Positions 1 to 64,000 of a DNA stretch of 64,000 nucleotides are shown piece after piece. The stretch comes from Winogradskyella vidalii. Lineage in GTDB: Bacteria; Bacteroidota; Bacteroidia; Flavobacteriales; Flavobacteriaceae. The notes under the pieces were generated by a model, which ran no database searches, was not told the origin of the DNA, and saw only the letters and a program-made list of their open reading frames with translations. Every line of letters begins with the position of its first letter. Within the stretch, counting starts at the first letter, position 1. The stretch spans positions 372,001 through 436,000 of the forward strand of contig NZ_JABFDG010000001.1 of the NCBI RefSeq assembly GCF_013403955.1, in the 5' to 3' direction. Position numbers and translations under genes: made by a program.

Positions 1-968
1 GTTATTTAGAAGGTGACACAGCCTCTAGTGAATATGCGGTGTTGATGGAGTGGGATAATATTTATTATACCAAACCTAGTAAAAAAGCGAGCAGTGTTAA
101 AACGGTTGTGCGTTTAGGGTTGATTCAGTGGCAAATGCGTCCTTATAACGGTTTAGATGATTTGATGCAGCAGGTAGAATATTTTGTAGATAGCGTCTCA
201 GCTTACCGTTCCGATTTTGCGGTGTTTCCAGAGTTTTTTAACGCCCCATTAATGGCAAAGTACAATCACATGCACGAGCCTCAAGCGATTCGGGAATTGG
301 CTAGTTATACGCAAACCATTGTTGAGAAAATGCAGCAGTTATCTATTTCATACAATATCAATATTATTACTGGAAGCATGCCTGAAGTGGTCGATGATAT
401 CTTATATAATGTAGGCTATTTATGCCGAAGAGATGGGAGTTTAGAACGCTACGAGAAAATTCATGTCACCCCAGATGAAGCCAAAGTTTGGGGAATGCAA
501 CGTGGTCATCAACTGAAAACTTTTGAAACAGATGCTGGTAAAATAGGAATTTTAATCTGTTACGATTCTGAGTTTCCTGAATTGTCAAGGTTGTTAGCCG
601 ATGAAGGCATGGACATATTATTTGTCCCATTTTTAACCGATACGCAGAATGGTTATTCGCGCGTAAGGTTGTGTGCACAGGCGCGTGCCATTGAAAACGA
701 ATGTTATGTGGCTATAGCTGGAAGTGTAGGGAATTTACCTAATGTGAATAACATGGACATCCAATATGCGCAGTCAGCAGTCTTTACACCTTGTGATTTT
801 GCCTTTCCAAGTAATGGTATAAAAGCAGAAACCACAGCAAATACAGAAATGATATTAGTGGCCGATGTAGATTTAGGACTGTTGAGAGAACTACATTCCT
901 TTGGTGCGGTAAAAAATTTAAAAGATCGAAGAAAAGATGTTTATGATGTTATTCGAGTAATTAAATAA
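1..968 (+). CDS. Carbon-nitrogen hydrolase (nitrilase superfamily), 5' end outside window
   Basis: The reading frame is open from base 3 through a stop at 966-968, so the gene starts before the window; the GTG at 39 is only an internal codon. The visible part is a complete nitrilase-fold domain. The catalytic triad is recognisable: Glu in VFPEFF (bases 231-233), Lys in YEKIHVTP (456-458) and Cys in ICYDSEFPE (558-560). Such enzymes hydrolyse C-N bonds of amides or nitriles; the substrate cannot be told from sequence. In Flavobacteriia this domain is often the C-terminal half of a protein with an N-terminal GNAT acetyltransferase domain. The upstream in-frame residues (YLEGDTASSEYAV) are compatible with that, but the GNAT part is not in view. 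A 45-base gap separates it from the next gene on the same strand. Confidence 0.9.
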   Translation, partial: YLEGDTASSEYAVLMEWDNIYYTKPSKKASSVKTVVRLGLIQWQMRPYNGLDDLMQQVEYFVDSVSAYRSDFAVFPEFFNAPLMAKYNHMHEPQAIRELASYTQTIVEKMQQLSISYNINIITGSMPEVVDDILYNVGYLCRRDGSLERYEKIHVTPDEAKVWGMQRGHQLKTFETDAGKIGILICYDSEFPELSRLLADEGMDILFVPFLTDTQNGYSRVRLCAQARAIENECYVAIAGSVGNLPNVNNMDIQYAQSAVFTPCDFAFPSNGIKAETTANTEMILVADVDLGLLRELHSFGAVKNLKDRRKDVYDVIRVIK

Positions 969-1013
969 GCCTTATATTTAAAAAAAATTTAGCTCCAGAA
1001 ATAATATTAAAGC

Positions 1014-1340
1014 ATGAAACCAAAAGACGCACATTTAAAACGAGTTATAGTTGATTTCAAAAAATTGACACCAGAAATTTTAGCACTTTTAGTAGAAAAA
1101 TACCCAGATGGCTATGATGACGGCCAAATTGTATCGTTTAAGAATGCTAAAAATGAAATTGTAGAAGCTGTAGAAGTAACGACAGAAGATACCAAGTATT
1201 TGGTGAAAGTGAGTACGAAACTAGAGCAAACTATGGAAAATTATGACGAAGAGGATTATGAAGATTTTGAAGATGATGATCCAGATGCAGTTGTTGATCC
1301 AGAGTTAGAGCCTGGTGCTGAAGATGAAGATTTCTCTTAA
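1014..1340 (+). CDS. Small conserved acidic protein of unknown function
   Basis: A 108-residue soluble protein. The first two thirds (about residues 1-75) look folded, beginning MKPKDAHLKRVIVDFKKL and containing PDGYDDGQIVSF and VKVSTKL. The last third is almost wholly Asp/Glu (EEDYEDFEDDDPDAVVDPELEPGAEDED) and is probably disordered. No signal peptide, membrane segment or catalytic motif is visible. I recognise it as a type of short protein common in Flavobacteriia but know no experimentally supported function, so none is given. It follows the nitrilase-domain gene on the same strand by 45 bases and may be cotranscribed. A strong rho-independent terminator lies about 95 bases downstream. Confidence 0.85.
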   Translation: MKPKDAHLKRVIVDFKKLTPEILALLVEKYPDGYDDGQIVSFKNAKNEIVEAVEVTTEDTKYLVKVSTKLEQTMENYDEEDYEDFEDDDPDAVVDPELEPGAEDEDFS

Positions 1341-1372
1341 GAACACATCTTCTTAAGGTGTTTTATTGTTAC

Positions 1373-1412
1373 TATTTAGCTATGCTTACCTAATTAATTA
1401 GAAAGCTAAATA
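1373..1412. repeat. Inverted repeat in intergenic gap
   Basis: TATTTAGCT at 1373-1381 pairs perfectly with AGCTAAATA at 1404-1412 (9 bp, 22-base loop). It lies between the small acidic protein gene and its terminator. It could be part of the 3' untranslated structure or a remnant repeat; no T-run follows directly. Confidence 0.5.
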
Positions 1413-1435
1413 AAGATAATTTTTATAGAATATAT

Positions 1436-1466
1436 AGACTGCTAGGAAACTGGCAGTCTTTTTTTT
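1436..1466 (+). terminator. Rho-independent terminator of the plus-strand unit
   Basis: AGACTGC at 1436-1442 pairs with GCAGTCT at 1453-1459, and an eight-T run follows at 1459-1466. It terminates the nitrilase/acidic-protein transcript. The stem overlaps the last codons and stop of the minus-strand membrane glycosyltransferase gene (stop at 1442-1444), so the two convergent genes end in the same structure. Confidence 0.8.
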
Positions 1467-2866
1467 AGGATCACTTCCCAAATAAACACAGAAAATACAA
1501 TAAGGTATTCTACTCCAATAATCCATAGGTTTTCTGAATTAGCCGCGTTAGAATAAGCTAAATAACTCAGAATAATTGCCAATGACCAAATTAGTGGGAA
1601 TTTGTAATTAGTAAACACGCAAAAAATAACAAGTGTTGCAATGTACCAAGGATGAACTGTTGTGCTTAGAAACAAATAACATGTGAATGCTAATAGCATG
1701 GAACCAATTAATTGCGGTAACGTGTTGTTATTTCTAAATAATGAGAAGCTTAGAATGATGATTACGGAAATTAAAGGTAGTATTTTACCAATAATTGCAA
1801 TTTCATTATAGCCTGTTATACTATAGCCAATAGCTCTTAAGAGATAATAAATACTGGCATTAAACTCAAAATTTCCAAACCAAAGTCCCACCGTTTTTGA
1901 ATAATTAGTTACAAATTCCATAGAAAAGAACGGGAGGAAGAGTAGGGTAGTTGTTATACCAATTATAGTATAAAACCTAATTAATTTTAATAGGTCAATG
2001 CGAGGAACATGTGATGTGGTAATCTTTTCGTTATTAACAGATGCCTTCACTTTGTTTGTAAGGAGGTTTCTATTTTTTCTAAACCAACCAAAAAACAAAG
2101 GCAACAACATTAATGGAATTAATTTTACAGAAATAGAACAAGCTAAAACAAGAGCTGCCGATTTCCACTTACCTGAATGTAGTAAATACAAGGACCAGAC
2201 AAGAAAGAAAATCATGACCCCTTCAAAGTGAAGATTTCCTGTTAATTCTATAATGATAAACGGATTTAGAATGTACCAAAAAATTCTTTTTGAATCTAGG
2301 TTTAAACGTTCTAAAAGTTTTTCTCCAAAGTATACAGTACCAAGGTCGGCAGCAATAATGAGTAATCGCATTACAATAACAGAACCTAAAATACTGTGGC
2401 GAGAAAATAAAGCGGCAATACTAAATAAAAACTGATTGATTGGAGGGTAATTGGTAAAATGTGAAGCGCTTAAGGGGCCCATACCATCATATAGTTCTTG
2501 TGCTTGTGGAACAGGAAATCTGCCACTTTCAATAAAAGAATCTGGAGTGTATAGATAAGGATTAAAACCTTCTAGAATCATACGACCATCCCAAATAAAC
2601 CGGTAAAAATCTTGCGATAGGTTGGGGGTTGCAAAAAGAAATAATAGTCTAAAAATAATAGAAAAAACCACTAAAAGTTTAAAGCCTGAAGTGTTATTAC
2701 CAGAAGCATTAATGATTTTATAGACTAAAGCAAATAATAAAATGTAAGATAAAAGGAGTTGGTAGGTATCGGTTCTTTCAATAGCGTAGGCAAACCATAC
2801 ATATAAAACACAGCTAACAATAAAAAATAGAAATGGAACTTTGTGATATTTCCAAAGCGTAATCAC
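1442..2866 (-). CDS. Multi-pass membrane mannosyltransferase-like protein (GT87/GT-C type)
   Basis: A 474-residue, strongly hydrophobic protein with roughly a dozen predicted membrane spans. After the second or third span comes SQDFYRFIWDGR (residues 84-95, D86, R89, W92-D93-G94). This loop motif is typical of polyprenol-phosphate-mannose-dependent GT-C mannosyltransferases, in which an early extracytoplasmic Asp is catalytic. The probable role is transfer of a sugar from a polyprenyl-phosphate donor on the outer face of the inner membrane. Its start overlaps the stop of the upstream cellulose-synthase-like gene by 4 bases (ATGA), so the two are translationally coupled. The next gene upstream is a dolichol-phosphate-mannose-synthase-like enzyme, which could make the lipid-linked donor. 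Family assignment is from motif and topology; acceptor and sugar are unknown. Confidence 0.75.
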   Translation of the reverse strand: MITLWKYHKVPFLFFIVSCVLYVWFAYAIERTDTYQLLLSYILLFALVYKIINASGNNTSGFKLLVVFSIIFRLLFLFATPNLSQDFYRFIWDGRMILEGFNPYLYTPDSFIESGRFPVPQAQELYDGMGPLSASHFTNYPPINQFLFSIAALFSRHSILGSVIVMRLLIIAADLGTVYFGEKLLERLNLDSKRIFWYILNPFIIIELTGNLHFEGVMIFFLVWSLYLLHSGKWKSAALVLACSISVKLIPLMLLPLFFGWFRKNRNLLTNKVKASVNNEKITTSHVPRIDLLKLIRFYTIIGITTTLLFLPFFSMEFVTNYSKTVGLWFGNFEFNASIYYLLRAIGYSITGYNEIAIIGKILPLISVIIILSFSLFRNNNTLPQLIGSMLLAFTCYLFLSTTVHPWYIATLVIFCVFTNYKFPLIWSLAIILSYLAYSNAANSENLWIIGVEYLIVFSVFIWEVILKKRLPVS

Positions 2867-4353
2867 ACCTTAGAACTTAAAGACTTAAAGAATACATAAC
2901 CAAAGCCAATAAAAAGCATTAAGTGAAATGGAAATAATCCAAAATCACCACCTTGATCGCCCACTACAAATGCACTGTACATTCCAAATGCAAAATAAAG
3001 CATCAATATACCTTCAATAACCACGTGTGGTGATAATTTTTTTCTGAGGTATTTATTGCCTTTCCAAGAATCTCTAATGGTGCTAATATTAAATTTAGGT
3101 GTTCTTACAAATTCACTTCGTTTACCAATATGACCTTCAATTACAGCAATAGAATTATGAAGTGAAAAGCCCATAGCTATGGAGAAAAAGGTAAAGAACA
3201 TACCAATGTAGCCAAAGAATTTTTTAAAACCACTACCGTAAATACTACGGTACATAAACCAATAACAGATAAAGAAAATAATAGTACTCATTACAAAGAA
3301 ACTCATCACGTAGAAGTAGTTTCTTAGGTGGGCGTATTCGTTCTTTATATACAACATCGGAATACTTAAAATAGCGACAGTAAATATGCTTAAAAACATA
3401 GTACTATTCAGTAGGTGAAGTAAACCGTGTACTTTTGTTTTAGTAGAAATGTTATCCGATTTTACAACGCGCCAAAGCATTTTTCGGAAGTTCTCAGCAC
3501 CACCTTTATTCCAACGGAATTGTTGAGAGCGTGCAGCACTAATAACAACAGGTAATTCAGCAGGAGTTTCAACATCCTCCAAATACTTAAATTCCCAATT
3601 TTTTAATTGTGCTCTATAACTTAAATCTAAATCTTCGGTAAGGGTGTCGCCTTCCCAATTTCCAGCATCTAGAATACAGGCTTTTCTCCAAACCCCTGCA
3701 GTGCCGTTAAAATTGATAAAGTGCCCTTTGCTATTTCTTCCAACTTGCTCTAAAGTAAAATGTGCATCTAAAGCAAATGCTTGTATTTTGGTAAGTAATG
3801 AATAATTTCTGTTGATATGGCCCCAACGTGTTTGAACTACACCAATTTTTTCATTTTTAAAATAAGGGATTGTACGTTTTAACCAATTAGGTTGTGGTAA
3901 AAAATCAGCATCAAAAATGACAATAAATTCACCTTTAGCAACTTTTAAGCCTTCTTTAAGTGCACCTGCTTTAAATCCGCTTCGGTCAACTCTAGTGATG
4001 TGTTTAATATCTAATCCTGTTTTGTGAAGCTGGTCGATATGTGCTTTAGTTGTAGCAATAGTTTCATCTGTAGAATCATCTAAAACCTGAATTTCTAACT
4101 TGCCTTTAGGATACTCTAAAAGCGCAATGTTATCCAACAAGCGCTCCATAACGTACATTTCGTTATAAACTGGTAATTGAATGGTAACTATTGGTATTTC
4201 TTCAGGATTTGTGAAATCAAATTTCTCACAATTTTGCCTTTTCTTTTTGGAAGACAAATAGTTGTAAAGAAGATTTAGTTGTGCCAATGCGTACATAAAA
4301 ATAAGTACGATGGCAATGGTGTAAATGACAATAATTATTGATTCGAGAATCAT
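2863..4353 (-). CDS. Processive GT2 glycosyltransferase, cellulose-synthase/CslA-like
   Basis: A 496-residue membrane protein: one N-terminal span (about 5-27), a cytoplasmic GT-A domain (about 50-285), then four to five C-terminal spans. The full processive GT2 motif set is visible: DDSTDET (92-98), the DAD metal site (148-150), TED (239-241) and QQFRW (277-281, QxxRW). These bind UDP/GDP-sugar, the metal and the acceptor terminus. Such enzymes polymerise a beta-glycan while threading it through the membrane. CslA-like members make mannans or glucomannans, others cellulose, so the product is open. It has 4-base overlaps with both the upstream polyprenyl-phosphate glycosyltransferase and the downstream GT-C gene, so the three form a tight operon. 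No BcsB, BcsC or PilZ partner is nearby. Confidence 0.85.
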   Translation of the reverse strand: MILESIIIVIYTIAIVLIFMYALAQLNLLYNYLSSKKKRQNCEKFDFTNPEEIPIVTIQLPVYNEMYVMERLLDNIALLEYPKGKLEIQVLDDSTDETIATTKAHIDQLHKTGLDIKHITRVDRSGFKAGALKEGLKVAKGEFIVIFDADFLPQPNWLKRTIPYFKNEKIGVVQTRWGHINRNYSLLTKIQAFALDAHFTLEQVGRNSKGHFINFNGTAGVWRKACILDAGNWEGDTLTEDLDLSYRAQLKNWEFKYLEDVETPAELPVVISAARSQQFRWNKGGAENFRKMLWRVVKSDNISTKTKVHGLLHLLNSTMFLSIFTVAILSIPMLYIKNEYAHLRNYFYVMSFFVMSTIIFFICYWFMYRSIYGSGFKKFFGYIGMFFTFFSIAMGFSLHNSIAVIEGHIGKRSEFVRTPKFNISTIRDSWKGNKYLRKKLSPHVVIEGILMLYFAFGMYSAFVVGDQGGDFGLFPFHLMLFIGFGYVFFKSLSSKV

Positions 4354-5042
4354 TTCTTAAAACTATATTTAAAAATCCAACCTAAGATTTTTATGCCTGC
4401 AAATATAGCACCTTTTATGGTTCCTGAAACTTTTGAGACACCTATTCTGTTTCTATAATTAACATCTATTTCTCTATAGCTTAACCGCTGTCTCAAAACT
4501 TTTAGTTGCATCTCTACAGTCCAACCATAAGTTTTGTCTTCCATGTTTAAGCCCAAAAGTTTATCGTATTTAATGGCTCTAAAAGGCCCTAAATCTGTAA
4601 ATGTGGATTTAAACAGTAGTCGCATTAGGCTTGTAGCTAGCCAATTACCAAATATTTGAGGGCTTGTCATAGAACCGTCTTCACGTAGTTCTTTAGTCCG
4701 TGCGCCAACTACAAAATCAATGTTATCTTCAATAATAGGTTGCACGATTTTAGTTAACTCTTCAGGATAATCACTGTAATCCCCGTCTAAAAAAACAATA
4801 ATATCCGTTTTGTTTTTTTGTTTAGAAATATAATTCATGCCTTTTAAACAAGCATAACCATACCCTTTTTGCTTTTCAACTAGAACGGTGGCGCCTGCAT
4901 TTTTAGCATTGATTTCAGTTTGATCGGTTGAATTGTTACTAACAACAATAATTTCATCAACGATTGAAGGAATAGCTTTTATAACCAAGGGAATAGATGC
5001 TTCTTCGTTATAAGCAGGAATAATAACTTTTATATTGGGCAT
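4350..5042 (-). CDS. GT2 glycosyltransferase, dolichol/polyprenyl-phosphate mannose synthase-like
   Basis: A 230-residue GT-A enzyme. Visible: the nucleotide-binding start IKVIIPAYNEE (residues 4-14), VVSNNSTDQT (34-43) and the FLDGDYSD metal motif (DGD at 86-88). It is short and has only a hydrophobic/amphipathic C-terminal tail (GIKILGWIFKY), as in single-domain DPM1-type synthases. These transfer mannose or glucose from an NDP-sugar to a polyprenyl phosphate on the inner face of the cytoplasmic membrane. It is the first gene of the three-gene operon and overlaps the next by 4 bases. A plausible reading is that it supplies the lipid-linked sugar used by the GT-C protein encoded third. The 197-base gap upstream would hold the promoter; no clear consensus was recognised there. 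Confidence 0.8.
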   Translation of the reverse strand: MPNIKVIIPAYNEEASIPLVIKAIPSIVDEIIVVSNNSTDQTEINAKNAGATVLVEKQKGYGYACLKGMNYISKQKNKTDIIVFLDGDYSDYPEELTKIVQPIIEDNIDFVVGARTKELREDGSMTSPQIFGNWLATSLMRLLFKSTFTDLGPFRAIKYDKLLGLNMEDKTYGWTVEMQLKVLRQRLSYREIDVNYRNRIGVSKVSGTIKGAIFAGIKILGWIFKYSFKK

Positions 5043-5208
5043 TTAGTGCTTTTGAAAGTGCGAAAATACGATTTTGAAAGCGTAAATGTTTACTATTTAC
5101 GGCAACTTTTTAAGTGCGCTCTATCTGAAAGTACATAACGAAATTCATGCTTTTCTATAATATTCAACTAATTGCTGAAATGATAACCGTTTTTATACTT
5201 TTTAGAGT

Positions 5209-5230
5209 CTGAAACTGAAACTGAAACTGA
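5209..5230. repeat. Short hexanucleotide tandem repeat (CTGAAA)
   Basis: About 3.7 copies of CTGAAA lie 9 bases beyond the stop of the polyferredoxin gene (stop at 5240) and 166 bases before the start of the glycosyltransferase operon. It could vary in copy number by slippage. No coding or operator role is evident. Confidence 0.6.
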
Positions 5231-5239
5231 GACCAATCC

Positions 5240-6829
5240 CTATTTCTGATTCACGAAATCCATTAAATCCACATCATTTCCTAATAGCACATCATTAGAA
5301 TTAATACGTCCTTTCATACCATCATTTTCTAATTTTAATACTCCTCTAGGACAAACTGCTGAACATATACCACAGCCCACACAACTAGAACGTACTATGT
5401 TTTCGCCTTTTTGGGCATAAGCTCTTACATCAATACCCATTTCGCAATAGGTAGAACAATTACCACAGGAAATACATTGTCCGCCGTTGGTCGTAATTCT
5501 GAATTTTGAGAACAAACGTTGCTGAAATCCTAGGATAGCAGCCATAGGACAACCAAAACGACACCAAGAACGGTTTCCTAAAATGGGATAAAATCCTGTG
5601 CCTATAACTCCAGAAAAAATGGAGCCAATATAAATACCATATGCAGCTCTTAATGCTCCGGCTTTAATATAAAAAAGGTGATCGGTAGTACTTGTAAAAT
5701 GCATTATTAATAAAAATGCAATTACAGTAAAGAAGCTAATGGCACCATACTTTGCATCTTTTGCTAATTCTTTGCGTTTAAAAATCATTGTAGCAGCAAA
5801 TACTAAGGATAATAAACCAATAACCAAACTGATAAAAACACCGCGAGTGAGCCAAAAATCATTTTTATCGTAACCTAAATAGGTATATACAACGGCTGTT
5901 GTCATAACTACAGAAAACACAAGTACCACATGGATTAACCAACGTTCTATTTTCCAGGCGTACATTTTTTTAGATGATAATTGTCTAAAAGAGTCGCCAG
6001 CTGTTTCTGCTAAGCCTCCACATCCACAAACCCAAGAGCAATACCAACGTTTACCGTATTTGTACGTTAATATAGGTGTAATAACAAAAATAGAAAGTAT
6101 TCCAAAGATGAGTAGGGCCAAGCCTATATTTCCACTAGATAAAAACCCTTTTACAGACCATTCATCAAAAATGTAGTAGTTAAGCGGCCATATACTTTTT
6201 AAATCATAGTATGGTAAATCGTTATTCATCACATACATAAATTCAGGAATCAAAAAGGCAAAACCTAGTTGAAAAAACATAACAGAAACCGTACGTAGTT
6301 GTTGGTAGCGATTATGTCTATATTTTAAAATGAACTTATATCCAAAGGCTAAAATCGCTACAGTATATAAGGTGCCGTAAACAAACCATTGACTCGCATT
6401 TCTCCCGCTTAATAGTTGACTTAGAGGGTCAAACAAACTAATTAATCCAGTGTTTGCTTCACCATCAGTACCTAGGCCTAAATATTTAGGAAAGAAGTAA
6501 AGTACAATGTAAAATGTTGTTAGAATAACACCAACAATCCAACCCCAAACTCCACGTGATGAAATGGATTTAAACCATACACCATCATTTTTTATGCCTT
6601 CTAATTTGTTTAAGTAAAACGCTCGAGAATACACAACGATACCACCAATGATTAGGCCTATGGAAAGTGTTAAAAAAGCAGCTTTATTAGGAAAATTGGT
6701 GTTGAAAAGCGCTAGGACTAGTATAAATAATCCGATAACACCTACGGCAAGCGCTACTTTTTGTTTATTTGAAATATCTAAGGCATCGGGTTTAGCCAAT
6801 GACATACTGTGGTTTAATTTATTGCTCAT
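5240..6829 (-). CDS. Membrane polyferredoxin (NapH/NosR/CcoG-like 4Fe-4S protein)
   Basis: A 529-residue protein with about ten membrane spans. The cysteine motifs are CSWVCGCGG near residue 265 in a loop between spans, WCRFGCPMA after the last span (near 425), and two C-terminal ferredoxin sites, CISCGNCSTYC (near 450) and CVGCGICSAVCP (near 482). The last two are CxxCxxCxxxC 4Fe-4S ligand sets. The layout matches the NapH/NosR/RdxA class that moves electrons from the quinone pool or a flavoprotein across the membrane. The N-terminal FMN domain of NosR is absent. It sits 5 bases after the FAD oxidoreductase gene, which may be its electron donor or acceptor. No nap, nos or cco genes are in the window, so the pathway is unknown. 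Confidence 0.8.
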   Translation of the reverse strand: MSNKLNHSMSLAKPDALDISNKQKVALAVGVIGLFILVLALFNTNFPNKAAFLTLSIGLIIGGIVVYSRAFYLNKLEGIKNDGVWFKSISSRGVWGWIVGVILTTFYIVLYFFPKYLGLGTDGEANTGLISLFDPLSQLLSGRNASQWFVYGTLYTVAILAFGYKFILKYRHNRYQQLRTVSVMFFQLGFAFLIPEFMYVMNNDLPYYDLKSIWPLNYYIFDEWSVKGFLSSGNIGLALLIFGILSIFVITPILTYKYGKRWYCSWVCGCGGLAETAGDSFRQLSSKKMYAWKIERWLIHVVLVFSVVMTTAVVYTYLGYDKNDFWLTRGVFISLVIGLLSLVFAATMIFKRKELAKDAKYGAISFFTVIAFLLIMHFTSTTDHLFYIKAGALRAAYGIYIGSIFSGVIGTGFYPILGNRSWCRFGCPMAAILGFQQRLFSKFRITTNGGQCISCGNCSTYCEMGIDVRAYAQKGENIVRSSCVGCGICSAVCPRGVLKLENDGMKGRINSNDVLLGNDVDLMDFVNQK

Positions 6830-6834
6830 TTTTG

Positions 6835-8139
6835 TTATGCCGTTTGTAATTGATTAGTGTAGGTTTGTAAAATATCGTTTTCAAATTTTGAATAAAACTC
6901 AGGGTCAAAATTAGCTTCAGAGAGATGATGCATAACGTAATCCACATCGCGTTTTTCGGTGAGCCATCGGTCAAAAACTTTGTGACGCATTCTAATTCCA
7001 AACGTATTAATGCCTAAGAATTCGTTTGTGTCTTTATGATAGGCAACCGTAATACATTTAGTGTCATCCTTATGTTTCCAATGAAAATGAGTTTCATAAT
7101 CTGGTCGTCCGCGTTCGCCAAATACCCAACCATAAGTTTGATATTCAATATCTAAAAATTTAGCCGAATTAAACCAATGCCCTGGGTTGTATGCCATCTT
7201 GTTTCCACAAATTGTCTGAGCTAAAACTTCGCCCATCATACGGCCTGTGTACCACACGGCTTCAATAGGTCGTCGGTTTCCTATGGCTTCATGTTGTTCG
7301 GCACAGTCACCAATAGCATAAACATCTGGAATGTTAGTTTCTAAAAAACGATTTACTTTAACACCACGACCTAATTCAATTTTAGAAGTTTTTAAAAAGT
7401 CGATATTCGGAGTTACTCCTGCGGTTAAGCCAACCACATTACAATCAAGTTCTTCGCCAGTTTCTTCAATGATTACAGATTTTACATTACCATTTTCATC
7501 CGACTTTATTTCTTTTAGGTTAGTAGACAGTCGTAAATCGATATGATGACTTTTAATATGTCTGTTAATCATTTCACTTTCACCTTCAGGCAACACACCA
7601 TTCCAAAAGCTCGATTCTCTCACTAAAAATGTCACCGGAATGTTTCGGCTGTTTAGCATTTCAGCAAACTCAATACCTATTAAACCTCCACCAACAATAA
7701 CAGCACGTTTGCAAACGGTATTATTTGGTGCATGTTTTTCAAGGTTGTCTAAATCTTGTTTATGGTACATGCCCATAACGCCGTTTAAATCTTGTCCTGG
7801 CCAACCAAATTTATTAGGTTTACTGCCTGTGGCAATTACTAATTTATCATATTTTAAGCTATCTCCTTCAGCAAAATGAAGAGTTTTCGTTTCTGTTTCA
7901 ACTTGTTTTACGTAGCCTTTTTTAAGTTCAATTCTGTTTTTTTTCCAAAACCAATTTTCGTAAGGTTGCGTATGTTCAAACTTCATATGTCCCATGTAGA
8001 TGTACATTAATGCGGTACGAGAGAAGAAATAATCGGTTTCGGCAGAGACGATAGTTATTTTTTTGTCGGATAACTTTCTGATGTGTCTCGCGAGTGTAAC
8101 TCCAGAAATACCGTTGCCAATAATTACAATATGTTCCAT
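6835..8139 (-). CDS. NAD(P)/FAD-dependent oxidoreductase (pyridine nucleotide-disulfide class)
   Basis: A 434-residue two-dinucleotide-fold flavoprotein. The FAD site is GNGISGVTLARH at residues 8-19. The second Rossmann motif is VIVGGGLIGIEFAE near 148-161, and the FAD ribityl motif VYAIGDCAE is near 270. The redox CxxxxC disulfide of lipoamide dehydrogenases is absent, so it resembles rubredoxin/ferredoxin reductases or NirB-type FAD domains. The roughly 130-residue C-terminal part is rich in His and aromatic residues and is not a standard dimerisation domain that I can name. The gene lies directly upstream of the polyferredoxin (5-base gap), and the pair probably forms an electron-transfer module at the cytoplasmic membrane. 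The start is ATG at 8139. A 95-base divergent gap separates it from the lipoprotein gene at 8235. Confidence 0.85.
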   Translation of the reverse strand: MEHIVIIGNGISGVTLARHIRKLSDKKITIVSAETDYFFSRTALMYIYMGHMKFEHTQPYENWFWKKNRIELKKGYVKQVETETKTLHFAEGDSLKYDKLVIATGSKPNKFGWPGQDLNGVMGMYHKQDLDNLEKHAPNNTVCKRAVIVGGGLIGIEFAEMLNSRNIPVTFLVRESSFWNGVLPEGESEMINRHIKSHHIDLRLSTNLKEIKSDENGNVKSVIIEETGEELDCNVVGLTAGVTPNIDFLKTSKIELGRGVKVNRFLETNIPDVYAIGDCAEQHEAIGNRRPIEAVWYTGRMMGEVLAQTICGNKMAYNPGHWFNSAKFLDIEYQTYGWVFGERGRPDYETHFHWKHKDDTKCITVAYHKDTNEFLGINTFGIRMRHKVFDRWLTEKRDVDYVMHHLSEANFDPEFYSKFENDILQTYTNQLQTA

Positions 8140-8234
8140 TTAGTAAGGGTTGTTAGTGCGCTATAAGTCGAAGCTTTTGTTAAAACCTTAAACACTTAGG
8201 CGATTTTCTTTAAATTTAGGCATAATTTTAAAGT

Positions 8235-9242
8235 ATGCGCTACATTATTTACGGTCTTTTGGTTTTTATATTTGCGGGTTGTGCGGCGATTCCGCATCAA
8301 TATTCTAAAATTAACGGCGTTAGTTTTGTTGCTTCTAGAGGTGTTGTAGATGCCTCACATGTTAAACCTGTCGTTGCGGTAAATGCCAATGCTGCTGCGG
8401 TAATGCCATTTGGTTTTATAAGAGATGTAAGTCATCCTGAAATTAGTTACAACACCAAACGACAATGGTTTGGGGAAACCCGGTCTGGAGCAGGGCAATA
8501 TATTGAGGCCCTTCATAGGGAAGGTATAAATGTAATGGTAAAACCGCAATTATGGATTTCTCATGGTGAATTTACCGGGTTTTTAAAAGCAACCTCAGAA
8601 GCCGATTGGCAATTATTAGAAACGTCATATACCGATTTTATTATTGAGTATGCAGAAATGGCCGAAACGTATAATGTTGAAGTATTTTGTATAGGCACGG
8701 AGCTAGAAGCCTTTATAAAAAACAGACCCAACTACTGGCATCAACTCATTAAGGATATAAGAATGGTCTATACTGGTAAATTAACCTACGCTGCGAATTG
8801 GGATGAATTTTGGACGACGCCCTTTTGGGAGGAACTAGATTATGTGGGCATTGATGCTTATTTTCCAGTGAGTGCTATGCAAACACCAACCATTGAAGAT
8901 TGTATAAAGGGTTGGGAAAAGCACAAAATAGGTTTACGTGATTTTTCTAAAAAATTAAATAAACCAATTTTATTCACCGAGTTTGGTTACAGAAGTGTCG
9001 ATTATACCGGGAAAGAACCTTGGCGTTACGATCGTTCTATGACTTCAGTTAATCTTGAAGCACAAAATAATGCTACACAGGCTTTGTTTGATGCCGTTTG
9101 GAAAGAGGAGTGGTTTGCTGGTGGTTATTTATGGAAATGGTTTATCAATCATGATGAAGTTGGTGGTTTAGAGGATAATCAGTTTACACCACAAAATAAG
9201 CCTGTGGAAAATATAATTAAAAACTTTTATAAATTAAACTAA
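8235..9242 (+). CDS. Lipoprotein with glycoside hydrolase TIM barrel (GH113-like)
   Basis: A 335-residue protein with a lipoprotein signal (hydrophobic residues 4-14, lipobox FAGC with Cys16), so it is tethered to a membrane facing the periplasm or outside. The rest resembles the GH113/GTA TIM-barrel group. It has QLWISHGEF (105-113), an acid/base candidate in GTELEAF (E156), YVGIDAYFP, and a nucleophile candidate at a strand end in LFTEFGYRS (E249). GH113 enzymes cleave beta-mannans; relatives act on other glycans, so the substrate is not assigned. The downstream phosphatase gene begins 2 bases after the stop, so the two form one unit. A link to the mannan-type glycosyltransferases 3-6 kb away is possible but is only inference. 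Confidence 0.75.
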   Translation: MRYIIYGLLVFIFAGCAAIPHQYSKINGVSFVASRGVVDASHVKPVVAVNANAAAVMPFGFIRDVSHPEISYNTKRQWFGETRSGAGQYIEALHREGINVMVKPQLWISHGEFTGFLKATSEADWQLLETSYTDFIIEYAEMAETYNVEVFCIGTELEAFIKNRPNYWHQLIKDIRMVYTGKLTYAANWDEFWTTPFWEELDYVGIDAYFPVSAMQTPTIEDCIKGWEKHKIGLRDFSKKLNKPILFTEFGYRSVDYTGKEPWRYDRSMTSVNLEAQNNATQALFDAVWKEEWFAGGYLWKWFINHDEVGGLEDNQFTPQNKPVENIIKNFYKLN

Positions 9243-9244
9243 CT

Positions 9245-9976
9245 ATGCGAACTCTGGTAATTGGCGATATTCATGGCGGCTTAAAAGGCTTAATTGAACT
9301 ATTAGAAATAGCTAAAGTAAATTCTGATGATCATTTGGTTTTTCTTGGCGATTATGTGGATGGCTGGAGCGAATCGGCTCAGGTAATTCAATATTTAATA
9401 GAACTTTCAAAAACAAACGCTTGTGTATTTATTAAAGGAAATCACGATGTTTGGTGCGAACAATGGTTAGCATCTGGAGTCGATAACGATGTGTGGTTAG
9501 ATCATGGCGGCGCTGGTACTATTGAAAGTTATTCTGGATTTTCTAAAGATGAAAAAGCAGCACATCTCGATTTTTTTGAGGCGATGCCTTTATTTCATAT
9601 TGATGATAACAAGCGTTTGTTTGTACATGCGGGTTTTACATCGATGCATGGTGCTGAAAAAGAAATTGATGTTAGAAATTTTTATTTTGACCGAACCCTT
9701 TGGGAAATGGCCTTAACTATGGATAAACGGATTAAAAAAGATTCTGAAATTTATCCCAATCGTTTAAAGCATTATTCTGAAATTTATATTGGTCATACCC
9801 CAACCATTAATTATCATAAAACGAAACCTATGCAAGCCATGAATGTTTGGAATATAGATACAGGCGCAGCATTTACAGGTCCGGTATCTGCGGTAGATAT
9901 TGATACAAAAGACGTGTATCAAAGTGATAAGCTTATGGATTTATATCCTAATGAAAAAGGTAGAAATAAGAAATAG
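9245..9976 (+). CDS. PPP-family metallophosphoesterase (serine/threonine phosphatase-like)
   Basis: A 243-residue cytoplasmic enzyme with all PPP signatures in order: GDIHG (7-11), GDYVDG (35-40), GNHD (65-68), VHAGF, and a late His in GHTPT. These residues hold the dinuclear metal centre that hydrolyses phosphomonoesters or, in ApaH/PrpE relatives, dinucleoside polyphosphates. The substrate cannot be fixed from sequence. It follows the lipoprotein glycosidase gene by 2 bases and is probably cotranscribed. It converges with the glycosyltransferase gene ending at 10100. The 123-base gap between them carries a palindromic repeat (10069-10094) that may end both transcripts. Confidence 0.85.
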   Translation: MRTLVIGDIHGGLKGLIELLEIAKVNSDDHLVFLGDYVDGWSESAQVIQYLIELSKTNACVFIKGNHDVWCEQWLASGVDNDVWLDHGGAGTIESYSGFSKDEKAAHLDFFEAMPLFHIDDNKRLFVHAGFTSMHGAEKEIDVRNFYFDRTLWEMALTMDKRIKKDSEIYPNRLKHYSEIYIGHTPTINYHKTKPMQAMNVWNIDTGAAFTGPVSAVDIDTKDVYQSDKLMDLYPNEKGRNKK

Positions 9977-10068
9977 TTAAATGTAAAAGGTGTTTCAGTT
10001 AAACGAGTGCTCTTTGTTGATTTTCCTGATTTGTGTGAAATAATTAAGTTCTTAAAAGTACCTCTATA

Positions 10069-10094
10069 CCTGCAAGGCTTCAAAACCTTACAAG
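10069..10094. repeat. Interspersed palindromic repeat (CCTGCAAGG family)
   Basis: The element begins CCTGCAAGGCTTC and ends AACCTTACAAG, forming an imperfect hairpin in the convergent gap between the phosphatase and glycosyltransferase genes. Related copies occur at 12737, 12787, 51512, 55584, 56227, 58765 and 62634. It may act as a bidirectional transcription stop here. Confidence 0.6.
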
Positions 10095-10099
10095 ATAAT

Positions 10100-10963
10100 T
10101 TAACAGACATTCTTGTTGTAATAAGCCAATAAATCATCTGCAGAAGCACCAAACCATTTTTTTAAATGAATTGTAAAAAAGTAATATTGCACCTTCCAGA
10201 CACCGTGTTTCCTATACATGCGAGCTGAGGTTTTTAGTTTTTTATTGATAACAACAAATTCTTTACGAGTATAGAGTTCGTTAATTAAAATATTGTCTTC
10301 ATAGATGGTGTAATTTTCATTATAACCACCAATAGTATCAAAAAGCGTTCGGGTAATAAACTGACTTTGGTCACCGCCTCTAGAAACGCGCCACGAAAAT
10401 TGCGTAAACCAACTCGCCAGTTGTAACCACCAATGGTTGCTATCAAACTGCAATCTAAAACAACCTGCTTGGTTGCCTTTGTTGACTTCATTTATAATTA
10501 GTTGGTCAAAATGTTTTGGTGGAAAAGAATCGGCATGAAGAAAATATAAAATAGCGCCCTTGGCATGCATTGCGCCTCGATTCATTTGTTTTGCTCTGCC
10601 TTTTGACGAATTAATCAAAATAATTTTTGGTTGATTCACTGATTCTATTGCGAAAGCTTTCGGAGTTGTTTCAGAATCTTTTACGGCGTTATCTAGTTCG
10701 TCAGTTTGAGTAAAATTCCGTTTTTGGAATTTTGTATCGAGAACATCTTTATTAGCTTCTCGATACAATTCTTCAAGTTGTTCAGAATCACTCGAAGTGA
10801 CGAAATTGCTAACAATGTCCATAGTACCATCCGTACTGCCGCCATCAACCAAAATAATTTCAGTAACAGTAATATTATTCGCATCAGAATGCTCAAGAAG
10901 ATGCGTTAATAAAGCTTCAATACCATCAGCTTCGTTTAAAACAGGAATGATTATACTTATCAT
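10100..10963 (-). CDS. GT2 glycosyltransferase, arsenosugar/rSAM-associated type (TIGR04283-like), with palindromic insert
   Basis: A 287-residue GT-A fold transferase. It has IIIPVLNEADGI (4-15), LVDGGSTDGT (38-47), then SSKGRAKQMNRGA (after residue 115) and FLHADSFPP, the hallmarks of the TIGR04283 group found next to ArsS-type radical SAM genes. Family members run to about 230 residues. The excess is a polar, charged stretch at about residues 55-112 between strand 2 and the SSKGRAKQMN motif. The DNA of that stretch is full of perfect palindromes (see 10645-10802). The core motifs on both sides are intact and in frame, so the protein is probably functional. It is the last gene of the 13-gene minus-strand run and follows the DUF547 gene by 33 bases. 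Its presumed job is to glycosylate the arsenoribose or a related product. Confidence 0.85.
   Translation of the reverse strand: MISIIIPVLNEADGIEALLTHLLEHSDANNITVTEIILVDGGSTDGTMDIVSNFVTSSDSEQLEELYREANKDVLDTKFQKRNFTQTDELDNAVKDSETTPKAFAIESVNQPKIILINSSKGRAKQMNRGAMHAKGAILYFLHADSFPPKHFDQLIINEVNKGNQAGCFRLQFDSNHWWLQLASWFTQFSWRVSRGGDQSQFITRTLFDTIGGYNENYTIYEDNILINELYTRKEFVVINKKLKTSARMYRKHGVWKVQYYFFTIHLKKWFGASADDLLAYYNKNVC
10645..10802. repeat. Palindrome-rich repeat element inserted in frame in a coding gene
   Basis: Within the glycosyltransferase gene there are four palindromes in 150 bases: CGAAAGCTTTCG (10651-10662), AAAATTCC/GGAATTTT (10712-10719 and 10726-10733), TTGTATCGAGAA/TTCTCGATACAA (12-bp arms, 10732-10743 and 10757-10768), and TCACTCGAAGTGA (10788-10800). 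The words are typical of intergenic flavobacterial repeats, yet here they are translated. Insert edges are approximate because no uninterrupted homologue is at hand. Confidence 0.65.
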
Positions 10964-10996
10964 ATTATGATATACGGAAATAATAAGAAAAGAGTT

Positions 10997-11785
10997 TTAA
11001 TCATTCAAATCCCAATTATAATCCGAGTAACTTTTCTTAGCCGATTCTGAAATGGTAACATCTGAATATTGATTTAGAAAATCAATTAAACTTCCATTTT
11101 GCTCAAAATCTTTTTTAAACCATTTAAATATTTTTGAAATTTTTATGCCGTCTTTTGAAAGTTCGTTTTTAGTTGAATCCGCTAAAAATTCTTTTGTGGC
11201 TTTGGTTAATTGTGCGTCTAATTTTGAAGCTATAAAAGCTTCATTTTGCAATTTCGGACACGATACAGACGCACAAACAATAGCGAAATGTATTCTAGGT
11301 TCATCCATGTTTCTGAGAATTTTATGCTCAATATCGTTAAGATTTTGCCAAGTATCACCCAATTTCCAAAGCCGTTGATTCCAAGGATCTTTGATGTCTT
11401 TAATGCTTTTTGTTGGGTAATTTCTAAGGATTAAATCTACGGTAAGCGCGTTATAAGCATTTATCCAATAGGCTAGTTTTTCATTTTTAGACCATGTGTC
11501 GTCAGGTTGTGTATCACTTAAATAGTCAATATAAATATCAAATTCAGTCTTGTCATTTTTAATGGCTTTATAATCTACATTCCCATCATCTGATACATGG
11601 TTTTGTAAAATCGTATGCCATCGCTTGTGCATTAATTCTTTAAAATTTGCAGACTTTTTCGGTGGTTTTGGTGGAAGCGGAATTTTAGCTTCAATCTCAT
11701 GGTCTTGATTTGTAATGGGCTTTTGGAAACCGAAACACGACGATATAAATAGTAGCGTAATAATTAGTACTGATATATTTTTCAT
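10997..11785 (-). CDS. DUF547 domain lipoprotein
   Basis: A 262-residue protein with a lipoprotein signal (hydrophobic residues 4-15, FISSC with Cys17), a Pro/Lys-rich linker (IPLPPKPPKKS) and a DUF547 domain. The domain's typical stretches are YWINAYNALTVDLIL, WNQRLWKLG, DEPRIHFAIVCASVSCP and FNEAF-like LQNEAF. DUF547 has remote likeness to transglutaminase/papain-like folds, but no activity is established, and I assign none. It lies 12 bases after the fatty-acid-hydroxylase-family gene and 33 bases before the TIGR04283-like transferase, inside the arsenosugar-type run. DUF547 genes are often seen beside such clusters. Predicted location is the periplasmic side of the outer or inner membrane. 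Confidence 0.85.
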   Translation of the reverse strand: MKNISVLIITLLFISSCFGFQKPITNQDHEIEAKIPLPPKPPKKSANFKELMHKRWHTILQNHVSDDGNVDYKAIKNDKTEFDIYIDYLSDTQPDDTWSKNEKLAYWINAYNALTVDLILRNYPTKSIKDIKDPWNQRLWKLGDTWQNLNDIEHKILRNMDEPRIHFAIVCASVSCPKLQNEAFIASKLDAQLTKATKEFLADSTKNELSKDGIKISKIFKWFKKDFEQNGSLIDFLNQYSDVTISESAKKSYSDYNWDLND

Positions 11786-11797
11786 CTTAAATTGTTC

Positions 11798-12700
11798 TTA
11801 TTGGTGAGATTTCCGTTTGCGTTGAAATGCAGGATATGCAGACTGACTCATAAAATCTTTAGGGAAGTTTTCATCATCTTCAAAACCGATTTCAATATCT
11901 CTGCCATCGTGTGGAATGTAATCGGTTTTAAATAAATAATCCCAAAGGCTTAAGGTGATTCCGAAATTCACACCAAAACGTTCGCCTTTCGGTAATTCTT
12001 TTACGTGATGCCAAATGTGCATTTTCGGATTGTTGAAAACGTATTTTAAAATGCCGTAATCCCAACCCAAATTGGCGTGGTTTAAATGGCCAATAGCAAT
12101 ATTGAAGAAATAGACGATGGCTACATCTTGCGCATCAAATCCACCAATTACAGCAAGCGGAACGTATAAAATAGTTTTATAAACAATAGGTTCCATCCAG
12201 TGATAGCGCAAGTGACCTGCAAACCCCATTTCTTTGATGCTGTGATGTACTTTGTGGAAATTCCACAGCCATTCAAAACGGTGTAAAAGCCGATGTGTAT
12301 TCCATTGTACAAAATCCGACACGATAAAAAGGATAAATAAGCCTAACCATTTAGGTAATGTTTTCACATCAAAAAGTTGAAAACTTGAAAGTGATAAGCC
12401 AACAACTCCCAAAATATCATTGAATACTTCCGAAACCGTATTAGACAGCGCAATAAGTATAATGAGATTTAAAAGAAAGAAATTGAAGAACATATAAAAG
12501 GTATCTAACCAAAAATCTTTTCTAAAAAGCGCTTGCTCTTTTCGCCATGGAAAGGCAATTTCTAAAATCCAGACTAAAACAGATATTAGAATAAGACCAT
12601 AGAAGAAATTGTCCCAATGGTTAAGGTCAATGAGCTCATATTTTAAATAATTCCAGTAACTGGAATAGGATTTTGTGAATATGTCTAGGTATTTTTCCAT
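11798..12700 (-). CDS. Sterol desaturase / fatty acid hydroxylase superfamily membrane protein
   Basis: A 300-residue membrane protein with four to five spans and the eight-histidine di-iron signature of this superfamily: HRLLH (HxxxH), FHKVHHS (HxxHH) and HIWHH (HxxHH). These enzymes oxygenate or desaturate lipids, including alkyl ether lipids. The start is set at ATG 12698-12700 (MEKYLD). A longer frame up to 12751 would add 17 residues encoded entirely by an intergenic hairpin repeat, so it is rejected. The right arm of that hairpin leaves AGGAAG close to the chosen ATG and could act as ribosome binding site. Placement between the purine phosphorylase and DUF547 genes, in an ArsS locus, raises a lipid-modifying role (for example arsenolipid formation); this is inference only. 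Confidence 0.85.
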   Translation of the reverse strand: MEKYLDIFTKSYSSYWNYLKYELIDLNHWDNFFYGLILISVLVWILEIAFPWRKEQALFRKDFWLDTFYMFFNFFLLNLIILIALSNTVSEVFNDILGVVGLSLSSFQLFDVKTLPKWLGLFILFIVSDFVQWNTHRLLHRFEWLWNFHKVHHSIKEMGFAGHLRYHWMEPIVYKTILYVPLAVIGGFDAQDVAIVYFFNIAIGHLNHANLGWDYGILKYVFNNPKMHIWHHVKELPKGERFGVNFGITLSLWDYLFKTDYIPHDGRDIEIGFEDDENFPKDFMSQSAYPAFQRKRKSHQ

Positions 12701-12705
12701 GTAAC

Positions 12706-12723
12706 TTCCTGCGAAAGCAGGAA
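12706..12723. repeat. Small hairpin repeat (TTCCTGC-GAAA-GCAGGAA)
   Basis: A perfect 7-bp stem with GAAA loop lies directly before the start codon of the fatty-acid-hydroxylase-family gene (start at 12700). The same word recurs at 22457, 22507, 51645, 55309 and, in weaker form, near 62541. On the minus strand its second arm gives AGGAAG spaced 5 bases from the ATG. Confidence 0.75.
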
Positions 12724-12736
12724 TCTCATTTTTAAT

Positions 12737-12813
12737 CCTGCAAGGTTTCAAAAACCTTGTAGGTATTGATTCTTTATTTTATTAGACCTACAAGGTTTTT
12801 GAAACCTTGCAGG
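12737..12813. repeat. 28-bp perfect inverted repeat built of two palindromic elements
   Basis: The arm at 12737-12764 is exactly reverse-complementary to the arm at 12786-12813, with a 21-base spacer. Each arm is itself a hairpin of the CCTGCAAGG family. A partial third copy follows at about 12820-12836. The block sits between the phosphorylase stop (12858) and the hydroxylase-family start (12700). It would fold strongly in RNA and may reduce read-through into the distal genes. Confidence 0.85.
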
Positions 12814-12857
12814 TCTTCCTCAAAGGCCTTGTAGGATTATCCGTGTTAAGCCAACTT

Positions 12858-13670
12858 TTAAAGCGTCTTTATCAACTCCTTAAACAACGTAATCATATGT
12901 GGCTCCGCCTTACCTGCCATAGCAATAATTTCAGAAATATCAACAGGTTTTAAGTCATCAGGATTACATTCATCCGTTAAAACAGAAACGGCAGCAGCTT
13001 TTAAATTTAAATGATTAGCCACAATAATTTCGGGTACTGTACTCATACCAACGGCATCTGCACCAATCGTTTTTAGCATGCGGTATTCTGCTCGTGTTTC
13101 AAGCTGAGGACCAACAACAGACGCATAAACACCCTTATGTAATGTGATGTTATGGTCTTTAGCAATATTCTCAAATTTCGAATTGATGTCTGCATCATAA
13201 GGTGCGCTCATATCTGCAAAGCGCTCGCCTAATTCTGAAACGCCTTTAAATGCTAATGGCGAACCACCTTGAAGATTAATATGGTCGTCAATAAGCATTA
13301 ATTCGCCTTTTTTATAATCGAGATTAATAGCTCCAGAAGCATTAGAAACCAATAAGGTTTTGATGCCTAACTTCTCCATAATCCGCACAGGAAATGTGAC
13401 GTCTTGAAGTGTATAACCTTCGTAAATGTGAAAACGACCTTGCATTACAACCACCTTTTTACCTTCAAGCATTCCATAAATCAGTTTGCCCTTATGAAAT
13501 TCTACTGTAGCCGTTGGGAAGTTAGGAATGTGATTGTAACTGGCTTCTGCAATGATGTCTAATTCATCAATCAACTGGCCTAATCCTGTTCCTAAAATGA
13601 TGCCGATTTCAGGGGTTTCAAAACCTTTGCTTTGTAAATATTCGGTACTTTCTGTTATCTGATTAATCAT
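12858..13670 (-). CDS. Purine nucleoside phosphorylase (trimeric NP-I class, PNP/MTAP family)
   Basis: A 270-residue cytoplasmic enzyme. It has the phosphate loop LGTGLGQL (26-33), QGRFHIYEGY (77-86, His81), VSNASGAIN (108-116), GPQLETRAEY (188-196, Glu191) and GMS (208-210). It phosphorolyses purine nucleosides to the free base and ribose-1-phosphate. At the position where 6-oxopurine PNPs carry Asn (human Asn243), this protein appears to have Asp233 (VLTDEC). Asp is the residue found there in methylthioadenosine phosphorylases, whereas Glu191 is PNP-like. Base preference is therefore uncertain and adenine nucleosides are possible. The gene overlaps the upstream DUF2064 gene by 8 bases. In an ArsS locus it could remove adenine from the deoxyadenosyl product. 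Confidence 0.9.
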   Translation of the reverse strand: MINQITESTEYLQSKGFETPEIGIILGTGLGQLIDELDIIAEASYNHIPNFPTATVEFHKGKLIYGMLEGKKVVVMQGRFHIYEGYTLQDVTFPVRIMEKLGIKTLLVSNASGAINLDYKKGELMLIDDHINLQGGSPLAFKGVSELGERFADMSAPYDADINSKFENIAKDHNITLHKGVYASVVGPQLETRAEYRMLKTIGADAVGMSTVPEIIVANHLNLKAAAVSVLTDECNPDDLKPVDISEIIAMAGKAEPHMITLFKELIKTL

Positions 13671-14292
13671 TGAGTTGCTGTATTTTTTCTTGTAATTTTA
13701 AATTCGATTTATAAAAGTCTGAAGCAATTAAATCTTCATATGTATCAATATCATTCAACGTGTCTAAGATACCAACTGAAATTTGATTATTGTGTAACTC
13801 TTGTAACGTTTCTGTTAACAAATGGGGTTGACTCCAGGGTTTGTTTGTGAAAATTGAAGTTTCAAGTTGCGACATGCCAACCAAATAATAACCACCATCT
13901 TCTGCAGGTCCAAAAACAACTTCATTTTGATCTAAAGCTTTTAATCCATTCAGAATGTGTGAAGCATCAATATCTGGTAAATCAGAACCAATCAAAACAA
14001 TTTTTTTGTAACCCGCTTCAAAACCGTCTTTAAAAGCAATGGACATACGTTCGCCTAAATCGGCGCCTTCTTGAACAGTTTTAAAATCATGTTCCCATTG
14101 TGAATCCACTATAGTATTAGAAAAATAAATGCGTTTGTCTATGTCTAAAGCTTCAGTGGCGTTCTCTGTAATCTTAACCAATTCGGTATATACTTCAAAG
14201 GCACCAAAGTCGCCAATAGTTTTAGCGAGACGTGTTTTTACGGTTCCTAATTTTATATTTTTTACAAATACAATTACAAGTGTATCAGTCAT
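13663..14292 (-). CDS. DUF2064 / TIGR04282-like transferase, arsenosugar/rSAM-associated
   Basis: A 209-residue protein related to CofC/GlmU-type nucleotidyltransferases. It carries VFVKNIKLGTVKTRLAK (9-24), the nucleotide-binding signature, then LIGSDLPD, FGPAEDGGYYLVG and TLNDIDTYEDL near the C-terminus. These match the TIGR04282 group that accompanies ArsS-type radical SAM genes. It probably activates or transfers a sugar using an NTP, though the exact reaction is not established. Overlaps of 8 bases with both the rhodanese gene upstream and the phosphorylase gene downstream indicate tight translational coupling. A second, more divergent paralogue lies at 21771-22451 in the same run. Unlike that copy, this one keeps the KTRLA motif and is the likely catalytic form. 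Confidence 0.85.
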   Translation of the reverse strand: MTDTLVIVFVKNIKLGTVKTRLAKTIGDFGAFEVYTELVKITENATEALDIDKRIYFSNTIVDSQWEHDFKTVQEGADLGERMSIAFKDGFEAGYKKIVLIGSDLPDIDASHILNGLKALDQNEVVFGPAEDGGYYLVGMSQLETSIFTNKPWSQPHLLTETLQELHNNQISVGILDTLNDIDTYEDLIASDFYKSNLKLQEKIQQLND

Positions 14293-14779
14293 ATATTTTG
14301 TTTCCTTTTAAAAGCCATTGGCTCCATTCTTTTGAAAATGCATGTACATTTTCAGTGGGTTTATTTTCAATATCGTAAACCGTGAAATCTTTGTTCTTCC
14401 ATTCAAAAATACCACCAAATAAATTATAGACATTGGTGTAGCCTACTTTTTCGAGTTGTTCTGCGATATCTTCAGAGCGAATTCCTAAGGAACAATAAAC
14501 GACTATTGTAGTCGATTTATCAGTTATGCTCGTGGTAATGTTTTCAATATTAAACTTATCATAACCAACATGAATAGCGTCTTTGAGATGACTCGTTTCA
14601 TATTCAATGAGCTCTCTTGAATCTAACAAAATAGCGTCTGTTTTTGGCATGGCTAATTCTTGCACAGAGATATACGGAATGCTTTCTTTATTATATGTTT
14701 TTAGCAAATTTTCAATCGTTTCTTGGCCATTTAACAAAAAGCTAAAGAGTAAAAATGATAATGTAAAGATTTTATGCAT
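14285..14779 (-). CDS. Exported rhodanese-like protein
   Basis: A 164-residue protein with a cleavable-type signal peptide (MHKIFTLSFLLFSFLLNGQ) and one rhodanese domain. The active-site loop is YCSLGIRS (Cys96), preceded by LLDSRELIEYETSHLKDAIHV (split around residues 51-71). The six-residue loop is the length used for sulfur substrates. Rhodaneses move sulfane sulfur through a Cys persulfide; a periplasmic copy may act on thiosulfate or on thiol-reactive oxyanions. The gene lies 30 bases after the metallophosphoesterase gene and overlaps the DUF2064 gene by 8 bases. A sulfur-transfer or thiolation step fits a locus that might handle thio-arsenicals, but no direct evidence supports that. Confidence 0.85.
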   Translation of the reverse strand: MHKIFTLSFLLFSFLLNGQETIENLLKTYNKESIPYISVQELAMPKTDAILLDSRELIEYETSHLKDAIHVGYDKFNIENITTSITDKSTTIVVYCSLGIRSEDIAEQLEKVGYTNVYNLFGGIFEWKNKDFTVYDIENKPTENVHAFSKEWSQWLLKGNKIYD

Positions 14780-14809
14780 GCCTTTTTAGTGCTATTAATT
14801 AAGGTAACC

Positions 14810-15637
14810 TTACAATTCTATAGGTTGTCCTTGCTGTTTTTTTTCAGTCTCAGGTAAAATTTCCATATTGTCCCAAAGACCAGAAACGATTGTTTTGGCA
14901 TAAGATTCTGGAAGTAATCCATTTAACATAAGTTGATTTGCTAGTGTATGATTGTAGTCTAACTTACGAAAATTCACCTGTAAGGGTTTTACTGAATCAT
15001 CTAAAATAGCATACCAAACATTCGGTTTTCCGTCGTTGGCAGGCATGCCAATCACACCAGGATTTACCCAGAGTTTAGCATCGTTCTTATCTTCAAAAGG
15101 CAAGCCACAATGTCCAGCAATAATGATGTTGCTTTCTGTAGCTTCAAAATTAGATTGTTTAGTAGCCCAAGCTGTCGATTTAAAAACAAATTCTGAAATA
15201 TTAAAATAAGAACCATGAACGACAGTCACCTTCTGATTCCCAATGGTGAATTTAATATGGTCTGGAATCGTTTCAAGATAGTTAAGTGAATCTTTAGAGA
15301 GTTTACTCTTCGCATAAGGATACCATTGTTGTGAAAAACCATCGCATCGCGACCCTTCTCTAAAATCACAACCGCAATCGTCTTCATCATCACGTAATTG
15401 TATTTCAACATTACCAACAATGCTTCTGGTATTCCAGTTTTTGAAGGTCTGAATGGTTTCTTCGGGTTGCGCGCAATAACCAATAATATCGCCAGTGCAG
15501 ATACAGTTTTCAGGCGGAATGCCTTCAGATTCTGCCACAGCAATTAGTGCTTCAAGGGCTTGAAGGTTGCTGTAAACACCACCAAAGAGTAGTACTTTAC
15601 CTGATAATTTTCCTATGTCAATTATGTTTTTATCCAT
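14810..15637 (-). CDS. Metallophosphoesterase-fold protein with altered metal ligands and a cysteine cluster
   Basis: A 275-residue protein with the calcineurin-like fold order, but the usual SDIHGN motif reads GGVYSN (residues 19-24), replacing the metal-binding Asp and His by Gly20 and Tyr22. GDIIGY (49-54) keeps Asp50; GNHE is GNVE (75-78), losing the catalytic His; VVHGSY keeps His141; GHxH is GHCG (175-178), losing the last His. It has a conspicuous Cys cluster, DDCGCDFREGSRC (Cys88, 90, 98), plus Cys45, 47 and 55. It may be a non-classical hydrolase or a metal/metalloid binding protein. It starts within the symporter gene's end (16-base overlap), so it is coupled to it. Membership of the fold is fairly sure; activity is not. 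Confidence 0.75.
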   Translation of the reverse strand: MDKNIIDIGKLSGKVLLFGGVYSNLQALEALIAVAESEGIPPENCICTGDIIGYCAQPEETIQTFKNWNTRSIVGNVEIQLRDDEDDCGCDFREGSRCDGFSQQWYPYAKSKLSKDSLNYLETIPDHIKFTIGNQKVTVVHGSYFNISEFVFKSTAWATKQSNFEATESNIIIAGHCGLPFEDKNDAKLWVNPGVIGMPANDGKPNVWYAILDDSVKPLQVNFRKLDYNHTLANQLMLNGLLPESYAKTIVSGLWDNMEILPETEKKQQGQPIEL

Positions 15638-16962
15638 TTCGGTATGAAATATAAAATATTACAACTTAAAATTCCCCAAATATTAACCCAAAGTAAATCG
15701 GCATACTTGCCTTCTGTAAAAATTAGGGCTTCTGGGAATACCTCAAAAACGAGTAAAAATCCAAATACGAGTCCTGTAATCACACTAAGATAAAAACTCA
15801 ATTTTGGAACTTTAATATTCCAGAATAAAAAAACCGGTGTTAAACCAATAACCATCGTTCCTGATATGGTGGTTGCTGATAAAATTTCGGCTTCGAGAAA
15901 AACAGGTAGTGTGCCCAAAATCGCTATGGCAGCCATAGATGCTCTTCCAAAAGTTAAATCGTTAACCATGCCTAAATCAATCGCTAATAATTTTGAAAAG
16001 GACGAAAATGTTGAGTCTAGTGTGGATGCTGCCGAGGTTATCATAATAAAATTAATGACTAATAAAATAACCACACCAAAGGCTTTGCCAACTTCTACGG
16101 CGGCTTGACCTTTAAAACCTTGGGTTTGCGCATAGACACCAATGACGCTAAATAGTATAATGCAAATAGCACCTAATAAACTCGCCCATAAAAAACTTTT
16201 TCGGGTGACTTTAGGTGAACTGATAAAGGCTCTATCGGTTAAAACCGGATCGTGAAATGGATAACTAAAGGATTGGATAATGGCTGCAAAAAACAAATTT
16301 AAGCCCAATTCAAAACTCCAAGTTCCAGAAGTGACGACATCAGTAACGCTAAAAGTGTCTATTGAAAAGATATTCCATAGAATTACCATCAGTAGAATAC
16401 TAAATAAAACCATCTGAATCACATCAGTAAAAATAGAACTACTCAAACCGCCTTTTATCGCATAAGCTAATGTCAATATGGTGAAAATTATTATGGCTTT
16501 GTAGTAGTTAGAACTTCCTGTTTCGCCAAAATAACTACCAATAACCATGGTATTACTCCAGACTTCATTAAACAATCGGATGGCAATTAATATAGAAAAT
16601 AAAGCCATGGCTCCTTTTCCGAATTTGGTGGTTAAAAATTGATGAATACTTTTAAATCCGCCAACAACGCGCATTTTGTAAATTAGTAAACCAGCGATAG
16701 CAAACGATACATAATATCCAGCATAAGCAACGCCTCCAACAATACCAAAGCTTAAACCTAAATTGGCTGCATTGGTAATGCTCTTGGCAAAAATCCAAGA
16801 AATGATAAGGCTTCCGGTAAGCACTAAAGCGTTTGGTGCTTTCTTTTTATGAACCGCCTTAAAAAATTCGTCTGTAGTTTTTGCTAATGGCGATAATATA
16901 AAGAGTAGTAAACTCGATGCAATTATCAATGTCCATTGCCAGTTAATTATATCCATATGCAT
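15622..16962 (-). CDS. Sodium:solute symporter (SSS family)
   Basis: A 446-residue inner-membrane protein with about 12-13 hydrophobic spans and the LeuT-fold SSS layout. It shows IISWIFAKSITNAANLG (early span), GGFKSIHQFLTTKFG (cytoplasmic loop), YAIKGGLSSSIFTDVIQM and TSAASTLDSTFSSFSKLLAIDLG (Na2-site region). It is somewhat shorter than the usual 500 residues at the C-terminus. It would carry a small solute inward with sodium. The gene abuts the SusD gene (0 bases between) and overlaps the metallophosphoesterase gene. With SusC/SusD upstream this forms a two-membrane uptake route, outer membrane then inner membrane. Whatever passes through is likely a sugar, nucleoside or metabolite used by this locus. 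Confidence 0.85.
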   Translation of the reverse strand: MHMDIINWQWTLIIASSLLLFILSPLAKTTDEFFKAVHKKKAPNALVLTGSLIISWIFAKSITNAANLGLSFGIVGGVAYAGYYVSFAIAGLLIYKMRVVGGFKSIHQFLTTKFGKGAMALFSILIAIRLFNEVWSNTMVIGSYFGETGSSNYYKAIIIFTILTLAYAIKGGLSSSIFTDVIQMVLFSILLMVILWNIFSIDTFSVTDVVTSGTWSFELGLNLFFAAIIQSFSYPFHDPVLTDRAFISSPKVTRKSFLWASLLGAICIILFSVIGVYAQTQGFKGQAAVEVGKAFGVVILLVINFIMITSAASTLDSTFSSFSKLLAIDLGMVNDLTFGRASMAAIAILGTLPVFLEAEILSATTISGTMVIGLTPVFLFWNIKVPKLSFYLSVITGLVFGFLLVFEVFPEALIFTEGKYADLLWVNIWGILSCNILYFIPKWIKT

Positions 16963-18405
16963 TTATTCGTTCCACCAAACTGGCACGTTTATACTATTGT
17001 TGTCGGTTGCGTTGGCTGCAACACTGTAATTTTCAAAATTTAAAGCGGCTTCTTCTGCAGGATAAGGCATTCTTATCGGAATTAAATCGTTGTTTAAACT
17101 TGCGGAAATAGTTTGTAATTCAGGGAAGCCTGTTCTTCTGTATTCTATCCAGCCTTCGTAACCATTAATAACATTGGCTATCCATTTTTGCGTTAAGATT
17201 TGTTCTATTGGGTTTGACCCAAAAGCATTATAAGCTGCAGGACCAGAAAGGTAATCTGTAGGTAGTTCCGTGTGCCAATACTCAAACGCTAACGTAACTC
17301 CAGCGGTGTATAGCGTTTGTGCATCTGCATTGATAAAACCTTTGGCAGCCGCTTCGGCTAAGGCGAATTGTACTTCCCAAGCTGTGATAAAATTAGCATC
17401 TAAAGTTGAAGTATCTTCTCTGAAAGCTGTGCTTGCTAAAGAATAATCTGCTAAAGCAATAGAGGTAGAGGATGCATCAATACCGTTTAGCAAACCATTA
17501 AATTCATTAGTATTTGAATTTGAAAACGGACGAAATAAACTTGAAAGTCTCGTGTCATTCAAGCCAATCAAAATATCTTCCATTGTTTCGGATAAGACAA
17601 AATTGTTGAAATCACCAATGCGTAATTGTGCCAATCTAAAACTGTTTGGGTCTGTATTTGTAAAATTGAAAATGGCATTCTCACTGTTGGAAGTGATATA
17701 GTTGCCTTCATCAAAAAGCGTTTGTAAATCACTAGAAACATCTACTTTATCTGAAATACGAACCAAATGTTTAATTTTTAAAGCATTCGCAAATTTTATC
17801 CAAGCGTTTAAATTGCCATCAAATAAAATATCGCCTTCCAATGGAATCACATCAGTATAGGCTTCAATAGCCGCAATACCTTTATCTAAATTATCTAATA
17901 TACCGTTTTCATTAAGATAGATATCTTCTTGTGAATCGTATGATGGTGTTACGGTGCCTTCGACACCATTGAACGCTTCAAAATAGGGAACGTCTCCAAA
18001 TAAATCAGTTAAACCAGCAGCCATATAGGCTTTTAAAATTAATGCAGGACCTTCGTAAACAGAAAAGGTTTCTGTTGTTCTAGCTTGATTTAGGATAATT
18101 TCATTATCTCTCAAATTGGTATAAAAAATAGGCCAAGGATTACCTCCTAATTGTGGTGATTTTAAAGCATGTCTATCAAATAAATTGAAATCTAAAGCGG
18201 TTCTATGTTGTGCTAATAAATCACCAGCAACAAAGCCTTCGTAACTCATGTTTTCTCCAAAATCGTAAATAACCTGTCTTAGCAACAAACTCGGTTGGAC
18301 TGAACTTGGTTGGTTTGGATTGGTATTGATGTCTTCAAAATCTTTGGTACAACTCATTGTTGTTGCAATAAATAGAACCGAAAGTATATATGTGAAATTT
18401 TTCAT
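16963..18405 (-). CDS. SusD/RagB-family outer-membrane lipoprotein (SusD-like_2 type)
   Basis: A 480-residue protein with lipoprotein signal (LFIATTMSC, Cys19) and the SusD start KDFEDINTNPNQP, typical of the SusD-like_2 branch (often paired with peptide or metabolite rather than starch transporters). It is predicted as a surface lipoprotein that caps the SusC barrel and binds ligand. TPR-like helices are expected in the N-terminal half (GPALILKAYMAAGLTDLFGDVPYFEAF). It begins 83 bases after the SusC stop and runs straight into the symporter gene. The ligand cannot be predicted. Co-location with ArsS and a phosphorylase suggests a locus-specific substrate. Confidence 0.9.
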   Translation of the reverse strand: MKNFTYILSVLFIATTMSCTKDFEDINTNPNQPSSVQPSLLLRQVIYDFGENMSYEGFVAGDLLAQHRTALDFNLFDRHALKSPQLGGNPWPIFYTNLRDNEIILNQARTTETFSVYEGPALILKAYMAAGLTDLFGDVPYFEAFNGVEGTVTPSYDSQEDIYLNENGILDNLDKGIAAIEAYTDVIPLEGDILFDGNLNAWIKFANALKIKHLVRISDKVDVSSDLQTLFDEGNYITSNSENAIFNFTNTDPNSFRLAQLRIGDFNNFVLSETMEDILIGLNDTRLSSLFRPFSNSNTNEFNGLLNGIDASSTSIALADYSLASTAFREDTSTLDANFITAWEVQFALAEAAAKGFINADAQTLYTAGVTLAFEYWHTELPTDYLSGPAAYNAFGSNPIEQILTQKWIANVINGYEGWIEYRRTGFPELQTISASLNNDLIPIRMPYPAEEAALNFENYSVAANATDNNSINVPVWWNE

Positions 18406-18422
18406 TTAAAATTTTATTTTCA

Positions 18423-18487
18423 TTCCCTTGTAAAAGGGAACTTTATTCTTTTATTTTCTCTTCTTGAGATTCTCACTTTCGTGAGAA
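18423..18487. repeat. Two small hairpin repeats between SusC and SusD genes
   Basis: TTCCCTT/AAGGGAA (18423-18440) and TTCTCAC/GTGAGAA (18470-18487) are perfect 7-bp stems with 4-base loops. The second begins immediately after the SusC stop codon. They could protect the SusC mRNA end or tune SusD expression. Confidence 0.7.
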
Positions 18488-21400
18488 CTAGAAGTTAAAT
18501 CCGGCTTTAAAACCAATACTTCGTGTTGTAGCATAACTCATGTCTTCAACACCACTTACAAATCCATTGCCTTGAACGGCTAATTGTTCTGGGTCGAAAT
18601 GCGGATTTTCGGTTATGGCAAATAAGTTGTTTCCAACTAAGGAAAGACTAATGTCAGCACCTTCTTTCAAACCTAAAAATCCATCTTTTATATCAAAAGT
18701 ATAGCCAATAGCGAATTGGCGTAGCTTCAAAAAGGAAGCGTCATAAACATTATTTTCTTCGTGATTTCTATCATAAAATTGTCGGTAATAACTTTCTGAA
18801 GTAATCGCAACGGTATTTGCTTGTCCAGTATTTACATTGACACCTTGTGCAACAATTCCGGCATCTGGTCGGTAACTCGTTTCTGCTAGTTGACCACCAA
18901 CATTTCCTAAGGCACGTGTTCTAGAAACGATTTCGCCTCCTTGTCGCCAATCGAATAAAAAGCTCATATTCCAATTTTTATAATTGAAATTGTTACTCCA
19001 TCCTAATGTGAAATCTGGATTATAATTTCCTAATTTCTTTAAGTTGTCATCGGCAATGTAGTTACCATTATCATCAATTAAAAATTTACCATTTTCATTT
19101 TTTAGATAACCAGTTCCATAGAAATCTCCAACACGTCCACCTTCTTCCACCTGAAACCAAACCGTTTGGTTGGCGCTATCATAAATCCTGCTGTAAGCAA
19201 GTGTTAACCTTCCGTCCGACTGTGGTAAGTTTTTAATAACAGAGCGATTAGTGGCGAAGTTAAACGTGCTATTCCAATTGAAGTTATCCGTTTGAATTGG
19301 TGTAATTCCTAAAACTATTTCCACACCTTGTGTATTTACGTTGCCACCATTAACGACTTGTTGACTGTAGCCCGAAGAAATGGCAACTGGTAATGAAATA
19401 ATCTGGTCTTTTGTATTGGCATTGTAATACGTAAAATCGAATCGTAGTCTATTATCTAAAAATCGTAAATCTGTACCAAACTCATAAGAGGTAGTACTTT
19501 CTGGTTTTAAATTGGCATTGGGAATAAAATCTTGGTCGCTAAACGTAGGTTCGCTATTGTATGGTGTTTGTGATACAAAAGCACCAGAAGTTTGGTAAGC
19601 ACTTGTGTCGTTTCCAACTTGTGCCACACTCGCTCTCAGTTTTGCAAACGATACAGCATTTGGTAATTCTACAACATTAGATAAAATAAAACTTGAAGAG
19701 ATAGAAGGGTAGAAAAACGAAGTGCCATCTACCGAAAAACGTGTGGCTAATGCACTAGACCAATCATTCCGTCCTGTAATATCTAAGAATAAAAAGTCTT
19801 TATAACCCAGTTTTGTAATACCGTAAAATGAGTTGATACGCTTTTCACTTTCAAATTGAAAGACTTCAATAGGTGAAGCTGCATTGTTTAAATTGTAAAT
19901 TCCAGGTTGTGCCAAACTAACCGTTTGCGATTGTTTAGTGGTTGCGATTTGGTTCAATCTATTCCCACCTAAAAAAACATCCACAGAAATATTATTAAAC
20001 TGATTTTTATAGTTGATTAAAAAATCGGTATTCACTTCTCTAAACATTACGTCGTGCTCTGCATAAGCACCATTACTAAAACGATTACTGCTGTAGGCTC
20101 TTCGTAATTGTCGAGTTTCGGTGCTGTAATCCATTCCTGTTCTAAGAGAAACACTTAAATTTTTAGTTAGGTCTTGAGTAATAGAAATGTTACCAAAAAT
20201 TCGGTCGCGATTAAAGGAATTGGTGTTCTCATTTAAAATGAAATATGGATTATCAAAAAAGGTATAGTTAAAAGAATATTGTTGTGTACCTTCTAAACCT
20301 GGTTGCCAATAAGTTTTTAGATTTTGAATATTTAAAGAACGTGGTCCCCAAGCTACCAAAGAATAATTGGCATTTTCACTTCCATAACCATTAGCAGGTC
20401 TATTGTCACTATTCGAATTTATATAACTGAAAGATGAATTGATTTCGGTATTGTCACTTGGTTGAAAGTTTAATTTAGCAGAAATAGTTTGGCGGTCTAA
20501 ATTAACACCAGGAATAATAGATTCACTTCTCAAATCGGTGAACGATAATCGGTAATTTCCAGAATCGAACCCATTAGAAATTGAAATATTATTAATAGTT
20601 GTAACGCCAGTTTCATAAAAATCTTTCAAGTTATTTGGATTCGATTTAAAAGGTGTTGCCGTAATTGCTAAACCGTCATACAAAGAAGTATCGCCTCCAC
20701 GAACAATAGAACCATTTGGTAATTGCACAGGACTATCAAATTGCGCAATCAACAAACCAGTATCTAAACGAGGCCCCCAAGAATAGGTGATATTATCATT
20801 GATGCCGCCTCCAAGACCATCACCATATTCAAACTGACCAGAATTACCTTGACCGTACGAATTTTGAAAATCGGGCAACCTAAAAGCAGTGTCCACAAAA
20901 AGCGAGGAATTAAAACTAATACCTAAACCTCTTTTGTTTTTTCCGTTTTTGGTTTCAATAACAATAACACCATTAGATGCTCTTGTGCCATATAATGCAG
21001 CAGCACTTGGTCCTTTTAAAACGGTTACAGAGCCAATATCATCAGCATTCACTTCCATACCACCATTTCCAAAATCAATTTCTTGAAATCCGGCTGCAGC
21101 TTCATTGGTGAAATTAAAAACCGTTTCGTTGTTAATCGGCACACCATCAACCACAAATAAAGGGTTGTTATTAGAAAAAGACGCTTCGCCTCTAATCGTA
21201 ATTTTAGAAGAAGATCCAACGCCTGTGGCACCTTGTGTAACCGTTACTCCAGCTAATTTACCTTGTAAGTTGTCTAGGAAGTTTACTGTTTTTACTTCCG
21301 TTAATTTTTTAGAGGAAATGGCTTGCACAGCATAACCCAATTCTTTGGTGTCGCGTTCTAAACCTAATGCTGTAATTACGACTTCATCTAAAGCAGCAGA

Positions 21401-21682
21401 ATCTTCTTGTAATTCAATATTGATAATTGTTTGATTTCCAACTTCAATAGTTTGTGATTTATAGCCCAAAGATGAGTAGGTGAGTTTATCTGTAGTTGAA
21501 TTAACGACTATTGTGTAGGTGCCATCATCACTTGAGGTCGTTCCATTGCCGTTGCTAGATGAAATGTTTACAAAGGGCAAAGGTGTTTTAGAACTGGCTT
21601 CCGTAACTGTTCCGGTAATTGTAATTTGGGCATTACTGAAAAAGCAAAAGCATAACAGTAAGCATAGGTAAATGTGCTTCAT
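18488..21682 (-). CDS. SusC/RagA-family TonB-dependent outer-membrane transporter
   Basis: A 1064-residue protein with signal peptide (MKHIYLCLLLCFCFFSNA), an N-terminal carboxypeptidase-regulatory-like domain (about 20-95, GTVTEASSKTPLPFVNIS), the DEVVITALG TonB-box region near 100, a plug domain (LDNLQGKLAGVTV, VLKGPSAAALYGTRASNGVIVIETK, to about 245) and a 22-strand barrel ending in GFKAGFNF with terminal Phe. It imports a ligand captured by SusD, powered by TonB-ExbBD (not encoded here). The length is usual for the family. No sigma/anti-sigma or hybrid two-component regulator adjoins it and no glycosidase is next to it, so it is not a standard polysaccharide locus. It lies 88 bases downstream of the second DUF2064 gene. 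Confidence 0.95.
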   Translation of the reverse strand: MKHIYLCLLLCFCFFSNAQITITGTVTEASSKTPLPFVNISSSNGNGTTSSDDGTYTIVVNSTTDKLTYSSLGYKSQTIEVGNQTIINIELQEDSAALDEVVITALGLERDTKELGYAVQAISSKKLTEVKTVNFLDNLQGKLAGVTVTQGATGVGSSSKITIRGEASFSNNNPLFVVDGVPINNETVFNFTNEAAAGFQEIDFGNGGMEVNADDIGSVTVLKGPSAAALYGTRASNGVIVIETKNGKNKRGLGISFNSSLFVDTAFRLPDFQNSYGQGNSGQFEYGDGLGGGINDNITYSWGPRLDTGLLIAQFDSPVQLPNGSIVRGGDTSLYDGLAITATPFKSNPNNLKDFYETGVTTINNISISNGFDSGNYRLSFTDLRSESIIPGVNLDRQTISAKLNFQPSDNTEINSSFSYINSNSDNRPANGYGSENANYSLVAWGPRSLNIQNLKTYWQPGLEGTQQYSFNYTFFDNPYFILNENTNSFNRDRIFGNISITQDLTKNLSVSLRTGMDYSTETRQLRRAYSSNRFSNGAYAEHDVMFREVNTDFLINYKNQFNNISVDVFLGGNRLNQIATTKQSQTVSLAQPGIYNLNNAASPIEVFQFESEKRINSFYGITKLGYKDFLFLDITGRNDWSSALATRFSVDGTSFFYPSISSSFILSNVVELPNAVSFAKLRASVAQVGNDTSAYQTSGAFVSQTPYNSEPTFSDQDFIPNANLKPESTTSYEFGTDLRFLDNRLRFDFTYYNANTKDQIISLPVAISSGYSQQVVNGGNVNTQGVEIVLGITPIQTDNFNWNSTFNFATNRSVIKNLPQSDGRLTLAYSRIYDSANQTVWFQVEEGGRVGDFYGTGYLKNENGKFLIDDNGNYIADDNLKKLGNYNPDFTLGWSNNFNYKNWNMSFLFDWRQGGEIVSRTRALGNVGGQLAETSYRPDAGIVAQGVNVNTGQANTVAITSESYYRQFYDRNHEENNVYDASFLKLRQFAIGYTFDIKDGFLGLKEGADISLSLVGNNLFAITENPHFDPEQLAVQGNGFVSGVEDMSYATTRSIGFKAGFNF

Positions 21683-21770
21683 ATGTAGACCACAAGCATG
21701 GCTATTTTTTAAAATGTGAGATTATTTAGCTGAAAAAATCTTTAGGTATTAATGACATTAAAACCCAATT

Positions 21771-22451
21771 TTAAATATGAAGTAAGGCAGGTGAGCCTTT
21801 ATTGTAGTGTTTGTTGAAAACGGTTCTACCTTGAAAAACAGAAGCGACTGTTGCAATTGTTTTTACTTTTTTTAGAATTTTTAAAAGCAATTTTCTAATA
21901 TTGAAATCTAAAGATTTAAAACTCTTTAAGACCAATTCTATATCTGAAGTGTCATCAATATCAGTTAGCGTTTCTAAATAAGAAACACTTTCATTTTGCT
22001 GTTGTAATTCTTGATGTAAACAACGTCTTAATTTAGATGTTTGCCAAGGTAAATTTTGGATGTCTGTTTTACTGAAATGTGCTTTTTTAAAACCCATTAA
22101 ATAGAAACCTCCATCGGTTGAAGGTCCTAAAACATAATCTAAATGTTCTAATTTATCTTTAGCTTTTAAAATAAGATGAGCCGTAAGGTTGGGAATGTCA
22201 TTACCAAGTGTAATCACATTTTGAAACCCTTTATTAAAAACGGTTTCAATAGCGTTGGTAAAACGCTCGCCAAATGAATGTCCTTTTTGTGCTTTCTCAG
22301 AAATATGAAAATAAGGTAAACCGGCTTTTTTTACTGTTTTTACAGTATCAGAATCAAGCAAATTAAAAAAGTCCGCAGAAGCAACTGATTTTGACGTCAA
22401 TTGTTTTTCTGCAGAATTTGCAAAGATTAATATGGCGGTTTTGTTATTCAT
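21771..22451 (-). CDS. Divergent DUF2064 (TIGR04282-like) paralogue
   Basis: A 226-residue protein sharing with the 13663-14292 gene the stretches TLGNDIPNL (82-90), VLGPSTDGGFYLMGF (107-121), LPWQTS and LTDIDDTSD. The N-terminal KTRLA nucleotide-binding signature is missing; the start reads AILIFANSAEKQLTSK instead. It carries a basic C-terminal tail of about 45 residues (RKLLLKILKKVKTIATVASVFQGR) absent from the other copy. It may be a regulatory or inactive partner of the first paralogue, or use another donor. The gene lies between ArsS (79 bases upstream, gap with two hairpin repeats) and SusC. Confidence 0.75.
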   Translation of the reverse strand: MNNKTAILIFANSAEKQLTSKSVASADFFNLLDSDTVKTVKKAGLPYFHISEKAQKGHSFGERFTNAIETVFNKGFQNVITLGNDIPNLTAHLILKAKDKLEHLDYVLGPSTDGGFYLMGFKKAHFSKTDIQNLPWQTSKLRRCLHQELQQQNESVSYLETLTDIDDTSDIELVLKSFKSLDFNIRKLLLKILKKVKTIATVASVFQGRTVFNKHYNKGSPALLHI

Positions 22452-22456
22452 ATGTC

Positions 22457-22526
22457 ATTCCTGCGAAGTCAGGAATCTTATAATTTTAGATTCTCTTATT
22501 TTCTAGATTCCTGCTTTCGCAGGAAT
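22457..22526. repeat. Pair of ATTCCTGC hairpins between arsS and the DUF2064 gene
   Basis: Two copies of the ATTCCTGC...GCAGGAAT element: 22457-22476 (with a mismatch, AGTC) and 22507-22526 (perfect). They fill the 79-base gap. Same family as at 12706 and 55309. They would form stem-loops in the polycistronic RNA and are candidate processing or attenuation points. Confidence 0.75.
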
Positions 22527-22530
22527 TTAT

Positions 22531-23592
22531 TTATGCAACAACCCCTTGACAACTACTTCCTGCGCCGGCAGTGCAACCATAGCAGTGTTGAGAAATAACG
22601 ATGTTACGTCCTTCTAATAACTCTTCGTTAAAATCAGAAACATGTCTCGATTTACTATTTACAGGTAATTCTAGCATTTGGTTAAAATCACAATCAAATA
22701 AATAGCCGTCCCAACTAATAGAAATCGTGTTGGTACACATCACATTTTCTACAGCAGCCGGATTATAAGCTTCTACTAAAGAATACATGTAATCTTCGTA
22801 ATTTTCTGAAGCGATTAAATAATCTAAGAATCGTGCGATAGGTAAATTCGTAATGGCAAATAGGTTATGAAATTCAATACCAAAATCTTCCATTAAGGCC
22901 TTTTTGAAATCCTTTTCCATAGCAGCTTGGTCACCTGGTAAAAAAGCGCCTGACGGATTGTACACTAAATCTAATTTTAAATCACTCCCTGGCATGCCGT
23001 AACCAACAGCATTCAATTCTTGCAACGCTTTAATCGATTTATCAAAAACACCATCACCACGTTGTTTATCCGTTTTTCCACGTGTCCAGTGTGGCATAGA
23101 ACTTACCACATGTACATTGTGTTTTTTAAAGAATTCTGGCAAGTCATAATATTTTTTGTTGGCTCTAATAATGGTCAAGTTAGAACGCACAATGAAATCT
23201 TTAATGCCAGCTTTAGCAGCTTCTTCTACAAACCATCTAAAATCAGGATTCATTTCAGGTGCGCCACCAGTTAAATCTAGCGTGTGTGCGCCTGAGTTTT
23301 TTATCACCTCAAGACATTGTCTCATGGTATCTCTGGTCATTATTTCTTTTCGGTCCGGACCAGCATCTACGTGGCAATGGTCGCAAACTTGGTTACACAT
23401 GTAGCCCACATTGATTTGTAGGATTTCTAATTTTTTAGCCTTAAGTGGAAATTGACTTGTTTCAGAAATTTTATCCTTGAAAGTTGGTAATTCACCACTT
23501 TTAAAGATACCATTTGAAAGTATTTCGAGTTGTCTATTACTTTGCGCTAAGTCGTTGCCTTGTTTTTTTAGTGATTTTGTTGCTGTCGCCAT
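22531..23592 (-). CDS. arsS: Radical SAM enzyme ArsS, arsenosugar biosynthesis type
   Basis: A 353-residue cytoplasmic radical SAM protein. The SAM-cluster motif is GYMCNQVCDHCH (Cys66, 70, 73), followed by DLTGGAPEM. The C-terminus has VMCTNTISISWDGYLFDCDFNQ and the characteristic HCYGCTAGAGSSC (Cys337, 340, 348), probably ligands of an auxiliary centre. This arrangement is that of TIGR04167, the selenodomain/arsenosugar group; here the positions are ordinary Cys, not selenocysteine. ArsS together with ArsM was shown in cyanobacteria to be needed for oxo-arsenosugar formation, by joining a 5'-deoxyadenosyl group to dimethylarsenite. No arsM is in this window. It lies 81 bases after the CMD-like gene and near the head of the 13-gene run. 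Confidence 0.9.
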   Translation of the reverse strand: MATATKSLKKQGNDLAQSNRQLEILSNGIFKSGELPTFKDKISETSQFPLKAKKLEILQINVGYMCNQVCDHCHVDAGPDRKEIMTRDTMRQCLEVIKNSGAHTLDLTGGAPEMNPDFRWFVEEAAKAGIKDFIVRSNLTIIRANKKYYDLPEFFKKHNVHVVSSMPHWTRGKTDKQRGDGVFDKSIKALQELNAVGYGMPGSDLKLDLVYNPSGAFLPGDQAAMEKDFKKALMEDFGIEFHNLFAITNLPIARFLDYLIASENYEDYMYSLVEAYNPAAVENVMCTNTISISWDGYLFDCDFNQMLELPVNSKSRHVSDFNEELLEGRNIVISQHCYGCTAGAGSSCQGVVA

Positions 23593-23640
23593 TAATCTAT
23601 TTCGGGTTTTGAATGCTTGCTCATTAATTGAGTGCTGATT

Positions 23641-23657
23641 TTTCCCCTATGGGGAAA
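23641..23657. repeat. Hairpin repeat TTTCCCC/GGGGAAA
   Basis: A perfect 7-bp stem with a 3-base loop in the gap between the CMD-like gene and arsS, followed by AAAAGGGGC. It is related to the GTCCCCTCAAGGGGAC repeat at 55477. Confidence 0.65.
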
Positions 23658-23673
23658 TTAAAAGGGGCTTTTT

Positions 23674-24009
23674 TTACCCATCTAATTTGTTGACTTTATT
23701 CATCATTTGTACACCATGTACTAAAGTGGCACCGCTTTTTATGGCTGCACCAACATGTATGGCTTCCATCATTTGTTCTTTGGTAATCCCACGTTGAAGC
23801 GTATCTTTTGTGTAAGCGTCGATACAATAAGGACATTGTTCTGTATGTGCTACTGCTAAGGCGATTAGTGATTTTTCACGAGCAGTAAGGGCGCCTTCTT
23901 CAAAAACTTTTCCGTAATAGTCAAAGAATTTGTTTCCTAGTTCTTCACTCCATTCGGTTATTTTTCCAAATTTGCGTAAATCCGCAGCGTCGTAATATGG
24001 TTTTGACAT
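23674..24009 (-). CDS. Small carboxymuconolactone-decarboxylase/AhpD-like protein, ArsS-associated
   Basis: A 111-residue helical protein of the CMD/AhpD fold. The redox motif is HTEQCPYCIDAY (Cys59, Cys62). AhpD peroxidases have His four residues after the second Cys; here that position is Tyr66, as I recall for the ArsS-linked subgroup. LIALAVAHTEQ and IHVGAAIKSGATLVHG are family stretches. It may be a thiol oxidoreductase that reduces an arsenic intermediate or protects ArsS. Its role has not been shown. It is the first gene of the minus-strand run. The 90-base gap to the upstream deaminase gene should hold the promoter, but no clear consensus or ArsR-type operator was recognised. Confidence 0.85.
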   Translation of the reverse strand: MSKPYYDAADLRKFGKITEWSEELGNKFFDYYGKVFEEGALTAREKSLIALAVAHTEQCPYCIDAYTKDTLQRGITKEQMMEAIHVGAAIKSGATLVHGVQMMNKVNKLDG

Positions 24010-24099
24010 AAAATTGTGTTTTGATTAAAAAAATCAATATACAATCTTATGTCGAAGTTGAATTGTAAAGATTACAGAATTTATAAAATTTGGGATAAA

Positions 24100-24573
24100 T
24101 TAATATTCTGTTTTATCTACTTTTTTAGACCATTCCTGAAATGGTTCTAATGCAATTTCACGAGCGAGTTGCTCAAAGGGAATACTTCTTTTTTCGTAAG
24201 GTAATGGGATTTCTTTGTATATAAATTCATCATCAAAACCAATATTTGCGGCGTCTACTTGGTTACTTCCGTAGAAAACTTTATCTGGTCGCGCCCAATA
24301 AATAGCACCTAAACACATAGGGCAAGGTTCGCAAGAGGTATAAATTTCACAACCTTCTAATTGAAAAGAGTCGAGGTTTTTGCAAGCATCTCTGATTGCT
24401 GTGACTTCGGCATGGGCAGTAGGATCGTTGGTTGAGGTCACTTTGTTATTACCGCGACCTACAATTTTTCCGTCTTTTACGATAACGCAACCAAATGGAC
24501 CGCCTTCGTTGTTATTCATGCCTTTTAAAGCAGCATTTACTGCTTCTTTCATGAATTGTTGTTTATCTGTCAT
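24100..24573 (-). CDS. Nucleoside/guanine deaminase (cytidine deaminase-like fold)
   Basis: A 157-residue zinc deaminase. The ligands are HAEVTAIRDA (HAE motif) and SCEPCPMCLGAIYW (PCxxC). The length and C-terminal segment (DEFIYKEIPLPYEKRSIPFEQ) agree with bacterial GuaD guanine deaminase, which converts guanine to xanthine, rather than tRNA adenosine deaminase. It stands alone between the arsenosugar-type run (90 bases away) and tamL (77 bases), all on the same strand. A purine-base deaminase near a purine phosphorylase could serve base salvage, but closeness may be chance. Confidence 0.85.
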   Translation of the reverse strand: MTDKQQFMKEAVNAALKGMNNNEGGPFGCVIVKDGKIVGRGNNKVTSTNDPTAHAEVTAIRDACKNLDSFQLEGCEIYTSCEPCPMCLGAIYWARPDKVFYGSNQVDAANIGFDDEFIYKEIPLPYEKRSIPFEQLAREIALEPFQEWSKKVDKTEY

Positions 24574-24650
24574 ATGATATGAAATGTCTTTTTTATTAAA
24601 ATAAAGGTATTAAATTTTAAAGCGTTGAATGGCTAAATTGAAACATCAAC

Positions 24651-26939
24651 TTAAAATGAATATCCAATCGCAAAGTTAAACACTGGTTCATCAACTTTAA
24701 AATCCAAACGTTGGCCTTCTTCTTCGGCTGGATCGTGAAATGGTGCTGCCAAATCAAAGCGTATTACGAATCCTTGTACGTCTACATGCAGGCCGATACC
24801 GGCACCCATTCCGAGCTCGTTAATAAAGTTGGAGGTAAACTTGTCTTCTTCATCAGTAAATGTGGGATTAGATTCCGAGTTCCAAACATTTCCTGCGTCA
24901 GCAAAAATAGCGCCTTTAAAAAATGAAAATAAAGGAAATCTATATTCTGCATTGGCTTCTAATCTAATATTCCCAGTTTGGTCAAAATAAGTGCCATCGC
25001 TATCTGGGTCGTCTTCCGAATTATAGGTTCCTGGACCTAATGAACGAATTCTGAAAGCTCTTACGCTATAAGGGCCACCAGAAAAATATTGTTTTACATA
25101 TGGAATGACATCAGAATTACCGTAAGGCAATCCATAACCTGCAAATAATCGGGTTGCTAAAGTTTGTGCTTTGTCTTTACCGAAGTTGAGATGAAACCTT
25201 AAATCTAAATCTGCTTTAGCGTATTGTGCATATTGCAAACCTAAAAATGTTTTGGGTTCACCAGGCTCACTATCTTTACCTAATAAACTAATAGAATTTC
25301 CTGCGACATCTAAAGTGGTATTTAAGTAAAATTGATGCGGATCGTTAGCATCTACCATTTCATTATATGTAAAAGAAAAGGTCAGTCCTGAAATAAATTG
25401 TTGGTCAAAACTTTGTTCTAAAAAGGGGTTTTCGTCTAAAATTTCTTGAAATTCAGTTGAGGTTTGCGTCAATTGAGTATAGTTAACCGAAATAGGATTA
25501 AACTCATAAGTGATATACCTATTGGCATTCCAAGAATATCCAAAAAGGGCACTTCCTGAGAGTAAGGCGTATAAGCTACTTCGGTTGAGGTAATTGACGC
25601 CTAAGCTAGTTTTTGTTTTTGGGATAGAATATTCAAAAAAATCTTCGTTAAAAGTTATAGGGAAAATGACTCGTGGGAAAATAATTTCACCTTTTAACCC
25701 AAGTTCTAAACTGCTAAGACCAGAGTTATCGCCACTTAAAAGCTGTGTTTCATAACCCACATTAGTACTAATGTTTAAAGTTTCGCCTCCTTTAAAAAGG
25801 TTTCTATTACTATAAGTTAAGGCTAAGTTAGGACCTGTAAAATTATTAGATTTTGTAACCGCTTGTAATTCGGCACGAAGCGCGCGCTTGGTTAATGGTG
25901 ATAAAAATATATTAGCTTCTAAGATGCCTAAGCTGTCCGATTCTAAACTGTCAATTTCTTCATATTGAATATTGACATACTTGTAAGCGCCAATAGTAGA
26001 AAGGCGTCTGGCTGTATTTTTTGATGTAGTTGGGTTGTAATTATCACCTTCTTTAATTGTAATATACTTATCGAGATGTTTGGGCTTTATGAAAAGTGAA
26101 TCTTGAAAATAATTCTTCTCATTAAACCGTTCCATTTTATTGGTTATAGAATCTTGTAAGTCGTAATTAGGAAAGATGTTAATTTTACTTATTTGGTAAG
26201 GGATTGTTGCTTTTTTAGGAACTTCGGCCTTGAGTTTTAAAAATAAATTGAAACGTTTATTATCGTATTGATTGGTGTCTGCTTGAAAAATGAAAAAATC
26301 TGGATTAAGATTATAGTACCCTTTTTCTTTTAATTTTGAATCGATACGTTGACGTTCAAGTTTCATGTGTGATAAATCAAAATTAGACCCTTTTTGAAAT
26401 GGTGATTTTTTAATTTCTTGCTTTATAGCGTCATGAATAGGTGAGGGCATGGAATCGAGTTGGTAGGTTTCCATTTTGTAAGGCTCTGCAATACTTAACT
26501 CGTAATTGACAGTAGCTTCAGTTTCTTTTTCTTCAAAAGTTGATGCTGCTGTACTATAAAAAAAGCCTTTGTTTTCTAATCGGTTTCTTAGAATGTCTTC
26601 AACTTCAAAAGTTTCAACATCAGATTGGTAAACGGGTTTTTCTCCTATTTTTTTATTTAGCCAGCGGTTAATAAATCCTGGGTTTTCTTTTTGTGCTTTA
26701 AAATGGTAGTAAAGCCCCAAATACATGCCTAGAAATTTTGAATTAGGTTTTGGTCTTAAGGTGGCTTCGAGTTCTGTTTTTAAAGCCTCAATATTATCAA
26801 TTGGTGTTTCTGTCTCAATTTCAATTTCAGCACCACGGTATAATTTTTCATCTTCTGGCAAGTACTTTTTTACACTACAGGAGTGTATAAATAACCCGAA
26901 GAGGATGAGGTAAATATTAAATGTTATACTTTTTTTCAA
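24651..26939 (-). CDS. tamL: TamL: lipidated BamA/TamA-family outer-membrane protein
   Basis: A 762-residue Omp85 protein. The lipoprotein signal ends in IHSC (Cys21), followed by SVKKYLPEDEKLYRGAEIEI, the usual start of Bacteroidota TamL. POTRA domains occupy roughly residues 40-390, and a 16-strand barrel occupies the rest. The barrel contains the conserved VRAFR loop (GGPYSVRAFRIRSLGPG) and ends in NFAIGYSF with terminal Phe. It works with TamB in outer-membrane protein or lipid handling. It starts 2 bases after the tamB stop, so the two are one operon. In Bacteroidota TamL differs from proteobacterial TamA by this lipid anchor. Confidence 0.92.
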   Translation of the reverse strand: MKKSITFNIYLILFGLFIHSCSVKKYLPEDEKLYRGAEIEIETETPIDNIEALKTELEATLRPKPNSKFLGMYLGLYYHFKAQKENPGFINRWLNKKIGEKPVYQSDVETFEVEDILRNRLENKGFFYSTAASTFEEKETEATVNYELSIAEPYKMETYQLDSMPSPIHDAIKQEIKKSPFQKGSNFDLSHMKLERQRIDSKLKEKGYYNLNPDFFIFQADTNQYDNKRFNLFLKLKAEVPKKATIPYQISKINIFPNYDLQDSITNKMERFNEKNYFQDSLFIKPKHLDKYITIKEGDNYNPTTSKNTARRLSTIGAYKYVNIQYEEIDSLESDSLGILEANIFLSPLTKRALRAELQAVTKSNNFTGPNLALTYSNRNLFKGGETLNISTNVGYETQLLSGDNSGLSSLELGLKGEIIFPRVIFPITFNEDFFEYSIPKTKTSLGVNYLNRSSLYALLSGSALFGYSWNANRYITYEFNPISVNYTQLTQTSTEFQEILDENPFLEQSFDQQFISGLTFSFTYNEMVDANDPHQFYLNTTLDVAGNSISLLGKDSEPGEPKTFLGLQYAQYAKADLDLRFHLNFGKDKAQTLATRLFAGYGLPYGNSDVIPYVKQYFSGGPYSVRAFRIRSLGPGTYNSEDDPDSDGTYFDQTGNIRLEANAEYRFPLFSFFKGAIFADAGNVWNSESNPTFTDEEDKFTSNFINELGMGAGIGLHVDVQGFVIRFDLAAPFHDPAEEEGQRLDFKVDEPVFNFAIGYSF

Positions 26940-26941
26940 GT

Positions 26942-29900
26942 CTAATTCTTTTTCTGTTCTATACTTTGATTGGTTTCTTGTTCTTGCTGTTCGTTTTCTT
27001 TTTCAGCTTCGGCTTTGGCTTTTTCTCTTTTAGCTTGGCGTTCTTTTTTCTTACGTAAGATAGCATCCCAAAGCTCGTTAAATTGATTAAACTCTTGTGT
27101 AAAGATTAAGCCAATGCCACTGACTATGGTTTGTCCGTCAATTACATTTTCAAATTCACTTTTTCTAAAGCCTTTTAAACGGTATCTGCCGTCTTCTGTT
27201 ACGGTATATTCCAAGCTAACATTACCAATAATTGGTGTTTCTTCGCCTGTGCTACTACTACCTTGTATATCAACTTCGCTACCAACTCTAACGGTTAATC
27301 TATCGTTAAATAGTTTTTTTTGTGCGGCAATATCTAGTTGAGTTCGGTCTGTTGGTGCATCACCTTGATAATCGGTGTAACTGTTAAGTCCAAAATCGAG
27401 CTCAATACCAGAACCGCCTAAGAGTTTATCTGAAAATGCATTCAGTTGATTTGAAACCGCATCATTTAAATTATCTCTAGCAATAGTTGCAAAACCACCA
27501 GAACTACCGTCGCTACCAGCGTCTGGGTAAAAACGATTGAGTACTAATAATGAGAATACTTGGCGGTTAAGTTCGCCTTCTTGTTGGTTAACTTGTTGCA
27601 CTCTACTATATACTTGCCCTCCAATAGCTCCTTGGTCTTCTTCTGGCATATCTAGAGCAAATGAAATTTTTGGCTGTAATAACTCGCCATCTATGTTAAG
27701 ATACACATTAAATGGTAAAACTTGCTTGTATTGATTTTGTACCGAGGGTTCTGCGCCAGAAATCTGAGCTGCCATAAGCGCTGAAGCTGAGGTTTCAATA
27801 TTGTAAATAGCACGGACATCCAATTCAGCATCAAATGGATCTCCAGACCATGTTACACTACTGCCTTCGTCAATTAAAAATCTTCTATTCACCAAATTGT
27901 ATAGATTAAGCTCGTAGTGGCCATCTATAATTTCATAGCTTCCTGTTAATGTTATACGACCATTTGGTGTCATGTTAAAAATAAAATCGCCTTCGCCAGA
28001 AACTTTAAAGTTATCGCCTGTTTCTTCATCTATAATAATGGTAAAGGCTGCATTTTCGTTTATTTTGAGTGCGGTTGAAATGTCAAAGCCTCTAATTGTT
28101 GCGGTTTGTTCTTCGGTTTGAGTAAGGATGGCATCAGGATTTTCACGATTAACAAAAACAACAACACCATCTCGTTCTTCAATATTGGCAACTGAAGCCG
28201 GCATTACATAGGTGAAATCTGTATCTGAACCTAGGGTTAGTTTGGCATCTAATTTAGGAATTTGTAAATCTCCTGTTAGTTTGGCATCAGCAGTAAAACT
28301 AGCCTTTCCATAGAAGGATTCATTATCTTCGTTCGTGGCATTGAGTACTTGAAAATCAGTTGTTTTTACACTTAAGTCAAATGTAGGGTTAACAAAACTT
28401 TCTGTACCAACATTTCCAGAGAGTACTAAAGCATTGTCATTCTCATCTCGAATGGTAAAATTGCGCATAGAAAGTCCGGCGTTATTGATATTTAGCGTTT
28501 CATTGGCCATACTAAATGGCGCATTGAGTTTAGTAATGTTAAAATTGGCGTTGTTGAATGTTACAGCACCATCATACTGAAGGTCTGCAGTGGTTCCTGT
28601 GACTTTAAAAGCACCAGAAAAACTCCCATCAGTATCTTTAATTTCACCTAAAGATAATGTGTTGAGGGCTTTCATTTTAAATTCGTTGATGTCTAAGTCT
28701 AAATCTAAATTGGCAATGTTGTTAGTCACCGTGTAATCTCCAGCTAAATCAAAATCAATATCACCACCTTTTAATCCGGCATTAAAGGCATAACTGTTGG
28801 TGTTTAGGGAGTTGCCATTAATACTTAAGGTGCCTAGATCGGTTTGAAGTGCGTTAAAATCTTCAATGGTTAAATCGGCAATAATACCAGCATTTACAAA
28901 AGGATCTTCGAGAACAAAATTACCATTTAATAGACCTGTTGCTAATTCTGCTTTTGGGCTTAAATAATTAAAAACTTCATTGATGTCAAAATTTTCAAAT
29001 TCTATAGCAATATGTTGTTTAGGTATGTTATCCAATTTGTCTGTGAGTGCTATAGATTGGTTGTTTTTGGTGATTTTAAAGTCATTAAACTCAAGTTTTT
29101 TGTCGGTTATAATCACTTCATTTTCTTGTGGGATACGCCATTTTTCTTTATTCAATATTAAACAGTCCGAGTCTACTGTAAAAGTCAAACGCTCACGATT
29201 GCCTGTAATTTTAGTATTAACATTCACCAGCTTTTTATCATTATAATAGCCTAAAAAATCGAGAGCCATTTCATGATCAGACTGCTTTCCTCTTATAATT
29301 GTTTTAGGAACATCTAAAGGGCCAGCATTTATATTATTAAAACCTAAATTAAATTTAAAATCATCTTGGTCAGTCGTCATAGAAAAGGCTAGACTATCTA
29401 ATGTGTTGCCACTATAATTAAGATGAGGTATTGTGACGTTAGCGTCTAATTTTCGGTATTTTTCATTAAAATCTAGGGCAATATCTATAGTGTCTAAATC
29501 TTGAACATTGACTAAAAAGACATCGTTAAGCAAAGGAGATTCAGATATTTTACCTTTAAGCTTCAGGTTTACAAAATCTGTTATAGAATCTGCGACGTTT
29601 TCATCTCTGTAAAAATAACTTAAAACATGTCTGTTTATCGCAGTGCTAAAGGTTTGTGGGTTGGTGTTAGACTCTAAATTAAGATTTACCATTTTATTTT
29701 TTAAGGTCACCGAAGTAGTGTCTTTTTCAACGTGTGCAGATGCATTTATTTCACCAATTAAATAACTTCTATTATCGTAAACTATTACTCCTTTGTCTAC
29801 TTTTGCATTAGCGTCAAAATTATCACCGTTACCTTTAAAACGGGCATTTATGTCCATGGCTGTTCTAACGTTACGGTCCATTAATCCTAGGGCTTGCAGA

Positions 29901-32041
29901 TTAGCACCAATAACATTTAATTCTATTTCGGCTTCAGGAGCTACGGAATCTAAAACCACAAATGTGTTGAGCTTCGCTTCTAGATTATCGTCTTTATATT
30001 GTGATTGAATATTACCAGAACCATCTGTGATTTCGCCATTGATGGTTAAGTCTTTAATTGCATAATTATTGAGTTGAAAGGCTGTAATAGTTGCCTTCAA
30101 ATCCGCATTAAGTGTATTTATATTACTTCCGCTTCCTTTAGATTTTAGCGAAAGGTTTAAAGCACCAAATTGCGGATTGTTCAGCAATTCATTGATGTTG
30201 TAATCGTCAATAGTAATTTCGGCATCGTAAGCAATAGTATTTGTGTTTTTAAAATTACCTTTTACCGTAGCAATACCTTGTGTTGTGGTTAGTTTTGCAT
30301 CAGCAGAAATGTCGTCTAGATTTCCGGTTAGTTGCGTAGTAAATAAAATATCTTTTGGTAAACTAACACCTAAATCAGCTTCGTTTATAAATTGAACTAA
30401 ATCGCTTCGTTTTGTTTTTGCCGTAAACTTTGGAATATCAAACTGAAGTGTTTCAGTATTAGTTACATTTTGAAGTGTTCCACGGGTTACAATTTGTGTG
30501 AATTCACCCCAATTAACTTCAGCTTTAGTTAAATTGATATTTGCTAAAGTCCCTTGAGCATTTAAAGTTCCTTTTAGTGGTTTTTTACTTAATGCGTCTA
30601 AGTAAGTGTTGTTTTTTAAATTGGGTTGAAACTTAAAAACTTCAGCTAATGAAAGCTGAAAAGAGGGGAGGTTTACATTAACTTTTGTAGCTTCAGGCGT
30701 GTCTATTAACTCTGAAAGGGAAAGGTAATCTAGATGTGCATAACCTGAAATAGAATTATTATTTAATTTAAAATTTAATCCTTCTAGATTTAGGTTTTGG
30801 TCGGTAACTTTCAAATTTACCGCTAATTGATTAAGGTTTAATCCTGAAGCTTCATTAAAATTAAATGTCTCTAAGTTTAAAGTGGCTTCTTTGTCTTTTA
30901 GGCTAATATCCTTGGCTTTAAGATTGAATTTTGAAAGCGCAATGGCATTAGGATTAAACACATTTTGTTCAGGTTTTGCATTGCCAACTTGGTAATTAAT
31001 TTCATTATTTTCAAAGTCAATAGCTGCAATAGAGGCCTTGATTTGTGGCCATTCAAAGGGTGTGTTTTTACTTGTGGTTTCGTCTGTAGTGTTTATAACT
31101 TGTTTTGGTAAGCCTTCAATTTCGGCTTCGGTAGTTAAGTTGATTTTAGAGTTTTTAAGCGTGATTTTTTTAAGATTAAAATCATTTGTAGCTAAATTGA
31201 TATTAGGGACTCCTGTTGCAAATTCAGTAATAGCAACATCCGTTATAAGGCGGTCGGGTTGCGATTCGTAATAAGCAACCACATTATTCAAAGCGATATT
31301 GTCAAAAGCTAATTTTGGTAAAGGCGCATCTGATGTCGTTGTATCTGTCCTTACGGGTTTTTGAATAAATTTAATATTTGAATTATTAAGCTCAATTTCT
31401 GAAGCTTCAAAAATCATGGCTTCAATATTGGTTGTTTCAAGATTAGCTTTTAATTGACCAATTTTAAATCTAGAATCAATTCCTGTAACGGCATCATTAT
31501 ATATAATATCAAAATTGTTAAAATTCAGATTGCCTATAATTAGGTTGAGTGGTGTAGTAGTGGTGTTTGTTTCAACCGTTGTTGTATCGGCAGAAGCAAA
31601 AGCATCAATTAAAAATTGAAAATTATAACCTTCAATACTATCTTTTCTGATTACATTGGCTCGTAGGCCGTCCCAGTCTAAAGCATCAACACCAACACCA
31701 TTGCCTTTTATCATTTTAAAAAGGGGAATGTTAGCTTCTAAGGATTTTGAATAGACTAAAGTATCTCCTTTTACATCTTCGAGATAAAGACCATCGAGTT
31801 GTAAGTCCCCATCAAATGTTATAAAAAGATTTTCTATGGCAACCTTAGTTCCTGTTTTATCAGAAACGTAATTAACTGCTTTGTTTACTATAATATCCTG
31901 CCCCCAAGGGCTGCGGACAAAAATGATAATCAAAAATAAGAACACAAGAATACCTAGCAGTACTCTTAAGGTTCTGCGTAGCCAACGAAATTTCCTTTTT
32001 TTTGTTGGGGCTTGGGCTGATGTGTTTTCGGAATTATTCAA
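26942..32041 (-). CDS. tamB: TamB-type translocation/assembly module protein
   Basis: A 1699-residue protein spanning the periplasm. It has an N-terminal basic stretch (KKRKFRWLRR) and a signal anchor (about 24-44, VLLGILVFLFLIIIFV), then a very long beta-rich body predicted to form the hydrophobic groove of AsmA/TamB proteins. The C-terminal DUF490 domain is at about 1250-1640 (INGHYELNLYNLVNRRFLI-like IDGHYELNLY, NVYLNIDGELLQPKISF). The last 50 residues are a charged Lys/Glu/Gln coiled tail. Such proteins bridge inner and outer membranes and move lipids or help barrel insertion, with TamL as partner. The start is ATG 32041. A 296-base gap upstream holds the terminator of metX and no gene. 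Confidence 0.92.
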   Translation of the reverse strand: MNNSENTSAQAPTKKRKFRWLRRTLRVLLGILVFLFLIIIFVRSPWGQDIIVNKAVNYVSDKTGTKVAIENLFITFDGDLQLDGLYLEDVKGDTLVYSKSLEANIPLFKMIKGNGVGVDALDWDGLRANVIRKDSIEGYNFQFLIDAFASADTTTVETNTTTTPLNLIIGNLNFNNFDIIYNDAVTGIDSRFKIGQLKANLETTNIEAMIFEASEIELNNSNIKFIQKPVRTDTTTSDAPLPKLAFDNIALNNVVAYYESQPDRLITDVAITEFATGVPNINLATNDFNLKKITLKNSKINLTTEAEIEGLPKQVINTTDETTSKNTPFEWPQIKASIAAIDFENNEINYQVGNAKPEQNVFNPNAIALSKFNLKAKDISLKDKEATLNLETFNFNEASGLNLNQLAVNLKVTDQNLNLEGLNFKLNNNSISGYAHLDYLSLSELIDTPEATKVNVNLPSFQLSLAEVFKFQPNLKNNTYLDALSKKPLKGTLNAQGTLANINLTKAEVNWGEFTQIVTRGTLQNVTNTETLQFDIPKFTAKTKRSDLVQFINEADLGVSLPKDILFTTQLTGNLDDISADAKLTTTQGIATVKGNFKNTNTIAYDAEITIDDYNINELLNNPQFGALNLSLKSKGSGSNINTLNADLKATITAFQLNNYAIKDLTINGEITDGSGNIQSQYKDDNLEAKLNTFVVLDSVAPEAEIELNVIGANLQALGLMDRNVRTAMDINARFKGNGDNFDANAKVDKGVIVYDNRSYLIGEINASAHVEKDTTSVTLKNKMVNLNLESNTNPQTFSTAINRHVLSYFYRDENVADSITDFVNLKLKGKISESPLLNDVFLVNVQDLDTIDIALDFNEKYRKLDANVTIPHLNYSGNTLDSLAFSMTTDQDDFKFNLGFNNINAGPLDVPKTIIRGKQSDHEMALDFLGYYNDKKLVNVNTKITGNRERLTFTVDSDCLILNKEKWRIPQENEVIITDKKLEFNDFKITKNNQSIALTDKLDNIPKQHIAIEFENFDINEVFNYLSPKAELATGLLNGNFVLEDPFVNAGIIADLTIEDFNALQTDLGTLSINGNSLNTNSYAFNAGLKGGDIDFDLAGDYTVTNNIANLDLDLDINEFKMKALNTLSLGEIKDTDGSFSGAFKVTGTTADLQYDGAVTFNNANFNITKLNAPFSMANETLNINNAGLSMRNFTIRDENDNALVLSGNVGTESFVNPTFDLSVKTTDFQVLNATNEDNESFYGKASFTADAKLTGDLQIPKLDAKLTLGSDTDFTYVMPASVANIEERDGVVVFVNRENPDAILTQTEEQTATIRGFDISTALKINENAAFTIIIDEETGDNFKVSGEGDFIFNMTPNGRITLTGSYEIIDGHYELNLYNLVNRRFLIDEGSSVTWSGDPFDAELDVRAIYNIETSASALMAAQISGAEPSVQNQYKQVLPFNVYLNIDGELLQPKISFALDMPEEDQGAIGGQVYSRVQQVNQQEGELNRQVFSLLVLNRFYPDAGSDGSSGGFATIARDNLNDAVSNQLNAFSDKLLGGSGIELDFGLNSYTDYQGDAPTDRTQLDIAAQKKLFNDRLTVRVGSEVDIQGSSSTGEETPIIGNVSLEYTVTEDGRYRLKGFRKSEFENVIDGQTIVSGIGLIFTQEFNQFNELWDAILRKKKERQAKREKAKAEAEKENEQQEQETNQSIEQKKN

Positions 32042-32274
32042 CAGTCAAATATATACGCTCAAAAGTATTACAATTGTCGTAATTGCTATTAATATTAACG
32101 CTCTCGAGATAAAAATTAACTAAATATGACTTTTTTGAAGTGCTCTTTTCGTGCTCCTTATGTGAGAATGTACTATAGATTTTTGGTTTTAAATAACAAT
32201 GAAAAAAATAAATGATTATCCTACGGCTACGGTCGTATGCTTTTGAGTTTAAGTTAAATTTCTTTAAATACAAA

Positions 32275-32299
32275 AAAGCTGAACTAGTCGTTCAGCTTT
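32275..32299 (-). terminator. Rho-independent terminator after metX
   Basis: AAAGCTGAAC (32275-32284) pairs perfectly with GTTCAGCTTT (32290-32299), with loop TAGTC. Read on the minus strand, the stem is followed by a T-run (complement of the A-run at 32272-32277). It lies 39 bases past the metX stop and ends the SAM-controlled metY-metX transcript. The rest of the 32042-32337 gap shows only A/T-rich sequence and a small CCTACGG/CGTAGG-like word near 32220. Confidence 0.85.
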
Positions 32300-32337
32300 A
32301 ACATGTTGTTACCTTACAGTTTGATGGTCTAATTAGC

Positions 32338-33348
32338 TTAAGCGACTAGCGCCTCTAGTTTTTTTTTGTGCGATGACACTTTTGTTTTAAAAATAGGACG
32401 TAAAAAACGGGCTAATTGGTCAAATTCTATTAAAAATGCATCATGGCCATGAATAGATTTTATTTCATGAATATTCACGTTGTCTTTTACACCTTTAAGC
32501 TCTACAAACGTGTGCCAATTCTCATCAGATTTAAAAAATAAATCCGAATTAATAGTAATTATATGAATATCGCTTTCAATGTTTGAAGCTACGTCTAAAA
32601 AATCACTTCTATCTCTAGTGATATCTATGGTTCTCAAAATCTGATTCATCAATTTATAGGCCGACACCTGAAACCTATTTTCTAAAGTTTTACCATGATA
32701 ACTTAACCAAGATTCTATGTTAAAAAGTGTGTTGTCTTTTTTAGAACGTTCGAATTTTTGAGTTAGAGATTCTGGTGTGCGATATAGGGTCATAGCATGC
32801 ATTCTGGCATCTGCCAAAGGTTGCGATGAGTTGTTTAATATAGCATCTTGAATATGACAGTTTGCAATAATCCAATCTGTAGCTCTCCAATCTGTTGCAA
32901 TCGGAATTAAATGCTTTATAAGTTGTGGTTTTAAAGCGGCTAATTCCCAAGCAATACCACCACCAACAGAACCACCAATTACAGCGAATAAGTGTTGAAT
33001 ATTTAATAGGTCTATCGCTAAAGCAAAAAGTTTAGCAATATCTCTAGCCGTAAAATCTTTATAGTTTTTAATTAAATTTTTAGCATTATTATCATAGCCA
33101 TTCCCTAGAATGTTAAATGCTAAAATAGTGTACTCATCCGTATTTATACTTTTGTTTTTTCCTATGATGTCATTCCACCAACCGTTTTCTCCAACAACGT
33201 TTGAGTTGCCTGTTAGTGCGTGGTTTACTAAAACAATTGGTGCAGTGTATAAGGGTTTGCCAAAAGTTTGATAAGATAACTTTACAGAAATCTTCTTTCC
33301 ACTTTCAGTAGTATAATCGTTGAGAGTTATAAAATGTAGCTTTTCCAT
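32338..33348 (-). CDS. metX: Homoserine O-acetyltransferase (alpha/beta hydrolase fold)
   Basis: A 336-residue cytoplasmic enzyme. It has VNHALTGNSNV (oxyanion region), the nucleophile elbow GGSVGGG, and a late acid/His pair in IHGHDAFLIEF. MetX acetylates homoserine with acetyl-CoA, giving the substrate for MetY encoded just upstream. The start is set at ATG 33346-33348 (MEKLHF). A longer frame to 33393 would add 15 residues whose codons lie in a hairpin (AAACAGATG/CATCTGTTT, 33366-33399), so it is rejected. The 77-base gap to metY and the shared terminator at 32275 support cotranscription from the SAM riboswitch. The elbow has Val where most relatives have Met (GGSMGG). Confidence 0.9.
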   Translation of the reverse strand: MEKLHFITLNDYTTESGKKISVKLSYQTFGKPLYTAPIVLVNHALTGNSNVVGENGWWNDIIGKNKSINTDEYTILAFNILGNGYDNNAKNLIKNYKDFTARDIAKLFALAIDLLNIQHLFAVIGGSVGGGIAWELAALKPQLIKHLIPIATDWRATDWIIANCHIQDAILNNSSQPLADARMHAMTLYRTPESLTQKFERSKKDNTLFNIESWLSYHGKTLENRFQVSAYKLMNQILRTIDITRDRSDFLDVASNIESDIHIITINSDLFFKSDENWHTFVELKGVKDNVNIHEIKSIHGHDAFLIEFDQLARFLRPIFKTKVSSHKKKLEALVA

Positions 33349-33365
33349 TTTAATTAGTATTAAGT

Positions 33366-33399
33366 AAACAGATGCCTCCTTTAATAAAGACATCTGTTT
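33366..33399. repeat. Inverted repeat between metY and metX
   Basis: AAACAGATG (33366-33374) and CATCTGTTT (33391-33399) form a 9-bp stem with a 16-base loop. On the minus strand the loop contains AAAGGAGG, a rare strong Shine-Dalgarno word in this genome, but it is about 27 bases before the metX ATG. It may influence metX translation or be incidental. Confidence 0.5.
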
Positions 33400-33425
33400 T
33401 ATATCAACAAAACATGAAATAGATA

Positions 33426-34724
33426 TTAATTCTGAAGGGTTTTTTCCTGTTTAATAGCAGCAAAAGCTTCTTTTAAATCGGCTTTTAAATCTTCAATAGC
33501 TTCAATACCTACAGACAAACGAATGAGGTCTTTTGTGACTCCAGTCGTTTCCTGAGCTTCATCACTTAATTGCTGGTGTGTTGTACTCGCAGGATGAATA
33601 ATTAGTGATTTTGTATCGCCAATATTAGCGAGTAATGAGAAAAGTTTAGTTGTATCCGCTATAGTTTTAGCAGCTTCATAACCACCATCGACACCAAAAG
33701 TAACCACACCACTTTGCCCTTTTGGTAAGTATTTGTCAGCTAATGCTTTGTATTTGCTTGTTTCTAATCCAGGATAGTTGACCCAGTTTACTTCAGGTTG
33801 TTCTTGTAGCCATTTTGCTAAATTGAGTGCATTTTCGCTATGCTTTTTAATACGAAGTTCTAAAGTTTCTAAACCTTGAATAATTTGAAAAGCATTAAAC
33901 GGACTTAAAGCACCACCGTAATCTCTGAGTCCTTCAACTCTTATTTTAGCAATAAATGCAGCGGCTCCAATAGCGTCGCTATATACTAAACCGTGATAGC
34001 CCGCTGACGGTTCTGTGAACTCAGGGAATTTTCCGTTGGTCCAGTCAAATGTACCAGCATCTATAATAACGCCTCCTAGTGAAGTGCCATTACCAGTAAT
34101 ATACTTGGTTAATGAGTGGATAACGATGTTAGCACCGTATTCTATAGGTTTTAATAAATAAGGTGTCGCTACAGTATTATCTACAATTAATGGAACTTTG
34201 TGCGCTTTTGCTGCTCCCGAAATAGCTTCGAGGTCTAAAACATCTAATTTTGGATTTCCTAAAGATTCTACAAAAAATGCTCGTGTGTTTTCTTGTGCTG
34301 CTTTTTCAAATTCTTCTGGATTAGAAGCATCAACAAAAGTGGTTGTAATGCCATGTCTTGGTAGGGTAACGCTTAATAAATTGTACGTGCCACCATACAA
34401 ACTGCTTGAAGCTACAATGTGATCACCAGCACGTAAAAGTGTTAGCAATGTTGTAGAAATGGCAGAGGTTCCAGATGCCGTTGCAACAGCAGCAATACCA
34501 CCTTCTAAGGCCGCTAAACGCTGTTCTAAAATGTCGTTTGTTGGGTTGTTAAGACGCGTGTAAATGTAACCCGGAACGGAAAGGTTGAATCGTCCTGCGG
34601 CTTCATCAGAATCTTTAAAAACATAAGATGATGTTTGGTAAATAGGAACAGCCCTAGTTCCTGAAGTTTCTGTTGTGTCGTGTCCTGCGTGCAACGCCTG
34701 GGTTGCGAATTTTTGTGTACTCAT
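33426..34724 (-). CDS. metY: O-acetylhomoserine sulfhydrylase (Cys/Met metabolism PLP enzyme)
   Basis: A 432-residue PLP enzyme of the gamma-family. The PLP lysine motif is IHSLTKYITGNGTSLGG, with YTRLNNPTND and ASSSLYGGTYNL near the N-terminus. Its length of about 430 residues and GTSLGG sequence match O-acetylhomoserine (thiol)-lyases, which make homocysteine from O-acetylhomoserine and sulfide, rather than MetB/MetC (about 390). It is the first gene of the metY-metX pair, and its mRNA leader carries a SAM-I riboswitch. This gives direct feedback by the end product S-adenosylmethionine. SAM is also the cosubstrate of ArsS encoded 11 kb away. Confidence 0.93.
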   Translation of the reverse strand: MSTQKFATQALHAGHDTTETSGTRAVPIYQTSSYVFKDSDEAAGRFNLSVPGYIYTRLNNPTNDILEQRLAALEGGIAAVATASGTSAISTTLLTLLRAGDHIVASSSLYGGTYNLLSVTLPRHGITTTFVDASNPEEFEKAAQENTRAFFVESLGNPKLDVLDLEAISGAAKAHKVPLIVDNTVATPYLLKPIEYGANIVIHSLTKYITGNGTSLGGVIIDAGTFDWTNGKFPEFTEPSAGYHGLVYSDAIGAAAFIAKIRVEGLRDYGGALSPFNAFQIIQGLETLELRIKKHSENALNLAKWLQEQPEVNWVNYPGLETSKYKALADKYLPKGQSGVVTFGVDGGYEAAKTIADTTKLFSLLANIGDTKSLIIHPASTTHQQLSDEAQETTGVTKDLIRLSVGIEAIEDLKADLKEAFAAIKQEKTLQN

Positions 34725-34840
34725 TTTTCTAAGTTTTTGAGTTAATAAAAGATTAAACCAAAAGCCAAATAAGCCTCGTTTTCCTTGAGTCTAATCGAAG
34801 GATGAAGCGTACTTAATAGAAAAATATTATAAAGAAAATG

Positions 34841-34862
34841 CTAATTACAGATGAGTAATTAG
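34841..34862 (-). promoter_or_regulatory. Candidate expression-platform hairpin of the SAM riboswitch
   Basis: CTAATTAC/GTAATTAG (8-bp stem, 6-base loop) begins 6 bases after the aptamer's closing stem in the minus-strand RNA and is followed by a T-rich stretch (CATTTTCTTTAT). It is A/T-rich and weak for a terminator, so the switch may act by another structure. Confidence 0.45.
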
Positions 34863-34868
34863 GCTTGA

Positions 34869-34988
34869 GTTATCTATCCAAATATGCAAAAAATGACTTG
34901 CGCATTTAAGTAGAATTTAGCACCTTCTTAGTAAATCTAAGGGTTGCTAAGGTTTCATAGGGTCATTCCCTCCACCTTTCTTGATAAC
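34869..34988 (-). promoter_or_regulatory. SAM-I (S-box) riboswitch in front of metY
   Basis: The minus-strand RNA contains the S-box core almost letter for letter: ATCAAGAAAGGTGGAGGGA, then ATGACCCTATGAAACCT and AGCAACC, and further on AAGGTGCTAAATTC. The closing stem P1 is GTTATC (complement of 34983-34988) with GATAAC (complement of 34869-34874), giving a 120-base aptamer. P3 is seen as CTTAG...CTAAG. It lies 144 bases before the metY start and on the same strand. SAM-I aptamers turn off methionine genes when SAM is plentiful. The gap 34725-35094 holds this element and no gene. Confidence 0.93.
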
Positions 34989-35094
34989 ATTTCAGTAAGT
35001 GTTTGAACTTTGTGAGTACAAATATTGCAATACAAAAGTTAGAATTCCAAATAAATGACCATTTTTATTTAGTTTTTAACATAATTTATAATGC

Positions 35095-36642
35095 TTAAGT
35101 GTTCTTCGTTAAGTATTTAGTGCGAATAATTTCGCCTACGGGTTTGTTTTCAATCTTACTTTCTAGCCAAGATATAATATCTAAATATAAAAAGGCGCGC
35201 CGTTCATAAGGGTGTTCTTCAAAAGTTTTTAGAGTTTTATATAAGTCTCTAAAGGCATTTTTTAAATCATGAGGATAAATATCTTGAAGCCCTCTAATAA
35301 ATTTAATCATTTCTTTTTGAACTTCGTGAAGATCATTCATCTTAATTAAAAACTTATACGTGCTTCTAAGCAGTGTTTCTAAGTGGTAATCTAGGCCAGC
35401 TTCATAATGTGCCACGAGATTTAAGACTCTTGAAAAACAGAGTAAATCTTCGCGCATAGATAACGATTTATTGGAGATGATTTTATCTAAATATTTTATA
35501 CATGCTTTGTTATTTCCAGCACCAAATTCTAAACTCGCAAATTTGTAGTAAAAAATCATTTTATGGTGTGGATCAATTTTATCTCTAAAAGGAATCAAGT
35601 CTTTTTCTATAATTGGAATTAAACTTAGGCCTTCTTCAAAACTCCCATCAATAAAGTGTTTGTTGATGCTGTGGAAATTCTTGTAAAGAAAAACGAGGGT
35701 TGCTACATTTTCGTCTTTTGGGAAGTCTGAACCTGATACTGTAGTTTGGAATTCTAAAAATTTCTCTTCAAATTTTGGTTTATTATTTATAAAAAATAAA
35801 GCCTCTAGTAAATAGTTGTTCCCCTTTAGAAAAAAAACAGGATTGACACTGATCATGCTTGGGTTTTGATAAAATAAATCAACCCATTTTAAAGCGTACT
35901 TATAGCAATTTAAAAAATCTTGAAGTAAAAAACTTTGCCATAATTGTGCTTTATAAAGCCATAATTTTTCTCTAAATCCAAGTTTTTCTATGTTTAGTTT
36001 AGGAAGTCGTTGGTTAAAATAATTAGTAATCATTTCTGCTTCCTCTTCATTTTTTACATAGCCTGTTTTTAAAATCGTACTATAAAGTTGAAGTGATAAA
36101 TTGGAGAGTTTACTAGCAATAACATTAAGTGCACTAAGTTCTTTAGCTTGTATGGCGAGTTCATCGGCTCGTGTGCTAATGCTTCGAGTAATGTACTGGG
36201 ATTCGATTACTTTTTCTAGTTCTACAATTTCAAAAGCGGCATTTTTTTCTTCGTTTATAATGGCTAATTCTTTGGCTTTGTCTAGTATTTTTAGGCTCTG
36301 TTTATATAAACCCTTGTGGTATAAAATAGAGGCGAAATCGAGTTGCTCTCTAATTTGTAAACGCACATCTTGATGCGATGGGTTAAGTTTTAGACTAATT
36401 AAAATCTGTTTATATAAATGCGCTTTGACGTTGGCTAACTGTTGTTTTTTTACAATTCCACTTTTTAAGATTGCGGCTTCATTATACGTTTTGGCTTTGT
36501 CTAATACGTTAAAAAGATTCAAGAATTTTGAATCTGAATTCACGCCAAGCCGACCCACGTAAAGCTTAAATTGTCGCTTTTCGGATTTAGTTAGTGATTT
36601 TACTAATGAGAATAAATTATCTTTTTGGTCTTTAGTTATCAA
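35095..36642 (-). CDS. Conserved flavobacterial helical-repeat protein of unknown function
   Basis: A 515-residue soluble protein, nearly all helical, with no signal peptide. The N-terminus LFSLVKSLTKSEKRQFKLYVGRL is typical of a group I know only as hypothetical in Flavobacteriia. Several TPR-like stretches are visible (ASILYHKGLYKQSLKILDKAKEL, residues about 110-140; YKFASLEFGAGNNKACIKYLDKII, about 360-390), so it is probably a protein-interaction scaffold. No catalytic motif was found. It is monocistronic, divergent from leuA (145-base shared gap). Confidence 0.75.
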   Translation of the reverse strand: MITKDQKDNLFSLVKSLTKSEKRQFKLYVGRLGVNSDSKFLNLFNVLDKAKTYNEAAILKSGIVKKQQLANVKAHLYKQILISLKLNPSHQDVRLQIREQLDFASILYHKGLYKQSLKILDKAKELAIINEEKNAAFEIVELEKVIESQYITRSISTRADELAIQAKELSALNVIASKLSNLSLQLYSTILKTGYVKNEEEAEMITNYFNQRLPKLNIEKLGFREKLWLYKAQLWQSFLLQDFLNCYKYALKWVDLFYQNPSMISVNPVFFLKGNNYLLEALFFINNKPKFEEKFLEFQTTVSGSDFPKDENVATLVFLYKNFHSINKHFIDGSFEEGLSLIPIIEKDLIPFRDKIDPHHKMIFYYKFASLEFGAGNNKACIKYLDKIISNKSLSMREDLLCFSRVLNLVAHYEAGLDYHLETLLRSTYKFLIKMNDLHEVQKEMIKFIRGLQDIYPHDLKNAFRDLYKTLKTFEEHPYERRAFLYLDIISWLESKIENKPVGEIIRTKYLTKNT

Positions 36643-36787
36643 TTTATAATAGATTTATATAATTGTAAATCAGTTATTTAAGTTTTGTTTTTGCGATTGA
36701 ACATCGTAAAGTTACAGATCTCAGCCCGATTAAAGCGAATTCTACTTATATATTCGTAAGACAATACTATAAAATATATTTTGATAT

Positions 36788-37963
36788 ATGTCTAATAACA
36801 ATATACAAATCTTTGATACAACGCTACGTGATGGTGAGCAAGTGCCTGGATGTAAGCTAAATTCAGAACAGAAAGTAATTATTGCTGCTCAGCTAGATAA
36901 ACTAGGTGTTGATGTTATAGAAGCTGGTTTTCCAGTGTCTAGCCCTGGTGACTTTGAGTCTGTTGAAGCGATTTCAAAAATTGTTAAAAACGCCACTGTT
37001 TGCGGTTTAACACGATCAGTAGAAAACGATATTAAAGTAGCGGCAGAGTCGTTGCGCTATGCTAAAAAACCAAGAATCCATACAGGTATTGGAACTTCTG
37101 ACTCTCACATTATTCATAAATTTAAATCTAATAAAGAAGCTATTCTAGAGCGTGCATTTGCCGCTGTGAAATATGCAAAATCATTTGTTGAAGATGTAGA
37201 GTTTTATGCTGAAGATGCTGGTAGAACAGATAATGAATATTTAGCTAGAGTTTGTGAGGCAGCAATTAAAGCTGGAGCAACGGTTTTAAATATTCCAGAT
37301 ACAACAGGTTATTGTTTGCCAAGTGAATATGGCGCAAAAATAAAATACCTAAAAGAAAACGTCAAAGGCATTGAAAAAGCGATTTTATCTTGTCACTGTC
37401 ACAATGATTTAGGGTTGGCAACTGCTAATTCTATTGAAGGTGTTATTAATGGTGCGCGACAAATAGAATGTACGATTAATGGTATTGGTGAACGTGCCGG
37501 AAATACCGCCTTAGAAGAAGTGGTGATGGTTTTAAAACAGCATCCTTACCTTAATTTAGATACGAATATAAATACCTCAATGCTATACGGAACAAGCCAG
37601 TTGGTAAGTGAGAGTATGGGGATTTATACCCAGCCAAATAAAGCTATTGTTGGTGCTAACGCTTTTGCGCATAGCTCAGGGATACATCAAGATGGTGTGA
37701 TTAAAAATAGAGAAACTTACGAAATTATAGATCCAAAGGATGTTGGTGTTACCGAATCTGCTATTGTGTTAACCGCAAGAAGTGGACGTGCAGCTTTAGC
37801 TTACAGAGCTAAAAATGTAGGTTACGAACTAACAAAGCTTCAGTTAGATGATGTTTATGCTAACTTTTTGAGTTTTGCTGATCGTAAAAAAGAAGTTGAC
37901 GATAACGATATTCATCAAATCATTGAAACAAGTAGAGTGTATCAACAAATAATTTCTGCATAA
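36788..37963 (+). CDS. leuA: 2-isopropylmalate synthase, short form
   Basis: A 391-residue enzyme with the HMGL-like TIM barrel: [13 protein letters not shown] (9-21, metal Asp), [15 protein letters not shown], the metal-binding [16 protein letters not shown], and [15 protein letters not shown]. It condenses acetyl-CoA with 2-oxoisovalerate, the first step of leucine synthesis. At 391 residues it lacks the roughly 110-residue C-terminal LeuA regulatory domain, so leucine feedback through that domain is not expected. Homocitrate or citramalate synthase could look alike, but the leuCDB neighbours support LeuA. leuC begins 2 bases after its stop. No leucine-rich leader peptide or terminator was found in the 145-base upstream gap. 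Confidence 0.92.
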
Positions 37964-37965
37964 AA

Positions 37966-39348
37966 ATGGGAAAAACATTATTTGACAAAGTTTGGGATGC
38001 GCATGTGGTCGATACGATTGAAAATGGTCCTCAAATTCTTTATATAGATAAACATTTAATACATGAGGTAACAAGTCCGCAGGCTTTCAATGAATTGGAG
38101 GAACGCGGAATTTCGGTATTTAGACCAAATCAAATTGTCGCTACTGCCGATCATAATACACCAACCTTAAATCAGAATCAACCGGTAAAAGATGCACTTT
38201 CGAGACAGCAATTAGAACAATTGTCCAAAAACTGTAAAAAAAATGACATCACCTTATACGAGTTGGGTCATAAATACAATGGTATTGTACACGTTATGGC
38301 ACCTGAATTAGGGGTGACACAGCCAGGTTTAACTATGGTTTGTGGTGATAGTCATACGTCAACACATGGCGCATTTGGAGCCATTGCTTTTGGTATTGGT
38401 ACAAGTCAAGTGGCGCAAGTTTTTGCAAGCCAATGTTTATTGCTTACCAAGCCAAAAAGTCTTAGGGTTTCGGTTAATGGTAAATTGAAAAAAGGCGTGC
38501 TTCCTAAAGATGTGATTTTATATATTATTTCAAAATTAGGTACCAATTCAGGGACAGGTTATTTTTGTGAATATGCAGGAAATGTGTTTGAAGAGATGAG
38601 TATGGAAGGTCGAATGACCGTCTGTAATATGAGTATTGAAATGGGCGCAAGAGGCGGTATGATTGCACCAGATGAAACTACTTTTAATTATGTTGAAGGT
38701 CGTGAATTTGCACCAAAAGGCAAAGATTTTGATGCTAAAGTGGCTTATTGGAAAACCTTACCAACCGACGACGATGCGGTATTTGATAAGGAATATACTT
38801 TTGATGCCGAGGATATAGAACCAATGGTGACCTATGGAACAAATCCTGGAATGGGAATTAAAATTTCAGAAACGATTCCTAAAGACGATAATCCATCGTT
38901 TAAAAAATCATTGGCTTATATGGATTTTGAAGCTGGTGAAAGTTTAATTAACAAACCTATTAATTATGTGTTTATAGGGAGTTGTACCAATTCTAGAATT
39001 GAAGATTTTAGGGTGGCAGCAGAATTTATTAAAGGAAAACAAAAAGCTAAAAATGTTACGGCTTGGCTAGTGCCAGGTAGTAAGCAAGTTGAAGCGCAGA
39101 TTGTAGATGAAGGTTTAAAAACTATTTTTGATGCGGCAGGATTTGAGTTGCGTCAGCCAGGGTGTTCAGCATGCCTAGCGATGAACGATGATAAGATTCC
39201 GCAAAACGAATATTGTGTATCTACTTCTAACAGGAATTTTGAAGGCCGACAAGGGCAAGGTTCAAGGACTATTTTGGCGAGCCCTTTAGTAGCAGCAGCT
39301 ACAGCTGTTGAAGGAAAGATTGTTGATATCACAAAACATTTGAATTAA
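37966..39348 (+). CDS. leuC: 3-isopropylmalate dehydratase large subunit
   Basis: A 460-residue aconitase-family protein. The 4Fe-4S cluster ligands are visible as [11 protein letters not shown] and the CSACLAMN pair; [15 protein letters not shown] is the family signature. With LeuD it isomerises 2- to 3-isopropylmalate. It follows leuA by 2 bases. The gap to leuD is 157 bases and contains a small hairpin repeat, looser than expected for subunits of one enzyme. Confidence 0.95.
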
Positions 39349-39409
39349 ATATAAAGACCTCAACGGTTTTTAATAAGTATAAAAAATAAAAATATAAATT
39401 GAACCATTG

Positions 39410-39426
39410 CCTTCCTTTTGGGAAGG
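39410..39426. repeat. Hairpin repeat between leuC and leuD
   Basis: CCTTCC (39410-39415) and GGAAGG (39421-39426) form a short perfect stem. It lies in the leuC-leuD gap. The reading frame that runs through it into leuD starts at TTG 39407 and is not believed to be translated. Confidence 0.6.
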
Positions 39427-39505
39427 TGTCTGTTATAACAGAAAGATGGGAAAAGAGCATCCTGCCTTAGTAGGAATAATAGCCACTTTTGTGGACATTT
39501 ATAAT

Positions 39506-40096
39506 ATGGAAAAATTTACAACATTAAAATCAAAAGCCATCCCTTTAGATATTGAGAATGTGGATACGGATCAAATTATACCAGCACGTTTTTTAAAAGC
39601 AACGGATAGAAAAGGGTTTGGTGATAATTTATTTAGAGATTGGCGCTATAACAAAGACGGTTCGGTAAATCCAGACTTTGTGCTTAACGATGCGAGATAT
39701 TCGGGTAAAATATTGGTGGCAGGTGATAATTTTGGGTGCGGATCCAGTAGAGAGCACGCGGCTTGGGCAATTACAGATTTTGGATTTAAAGTCGTTGTGT
39801 CTAGTTTCTTTGCTGATATTTTTAAAGGTAATGCTTTAAATAATGGCTTGTTACCAGTTCAGGTATCTAAGGCTTTTTTAAGTGACTTGCAAAGTTGTAT
39901 TGTGTCTCATCCAGAGACGGAACTTATTGTGGATCTTGAAAATCAAACGATTTCAGTAAAGGACGCTGATTTGTCAGAAGATTTTGAAATTGATGCTTAT
40001 AAAAAAACATGTATGATTAATGGTTATGATGATATTGACTATTTATTAAGCAAAAAAGAAAAGATTGAGGCGTTTGAAAATGCCGCTAGCAATTGA
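39506..40096 (+). CDS. leuD: 3-isopropylmalate dehydratase small subunit
   Basis: A 196-residue swivel-domain protein. The start ATG 39506 gives [26 protein letters not shown], which matches the normal LeuD N-terminus; the open frame continues upstream to a TTG at 39407, but those 33 residues come from repeat-bearing intergenic [20 protein letters not shown] is the substrate-binding signature. It partners LeuC. A terminator follows within 10-30 bases, separating it from leuB. Confidence 0.93.
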
Positions 40097-40103
40097 GTGC
40101 GTT

Positions 40104-40128
40104 AAGGATGGAAACGGCATCCTTTTTT
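40104..40128 (+). terminator. Rho-independent terminator after leuD
   Basis: AAGGATG (40104-40110) pairs with CATCCTT (40118-40124), followed by six T. Directly after it, CTTTTTTGC and GCAAAAAAG form a second A/T-rich 9-bp stem. This suggests that leuACD and leuB-ppc can be separate transcripts, or that read-through is limited. Confidence 0.75.
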
Positions 40129-40297
40129 GCTTTTTTTTAGCAAAAAAGATATAGTGTACAGCCTGACTTTTTGTATTCTTGTACGCTTGTTATAGAGCTG
40201 AAAAGTTGATAACAAAAAGTAACGCCATAAAAATTAAATAATAATGAACACCTGTCTGTAATGAGGTAGGAGAACCACAATAGAAATACATTTTTCG

Positions 40298-41416
40298 ATG
40301 AAATTAAATATCGCAGTTTTACCAGGAGATGGTATCGGACCAGAAGTAACAAAGCAGGCAGAAAAGGCTTTAAAAGCGATTGCTTCAGAATATAATCATG
40401 ATTTTACATTTACCACTGCAGATGTTGGTGCTATTGCCATTGATAAACATGGTTCGGCTTTACCAGATGCTACTTTAGACTTATGTAAAACAACGGATGC
40501 GATTTTATTTGGTGCTATTGGCGATCCTAAATATGATAACAATCCAGCGGCAAAAGTAAGACCAGAACAAGGGCTGCTTAAGTTGCGTAAGGAATTAGGA
40601 TTGTTTGCAAATATTAGACCTGTAAAGGCTTATAAAACTTTATTAGAGAAGTCGCCTTTAAAGAAGCATATTATTGAGGGGACTGATATTTCTATATACA
40701 GAGAATTAACAGGTGGTATTTATTTTGGAGAAAAACAAATCTCTGAGGATGGAGACTATGCTTCAGATTTATGTGGCTACTCACGTGAAGAAATTGAGCG
40801 CGTTGCGCATTTAGCATTTGTCGCTGCGGAACAAAGAAATCATAAAGTGACATTGGTAGATAAGGCTAATGTTTTAGAAACGTCTCGACTATGGCGAAAA
40901 GTAGTGAAAGAGGTTGCTGAACAATATCCAGATGTCACTCTCGATTTTCTATTTGTAGATAATGCAGCAATGCAAATGATATTAAACCCCAAACAGTTTG
41001 ATGTGATATTAACCGAAAATATGTTTGGTGATATTATTAGTGATGAAGCTAGTGTTATTGGTGGTTCAATTGGCTTGTTAGCTTCTGCTTCTGTTGGCGA
41101 TAAGTATGCGATGTTTGAGCCGATTCATGGATCTTACCCTCAAGCGGCAAACAAAGGAATTGCGAATCCTATTGCTTCTATTTTGTCGGCTGCTATGTTA
41201 CTGGATCATTATGAATTACATAATGAAGCCGAATTAATTAGGTTAGCTGTAGAAAAATCATTAAAATTAAACATTACAACTCCGGATATAAATTCGGTAG
41301 TTAACACAGTAACGACGTCTAATGTTGGTGATTTTATTGAAGATTTTATCTTTAATCCAAAAGATACAAATCTTAATTTTAAGAATATCCATCTCGGACA
41401 GTCTACAATAATATAA
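40298..41416 (+). CDS. leuB: 3-isopropylmalate dehydrogenase
   Basis: A 372-residue beta-decarboxylating dehydrogenase. It has LPGDGIGPEV (8-17), LFGAIGDPKYD, the catalytic Tyr in YRELTGGIYFGE, Lys in LVDKANVL, and the metal site NMFGDIISDEASVIGGSIG. It oxidises 3-isopropylmalate with NAD to the leucine precursor. It is 201 bases after leuD, behind a terminator, and 8 bases before ppc, with which it is clearly cotranscribed. The upstream gap contains no extra gene. Confidence 0.95.
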   Translation: MKLNIAVLPGDGIGPEVTKQAEKALKAIASEYNHDFTFTTADVGAIAIDKHGSALPDATLDLCKTTDAILFGAIGDPKYDNNPAAKVRPEQGLLKLRKELGLFANIRPVKAYKTLLEKSPLKKHIIEGTDISIYRELTGGIYFGEKQISEDGDYASDLCGYSREEIERVAHLAFVAAEQRNHKVTLVDKANVLETSRLWRKVVKEVAEQYPDVTLDFLFVDNAAMQMILNPKQFDVILTENMFGDIISDEASVIGGSIGLLASASVGDKYAMFEPIHGSYPQAANKGIANPIASILSAAMLLDHYELHNEAELIRLAVEKSLKLNITTPDINSVVNTVTTSNVGDFIEDFIFNPKDTNLNFKNIHLGQSTII

Positions 41417-41424
41417 TAAACACA

Positions 41425-44004
41425 ATGCCTACACAGCCAAAATTAACACGTTTTAATCAAAACGTACTATCAAAATATCAGATATACAACAGTATATTTA
41501 TGACACTTCCTTTTGATGCAGTTACAAAAACAGGAGCACTTTTGCCCTTGTTTCATGAAACTTGTAATAAAGGATTTAAAAATCAAGAAGACCCAACAAC
41601 CATTGTTAATACCTTTTTTGAAAAATACCAAGCCAGACGCTCCTCTGAGAGTCAGGTAAATTTATTATTTCGATTTATTCAATATATTGAAAGACAAGTG
41701 GTGTTATTTGATGCTATTGAAGACGCCGCATTTCCGGTGGTGAATAACATGGATGGGATTGGAACTTTAAGAAGTTTAAAAGAAACGGTCATTGCAGATG
41801 ATAAGCTAGAAACGCTTCAGAAATACTTGGAAGAATTTAAAGTTAGAATCGTTTTAACAGCCCACCCTACGCAATTTTATCCGGGTTCTGTATTAGGAAT
41901 TATTACCGATCTTACAGAAGCTATTCGCGAAAATGACTTGTTAAGAATTAACGATTTATTGGCGCAATTGGGAAAAACGCCATTCTTTAAGCATGAAAAA
42001 CCAACGCCTTTTGATGAAGCCGTAAGTTTAATATGGTATTTAGAAAATGTATTTTATAAGTCTTTTGGAGATGTTTACGATTATATTCAGCAGAATATCT
42101 TTGATGGAAAACAAATAGATAATAATATTATAAATATTGGTTTTTGGCCAGGTGGTGACCGTGATGGTAATCCATTTGTAACACCGGAAATAACGTTGAA
42201 GGTGGCGGATAGATTACGACTTTCAATTATAAAAAATTACTACAAAAACGTAAGACAATTAAAACGAAAGTTAACGTTTCAGGGGGTAGATGAAGTTATG
42301 TCTAATTTAGAGGATGAATTGTATACTATTGGTATAGGAGGTGAGTCTAAATTAACGTTAGATTACTTGGTTTCAGAATTAAAAGCTGTGAAAAAGACAG
42401 TTGTAGAGAAGCATCAGTCATTATATGTTGATGAAATTAATAGTCTTCTTAATAAAATACATTTATTCGGTTTTCATTTTGCAAATTTAGATATCAGGCA
42501 AGATAGTCGTAAGCATGAGCAATTTTTCAATGATATGGTTAATGCGTTGATAGAGAGCGGTAGTACTGTTTTTCCTAAGAATTATCATGATTTATCAGAA
42601 CCTGAACAGATTGAGATATTATCTAAGGTGGAGGGTTCGGTTGATTTGTCTTTAATTAAAGATGATGAAACTCTAAAAGCTTTAGAAACAATTAAAGCGA
42701 TAAAGACCATTCAGCAAAATAATGGAGAACAAGCTGCGAATCGCTATATCATTAGTAATAATCAAACCACTTTACATGTTATGCAATTATTTGCGATGTT
42801 AAAGCTGGTAGCGTTTCAGGATGAATTAACTGTAGACATTGGGCCTTTATTTGAGACCATTACAGATTTAGAAAATGCGCCTAAAGTTATGGAAGAATTA
42901 TATACCAATCCTGAATATGCGGCACATTTAAAATCTCGTGGTAACAAGCAGACTATAATGCTAGGCTTTAGTGATGGTACTAAAGATGGTGGTTATTTAA
43001 TGGCTAATTGGGCGATTTTTGAAGCTAAAGAGAACTTAACAAAAGTTTCTAGAGATCACGGTGTTAAAGTGATTTTCTTTGATGGACGAGGCGGCCCACC
43101 AGCTAGAGGTGGCGGAAAAACACATGATTTTTACGCATCGTTAGGACCGACAATTGAAGATGAAGAGGTACAGTTAACAATACAAGGGCAAACGATAAGC
43201 TCTAATTTTGGTACTTTAGAGTCTTCTCAGTATAATCTTGAGCAGCTAATAAGTTCAGGAATAGATAATAGTTTAAGTGAAGTAGATCTAAGTATGGATC
43301 CTGAGAATAGAACGGTGATGACCGATTTAGCTGCACGTAGTTATGAGGCTTATGCAGCTTTTAAGGCGCACCCTAAATTCATTTCGTATTTAGAGCATAT
43401 GAGTACTTTAAAGTATTATGCGAAAACAAATATTGGTAGTCGTCCTTCTAAGCGTGGTAAATCTGAAGGTTTAATTTTTGAGGATCTAAGAGCAATTCCT
43501 TTTGTGGGATCTTGGAGTCAGCTTAAGCAGAACGTTCCTGGTTTCTTTGGTGTTGGTACAGCTTTAAAACATTATGAAGATATTGGAGAATTTGATAAAG
43601 CCCAGCAGTTGTTTAAAACATCTAACTTTTTCAGGACTTTAATTGAAAATAGCATGATGTCTTTATCTAAGTCTTTTTTCGATTTAACACGATATATGGT
43701 TAATGACCCTGAGTATGGTGAGTTTTGGAGTCTTATACATGAAGAATACGAAACTTCAAAGCGTCTTATTTTAAAGCTAACAGGTTATAAAGAGCTAATG
43801 GAGGAAGAGCCTTCGGGAAAAGCATCTATTGCAGTAAGGGAGTCAATTGTATTACCTTTGCTGACGATTCAACAATACGCTTTAAAGAAAATTCAAGAGC
43901 TTGAAAAGGCTGAGGTCAGAGATGAAGCGCAAATTAAAATCTTTGAAAAGATGGTAACGCGTTCATTATTTGGAAATATTAATGCAAGTCGTAATTCGGC
44001 ATAA
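41425..44004 (+). CDS. ppc: Phosphoenolpyruvate carboxylase
   Basis: An 859-residue enzyme that carboxylates PEP to oxaloacetate. The conserved regions are VLTAHPTQF (catalytic His; most PEPCs have HPTE), FWPGGDRDGNPFVT, LGFSDGTKDGGY (the Lys of the flexible loop) and FFDGRGGPPARGGG. The last has Asp where E. coli-type enzymes have His (HGRGG). The C-terminus ends NINASRNSA in place of the canonical xRNTG. Family membership is sure; the altered motifs suggest a divergent Bacteroidota branch whose allosteric control may differ. It follows leuB by 8 bases. Anaplerotic oxaloacetate supply fits growth on C2/C3 units drawn into amino acids. Confidence 0.92.
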   Translation: MPTQPKLTRFNQNVLSKYQIYNSIFMTLPFDAVTKTGALLPLFHETCNKGFKNQEDPTTIVNTFFEKYQARRSSESQVNLLFRFIQYIERQVVLFDAIEDAAFPVVNNMDGIGTLRSLKETVIADDKLETLQKYLEEFKVRIVLTAHPTQFYPGSVLGIITDLTEAIRENDLLRINDLLAQLGKTPFFKHEKPTPFDEAVSLIWYLENVFYKSFGDVYDYIQQNIFDGKQIDNNIINIGFWPGGDRDGNPFVTPEITLKVADRLRLSIIKNYYKNVRQLKRKLTFQGVDEVMSNLEDELYTIGIGGESKLTLDYLVSELKAVKKTVVEKHQSLYVDEINSLLNKIHLFGFHFANLDIRQDSRKHEQFFNDMVNALIESGSTVFPKNYHDLSEPEQIEILSKVEGSVDLSLIKDDETLKALETIKAIKTIQQNNGEQAANRYIISNNQTTLHVMQLFAMLKLVAFQDELTVDIGPLFETITDLENAPKVMEELYTNPEYAAHLKSRGNKQTIMLGFSDGTKDGGYLMANWAIFEAKENLTKVSRDHGVKVIFFDGRGGPPARGGGKTHDFYASLGPTIEDEEVQLTIQGQTISSNFGTLESSQYNLEQLISSGIDNSLSEVDLSMDPENRTVMTDLAARSYEAYAAFKAHPKFISYLEHMSTLKYYAKTNIGSRPSKRGKSEGLIFEDLRAIPFVGSWSQLKQNVPGFFGVGTALKHYEDIGEFDKAQQLFKTSNFFRTLIENSMMSLSKSFFDLTRYMVNDPEYGEFWSLIHEEYETSKRLILKLTGYKELMEEEPSGKASIAVRESIVLPLLTIQQYALKKIQELEKAEVRDEAQIKIFEKMVTRSLFGNINASRNSA

Positions 44005-44030
44005 ATCAATATTTTATTTTAGTATAAAAA

Positions 44031-44062
44031 AAATCCATAGTGTTATTCACTGTGGATTTTTT
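44031..44062. terminator. Terminator after ppc
   Basis: AAATCCATAGTG (44031-44042) pairs with CACTGTGGATTT (44048-44059) with one G-U pair, flanked by A-run and T-run. It ends the leuB-ppc transcript, and the A-run upstream could let it work in the other direction too. Confidence 0.85.
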
Positions 44063-44085
44063 ATTTGTCAAATAATGGGTATAAG

Positions 44086-44121
44086 AAAAAACCTCTGAAG
44101 AATTAACTTCAAAGGTTTTTT
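44086..44121. terminator. Terminator of the porin-amt unit
   Basis: AAAAAACCTCTGAAG (44086-44100) pairs with CTTCAAAGGTTTTTT (44107-44121) with one mismatch. It lies 55 bases past the amt stop. Read on the minus strand the stem ends in six or more T. Together with the adjoining stem at 44031 it insulates two convergent operons. Confidence 0.8.
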
Positions 44122-44175
44122 AACAACTAATAAATATTTAATCAATAATTATTTAATATCTATATCATTTTAATA

Positions 44176-45480
44176 TTAATGACCTCTATTACGTTTACCT
44201 GGATAAGCAATTTCTCCATGTTCAGAAAGGTCTAGGCCTACTAGTTCTTCTTCTTCTGTAACTCTAAGTCCCATAGTAGTTTTTAATATTTTTAGGATTA
44301 TAAATGACAATCCAACAGACCATACAGCATAGGCAAGTGCACCCAAAGCTTGAACGCCTAATTGACCAGCGCCTCCGCCATTAAGTAAGCCGATACCAGC
44401 TTCGCCATCAACACCCCAGAGACCTATAACTAAAGTTCCCCATACACCAGCAACACCGTGAACAGAAGCGGCACCGATAGCGTCATCAATTTTAAGTTTT
44501 TTCTCAATAAATTCAATTGAAAATACAACAATAACACCGCCGATAAGACCTGCAACGACGCCTCCAATTGGTGTCATGTTTCCACAGCCAGCTGTAATAC
44601 TTACTAAACCAGCTAATGCACCATTTAAAGTTTGTGGTAAATTTGGTTTTTTGTACCATACCCAAGTGGTGATTAATGCGCCTAATCCACCTGCAGCAGC
44701 AGCTAAATTAGTAACTAAAACAACATTTGAAGCTGCAATAGAATCAGCGCCTCCCCAAGCTAATTGAGAACCACCATTAAAACCAAACCAACCTAGCCAT
44801 AAAATAAATACACCTAAAGTAGCTAGTACTTGGTTGTGTCCTGGGATTGACATTACTTTTCCGTCAACAAATTTTCCAATTCTTGGTCCTACCATAAAAG
44901 CAGCAACTAAAGCAGCCCATCCGCCAACAGAGTGAACAATAGAAGAACCTGCGAAGTCAATAAATCCTAGTTCGGTTAACCAACCAGAACCTTGCCATTG
45001 CCATCCACCAGATATAGGGTAGATAACAGCAGTCATTACAATAGAGAATATAGCGTAAGTTGAGTATTTAGTACGTCCGGCAATAGCTCCAGAAACAATA
45101 GTGGCAGCTGTAGCAGCAAACATCGTTTGGAACAATAAATCAGCACCTTCACCTTGCATTATTCCACTCCAGAAAAACCATCCGTTAGACGTGTCTCCAT
45201 ACATTAAAGAGTATCCTACAAACCAATATGTAAGTGAACCTACACATATATCAAGTAGGTTTTTCATAGCGATATTGGCTGCGTTCTTAGAGCGGGTCAT
45301 ACCGGTTTCAACAAGTGTAAATCCAGCTTGCATAAAAAATACTAGGATGGCAGAAATTAACATCCAAAGCATTCCCATGTCGCCATTAATGGCGGCAACG
45401 GCGGCTTCAACTTCAGATGGTTCGGCAGCATCCTGGACTGCCATCATATTTGGTAGGAATGTTAAAAGATTATTTATCAT
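44176..45480 (-). CDS. amt: Ammonium transporter
   Basis: A 434-residue Amt/MEP/Rh protein with 11 spans after an N-terminal hydrophilic stretch. It has DICVGSLTYWFVGYSLMYG, FAATAATIVSGAIAGR, FAGSSIVHSVGGWAALVAA and the pore His in SVHGVAGVWGTL. The C-terminal tail (TEEEELVGLDLSEHGEIAYP) is the cytoplasmic part that regulatory PII proteins usually touch. No glnK/PII gene adjoins it, which is unusual for amtB loci. Instead, an outer-membrane porin gene lies 28 bases upstream in the same transcript. It stands opposite gltBD, forming a nitrogen-assimilation region. Confidence 0.95.
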   Translation of the reverse strand: MINNLLTFLPNMMAVQDAAEPSEVEAAVAAINGDMGMLWMLISAILVFFMQAGFTLVETGMTRSKNAANIAMKNLLDICVGSLTYWFVGYSLMYGDTSNGWFFWSGIMQGEGADLLFQTMFAATAATIVSGAIAGRTKYSTYAIFSIVMTAVIYPISGGWQWQGSGWLTELGFIDFAGSSIVHSVGGWAALVAAFMVGPRIGKFVDGKVMSIPGHNQVLATLGVFILWLGWFGFNGGSQLAWGGADSIAASNVVLVTNLAAAAGGLGALITTWVWYKKPNLPQTLNGALAGLVSITAGCGNMTPIGGVVAGLIGGVIVVFSIEFIEKKLKIDDAIGAASVHGVAGVWGTLVIGLWGVDGEAGIGLLNGGGAGQLGVQALGALAYAVWSVGLSFIILKILKTTMGLRVTEEEELVGLDLSEHGEIAYPGKRNRGH

Positions 45481-45508
45481 AATTATTTGTGTTAGTTAGT
45501 TTGTTTTT

Positions 45509-46540
45509 TTAGAACGAGTAAATAGCGGCTAAAGTAAAAGCGCTTAGGCTGCTAGCTGCTAAGCCATCATTGTCAATAACGTTACCATATAAACCGCCAT
45601 CAGCATCAGTTAGTGAATCTAATCTAAATTCTGGCTTAATGATTAAGTTGTCCTCAACGGTATAGCTCCCTGTTAATGTAACGCCTAATACACTTGGGTA
45701 GTCAAAGTTGTCAAGGTCACCATGCAGTGCAAAATACTCACCTCTTAATCCAATACTGAAATCATCAGATGTCGCGTATTGTGGATATAAAGCGGCACCA
45801 TAAAAACCACTACCATCATTATCGTTGTATGCTGCGTTGATTCCTAAGAAAAATGCATCAGAAAGATCAAAACCACCAGTATAATCAACTTCAAATCCTA
45901 ATCCACCGTTGTTTCCGCTATCATAGTAAAGGTTTAAGAATTGACCAGAGTAGCCTAATTGTGCACCGAAAGAATATTCTCCCGTCATTGACGTATCGTT
46001 AGTATCCCAAGGATTCATCACAGCTAACATTAAGCTGAAATCATCAGATAAAGCAAAATCTGCTTTTAAGCCCATATGTGAGAAAGGGCCACTAGAGAAT
46101 AAATAAGATGTGCTGTAGTTAAAGTTTGCTGCAGGAGCAATAACCTCATAACCTAAAAAGGTGTTAAAACGTCCCATGGTTAACGTAGTCGTTTCAGACA
46201 CATTCCAGTAAACGTAAGCTTGATTTACAATACCGTCAACAATATCATTACTGAACGTTGCCGCACCACCTCTTGGTCCTGTTACTAAATCAAGAACGGC
46301 ACCTACTTTTCCACTTTCGTAGCTAGCAATAATGTTACCCATTCCTAGTGCAAAACCTGTTTTGTCTGCAAAAGCAGTTCCGAACGTTGCTCCAGCATCG
46401 TCAGGTGCAGATATGTAGGTTTGGTAATAGGCGTCAATGCTGCCGCTTAGGGTAAATGATTTTGTGCTTTCTGTTTCTTCATCTTGAGCAGATAAACCAA
46501 ATGCTACTAAGAGCATAGAAATTGTCATTAGTTTTTTCAT
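45509..46540 (-). CDS. Outer-membrane beta-barrel porin-like protein preceding amt
   Basis: A 343-residue protein with signal peptide (MKKLMTISMLLVAFGLSAQ) and a barrel of alternating residues ending in LAAIYSF with terminal Phe. Strands such as GFALGMGNIIASYESGKVGAVLDLVTG and TLTMGRFNTFLGYEVI suggest a 14-16-strand porin. Its place as first gene of the amt transcript suggests it lets ammonium or small nitrogen compounds cross the outer membrane; this is inferred from position only. Two operator-like dyads lie 55-130 bases upstream of its start. Confidence 0.85.
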   Translation of the reverse strand: MKKLMTISMLLVAFGLSAQDEETESTKSFTLSGSIDAYYQTYISAPDDAGATFGTAFADKTGFALGMGNIIASYESGKVGAVLDLVTGPRGGAATFSNDIVDGIVNQAYVYWNVSETTTLTMGRFNTFLGYEVIAPAANFNYSTSYLFSSGPFSHMGLKADFALSDDFSLMLAVMNPWDTNDTSMTGEYSFGAQLGYSGQFLNLYYDSGNNGGLGFEVDYTGGFDLSDAFFLGINAAYNDNDGSGFYGAALYPQYATSDDFSIGLRGEYFALHGDLDNFDYPSVLGVTLTGSYTVEDNLIIKPEFRLDSLTDADGGLYGNVIDNDGLAASSLSAFTLAAIYSF

Positions 46541-46596
46541 AAAAAAAATAAATTTAAATAGTTAGTGTGCTTCAAATCTATGCAATCTTTAAATAC

Positions 46597-46668
46597 ACCC
46601 CTTATAAAAATGGGGTAAATCAGTAATTTTTATGAATTTACAATTATACACCCCATAAATTTGGGGGT
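46597..46668 (-). promoter_or_regulatory. Two operator-like dyads upstream of the porin-amt unit
   Basis: ACACCCC...GGGGT occurs twice: arms at 46597-46601/46612-46616 and at 46650-46654/46663-46668. The two centres are about 52 bases apart, five turns of B-DNA, so a protein bound at both would face the same side. G/C-rich words stand out in a gap that is otherwise almost pure A/T. The 46541-46985 gap holds no gene, and the remainder is A/T-rich promoter DNA shared with gltB. Confidence 0.55.
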
Positions 46669-46985
46669 TGAAATTTATTTTTAACTTTTTTTTGTGATAT
46701 CAATAATTTTGATTTTCGATTATTTGATAAAATAGAGGTGTTATTTAGGTGATATATAATTTTTAAGCTTAAAATCAATCATTTTAGCAATAGGTGATGT
46801 TTTTTATTGTGTATTTAGTATTGACTATTTCTTAGTATATATTGTATTTAGTTATTAAATTTTCATTAAATAAGGTCTTTACTATTGATTTAGGAAAAGT
46901 GTTTCAACTTTTTTTGTAATTAAATTATAGCTATTATATTAGAGTCATTATAAGGTGTAAAAACCTATAAAATCTCTTAAAATAT

Positions 46986-49900
46986 ATGCTGAAGAAACAA
47001 GGACTCTATTTGCCGGAATTTGAACATGAAAATTGCGGTGCAGGATTTATATGCAATCTAAAAGGTGAAAAGACAAATCAAATTATACATGACGCTCTAG
47101 AAATTTTAGTGAAACTAGAACATCGAGGCGGTGTAAGTGCTGATGGTAAAACAGGTGATGGGGCAGGTTTATTAATTGATATTCCACACGCCTATTTTAA
47201 ACGCGTATGTGGATTTAAAATTCCAGTTAAAGGGAAGTATGCCGTCGGTATGGTATTTTTGCCAAAAAATAGAAATCAGTATAAATTTTGTAAAAACACC
47301 TTTGAAAAAGAAGTGGTTGCTCAAGGACTTTCCGTCATTGGTTGGCGAGAAGTTCCTGTGGATTCTACACAACTTGGAGAAATAGCTTTAGCTTCAGAAC
47401 CTAATATAGAACAACTTTTTGTAGGGAAATCCAATGAGGTTTCCGAAGCTGATTTTAAAGCTAAACTCTATGCTGCGCGTAAAATAACAGAGCATACAGT
47501 TCGAAAATCTAAAATGTCGCAAAGTTCATATTTTTATGTGTCTAGTCTCTCTATGAATACACTGATTTATAAAGGGATTATAATGCCTGAAGATATCGGT
47601 TCTTATTATAAAGATTTATTAGAAGATGATTTAGTAACGCGTTTAGCATTAGTACACCAACGTTTTTCTACGAATACCATGCCAACCTGGGAATTGGCAC
47701 AGCCTTTCCGATTTATGTGTCAGAATGGAGAAATAAATACGCTTAGAGGAAATGTCAGTCGAATGCGGGTCCGAGAAGAAATTATGAAAAGTGATGTTTT
47801 TGGAGCTCAAATAGATAAATTATTTCCTATTATATTGCCGGGTAAATCAGATTCTGCTTCTATGGATATGGTAGTTGAATTGTTGACGCATACCGGACGT
47901 TCTTTGCCCGAAGTAATGATGATGATGATTCCTGAAGCATGGGAAAAACACCAGACGATGTCTCCAGAACGCAAAGCTTTTTACGATTACAATGCTTGTA
48001 TTATGGAGCCTTGGGATGGGCCTGCTTCTGTGCCTTTTACAGATGGTAATTATATCGGAGCACTTTTAGATAGAAACGGTTTAAGACCATCTCGATATAC
48101 CGTTACAAAGAGTGGAAAACTTATAATGTCGTCTGAAATAGGCGTCGTCGATATTCCACCTGAAGATGTAGAAAGTCATGGGCGTTTAGAGCCGGGTAAA
48201 ATGTTCTTGGTAGACATGAATCAAGGTCGTATTATAAATGACCAAGAAATAAAAAGTGAAATTGTAAAAGAAAGACCTTATCAAGAATGGTTAGATAAAA
48301 CAAGATTACATCTAAAAGATATCCCTTATACAGGTCAAACCTGCCCTATAGAACCTTTAGATATCAAAACAAGACAGCGTTTATTTAATTACACGTTCGA
48401 AGATATACAAGAAGTCATCACGCCAATGGCTCAAAATTCTAAGGAAGCTCTAGGGTCTATGGGAATTGATACCCCATTAGCCGTTTTATCTAATAGACCC
48501 CAGTTAATTTCAAGTTATTTTAAGCAATTATTTGCTCAAGTTACCAACCCACCTTTAGATGGTATTAGAGAGGAAATTGTAACGGATATTAGTCTGTCTT
48601 TAGGAAAAGATAGAAATATTTTTAGCATTACTGAGCGGCAATGTAGAAAATTGAAAATTCAAAATCCTGTAATTTCAAATGACGATTTAGATAAAATAAG
48701 AAACCTCGATATTGACGGTTTTAATGCCGAAACCGTTGAGTTGTTATATCAAAAGGATAAAGGACTAAATGGTTTAGAAGATGCTTTAGATAATATTATT
48801 ATTCAAATTGAAAAAGCATTAGCAAGAAAGACAAGCATTATTATATTATCTGATAGAGGTGTTAGTAAAGAATTTGCACCCATTCCTGCTTTATTAGCAT
48901 GTTCTTATGTTAATCATCAATTAAACCGATTGCGCAAGCGTTCTTATTTTGATATTATTATTGAATCAGCAGAGCCACGGGAACCACATCATTTTGCAAC
49001 TTTATTTGGTTATGGCGCAAGTGCTATAAATCCTTATATGGTAAACGAAATCATCCGAGCACAAGTAAAAGAAGGTTTTATTACGGATATGGATGAGCAA
49101 AAAGCTGTTGATAATTTCAATAAAGCTATTGGAAAAGGCATCTTAAAAGTGATGAATAAAATAGGGATTTCAACATTACATTCTTACCGAGGTTCTCAGA
49201 TATTTGAAATCGTTGGTTTTAATTCGCAATTTGTTGAAAAATATTTTCCATATACAGCTTCAAGAATTGAAGGTATTGGTTTGTATGAAATAGAAAAAGA
49301 AATTGATAAACGTTATAAATATGCTTACCCTAATATTGAAGTAGATAAACGATTAGGTTTAAACATCGGCGGAAATTATAGATGGCGACGTAACGGAGAA
49401 CAACATTTGTTTAACCCTACTACAGTAGCTAAGCTTCAACAAGCTGTGAGATTAAGTGATCAAGCAAGCTACAATGTATATTCTAAAGCTATTAATGAGC
49501 AGTCTGAAAATTTAATGACTATTCGTGGGTTATTTGAATTTAATAATATTGACCCTATTCCAATTGAAGAAGTAGAGCCTTGGACAGAAATTGTAAAACG
49601 ATTCAAAACAGGAGCCATGTCTTATGGGTCAATTTCTCGTGAAGCACATGAAAATTTAGCGATAGCGATGAATCGTATTGGAGGGAAATCTAATTCTGGT
49701 GAAGGCGGAGAGGATAGAAATAGATTTCAGCCAGATGTCAATGGAGATAGTCGAAATTCAGCCATAAAGCAAGTCGCTTCAGGTCGTTTTGGTGTTACAT
49801 CTCACTATTTAACCAATGCTAAGGAGATTCAAATTAAAATGGCTCAAGGGGCTAAACCAGGAGAAGGCGGACAGTTACCTGGCGAAAAAGTATTACCATG

Positions 49901-51500
49901 GATTGCAGCAGCGCGTAACTCTACACCATTTGTAGGGTTAATTTCGCCACCACCACACCATGATATTTATTCTATTGAAGATTTAGCACAATTAATTTAC
50001 GATTTAAAAAATGCCAATCGCGATGCTAGAATTAATGTAAAATTAGTTTCAGAAGTTGGTGTGGGTACTATTGCTGCAGGTGTTGCTAAAGCAAAAGCAG
50101 ATGTGGTACTCATTGCAGGGTATGATGGCGGTACAGGAGCTTCACCATTAACATCTTTAAAGCACGCTGGTTTGCCTTGGGAACTCGGTTTAGCAGAAGC
50201 ACAACAAACCTTGGTACTTAATAATTTAAGAAGTAGAATAGTTGTTGAGTGTGATGGCCAATTAAAAACCGGACGAGATGTTGCTATTGCGACGTTATTA
50301 GGTGCTGAAGAATTTGGATTTGCAACGGCACCTTTAGTAGCTTCAGGTTGTATCATGATGCGAAAATGTCATTTAAATACCTGTCCTGTAGGGATTGCAA
50401 CTCAAGATAAAGAACTACGTAAAAACTTTAAAGGCACACCAGAACACGTTATTAATTTCTTCTATTATATTGCTGAAGAGTTAAGAGCTATCATGGCTGA
50501 ATTAGGGTTTAGGTCTATGGCCGAAATGATTGGTCAAACGCATAAAATTAACGCAAATAAAGCCATTAAACATTATAAAGCTAAGGGTTTAGATTTATCT
50601 TCAATTTTACACAGGCCTGAGGTTTATAGTCAAATGAAGGTGAAGAATACTGAAAAACAAGATCATAATTTAGATAATGTTTTAGATTTTAAAATATTAA
50701 AAGATTCACATCGCGCTTTATACCGTAAAGAGCAGATGACTTTAGCGTATCCAATTAAAAATACCAACCGAACTGTTGGTGCGATTGTGAGTAATGAGAT
50801 TTCAAAAATATATGGTCATTTAGGATTGCCTGAAGACACCCTGAATATCAATTTTACAGGCTCTGCAGGTCAGAGTTTCGGTGCTTTTGGCGCTCATGGA
50901 TTAACCTTTAAATTAGAAGGAAACACCAATGATTATTTAGGTAAAGGCTTATCTGGAGCTAAACTGATTGTTAAGAAACCAGCGAAAGCAGATTTTGTAG
51001 CAGAAGATAATATTATTGTTGGTAATGTCTGTTTGTTTGGAGCAGTTGAAGGTCAGGCTTACATTAATGGTATTGCAGGAGAACGATTTGCGGTTAGAAA
51101 TTCAGGTGCCATTACTGTTGTAGAAGGCGTTGGTGATCATTGTTGTGAGTACATGACAGGCGGAAAAGTTATAGTTCTTGGTAAAACAGGACGAAACTTT
51201 GCAGCAGGAATGAGTGGTGGTATCGCTTATGTTTATGATCCAGAAAATCAATTTAAAAATGGCTTATGTAATACCGAAACCATAGAATTTGAAAAGATTC
51301 TTAAAAAAGATGCTAATGAGTTAAAAGCCATAATCGAAAAGCATGTTAAACATACTGATAGTAAAAAAGGCGCGTCGTTATTAGCGGATTGGGACACTAG
51401 TTTAAAGAATTTTGTACGCGTTATGCCAACAGAATACAAACGTGCTTTAAAACGTTTAGCGACTGAAGAGCAAATGGTTGAGGAATTAGAAACTGTATAA
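46986..51500 (+). CDS. gltB: Glutamate synthase large subunit
   Basis: A 1504-residue enzyme. The N-terminal glutaminase domain has catalytic Cys17 in ENCGAGFI; the first 16 residues are probably a removed propeptide. It is followed by a central domain, the FMN-binding synthase domain ([47 protein letters not shown]), the 3Fe-4S site [15 protein letters not shown], and the C-terminal beta-helix GXGXG domain ([15 protein letters not shown]). With GltD it makes two glutamates from glutamine and 2-oxoglutarate. It is divergent from the porin-amt genes; gltD follows after a 165-base repeat-bearing gap. Confidence 0.97.
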
Positions 51501-51511
51501 CAATTTAAAAT

Positions 51512-51661
51512 CCTGCAAGGTCTTGGAGACCTTGTAGGTATGAATTATAAAATGATATCTCCAAGATTTTTGGTTTCGACTTCGGTAAGTCTCCAATAAA
51601 TCTCATAGGATTAACACAATAAAATTTAGAAAGTAGGATGAGATTTCTGCTTTCGCAGGAA
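51512..51661. repeat. Palindromic repeats in the gltB-gltD gap
   Basis: A CCTGCAAGG-family hairpin lies at 51512-51538 with arms ending in CCTTGTAGG, and a TTCTGCTTTCGCAGGAA element lies at 51645-51661, only 4 bases before the gltD ATG. The second element leaves GCAGGAA as the nearest purine-rich word to the start, as also seen for the gene starting at 12700. Confidence 0.7.
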
Positions 51662-51665
51662 TAAA

Positions 51666-53129
51666 ATGGGAAAAGTAACAGGTTTTAAAGAATTCGAAAG
51701 AAAAGATGAATCATATAAGCCGGTAAAGGATCGTTTAAAACATTACAATGAGTTTACGGTACCTTTGAAGGAAGAGGATATGAAGGAGCAAGGCTCACGG
51801 TGTATGGATTGTGGAATTCCATTTTGTCATAGTGGTTGTCCGCTTGGTAATTTAATTCCAGATTTTAACCATATGGTCCATCGCGGTGAATGGCAAAAAG
51901 CATCATGGATATTACATTCGACAAACAATTTTCCGGAATTTACAGGACGTTTATGTCCAGCGCCATGTGAACAATCTTGCGTTTTAGGTATTATTGAAGA
52001 TCCTGTTTCTATAGAAAATATAGAAAAGATTATTGTAGAACGTGCCTTTAAAGAAGGTTGGATTAAGCCCGAGCCACCAAAAACAAGAACGGGTAAAACA
52101 ATTGCTATCGTAGGTTCTGGTCCTGCAGGTTTAGCTGCGGCTCAGCAATTAAATAGAGCAGGTCATACAGTGACAGTTTTTGAACGCGATGATGCTATTG
52201 GAGGATTGTTACGCTATGGCATTCCTAATTTTAAAATGGAGAAAGGCATCATTGATCGTCGCTTGGCCATTTTAGAAGCTGAAGGTATTGTTTTTAAAAC
52301 CAATGTTAATGTTGGTGTAAATTATGATGTTGAAGACTTAAAAAAGTTTGATGCGGTTGTACTTTGTGGAGGCGCTACTGAACGAAGAAGTTTGCCTACG
52401 CCAGGTATTGATGCCGATGGTGTTGTACAAGCGATGGACTTCCTAACCCAGCAAACTAAAGTTGTTTTTGGACAAAAAATAAAAGATCAAATTTTAGCTA
52501 CAGGAAAAAATGTGATTGTAATTGGTGGAGGAGATACAGGTTCCGATTGTATTGGGACATCGAATCGTCAAGGCGCTAAATCAGTCGTTAATTTTGAAAT
52601 TATGCCAAAACCACCAGGGCATCGTTCACCATCAACACCTTGGCCATATTGGCCGTTAAAACTAAAAACTTCGACATCTCATCAAGAAGGTGTAGAGCGT
52701 AATTGGTTAATTAACACCAAAGAATTCGTCACCAATGCAAAAGGTAAATTAACGGCTTTAAAAACCGTAAATGTAGAATGGGAAATGGTACCGGGAGAGC
52801 GTCCTAAGTTAATTGAGATTGCAGGTACTGAAAAAACTTGGAAATGTGATTTAGCTTTATTAGCTTTAGGTTTTACAGGTCCGGAAGCTACAATAGCAGA
52901 GCAATTAGGACTGGAACGAGACGTACGCTCTAATTACAAAGCAAGTTATGGCAAATACCAAACCAATAAGCCAAAAATATTTACAGCAGGCGATATGCGA
53001 CGTGGACAATCCTTAATTGTATGGGCGATTTCTGAAGGCCGTGAAGCGGCGCGACAAGTTGATATTTTTCTTATGGGGAAATCGGATTTAGCAACCAAAA
53101 ATGAAGCAGGTGATTTGGTAGGACTATAA
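51666..53129 (+). CDS. gltD: Glutamate synthase small subunit
   Basis: A 487-residue FAD/NADPH protein. The two N-terminal 4Fe-4S cysteine sets are CMDCGIPFCHSGCP and CPAPCEQSC. The FAD motif is VGSGPAGLAAAQQL, the NADPH motif is VIGGGDTGSDCIG, and the closing FTAGDMRRGQSLIVWAISEGR is typical. It passes electrons from NAD(P)H to GltB. The start ATG 51666 is preceded by a hairpin repeat. A terminator follows at 53192. Confidence 0.96.
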   Translation: MGKVTGFKEFERKDESYKPVKDRLKHYNEFTVPLKEEDMKEQGSRCMDCGIPFCHSGCPLGNLIPDFNHMVHRGEWQKASWILHSTNNFPEFTGRLCPAPCEQSCVLGIIEDPVSIENIEKIIVERAFKEGWIKPEPPKTRTGKTIAIVGSGPAGLAAAQQLNRAGHTVTVFERDDAIGGLLRYGIPNFKMEKGIIDRRLAILEAEGIVFKTNVNVGVNYDVEDLKKFDAVVLCGGATERRSLPTPGIDADGVVQAMDFLTQQTKVVFGQKIKDQILATGKNVIVIGGGDTGSDCIGTSNRQGAKSVVNFEIMPKPPGHRSPSTPWPYWPLKLKTSTSHQEGVERNWLINTKEFVTNAKGKLTALKTVNVEWEMVPGERPKLIEIAGTEKTWKCDLALLALGFTGPEATIAEQLGLERDVRSNYKASYGKYQTNKPKIFTAGDMRRGQSLIVWAISEGREAARQVDIFLMGKSDLATKNEAGDLVGL

Positions 53130-53191
53130 TTTGAAAAAACATTTCTACTGCTATAAATTATAAGGGTATTACTATTTGTTAGAGTAGAATA

Positions 53192-53219
53192 AAAGCATCT
53201 GGATACAGATGCTTTTTTT
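53192..53219 (+). terminator. Rho-independent terminator after gltD
   Basis: AAAGCATCT (53192-53200) and AGATGCTTT (53207-53215) form a 9-bp stem, loop GGATAC, then a seven-T run. It lies 63 bases past gltD, between the convergent gltBD and his operons. Confidence 0.88.
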
Positions 53220-53264
53220 GATATTATGTAAGATTTTACTAATCTTTATTGAATGGTACGTTTA

Positions 53265-53849
53265 CTAATGTCTACTTTTTAATATTGCTTCAATATCTTC
53301 AAGTGTAAAACCTTTAGCCTTCAGTAAAATTAAATAATGATACATTAAATCAGCGGCTTCATTTTTAAATAAATTAGCATCATCATCCTTGGCTTCAATA
53401 ACTAATTCTACAGCTTCTTCTCCCACTTTCTGAGCGACTTTATTAATGCCTCTTTTGTATAAAGTATTGGTGTATGAGTTTTCATCGTTAGTGTCAATTC
53501 TTTGGCTAATGATATTTTGTAACTCATAAACAAAGCCTTTAACGGTTTCTTCTTTAAAACAAGATGTGCTTCCGGTGTGGCAGGTTGGCCCTTTAGGGTC
53601 TGCTTTTATTAAAATAGTGTCGTTGTCACAATCAATCTGGATGTCTTTAACTGTTAAAAAGTTTCCAGATTCTTCGCCTTTGGTCCAGAGCCTATTTTTA
53701 CTTCTGCTAAAAAAAGTGACTTTGTTTTCGTTTTTTGTTTTTTGAAAAGCTTCTGCATTCATATAACCTAGCATTAAAACTTGTAGCGTGCTATTATTTT
53801 GAATGATTACAGGAACTAATCCGTCTCCTTTTGAAAAATCTATGTCCAT
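53265..53849 (-). CDS. hisIE: Bifunctional phosphoribosyl-AMP cyclohydrolase / phosphoribosyl-ATP pyrophosphatase
   Basis: A 194-residue fusion. The HisI half (about 1-105) has [24 protein letters not shown] and the zinc site region [25 protein letters not shown]. The HisE half (about 110-194) has [30 protein letters not shown]. It performs steps 2 and 3 of histidine synthesis. It is the last gene of the his operon, overlapping hisF by 10 bases. Confidence 0.95.
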
Positions 53850-54598
53850 CGTATTGCTATATTTTCGTTTTTTAAATAGTCTTTTAATTCGGGGATTGGT
53901 ATTTCGCCATAATGAAAAATACTGGCCGCTAAGCCGGCACTTGCATGTGTGGTTTCAAATAAGGTTTTAAAATGTGCTTTGGTTCCTGCACCACCAGAAG
54001 CAATCACAGGAATATTAATAGACTTACTAACTTCCTCAGTAATATCTAAAGCAAAACCAGCTTTTGTACCATCATTATTCATAGAAGTTAATAATATTTC
54101 ACCCGCTCCTAAGGCTTCCACTTTTTTTACCCAATCTAATGTTTTTATAGGAGTTGCTGTCCGTCCGCCATGTACAAATACAAACCATTCGCCATCCATA
54201 AATTTAGTGTCAATGGCCACTACGCAGCATTGACTGCCAAACCGTTTGGCTATTTGTGTAATGAGTTCAGGATTTTTTACAGCAGAAGAGTTTACACTCA
54301 CTTTATCTGCACCAGCTTTGATAACGCTGGAAACATCTTCAATGGTGTTAATTCCGCCACCGACGGTAAATGGAATATTAATTTCTTCTGCAATATGTGT
54401 TACTAATTCGACTAATGTTTTTCGTTTTTCAACGGTTGCGGTAATGTCTAAAAATACCAACTCATCGGCACCGTGGGCCACATATTGTTTGGCAAGTTCA
54501 ATAGGGTCACCTGCATCTCTGATGCCAACAAAGTTAATCCCTTTTACAGTACGCCCATTTTTGATATCTAAACACGGTATAATTCGTTTTTTTAGCAT
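53840..54598 (-). CDS. hisF: Imidazole glycerol phosphate synthase, cyclase subunit
   Basis: A 252-residue TIM barrel. It has [14 protein letters not shown] with catalytic Asp, [24 protein letters not shown], and the second Asp in [14 protein letters not shown]. The start ATG 54596-54598 ([11 protein letters not shown]) is chosen; a longer frame to 54667 would add 23 residues lying inside hisA. It pairs with HisH to make the imidazole ring and AICAR. Its start overlaps the hisA stop by 7 bases. Confidence 0.95.
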
Positions 54599-55305
54599 AA
54601 TTTCTGAAGTTCTTTTAATGTGATGTTTCCTTCGTATATGGCTTTTCCCAATATAGCACCTTCGCAACCCAAGGCTTTTACTAGTTCTAAATCTTGAATA
54701 GAGGCAACGCCACCACTGGCAATTAATTTCACCTTTGATTCTGAAATAATTTCTTGGTATAAATCGTTAGAGGTGCCTTGAAGCATACCATCTTTGGCAA
54801 TGTCTGTACAAATTACATAATCAATGCCTTTGGATTCGTAATCTTTAATAAAATCAACAACATCTAATTCTGAAGCTTCTAACCAACCATTGGTGGCTAT
54901 TTTTCGGTTTTTGCAGTCCGCACCTAAAATGATTTTTTCAGCACCATACTTCTCCAACCATTTTAAAAACACCTCGGGATTATTCGCGGCAATACTTCCT
55001 CCTGTGATTTGATTTGCTCCCGACTCGAAAGCAATTCTTAAATCGTCATCGGATTTTAGTCCACCTCCAAAATCAACTTTCAAATTGGTTTTAGTTGCAA
55101 TGTTTTCTAATATTTTATGATTGACAATGTGCTTGGATTTTGCGCCATCTAAATCTACTAAATGCAAATATTGAATACCATTAGCTTCAAATTCTTTAGC
55201 GACTTCTAAAGGGTTTTCGTTATATACTTTCTTGGTGTTATAATCGCCTTTGGTGAGTCTAACACATTTTCCGTCGATGATGTCTATTGCTGGTATGATT
55301 CTCAT
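54592..55305 (-). CDS. hisA: Phosphoribosylformimino-AICAR ribotide isomerase
   Basis: A 237-residue TIM barrel homologous to His[20 protein letters not shown] with catalytic Asp8, [13 protein letters not shown], and [18 protein letters not shown] with the second Asp. It catalyses the Amadori rearrangement before ring closure. It is separated from hisH by a 321-base gap full of palindromic repeats, while it overlaps hisF downstream. Confidence 0.95.
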
Positions 55306-55626
55306 TTTATTCCTGCGAAAGCAGGAATCTCATCCGGCTTTCTTTTTAATTTATTGGTTTTAATTGTGCTATATCTACAAAGTTTCAAAAACCTTGAAGG
55401 ATAATTTATTTAAAATCGATGTTTTAAACATGCTTCGATTGCGCTCAACATGACATTCGATATATACACCCCTAAAGTCCCCTCAAGGGGACAATCTAAT
55501 TTAGAAGCATCAGAGTAACTATAAAACACTTTTACGTTTTTATTCTTTTTAATAGTATTTTTATTCTTTCTGTTATTTGTCTAGACCTGCAAGATTTTTA
55601 AAACCTGTGAGGTCAGCATAAGCTTT
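55306..55626. repeat. Gene-free gap with several palindromic repeat families between hisH and hisA
   Basis: At least four elements are present: ATTCCTGC/GCAGGAAT (55309-55328, GAAA loop), a degenerate CCTTGAAGG-type copy (about 55381-55402), GTCCCCTCAAGGGGAC (55477-55492), and a GACCTG...GAGGTC hairpin (55584-55614). A CTTCGATTGCGCTCAACATGACA word (55433-55453, split here from the GAGCGCAGTCGA family) is also seen. No open frame of note exists. The operon is interrupted physically but all genes keep the same strand. Confidence 0.75.
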
Positions 55627-56205
55627 TTACAGTTCTAAAAAATTTTTCAATAACTGCGTCCCAACATCCGCTGATTTTTCTGGATGAAATTGCGTCGCAT
55701 AAAAATTATCGTGTTGCATGGCCGTGGCAAATGGTAAAATATAATCGCAAGTAGCAATACTTTGTGGGTTGTTTTCGGCATAATAACTATGTACATAATA
55801 CATGTCGTCGGTAACTTTAATGTCTTTAAATAAGGCACTTTTAACTTCTGTAAAATTATTCCAGCCGATATGTGGTACTTTTTCTTTTGGTGGAAACTTT
55901 TTCACTTGTGTATTAAAAATACCGAGGCACTGGGTGTTTCCTTCTTCAGAATATTCACACATTAACTGTAAGCCTAAACAAATACCAAGCATCGGTTTCT
56001 TTATGGACCGAATGACATCATCTAATCCTTTTTCTTCTAAGTATTGCATCGCAGAACTCGCTTCGCCTACACCAGGAAAAATAACTTTGCTTGCGTTTAA
56101 TATTTCGGTTTTATCGTCTGTAATAATGCTTTCGTAACCCAAACGGTTGAGTGCATTTTGCACAGAACGAATATTACCAGCATTGTATTTTATAATTGCA
56201 ATCAT
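55627..56205 (-). CDS. hisH: Imidazole glycerol phosphate synthase, glutamine amidotransferase subunit
   Basis: A 192-residue class I amidotransferase. The catalytic Cys is in LGICLGLQLM, His/Glu in QFHPEKS near the C-terminus, and KYNAGNIRSVQNAL is the typical start. It supplies ammonia to HisF, encoded two genes further on; hisA lies between. The 58-base gap to hisB contains a strong palindrome. Confidence 0.95.
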   Translation of the reverse strand: MIAIIKYNAGNIRSVQNALNRLGYESIITDDKTEILNASKVIFPGVGEASSAMQYLEEKGLDDVIRSIKKPMLGICLGLQLMCEYSEEGNTQCLGIFNTQVKKFPPKEKVPHIGWNNFTEVKSALFKDIKVTDDMYYVHSYYAENNPQSIATCDYILPFATAMQHDNFYATQFHPEKSADVGTQLLKNFLEL

Positions 56206-56226
56206 GTTTATTTATAGGTTTTCTAC

Positions 56227-56259
56227 AGACCTGTCAGGTTTTAAAAACCTGACAGGTCT
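56227..56259. repeat. Perfect 16-bp palindrome between hisB and hisH
   Basis: AGACCTGTCAGGTTTT (56227-56242) is exactly reverse-complementary to 56244-56259. It is of the GACCTG/CAGGTC family. It occupies most of the 58-base gap, as a potential strong RNA hairpin inside the operon without a T-run. Confidence 0.8.
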
Positions 56260-56263
56260 AGCA

Positions 56264-57355
56264 TCATAAAGTTCCTTTGGTACTTGGAATTGAAAAATTA
56301 TTGGTTTTTGAAACGGCCATTTTAATTGCTTTGGCAAAGGCTTTAAAAATAGATTCTATTTTGTGGTGTTCATTAGCGCCTTCTGATTTAATATTCAAAT
56401 TACATTTGGCAGCGTCACTAAAGGATTTAAAGAAATGCATAAACATTTCGGTTGGCATTTCGCCAATCATTTCACGTTTAAACTCGGTTTCCCATACCAA
56501 CCAAGGTCTTCCTCCAAAGTCAATGGCCACTTGTGTTAGGCAGTCATCCATAGGCAATAAAAAACCGTAGCGTTCAATAGCTTTTTTACTTCCTAAGGCT
56601 TTAATAAATGTTTCGCCTAAGGTAATTGCAACATCTTCTATGGTGTGATGTTCATCAATTTCTAAGTCGCCATCAACTTGTATGTTTAAATCAATGTTGC
56701 CGTGTTTCGAAATTTGTTCTAGCATATGGTCAAAGAAACCTAAGCCTGTAGTGATGTTACTTTTTCCAGAACCATCTAAATTAACTTCTACTTCGATATT
56801 CGTTTCTTTCGTTTTTCTAACCACAGAAGCTTTTCTTGGTATTGCTTTTAGATAGTTATAAATTTCCTCCCAAGAGGTTGTGGTTAATGTCGCATAAGCA
56901 TTGTTGTCTTCAGAAATAAATATGCCTTTACTGCCGAGATTTTCAGCGAGTTTAATATCTGTAACGCGGTCTCCAATGACATAAGAATTCTCTAAATCGT
57001 AATTGCCGTGAATGTATTTTCCTAACAAACCTGTTCTCGGTTTTCTGGTTGGGGCATTATCTTCAGGAAAGCTTTTGTCAATCAAAATTTCAGAGAATTC
57101 GATATTTTCATTTTTAAAAGCTTGAATAATTTTATTTTGAGCCGGCCAAAAAGTGTCTTCTGGAAATGCGTCCGTTCCTAACCCATCTTGATTGGTTACC
57201 ATGACCAACTCGTAATCCATTTCGCGCGCAATTCTGGATAACCATTGAAAAACGCCAGGGTAATATTCTAATTTTTCAAGACTGTCTAGTTGATAATCTA
57301 TGGGTGGTTCTATAGCTAATGTGCCGTCTCTGTCTATGAATAGTACTTTTTTCAT
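56264..57355 (-). CDS. hisB: Bifunctional histidinol-phosphatase / imidazoleglycerol-phosphate dehydratase
   Basis: A 363-residue fusion. The N-terminal HAD phosphatase (about 1-165) has FIDRDGTLA and TNQDGLGTD. The C-terminal dehydratase (about 170-363) has [27 protein letters not shown] and the metal-binding [11 protein letters not shown]. It performs two non-adjacent steps. The gene starts 17 bases from the hairpin that bounds the GIY-YIG unit. Confidence 0.96.
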
Positions 57356-57372
57356 CTAACTTTAGTTAAATG

Positions 57373-57395
57373 TCCTGAATTTATTTCAGGACCTT
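57373..57395 (+). repeat. Left 23-nt hairpin bordering the GIY-YIG unit
   Basis: TCCTGAA...TTCAGGA hairpin plus CCTT. Its reverse complement occurs at 57700-57722 with 19 of 23 positions identical, so the two look like terminal inverted repeats. This copy ends 1 base before the GIY-YIG stop codon. Confidence 0.65.
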
Positions 57396-57396
57396 A

Positions 57397-57684
57397 TTAA
57401 TTTATTTCTAATGTTTTTAGAAGTGGATTTTTTGATTTTATTTGATTCCACTTCCATTCTTTATGCCAATTTTTTAATTGTTTTTCTCTTTTTTTTGCTT
57501 GGTTTTTGTCCTCAAATTTTTCAAAATAAATGAGATAGGTTACATTGTATCGCTTTGTAAATACTGCACCTGTTCCATTTTTATGTTGTTTTAATCTTGA
57601 TTCCAAATTTTCAGTATAACCGATATATAGTACAGTTCTATTTTTGTTTGTTAAAATATAGCAATAATAAAATTTAGTTGTCAT
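57397..57684 (-). CDS. GIY-YIG endonuclease-family protein (UPF0213/YhbQ-like)
   Basis: A 95-residue single-domain protein. It has the YYCYILTNKNRTVLYIGYT start (the GIY-YIG pair reads CYI-YIG), the catalytic Arg in NLESRLKQHK, and the Lys/Arg-rich helix KKREKQLKNWHKEWKWNQI typical of small GIY-YIG ORFs of Bacteroidota. It may nick or cut DNA; no target is known. It is the only non-histidine gene in the his operon, lying between hisC (upstream) and hisB (downstream) on the same strand. It is closely bounded on both sides by inverted 23-nt hairpins. Position and flanks suggest a small mobile cassette. Confidence 0.88.
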   Translation of the reverse strand: MTTKFYYCYILTNKNRTVLYIGYTENLESRLKQHKNGTGAVFTKRYNVTYLIYFEKFEDKNQAKKREKQLKNWHKEWKWNQIKSKNPLLKTLEIN

Positions 57685-57699
57685 GATATTATCGTGTTA

Positions 57700-57722
57700 A
57701 AGTTCCTGAGACAAGTTCAGGA
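57700..57722 (-). repeat. Right 23-nt hairpin bordering the GIY-YIG unit
   Basis: Inverted counterpart of 57373-57395 (differences at four positions). It overlaps the last codon and stop of hisC (stop at 57717-57719), so the present hisC terminus may have been set by the element. Confidence 0.65.
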
Positions 57723-58751
57723 TTTCGAAATTGATAAAAGGGATTTTATCAATTTCTCATTCTCCTCAGGCGTCCCAACCGTAATTCGAATACTGTTTTT
57801 TACCAAGCTATTTCGGTTTCTAGTAATGACTTTTTGCTCTACTAAATTGTCATATAAGCGATTGGCATTTTCAGCTTCAATCAACCAAAAATTAGCATCT
57901 GAAGGGTATATTTTTTTTACAATATCGAGACCTTCTAATACGGACTTCAATTTTGCTTTCTGCTCTAAAATAACTTGTTTATTGGTCTCAAAAGTTTTGA
58001 TGTCTTCTAATGCGTTAACAGCTGCCTCTTGATTTAATTGACTCATATTATAAGGCATTTTTACATTATTTAGTAACTGAATAATGGCTTCACTAGCAAA
58101 AGCAATTCCTATTCGTGCAGCTGCTAAAGCCCAAGCTTTACTTAGGGTTTGAATAACAATTAAGTTGGGATACTTTTCTAGGTATTTGGCAAAAGAAGCT
58201 TTAGTGCTAAAATCGATATAAGCTTCGTCAATAACTACAATACCATTAAAAGTTTCTAAAATTAGTTTTAAATCGTCTTCTTTAAAACAATTTCCTGTTG
58301 GGTTATTTGGTGAACAGACAAAGATAAGTTTGAGATTCTCGGTGCATAAAAAAGGCAGTAATACTTCTGTGTTAATTTGAAAATCGTCTTGTAAAGGTAG
58401 TTTTACGAGCTCAATATCATTAATATCCGCGGCTACTTGGTACATGCCAAAAGTAGGTGTAAACGTTAGTGCTTTATCCTTACCAGGATTACAAAAAATA
58501 CGGTATAATAAATCAATAATTTCATCGCTACCATTTCCTGTAAATATATTTTTAACGGGCATATTTTTATATGCAGATAACGCTTCTTTTAGATTTTTTT
58601 GATACGAATCTGGATAACGGTTTAAAGTGCCAAAAGGATTTTCATTAGCGTCTAAAAACACACCATCGTTACCTTTAAATTCATCGCGTGCACTCGAATA
58701 AGGCTGAAGCGCTAGGATATTTGGTCGGACTAAAGTTTTTAAATCAAACAT
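57717..58751 (-). CDS. hisC: Histidinol-phosphate aminotransferase
   Basis: A 344-residue class I/II PLP aminotransferase. It has LDANENPFG, NGSDEIIDLL, the FVCSPNNPTGN stretch, VIDEAYIDF, and the PLP lysine in TLSKAWALAAARIG. Stop codon and last residues lie inside a hairpin repeat that borders the GIY-YIG gene. The gap to hisD is 128 bases and has two palindromic repeats. Confidence 0.95.
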   Translation of the reverse strand: MFDLKTLVRPNILALQPYSSARDEFKGNDGVFLDANENPFGTLNRYPDSYQKNLKEALSAYKNMPVKNIFTGNGSDEIIDLLYRIFCNPGKDKALTFTPTFGMYQVAADINDIELVKLPLQDDFQINTEVLLPFLCTENLKLIFVCSPNNPTGNCFKEDDLKLILETFNGIVVIDEAYIDFSTKASFAKYLEKYPNLIVIQTLSKAWALAAARIGIAFASEAIIQLLNNVKMPYNMSQLNQEAAVNALEDIKTFETNKQVILEQKAKLKSVLEGLDIVKKIYPSDANFWLIEAENANRLYDNLVEQKVITRNRNSLVKNSIRITVGTPEENEKLIKSLLSISKS

Positions 58752-58764
58752 ATTTTTATTTTTT

Positions 58765-58844
58765 CCTGCAAGGTTTCAAGAACCTTGTAGGTATTAAACT
58801 GTGCTTTTTTTTATGTCTACTACATTTTTGAAACCTTGTAGAAT
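58765..58844. repeat. Palindromic repeats between hisD and hisC
   Basis: CCTGCAAGGTTTC...CCTTGTAGG at 58765-58791 and a half-copy GAAACCTTGTAG near 58830-58842. Same family as 12737. They form the second interruption of the his operon. Confidence 0.7.
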
Positions 58845-58879
58845 TGTATGAGGTGCTGAAACGAGTTCAGCGCTGGTTT

Positions 58880-60160
58880 CTATAAGTTTTTTAACCTTAA
58901 AGAAACCGCATTTTTGTGGGCATCCAATCCTTCGGCTTCAGCCATTAGTTCAATAGCTGGACCAATGGTTTTTATACCTTCTTTATTTAAGTTTTGAAAG
59001 GTTATTTTCTTTACAAAGCTATCTAATGAAACACCACTGTAATTTTTAGCATAACCATTTGTAGGTAAAGTGTGATTGGTGCCACTGGCATAATCACCAG
59101 CACTTTCGCAACTGTATTGTCCTAAGAATACGGATCCTGCATTGGTGATTTGTTCAATAGAATCGGAAGCATTATTTGTAGCAATAATTAAATGTTCTGG
59201 TGCATATAAATTACTGAATTCAATGCATTCGTTAATTGAATTTAATTGAATAGCACGACTTACTTTTAAGGCTTTTGATGCCATCTCTTTTCTTGATAAT
59301 AGATTGAGTTGTTTGTTTAACTCTGCAATGGTTTGATTGATAATCTCTTCATCATCTGATAATAATATCACCTGACTATCTGCCCCATGTTCTGCCTGCG
59401 ATAGTAAATCTGCAGCTACAAATGTAGGATTACTTGTTTGGTCTGCGATTACTAAAACTTCACTAGGTCCTGCAGGCATATCTATAGCTACACCTTCTTG
59501 CTGAATTAACTCTTTGGCCTTAGTTACAAATTGGTTGCCTGGGCCAAAAATTTTATATACTTGTGGTATTGTTTCTGTACCAAAGGCCATGGCAGCAATG
59601 GCTTGAGCACCACCAACTTTAAATACTTTAGTTATGCCTACTAATTGAGCGGTGTATAAAATTGCCGGATTAATAGCGCCTTCTTTGTTGGGTGGTGTAC
59701 ATAAAATAATCTCTTGGCAACCCGCTAATTTTGCTGGTATACCTAACATTAAGATTGTAGAAAATAAAGGTGCAGAACCGCCGGGAATATATAAGCCAAC
59801 CTTATCTATAGCAACCGATTTTCGCCAGCATTTTACGCCTTTGGTGGTTTCTATAATTTGTTCTTTTTCTTTTTGTGCTGTGTGAAAAGCTTCAATATTT
59901 CCCTTGGCTAACTGAATGGCTCCTTTTAAATCTTTACTTACTTCGTTAGAGGCTTGTTCAATTTCAGAAGTTGAAACTTCAATAGTTTCTAATTGGACGC
60001 TATCAAATTTTTCAGCATATTTAAATAAAGCTTTGTCTTTGTTGGTTTGCACGTCATTTAAAATGCTAACCACCACATCATCTAAGTTTTGTCGCTCTAA
60101 AATTGGACGTTTGCTTAAAGCAATCCATTCCTTTTTTTCTGGAAATTTATATCGTTTCAT
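58880..60160 (-). CDS. hisD: Histidinol dehydrogenase
   Basis: A 426-residue zinc enzyme. It has GLYIPGGSAPLFSTILML, GGAQAIAAMAFGTETIPQ, DMPAGPSEVLVIAD, LLSQAEHGADSQ (zinc Gln/His) and EHLIIATNNA. It oxidises histidinol twice to histidine. It shares one base with hisG (TAATG), so the two are translationally coupled. Confidence 0.96.
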   Translation of the reverse strand: MKRYKFPEKKEWIALSKRPILERQNLDDVVVSILNDVQTNKDKALFKYAEKFDSVQLETIEVSTSEIEQASNEVSKDLKGAIQLAKGNIEAFHTAQKEKEQIIETTKGVKCWRKSVAIDKVGLYIPGGSAPLFSTILMLGIPAKLAGCQEIILCTPPNKEGAINPAILYTAQLVGITKVFKVGGAQAIAAMAFGTETIPQVYKIFGPGNQFVTKAKELIQQEGVAIDMPAGPSEVLVIADQTSNPTFVAADLLSQAEHGADSQVILLSDDEEIINQTIAELNKQLNLLSRKEMASKALKVSRAIQLNSINECIEFSNLYAPEHLIIATNNASDSIEQITNAGSVFLGQYSCESAGDYASGTNHTLPTNGYAKNYSGVSLDSFVKKITFQNLNKEGIKTIGPAIELMAEAEGLDAHKNAVSLRLKNL

Positions 60161-61017
60161 TATAACACCATTTTATCAATAGGAACTACTAATATACCTT
60201 CTGCACCTGCATTTTTTAGGGCGTCAATATTATTCCAGAATTTTTCTTCATCAATTACAGAGTGTAATGAACTCCAGCCTTCTTGGGCTAATGGCAAAAT
60301 GGTAGGACTTTTAAGCACAGGAAGAATCGCGGTGACTTCGTCAATTTTGTCATTAGGAACATTCATTAAAACGTATCTTGTATTTTGTGCTCTTAAAACG
60401 GCTTGAATTCGAAATTGAAGCTGACTTAAAATGGCTTCTTTTTTGGCATCTAGATTAATGTTTTTTGCTAAAACTGCTTCCGATTTTAAAATGACTTGGG
60501 TTTCTCTTAATCCGTTTTTAAATAGTGTACTTCCTGAACTTACTATATCACAAACACCATCTGCTAATCCAATATTGGGTGCGATTTCTACAGAACCAGA
60601 AATAACGTGAATATCAGCTTTAATATTGTTCTCGTCTAAGTAGGATTGAAGTGTATTAGGGTAGGAGGTAGCAATTTTTTTTCCATTAAAATAAGAGGCC
60701 TCATCGGTTTCTATTTTTTTTGGAACGGCTAAGGATACACGACATTTTGCAAACCCTAGATTTTCTACTATTTCGGATTGTTTTTCCTTTTCGATTAGGA
60801 TGTTTTCTCCAATTATAGCAATGTCTACCACACCATCTTCAATATACTGTGGAATATCGGAATTTCGTAAATACAAAACTTCTAATGGGAAGTTGCGGGC
60901 TGAAACTTTTAACTGGTCTTTGCCGTTGTCGATTTTAATACCACAATCTTTTAATAACTGCAGGGAATCCTCATTTAATCTTCCGCTTTTCTGAATGGCA
61001 ATTTTTAATTTACTCAT
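60160..61017 (-). CDS. hisG: ATP phosphoribosyltransferase, long form
   Basis: A 285-residue enzyme with KIAIQKSGRLNEDS at the start, VDIAIIGENIL, GLADGVCDIVSSGSTL (PRPP site), and the C-terminal regulatory domain (about 210-285) ending in EGILVVPIDKMV. The long form is a hexamer inhibited by histidine, so feedback acts on the first step in addition to the upstream attenuator. It is the first structural gene of the operon. Confidence 0.96.
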   Translation of the reverse strand: MSKLKIAIQKSGRLNEDSLQLLKDCGIKIDNGKDQLKVSARNFPLEVLYLRNSDIPQYIEDGVVDIAIIGENILIEKEKQSEIVENLGFAKCRVSLAVPKKIETDEASYFNGKKIATSYPNTLQSYLDENNIKADIHVISGSVEIAPNIGLADGVCDIVSSGSTLFKNGLRETQVILKSEAVLAKNINLDAKKEAILSQLQFRIQAVLRAQNTRYVLMNVPNDKIDEVTAILPVLKSPTILPLAQEGWSSLHSVIDEEKFWNNIDALKNAGAEGILVVPIDKMVL

Positions 61018-61054
61018 TTTTAATTGTTTTATTCTGAATAAACCAAACGTGTAG

Positions 61055-61091
61055 AAATAAAAAACCCGTCTGATGTATTCAGACGGGTTTT
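61055..61091 (-). terminator. Attenuator terminator of the his operon
   Basis: In minus-strand RNA, AAAACCCGTCTG (complement of 61080-61091) pairs with CAGACGGGTTTT (complement of 61061-61072), a perfect 12-bp stem with a 7-base loop, followed by a T-rich run. It lies 38 bases before hisG and after the leader peptide, so it can stop transcription before the structural genes. Confidence 0.93.
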
Positions 61092-61135
61092 GAAATATTT
61101 TTAGATTACATATATCAATTCCTGCTCGCCTGAAT
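61077..61135 (-). promoter_or_regulatory. Antiterminator pairing of the his attenuator
   Basis: The segment ATTCAGGCG within the 3' part of the leader peptide (complement of 61127-61135) can pair with CGTCTGAAT (complement of 61077-61085), using nine pairs including one G-U. The second strand is the 5' arm of the terminator, so the two structures exclude one another. A ribosome stalled at the His codons (61142-61159) leaves the first strand free; one that finishes covers it. Confidence 0.75.
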
Positions 61136-61177
61136 GCAAGTATGAAAATGATGATGATGTAATTGACTTAATGTCAT
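61115..61177 (-). CDS. hisL: Histidine-rich leader peptide
   Basis: A 20-codon frame, ATG at 61175-61177 to TGA at 61115-61117. The product contains four consecutive His, a Phe and another His (LHHHHFH, residues 6-12). Five of 20 codons are His. It is 97 bases before hisG and directly ahead of a terminator, the classic arrangement of ribosome-mediated attenuation. It is too short for ordinary gene finders. Confidence 0.9.
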   Translation of the reverse strand: MTLSQLHHHHFHTCIQASRN

Positions 61178-61260
61178 TTGTTTCTTATTTGAAAAACAAA
61201 GATAGAATATATTTTTGTTTTAACACTAAAGAAAATTAAAAATCATTTTCATTTAAAATA

Positions 61261-62535
61261 TTATTGTGGATACTTAGCTCTAATATCTTCCAAACATAGA
61301 TTATGAATACTTCCAATATGTGAGTGTTCTTTTCCTAAGTCGGGTTGGTAAGTTCCGGCTTGCACTTGTCCGCCAATTTTTTGATAAGCTTCTCTAAAAC
61401 TCATACCGTCAACCACTAGGTTGTTGATACTATCTACCGTGAATAAGTATTGGTATTTTTCATCATTTAAATCAATATCCTTTACAATGATTTGTTGAAT
61501 CGCATAATTAAAGATGTCTAAAATATCTTTGACATCCTCAAAAGCATTGATGATATTTTCTTTTAATAACTGAAAATCTCTATGGTAACCACTCGGTAAA
61601 TTATTGGTGATAAGTAACATTTCGGCATGTAAAGCCTGAATTTTATTACACTTTCCTCTAATCAATTCAAACACATCAGGATTTTTTTTGTGTGGCATTA
61701 TACTGCTTCCGGTAGTTAATTCGTCTGGAAAGCTTACAAATCCAAAATTCTGACTCATATATAAGCAAATGTCCATAGCAAATCTGGCCATGGTATTACA
61801 GAGACCACCTAATGCGTTGGCAATAGCACGTTCACTTTTTCCTCGGCTTAATTGGGCTGCAACAACATTGTATTTTAAGGTTGCAAAGCCTAATTCTTCC
61901 GTGGTAATATTTCGGTCTATAGGAAAGGAACTTCCGTAACCAGCAGCAGAACCTAATGGATTCTGGTCCGCTATTTTTGATACGGCATTTAAAACGTAAA
62001 CATCATCAATTAATAATTCGGCATAAGCAGAAAACCATAAGCCAAAAGAAGAAGGCATAGCGACTTGTAAATGCGTATAACCAGGAATTAATTTGGTTTT
62101 ATGTGCCTCGGCTAAACTTAAAAGCGTGTCAAAAAATGTTTTTGTTTTGCTGTTAATGATGTCCAGATTCTCTTTGTAGTACAATTGAAGGGCCACTAAA
62201 ACTTGGTCGTTTCTAGAGCGCGCGGTATGGATTTTTTTTCCGACTTCACCTAATGTTTTGGTGAGTTCGTGTTCAATTTTAGAATGCACATCTTCAAACG
62301 ATTCTTCAATGGTAAATGTACCATCGTCTATAGAGGCTGCTAAAACTTTTAATCCTGATTTTAATTGCGTTAATTCTTCCGAAGTTATTATTCCGATAGA
62401 TTCTAGCATAATAGCATGAGCTAAAGACGCTTGTACATCATATTTAGCAATGTGCATATCTATCTCGCGGTCATTACCTACGGTAAATAATTCTATTTTT
62501 TTATCGATTGAATAGCCTTTGTCCCAAAGTTTCAT
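61261..62535 (-). CDS. argH: Argininosuccinate lyase
   Basis: A 424-residue fumarase/aspartase-family enzyme. The signature GSSIMPHKKNPDVFE holds the catalytic Ser; HTARSRNDQVL and GYTHLQVAMP are also present. It splits argininosuccinate to arginine and fumarate. A 212-base repeat-bearing gap separates it from the argE-like gene upstream on the same strand. It is somewhat short compared with the usual 450-460 residues. Confidence 0.95.
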   Translation of the reverse strand: MKLWDKGYSIDKKIELFTVGNDREIDMHIAKYDVQASLAHAIMLESIGIITSEELTQLKSGLKVLAASIDDGTFTIEESFEDVHSKIEHELTKTLGEVGKKIHTARSRNDQVLVALQLYYKENLDIINSKTKTFFDTLLSLAEAHKTKLIPGYTHLQVAMPSSFGLWFSAYAELLIDDVYVLNAVSKIADQNPLGSAAGYGSSFPIDRNITTEELGFATLKYNVVAAQLSRGKSERAIANALGGLCNTMARFAMDICLYMSQNFGFVSFPDELTTGSSIMPHKKNPDVFELIRGKCNKIQALHAEMLLITNNLPSGYHRDFQLLKENIINAFEDVKDILDIFNYAIQQIIVKDIDLNDEKYQYLFTVDSINNLVVDGMSFREAYQKIGGQVQAGTYQPDLGKEHSHIGSIHNLCLEDIRAKYPQ

Positions 62536-62540
62536 AATAT

Positions 62541-62747
62541 TCTTGCGAAAGCAGGATGCCCTACTTTATTTTTTAGTTAAACTTTTGTCTTATTGTGAGT
62601 CCTGCTAATTCAGGAATCTATTTTTAGTTGAGACCTGCAAGGTTTATAAAATATTGCTAGGTCTAGGTAATTATATTATTGTCTCCTCGAGCGCAGTCGA
62701 GAGGTCTTCAATTTTAATAGGTCTCGACTGCGCTCGACCAGACAGAT
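62541..62747. repeat. Repeat-filled gap between the argE-like gene and argH
   Basis: It contains TTCTTGCGAAAGCAGGAT (62541-62557), TCCTGCTAATTCAGGA (about 62603-62618), AGACCTGCAAGG...CTAGGTCT (about 62632-62665), and a perfect 16-bp inverted repeat TCGAGCGCAGTCGAGA (62687-62702) / TCTCGACTGCGCTCGA (62722-62737) that ends 11 bases before the argE-like stop. All are repeat families common in this window. No gene is visible. Confidence 0.8.
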
Positions 62748-63809
62748 TTATAAAACTTTCTCTAACAATTTAATATAAATATCAATACCTTCTTCAATTT
62801 CAGCTAGATAAATAAATTCATCAGCCGTATGTGAACGTGTACTATCGCCAGGTCCTAATTTTAAGGAAGGACAACTTAATACGGCTTGGTCAGAGAGGGT
62901 TGGTGAGCCATATGTTTCGCGCTCGAGTTCTATTCCAGCTTCTACTAAATCGTGATTCATTGGTATGGAAGACGAATTTAAACGTAGACTTCGTGGCGTA
63001 ATGCTTGTACAAGGTGATTTTCTTTGTAAAATTTCGGTAATCTGTTCGTTGGTGTATTTATCGTTTACACGTACATCAATGACCAAGTCGACTTCCGATG
63101 GAATAGCATTATGTTGCTTACCGGCATTGATTTGTGTTACCGTCATTTTTACATCGCCTAAAGTCGGTGAGTTTCTTGCAAATTGATAATCTTTAAACCA
63201 TTGTAAAACTTCTATGGTCTTATAAATTGCGTTATCGTCGTTAGGGTGCGCAGCATGACCAGCGGTTCCTTTTACTTTAGCATCAAAAACCACTAAGCCT
63301 TTTTCTGCAATGGCTAAGTTCATTAATGTTGGTTCGCCTACAATAGCGACGTCAATTTCAGGAATAATAGCTAACATACTATTAAGTCCGTTTGGTCCAC
63401 TGTTTTCTTCTTCCGCAGAAGCAACAATAACCAAATTGTAATTGAGGTTTTTCTTGTCGTAAAAATAAGTGAATGTAGCGATTAAAGCGACTAAACAACC
63501 GCCAGCATCATTACTACCTAAACCGTATAATTTACCATCTTCTACAATGGCCTTTAAAGGGTCTTTTGTATAGCCATTATTTGGTTTTACGGTGTCGTGA
63601 TGTGAGTTTAATAATAGGGTTGGTTTTGTTTCGTCAAAATATTTATTGCTAGCCCAAATGTTATTTTGATTTCTATTAAAAGGAATGTTGTGTGTGTTAA
63701 ACCAAGCTTCAATACGTAAAGCAGTTTGGTCTTCTTCTGTTGAAAATGATTGCGTTTCTATAAGTTGTTTTAGTAACGCGATGGCTTCTGTGGTAAGTCT
63801 TTCTATCAT
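62748..63809 (-). CDS. argE: M20 metallohydrolase, acetylornithine/acetylcitrulline deacetylase type
   Basis: A 353-residue zinc hydrolase. The metal ligands lie in NSHHDTVKPNNGY, GSNDAGGCLVAL (Asp) and SAEEENSG (Glu-Glu), with the dimerisation domain in the middle (about 165-270). In the arginine cluster it removes the acyl group from the N-acylated intermediate. In Bacteroidota the carbamoyl transfer is often done on N-acetyl- or N-succinylornithine, so the true substrate may be N-acylcitrulline rather than N-acetylornithine. It overlaps argB by 4 bases (ATGA). Confidence 0.85.
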   Translation of the reverse strand: MIERLTTEAIALLKQLIETQSFSTEEDQTALRIEAWFNTHNIPFNRNQNNIWASNKYFDETKPTLLLNSHHDTVKPNNGYTKDPLKAIVEDGKLYGLGSNDAGGCLVALIATFTYFYDKKNLNYNLVIVASAEEENSGPNGLNSMLAIIPEIDVAIVGEPTLMNLAIAEKGLVVFDAKVKGTAGHAAHPNDDNAIYKTIEVLQWFKDYQFARNSPTLGDVKMTVTQINAGKQHNAIPSEVDLVIDVRVNDKYTNEQITEILQRKSPCTSITPRSLRLNSSSIPMNHDLVEAGIELERETYGSPTLSDQAVLSCPSLKLGPGDSTRSHTADEFIYLAEIEEGIDIYIKLLEKVL

Positions 63810-64000
63810 TTTTTTATGGTTGTATGTTTAATGTTATTATGGAAAAGCATATCTGACTTTCCGATACAAACTTTTTGAACGTTATGGTTTAGTGCATGAA
63901 AGCAATTGTTTAGTTTGGGTAACATGCCTTCGTAAATTACGGCTTTTTCTATAAGTGTTTTATAGGTTGCTGTAGTAATGTTTTCTATCACGGAATCATC
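63806..64000 (-). CDS. argB: Acetylglutamate kinase, C-terminal part (5' end outside window)
   Basis: The frame is open to the window's edge at 64000 and ends with a stop at 63806. The visible 64 residues include AVIYEGMLPKLNNCFHALNHNVQKVCIG, which matches the C-terminal substrate-binding region of ArgB. The GTG at 63991 is an internal codon, not the start. Its 4-base overlap with the argE-like gene indicates one operon with argH. Confidence 0.85.
   Translation of the reverse strand, partial: DDSVIENITTATYKTLIEKAVIYEGMLPKLNNCFHALNHNVQKVCIGKSDMLFHNNIKHTTIKK

Follow-up and report, generated by a model that had tools for sequence, protein, structure and literature searches.

In the cyanobacterial arsenosugar pathway, as described in two reports, arsenic is adenosylated by a radical SAM enzyme (PMC12159101) and the Synechocystis enzyme, ArsS, works with the methyltransferase ArsM (PMC8552651). 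Among the matches listed for the open-licence literature, none concerned an arsenosugar transporter or arsenosugar operons of Flavobacteria; the single listed text mentioning both arsenosugars and Flavobacteria was a food review. The ArsS gene is near-standard in Flavobacteriaceae and was detected in 288 of 397 family genomes and 185 of 237 genera. To our knowledge, no outer-membrane route for organoarsenic is known.

The window, a 64,000-nucleotide stretch of the Winogradskyella vidalii genome, contains thirteen open reading frames running from position 24009 down to 10100, all on the minus strand. This co-directional run, proposed by an earlier sequence-only reading, was confirmed in full at the position given for it. 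It begins with a CMD/AhpD-like ArsS partner (23674–24009; TIGR04169, 192.8 bits, cut-off 120) and ArsS, the arsenosugar radical SAM enzyme (22531–23592; TIGR04167, 443.8 bits, cut-off 300). These are followed by a divergent DUF2064 protein, henceforth DUFa (21771–22451; PF09837, 76.9 bits), the TonB-linked outer-membrane transporter SusC (18488–21682; TIGR04056, 599.1 bits, cut-off 368), a SusD-like_2 surface lipoprotein (16963–18405; PF12771, 296.2 bits, cut-off 27), an SSS-type sodium symporter (15622–16962; PF00474, a weak match of 24.9 bits, cut-off 22.8) and an altered metallophosphoesterase, MPE (14810–15637; PF12850, 40.1 bits, cut-off 27). The run continues with a rhodanese of the rhoda_near_glyco type (14285–14779; NF045521, 204.7 bits, cut-off 145), a second DUF2064 protein, DUFb (13663–14292; TIGR04282, 188.5 bits, cut-off 134, with a weak CofC match, PF01983, of 29.2), and a purine nucleoside phosphorylase, PNP (12858–13670; NF006054, 338.3 bits, cut-off 218). 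Most relatives, with the order PNP-ArsM-FAH, carry arsM at the site of the gap that follows on the same strand (12701–12857), which here holds two palindromic repeats (12737–12763 and 12787–12813). The last three genes encode FAH, a membrane protein of the fatty-acid-hydroxylase family (11798–12751; PF04116, 92.3 bits, cut-off 31), whose true start is probably at 12700, judging from the start in relatives, a DUF547 protein with a lipoprotein-like start (10997–11785; PF04784, 97.8 bits, cut-off 27) and a TIGR04283 glycosyltransferase, GT (10100–10963; 216.5 bits, cut-off 182).

The spacing is looser than the description "many overlapping" had suggested. Only three pairs overlap (SSS/MPE by 16 bases, rhodanese/DUFb by 8 and DUFb/PNP by 8), SusD abuts SSS, and the remaining eight gaps measure 12–106 bases. 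In a promoter scan, matches to a Bacteroidetes-type promoter pattern fell solely inside genes, and 60 sigma-70-like sites were observed versus 54 expected. Of the two proteins reported as DUF2064, only DUFb passes TIGR04282; DUFa passes the Pfam DUF2064 model but scores 104.7 against the TIGR04282 cut-off of 134, and its translation is devoid of the N-terminal GxVKTRLA-type stretch present in DUFb. As expected of an arsenosugar locus, ArsS, TIGR04169, TIGR04282 (through DUFb only) and TIGR04283 are all over cut-off. The earlier statement that all ArsS markers are present holds for the others but not for the curated arsenosugar ArsM (NF038099), which is the missing one.

The absence of arsM, previously noted for the run, was extended by profile searches to the rest of the genome (99.99% complete, 53 contigs). 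Neither arsenite methyltransferase model expected with an arsenosugar biosynthesis locus was matched: NF038099 gave no match at E ≤ 1e-60 and NF008823 none at E ≤ 1e-20. Five weak NF008823 matches reached at most 36 bits, and the best two resemble, by eye, a UbiE/MenG-type and an unspecific methyltransferase. When positions 9001–26000 were searched by tblastn with one relative's ArsM, the sole alignment covered 25 residues within FAH and was no better than chance (E 0.69).

The symporter represents a distinct SSS-type subfamily (alignment A1) and served as the marker of the transport genes in other genomes. SSS was present in 51 of the 288 family genomes with ArsS versus 1 of the 109 without (Fisher 4.9e-7), the single exception, G242, having no ArsS in its genome. 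ArsS was thus retained in 51 of 52 SSS-positive family genomes, and also in five of five further SSS-positive genomes. Relatives do carry SusCD and SSS beside ArsS, a prediction set in advance by the sequence-only reading: SSS lay within the same 20 kb as ArsS in the window and in 49 of 51 loci that were fetched. Among 80 named loci this was true of 78, and the remaining two start at a contig end. The placement relative to ArsS takes several arrangements, and in L107 the genes are located away from ArsS; the distribution and the several arrangements point to a separable cassette. Three loci (L055, L078 and L084) contain SSS-MPE devoid of SusCD, and all three genomes have an ArsM. Three SSS-positive genomes were found in other families, all with ArsS and none with NF038099 over cut-off, and the phylum sample added two family cassette genomes, G476 and G671, both of which keep NF038099.

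Presence of the cassette was associated with absence of arsM. NF038099 was absent from 31 of 51 SSS-positive versus 33 of 237 SSS-negative genomes with ArsS (Fisher 2.2e-11), and neither ArsM model was matched in 30 of 51 versus 15 of 237 (Fisher 2.3e-16). NF038099 was kept in 20 of the 51 cassette genomes, and 24 of 68 named cassette loci holding PNP also hold ArsM. Named strains whose cassette operon is devoid of arsM include Winogradskyella eximia CECT 7946 (L145), Psychroserpens damuponensis JCM 17632 (L159) and Algibacter lectus DSM 15365 (L202). Across 13 mixed genera, all 15 SSS-negative members kept NF038099, while the SSS-positive member was without it in seven genera and with it in six; the within-genus pairs, from genus lists compiled by hand, divided 7 versus 0 (p 0.016). 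Fifteen supported independent pairs were obtained from a seven-gene concatenation tree, 8.5 with and 1.3 against the association (median p 0.039, with values reaching 0.29). The tree comprised 119 ArsS rows, 50 SSS-positive (window included) and 69 SSS-negative. Of the latter, 64 stood high in the list of ArsS matches and were selected for a low contig count, while G338, G046, G063, G267 and G308 were hand-picked; 8 of the 69 were without NF038099 and 4 without both kinds of ArsM. L107 and L116 were left out because their stretches contain no ArsS. An ArsS-only tree yielded just one supported independent pair and was dropped for the pair test. The correlated-evolution fit gave LR values of 24.5 and 31.1, the p-values of which are rough since two rates sat at their bounds in both runs, y10|x0 at the upper (54.6) and cassette loss in the absence of ArsM at the lower (0.0001).

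Gene content, a genome with no detected arsM, the cassette-ArsS link and the association with arsM absence are direct observations. On this basis we consider it fairly likely that an arsenosugar operon here encloses a separable import cassette, DUFa-SusC-SusD-SSS-MPE, placed after ArsS and before rhodanese, and that organoarsenic import via this cassette does the work of ArsM and feeds the ArsS pathway; its direction and cargo are what we infer. Because ArsS is retained in nearly every cassette genome, the imported material probably joins the pathway after the ArsM step and before that of ArsS, supplying dimethylarsenic. SusC and SusD are predicted to carry an organoarsenical through the outer membrane, and the sodium symporter to take it on through the inner membrane, the cargo being dimethylarsenic or a compound converted to it. 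MPE may process or hold the cargo, its conserved cysteines being putative ligands of trivalent arsenic. ArsS would add a deoxyadenosyl group to dimethylarsenic, PNP may remove the base to leave a sugar-1-phosphate, a DUF2064 protein may activate the latter, and the TIGR04283 enzyme may pass the activated sugar to an acceptor. Such import would do what ArsM does in relatives, the conversion of arsenite to dimethylarsenic, and ArsM would therefore be dispensable and often lost. Since NF038099 is kept in 20 of 51 cassette genomes and in G476 and G671, import is not always its replacement. Also weighing against this reading are the PNP-holding cassette loci with ArsM, the SSS-MPE loci devoid of SusCD, L107 and G242, the upper end of the tree-pair p-values, and the 15 SSS-negative genomes with ArsS and neither ArsM, where an importer stood beside ArsS in just one of 14 stretches read, several of them incomplete. 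The earlier suggestion that a precursor is imported, instead of starting from arsenite, is supported by the cassette-ArsS link and by the genome-wide pattern of arsM absence.

SusC and SusD are adjacent on the same strand, as in SusCD uptake systems, and none of the thirteen genes encodes a glycan-degrading enzyme of the kind that marks a polysaccharide utilisation locus. A GH113 gene (8235–9242) lies outside the run on the opposite strand. The closest solved sequence to SusC is BT2264 (408 bits), which is not known to transport arsenic, and a sequence search with SusD returned general SusD homologs only. SSS clears the Pfam SSF model by a margin of 2 bits and stays below the TIGR00813 cut-off (36.7 of 184). 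Its predicted fold is nearest to SiaT, SGLT and CHT1 (Foldseek 5nva, E 2.2e-9), the model having a pLDDT of 73 and three of five models being under 41; the sequence match to CHT1 is weak (31 bits). The predicted fold is that of a sodium symporter, and the match names no cargo. A full two-metal metallophosphoesterase set comprises DxH, GD, GNH(D/E), H and GHxH. In alignment A3 the corresponding MPE motifs are GGxYSN, GD, GN(V/I)E, H and GHxG, so that the DxH ligands and the last His of GHxH, which an active metallophosphoesterase would have, are missing, while Cys 45, 55, 88, 90 and 98 are invariant in 17 aligned proteins. The MPE model (pLDDT 86.8) has 3rqz and SapH (3qfm) as closest folds, and in L070 and L081 a single reading frame spans MPE and CMD.

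The proximity of the MPE fold to SapH, a phosphodiesterase, would suit a different cargo: finished arsenosugars or arsenolipids, which the operon would degrade or remodel into an arsenolipid proper to the cell, with ArsS as a side route or recycling freed dimethylarsenic. SusCD cargo is generally larger than dimethylarsinate, and several named carriers belong to genera often associated with algae, both of which would also suit this explanation. It is nevertheless unlikely, since import of the finished sugar should make ArsS as dispensable as ArsM, contrary to its near-complete retention, and since MPE is without part of its metal ligands. Salvage of arsenosugars or a related nucleoside, also raised by the sequence-only reading, would alone leave the retention of ArsS alongside the loss of ArsM unexplained.

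We regard as likewise unlikely an arsenic-free cargo, such as an acceptor, a nucleoside, or a sulfur or methyl source, with arsM lost for other lifestyle-linked reasons. In its favour, an algal lifestyle could be the common driver of cassette gain and arsM loss, the arsenical nature of the cargo is a prediction, 20 of 51 cassette genomes keep ArsM, and SusC is nearest to BT2264. However, loss strikes ArsM and mostly spares its operon neighbours. In 19 cassette operons devoid of ArsM, all selected because ArsS and PNP share a strand, rhodanese and DUFb were found in 19, GT and DUF547 in 18 and FAH in 13, and the loss appears fairly specific within the operon. SSS-negative genomes without NF038099 contain another ArsM in 18 of 33 cases. 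Seven SSS-negative loci without any ArsM have a single-cluster operon readable to its end; six of these are without rhodanese and TIGR04283, and the seventh carries another importer. Import of an acceptor would, moreover, leave ArsM indispensable. In G063, which matches neither ArsM model, a TonB receptor and a binding-protein ABC importer occupy the cassette's slot in an intact operon. The ABC permeases of G063 are weakly similar to phosphonate and oxyanion permeases, which together with the absence of ArsM could suggest that ArsS of cassette strains has switched from arsenic to an imported P, Se or S compound, but this is highly improbable given that ArsS, CMD, TIGR04282 (DUFb) and TIGR04283 exceed arsenosugar cut-offs and that genomes with both ArsM and the cassette speak for one shared element.

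Import of an organoarsenical in place of methylation has a broader, more tentative extension, in which marine flavobacteria practise dedicated scavenging of organic arsenic, taking up methylated arsenic from algae for arsenosugars or arsenolipids and giving up their own synthesis. This is possible, though we would not presume it; if true, arsenic would be treated as a nutrient rather than only as a poison. Given a cassette linked to ArsS and to missing ArsM, some marine bacteria would have a use for methylated arsenic and would rely on other organisms, perhaps algae, for its production. The named strains and genes make the question directly testable.

Compared with known systems, the window resembles the ArsM-ArsS arsenosugar pathway of Synechocystis in having TIGR04167 ArsS with its usual partners, and differs in that its genome has no detected ArsM and its operon encloses SusCD-SSS-MPE. 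As in polysaccharide utilisation loci and BT2263-2264, SusC and SusD form a TonB-linked pair; unlike in those loci, the pair is accompanied by ArsS and a sodium symporter rather than by glycan-degrading enzymes. SSS shares its predicted fold with SiaT, SGLT and CHT1, and has weak sequence similarity to CHT1. MPE agrees with PF12850 metallophosphoesterases (3rqz, SapH) in predicted fold and overall sequence, and departs from them in its missing ligands and five invariant cysteines. The closest likeness is to the standard flavobacterial operon, CMD-ArsS-rhodanese-DUF2064-PNP-ArsM-FAH-DUF547-GT, of which the window has every part but ArsM, in the same order, with the cassette inserted after ArsS.

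The thirteen open reading frames of the window operon (24009-10100) all lie on the minus strand and, judging by their spacing, would form one transcript. Eight are parts of the standard arsenosugar operon: the CMD-like partner of the radical SAM enzyme ArsS, ArsS itself, a rhodanese (NF045521), a TIGR04282 DUF2064 protein (DUF2064-b), a purine nucleoside phosphorylase (PNP), a fatty-acid-hydroxylase-family protein (FAH), a DUF547 protein and a TIGR04283 glycosyltransferase. The remaining five, henceforth referred to as the cassette, stand between ArsS and rhodanese and encode a divergent DUF2064 protein (DUFa), SusC, SusD, an SSS-type sodium symporter and an altered metallophosphoesterase (MPE). 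Where relatives carry ArsM, between PNP and FAH, the window has a short gap with palindromic repeats, and neither arsenosugar ArsM (NF038099) nor canonical ArsM (NF008823) was detected elsewhere in its genome. The ACR3 arsenite exporter is present there, as in six of six other genomes queried.

The repeat, of ~27 bases, is intergenic in the window (10069-10094, 12737-12813, 51512-51538, 58765-58842 and 62634-62645), and its half was matched 18 times against 5.8 expected (at most 2 mismatches). In several Winogradskyella loci without arsM, similar repeats lie between PNP and FAH; they may represent a scar or else an element that is spreading. In the window TIGR04283 gene (10100-10963), the profile match is split by an apparent extra stretch at about residues 52-90. 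Beyond the operon, positions 2863-8139 encode an FAD/NAD(P) reductase, a 4Fe-4S protein and two family-2 glycosyltransferases. The reductase might serve as electron source for ArsS; of 53 operon loci without the cassette, 40 have a homolog of it within the same 20 kb.

ArsS scored above cut-off in 288 of 397 Flavobacteriaceae genomes (185 of 237 genera). Initially, 80 ArsS loci from 80 genomes were read. The most frequent layout was CMD-ArsS-rhodanese-DUF2064-PNP-ArsM-FAH-DUF547-TIGR04283, with individual genes often absent; in another group, ArsS was accompanied by CMD only, with ArsM located elsewhere. The gene following PNP is an NF038099 ArsM, scoring 577 bits in each of the two members that were scanned, of which L018 belongs to the same genus as the window. 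One ArsM-bearing genome carries phosphate-transporter-like genes within its arsenosugar operon (L021, 8829-12240); PstC exceeds its cut-off, the PstS- and PstB-like genes do not, and the set could supply arsenate.

An SSS profile built from 17 proteins (alignment A1) matched 52 of the 397 family genomes, each with at least 649 bits, and found no match in the other 345 at E<=1e-60. All 52 neighbourhoods, the window and 51 fetched loci, were read. In 44 of the 51, SusC, SusD, SSS and MPE occur together; three loci lack SusCD (L055, L078, L084), three are clipped at the stretch edge (L070, L081, L086), and L116 is a solitary SSS in a genome without ArsS. The 20-kb stretch also contains ArsS at 49 of the 51. 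Arrangements vary: the cassette follows ArsS, with or without ArsM next, follows ArsS-ArsM, or precedes CMD-ArsS or ArsS; in a single instance (L107) it stands alone. MPE and the CMD-like partner share one reading frame in L070 (1557-2810) and L081 (1631-2875). Among the best 80 of 515 named loci from one search, 78 contain ArsS (the remaining two start at contig ends), 74 SusC and 71 DUFa. Genera among these 80 include Winogradskyella, Psychroserpens, Lacinutrix, Polaribacter, Algibacter, Tamlana, Olleya, Gelidibacter, Bizionia, Dokdonia, Aequorivita, Maribacter, Allomuricauda and Frigoriflavimonas; the eight closest to the window SSS are all Winogradskyella (94-98% identity).

Among the 288 ArsS-positive genomes, NF038099 was absent from 31 of 51 with SSS versus 33 of 237 without (Fisher 2.2e-11, ignoring kinship). 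Canonical ArsM, searched in these 64 genomes and G242, was found in 18 of the 33 versus 1 of the 31, the latter (G121) having an internal stop in that gene. Neither kind was thus present in 30 of 51 versus 15 of 237 (Fisher 2.3e-16, ignoring kinship); completeness was below 90% in six of the 15 (G062, G065, G095, G170, G281, G305) and in one of the 30 (G140). Since the Fisher tests are blind to kinship, three controls were applied. In 13 genera with both SSS-positive and SSS-negative members, NF038099 was present in 15 of 15 negative members, and in the positive member was missing in 7 genera and retained in 6 (sign test 7 vs 0, p 0.016). In a tree of 119 rows built from seven operon genes, SSS changed state 18 times, and 15 supported independent pairs gave 8.5 for the association of cassette and ArsM loss, 1.3 against and 5.2 without difference (median p 0.039, range 0.006-0.289). 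A four-state model fitted better with linked than with independent evolution (LR 24.5, p 6e-5; LR 31.1, p 3e-6 counting both ArsM kinds), with the rate of cassette loss after ArsM loss at its lower bound and a second rate at its upper bound. Combined, the three controls link the cassette to ArsM absence with moderate to good strength, short of proof. Lifestyle may be a common driver of both. Twenty cassette genomes retain ArsM; among the best 80 of 515 named loci, it is present in 24 of 68 holding PNP, and in 2 of 16 such loci from Winogradskyella.

Neighbouring genes were counted in 35 fetched cassette loci with ArsS and PNP on one strand, PNP being present by choice. The 19 loci without ArsM contain rhodanese (19), DUF2064-b (19), TIGR04283 (18), DUF547 (18) and FAH (13); the 16 with ArsM contain 16, 16, 13, 14 and 11, respectively. 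SSS-negative genomes without any ArsM differ from the ArsM-free cassette loci in operon content. The ArsS stretch was read in 14 of these 15 (G281 left out), seven being single clusters readable to the end (L064, L137, L138, L140, L231, L236, L239). Rhodanese and TIGR04283 are both absent from six of the seven, two of which (L137 and L239) are from the same genus. The seventh, L138, has an intact operon, and neither ArsM model matched its genome (G063); the cassette slot after DUFa (4791-12330) is taken by a TonB receptor, a binding-protein ABC importer (PRK11622-type binding protein, two permeases and an ATPase) and a second radical SAM protein. L232 lacks rhodanese and stops at a contig end shortly after PNP, L237, L238 and L240 are differently laid out, and L241-L243 are too short. 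For comparison, 11 SSS-negative loci from genomes with canonical ArsM were read, one in split layout (L082). Rhodanese and TIGR04283 are present in six of the other ten (L057, L097, L245, L246, L247, L249) and not in four (L037, L244, L248, L250); operon reduction is therefore not tied to the lack of ArsM alone. In one ArsM-free cassette genome an MFS transporter gene follows PNP at the usual ArsM position (L079, 5165-6328), and L132 has an ORF of equal size there.

In a phylum sample of 296 genomes, SSS was found in six: the window, two further family members and three from other families. The five additional genomes all carry ArsS. NF038099 is present in both family members; with this as the only ArsM model applied, none of the other three exceeded cut-off, one (G464) matching at 116 bits.

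In arsenosugar synthesis, arsenic is adenosylated by a radical SAM enzyme (PMC12159101), and ArsS acts together with ArsM in Synechocystis (PMC8552651). If the ArsS substrate, or a compound yielding it, is imported, ArsM is predicted to become dispensable and ArsS to be kept. Judging by their families, PNP would give a sugar-1-phosphate in the step after ArsS, DUF2064 would form a nucleotide sugar and TIGR04283 would transfer it to an acceptor. In the alignment of 17 MPE proteins, the DxH ligands are lost and GD, GN, H and GH retained, while Cys 45, 55, 88, 90 and 98 occur in 17 of 17; MPE is perhaps an arsenic-binding or single-metal protein. The assignment of the cassette as a two-membrane importer is well based, unlike any assignment of its cargo, and draws on likeness to known systems: the nearest solved sequence to SusC is BT2264, and structure models predict the fold of SiaT, SGLT and CHT1 for SSS and that of 3rqz and SapH for MPE.
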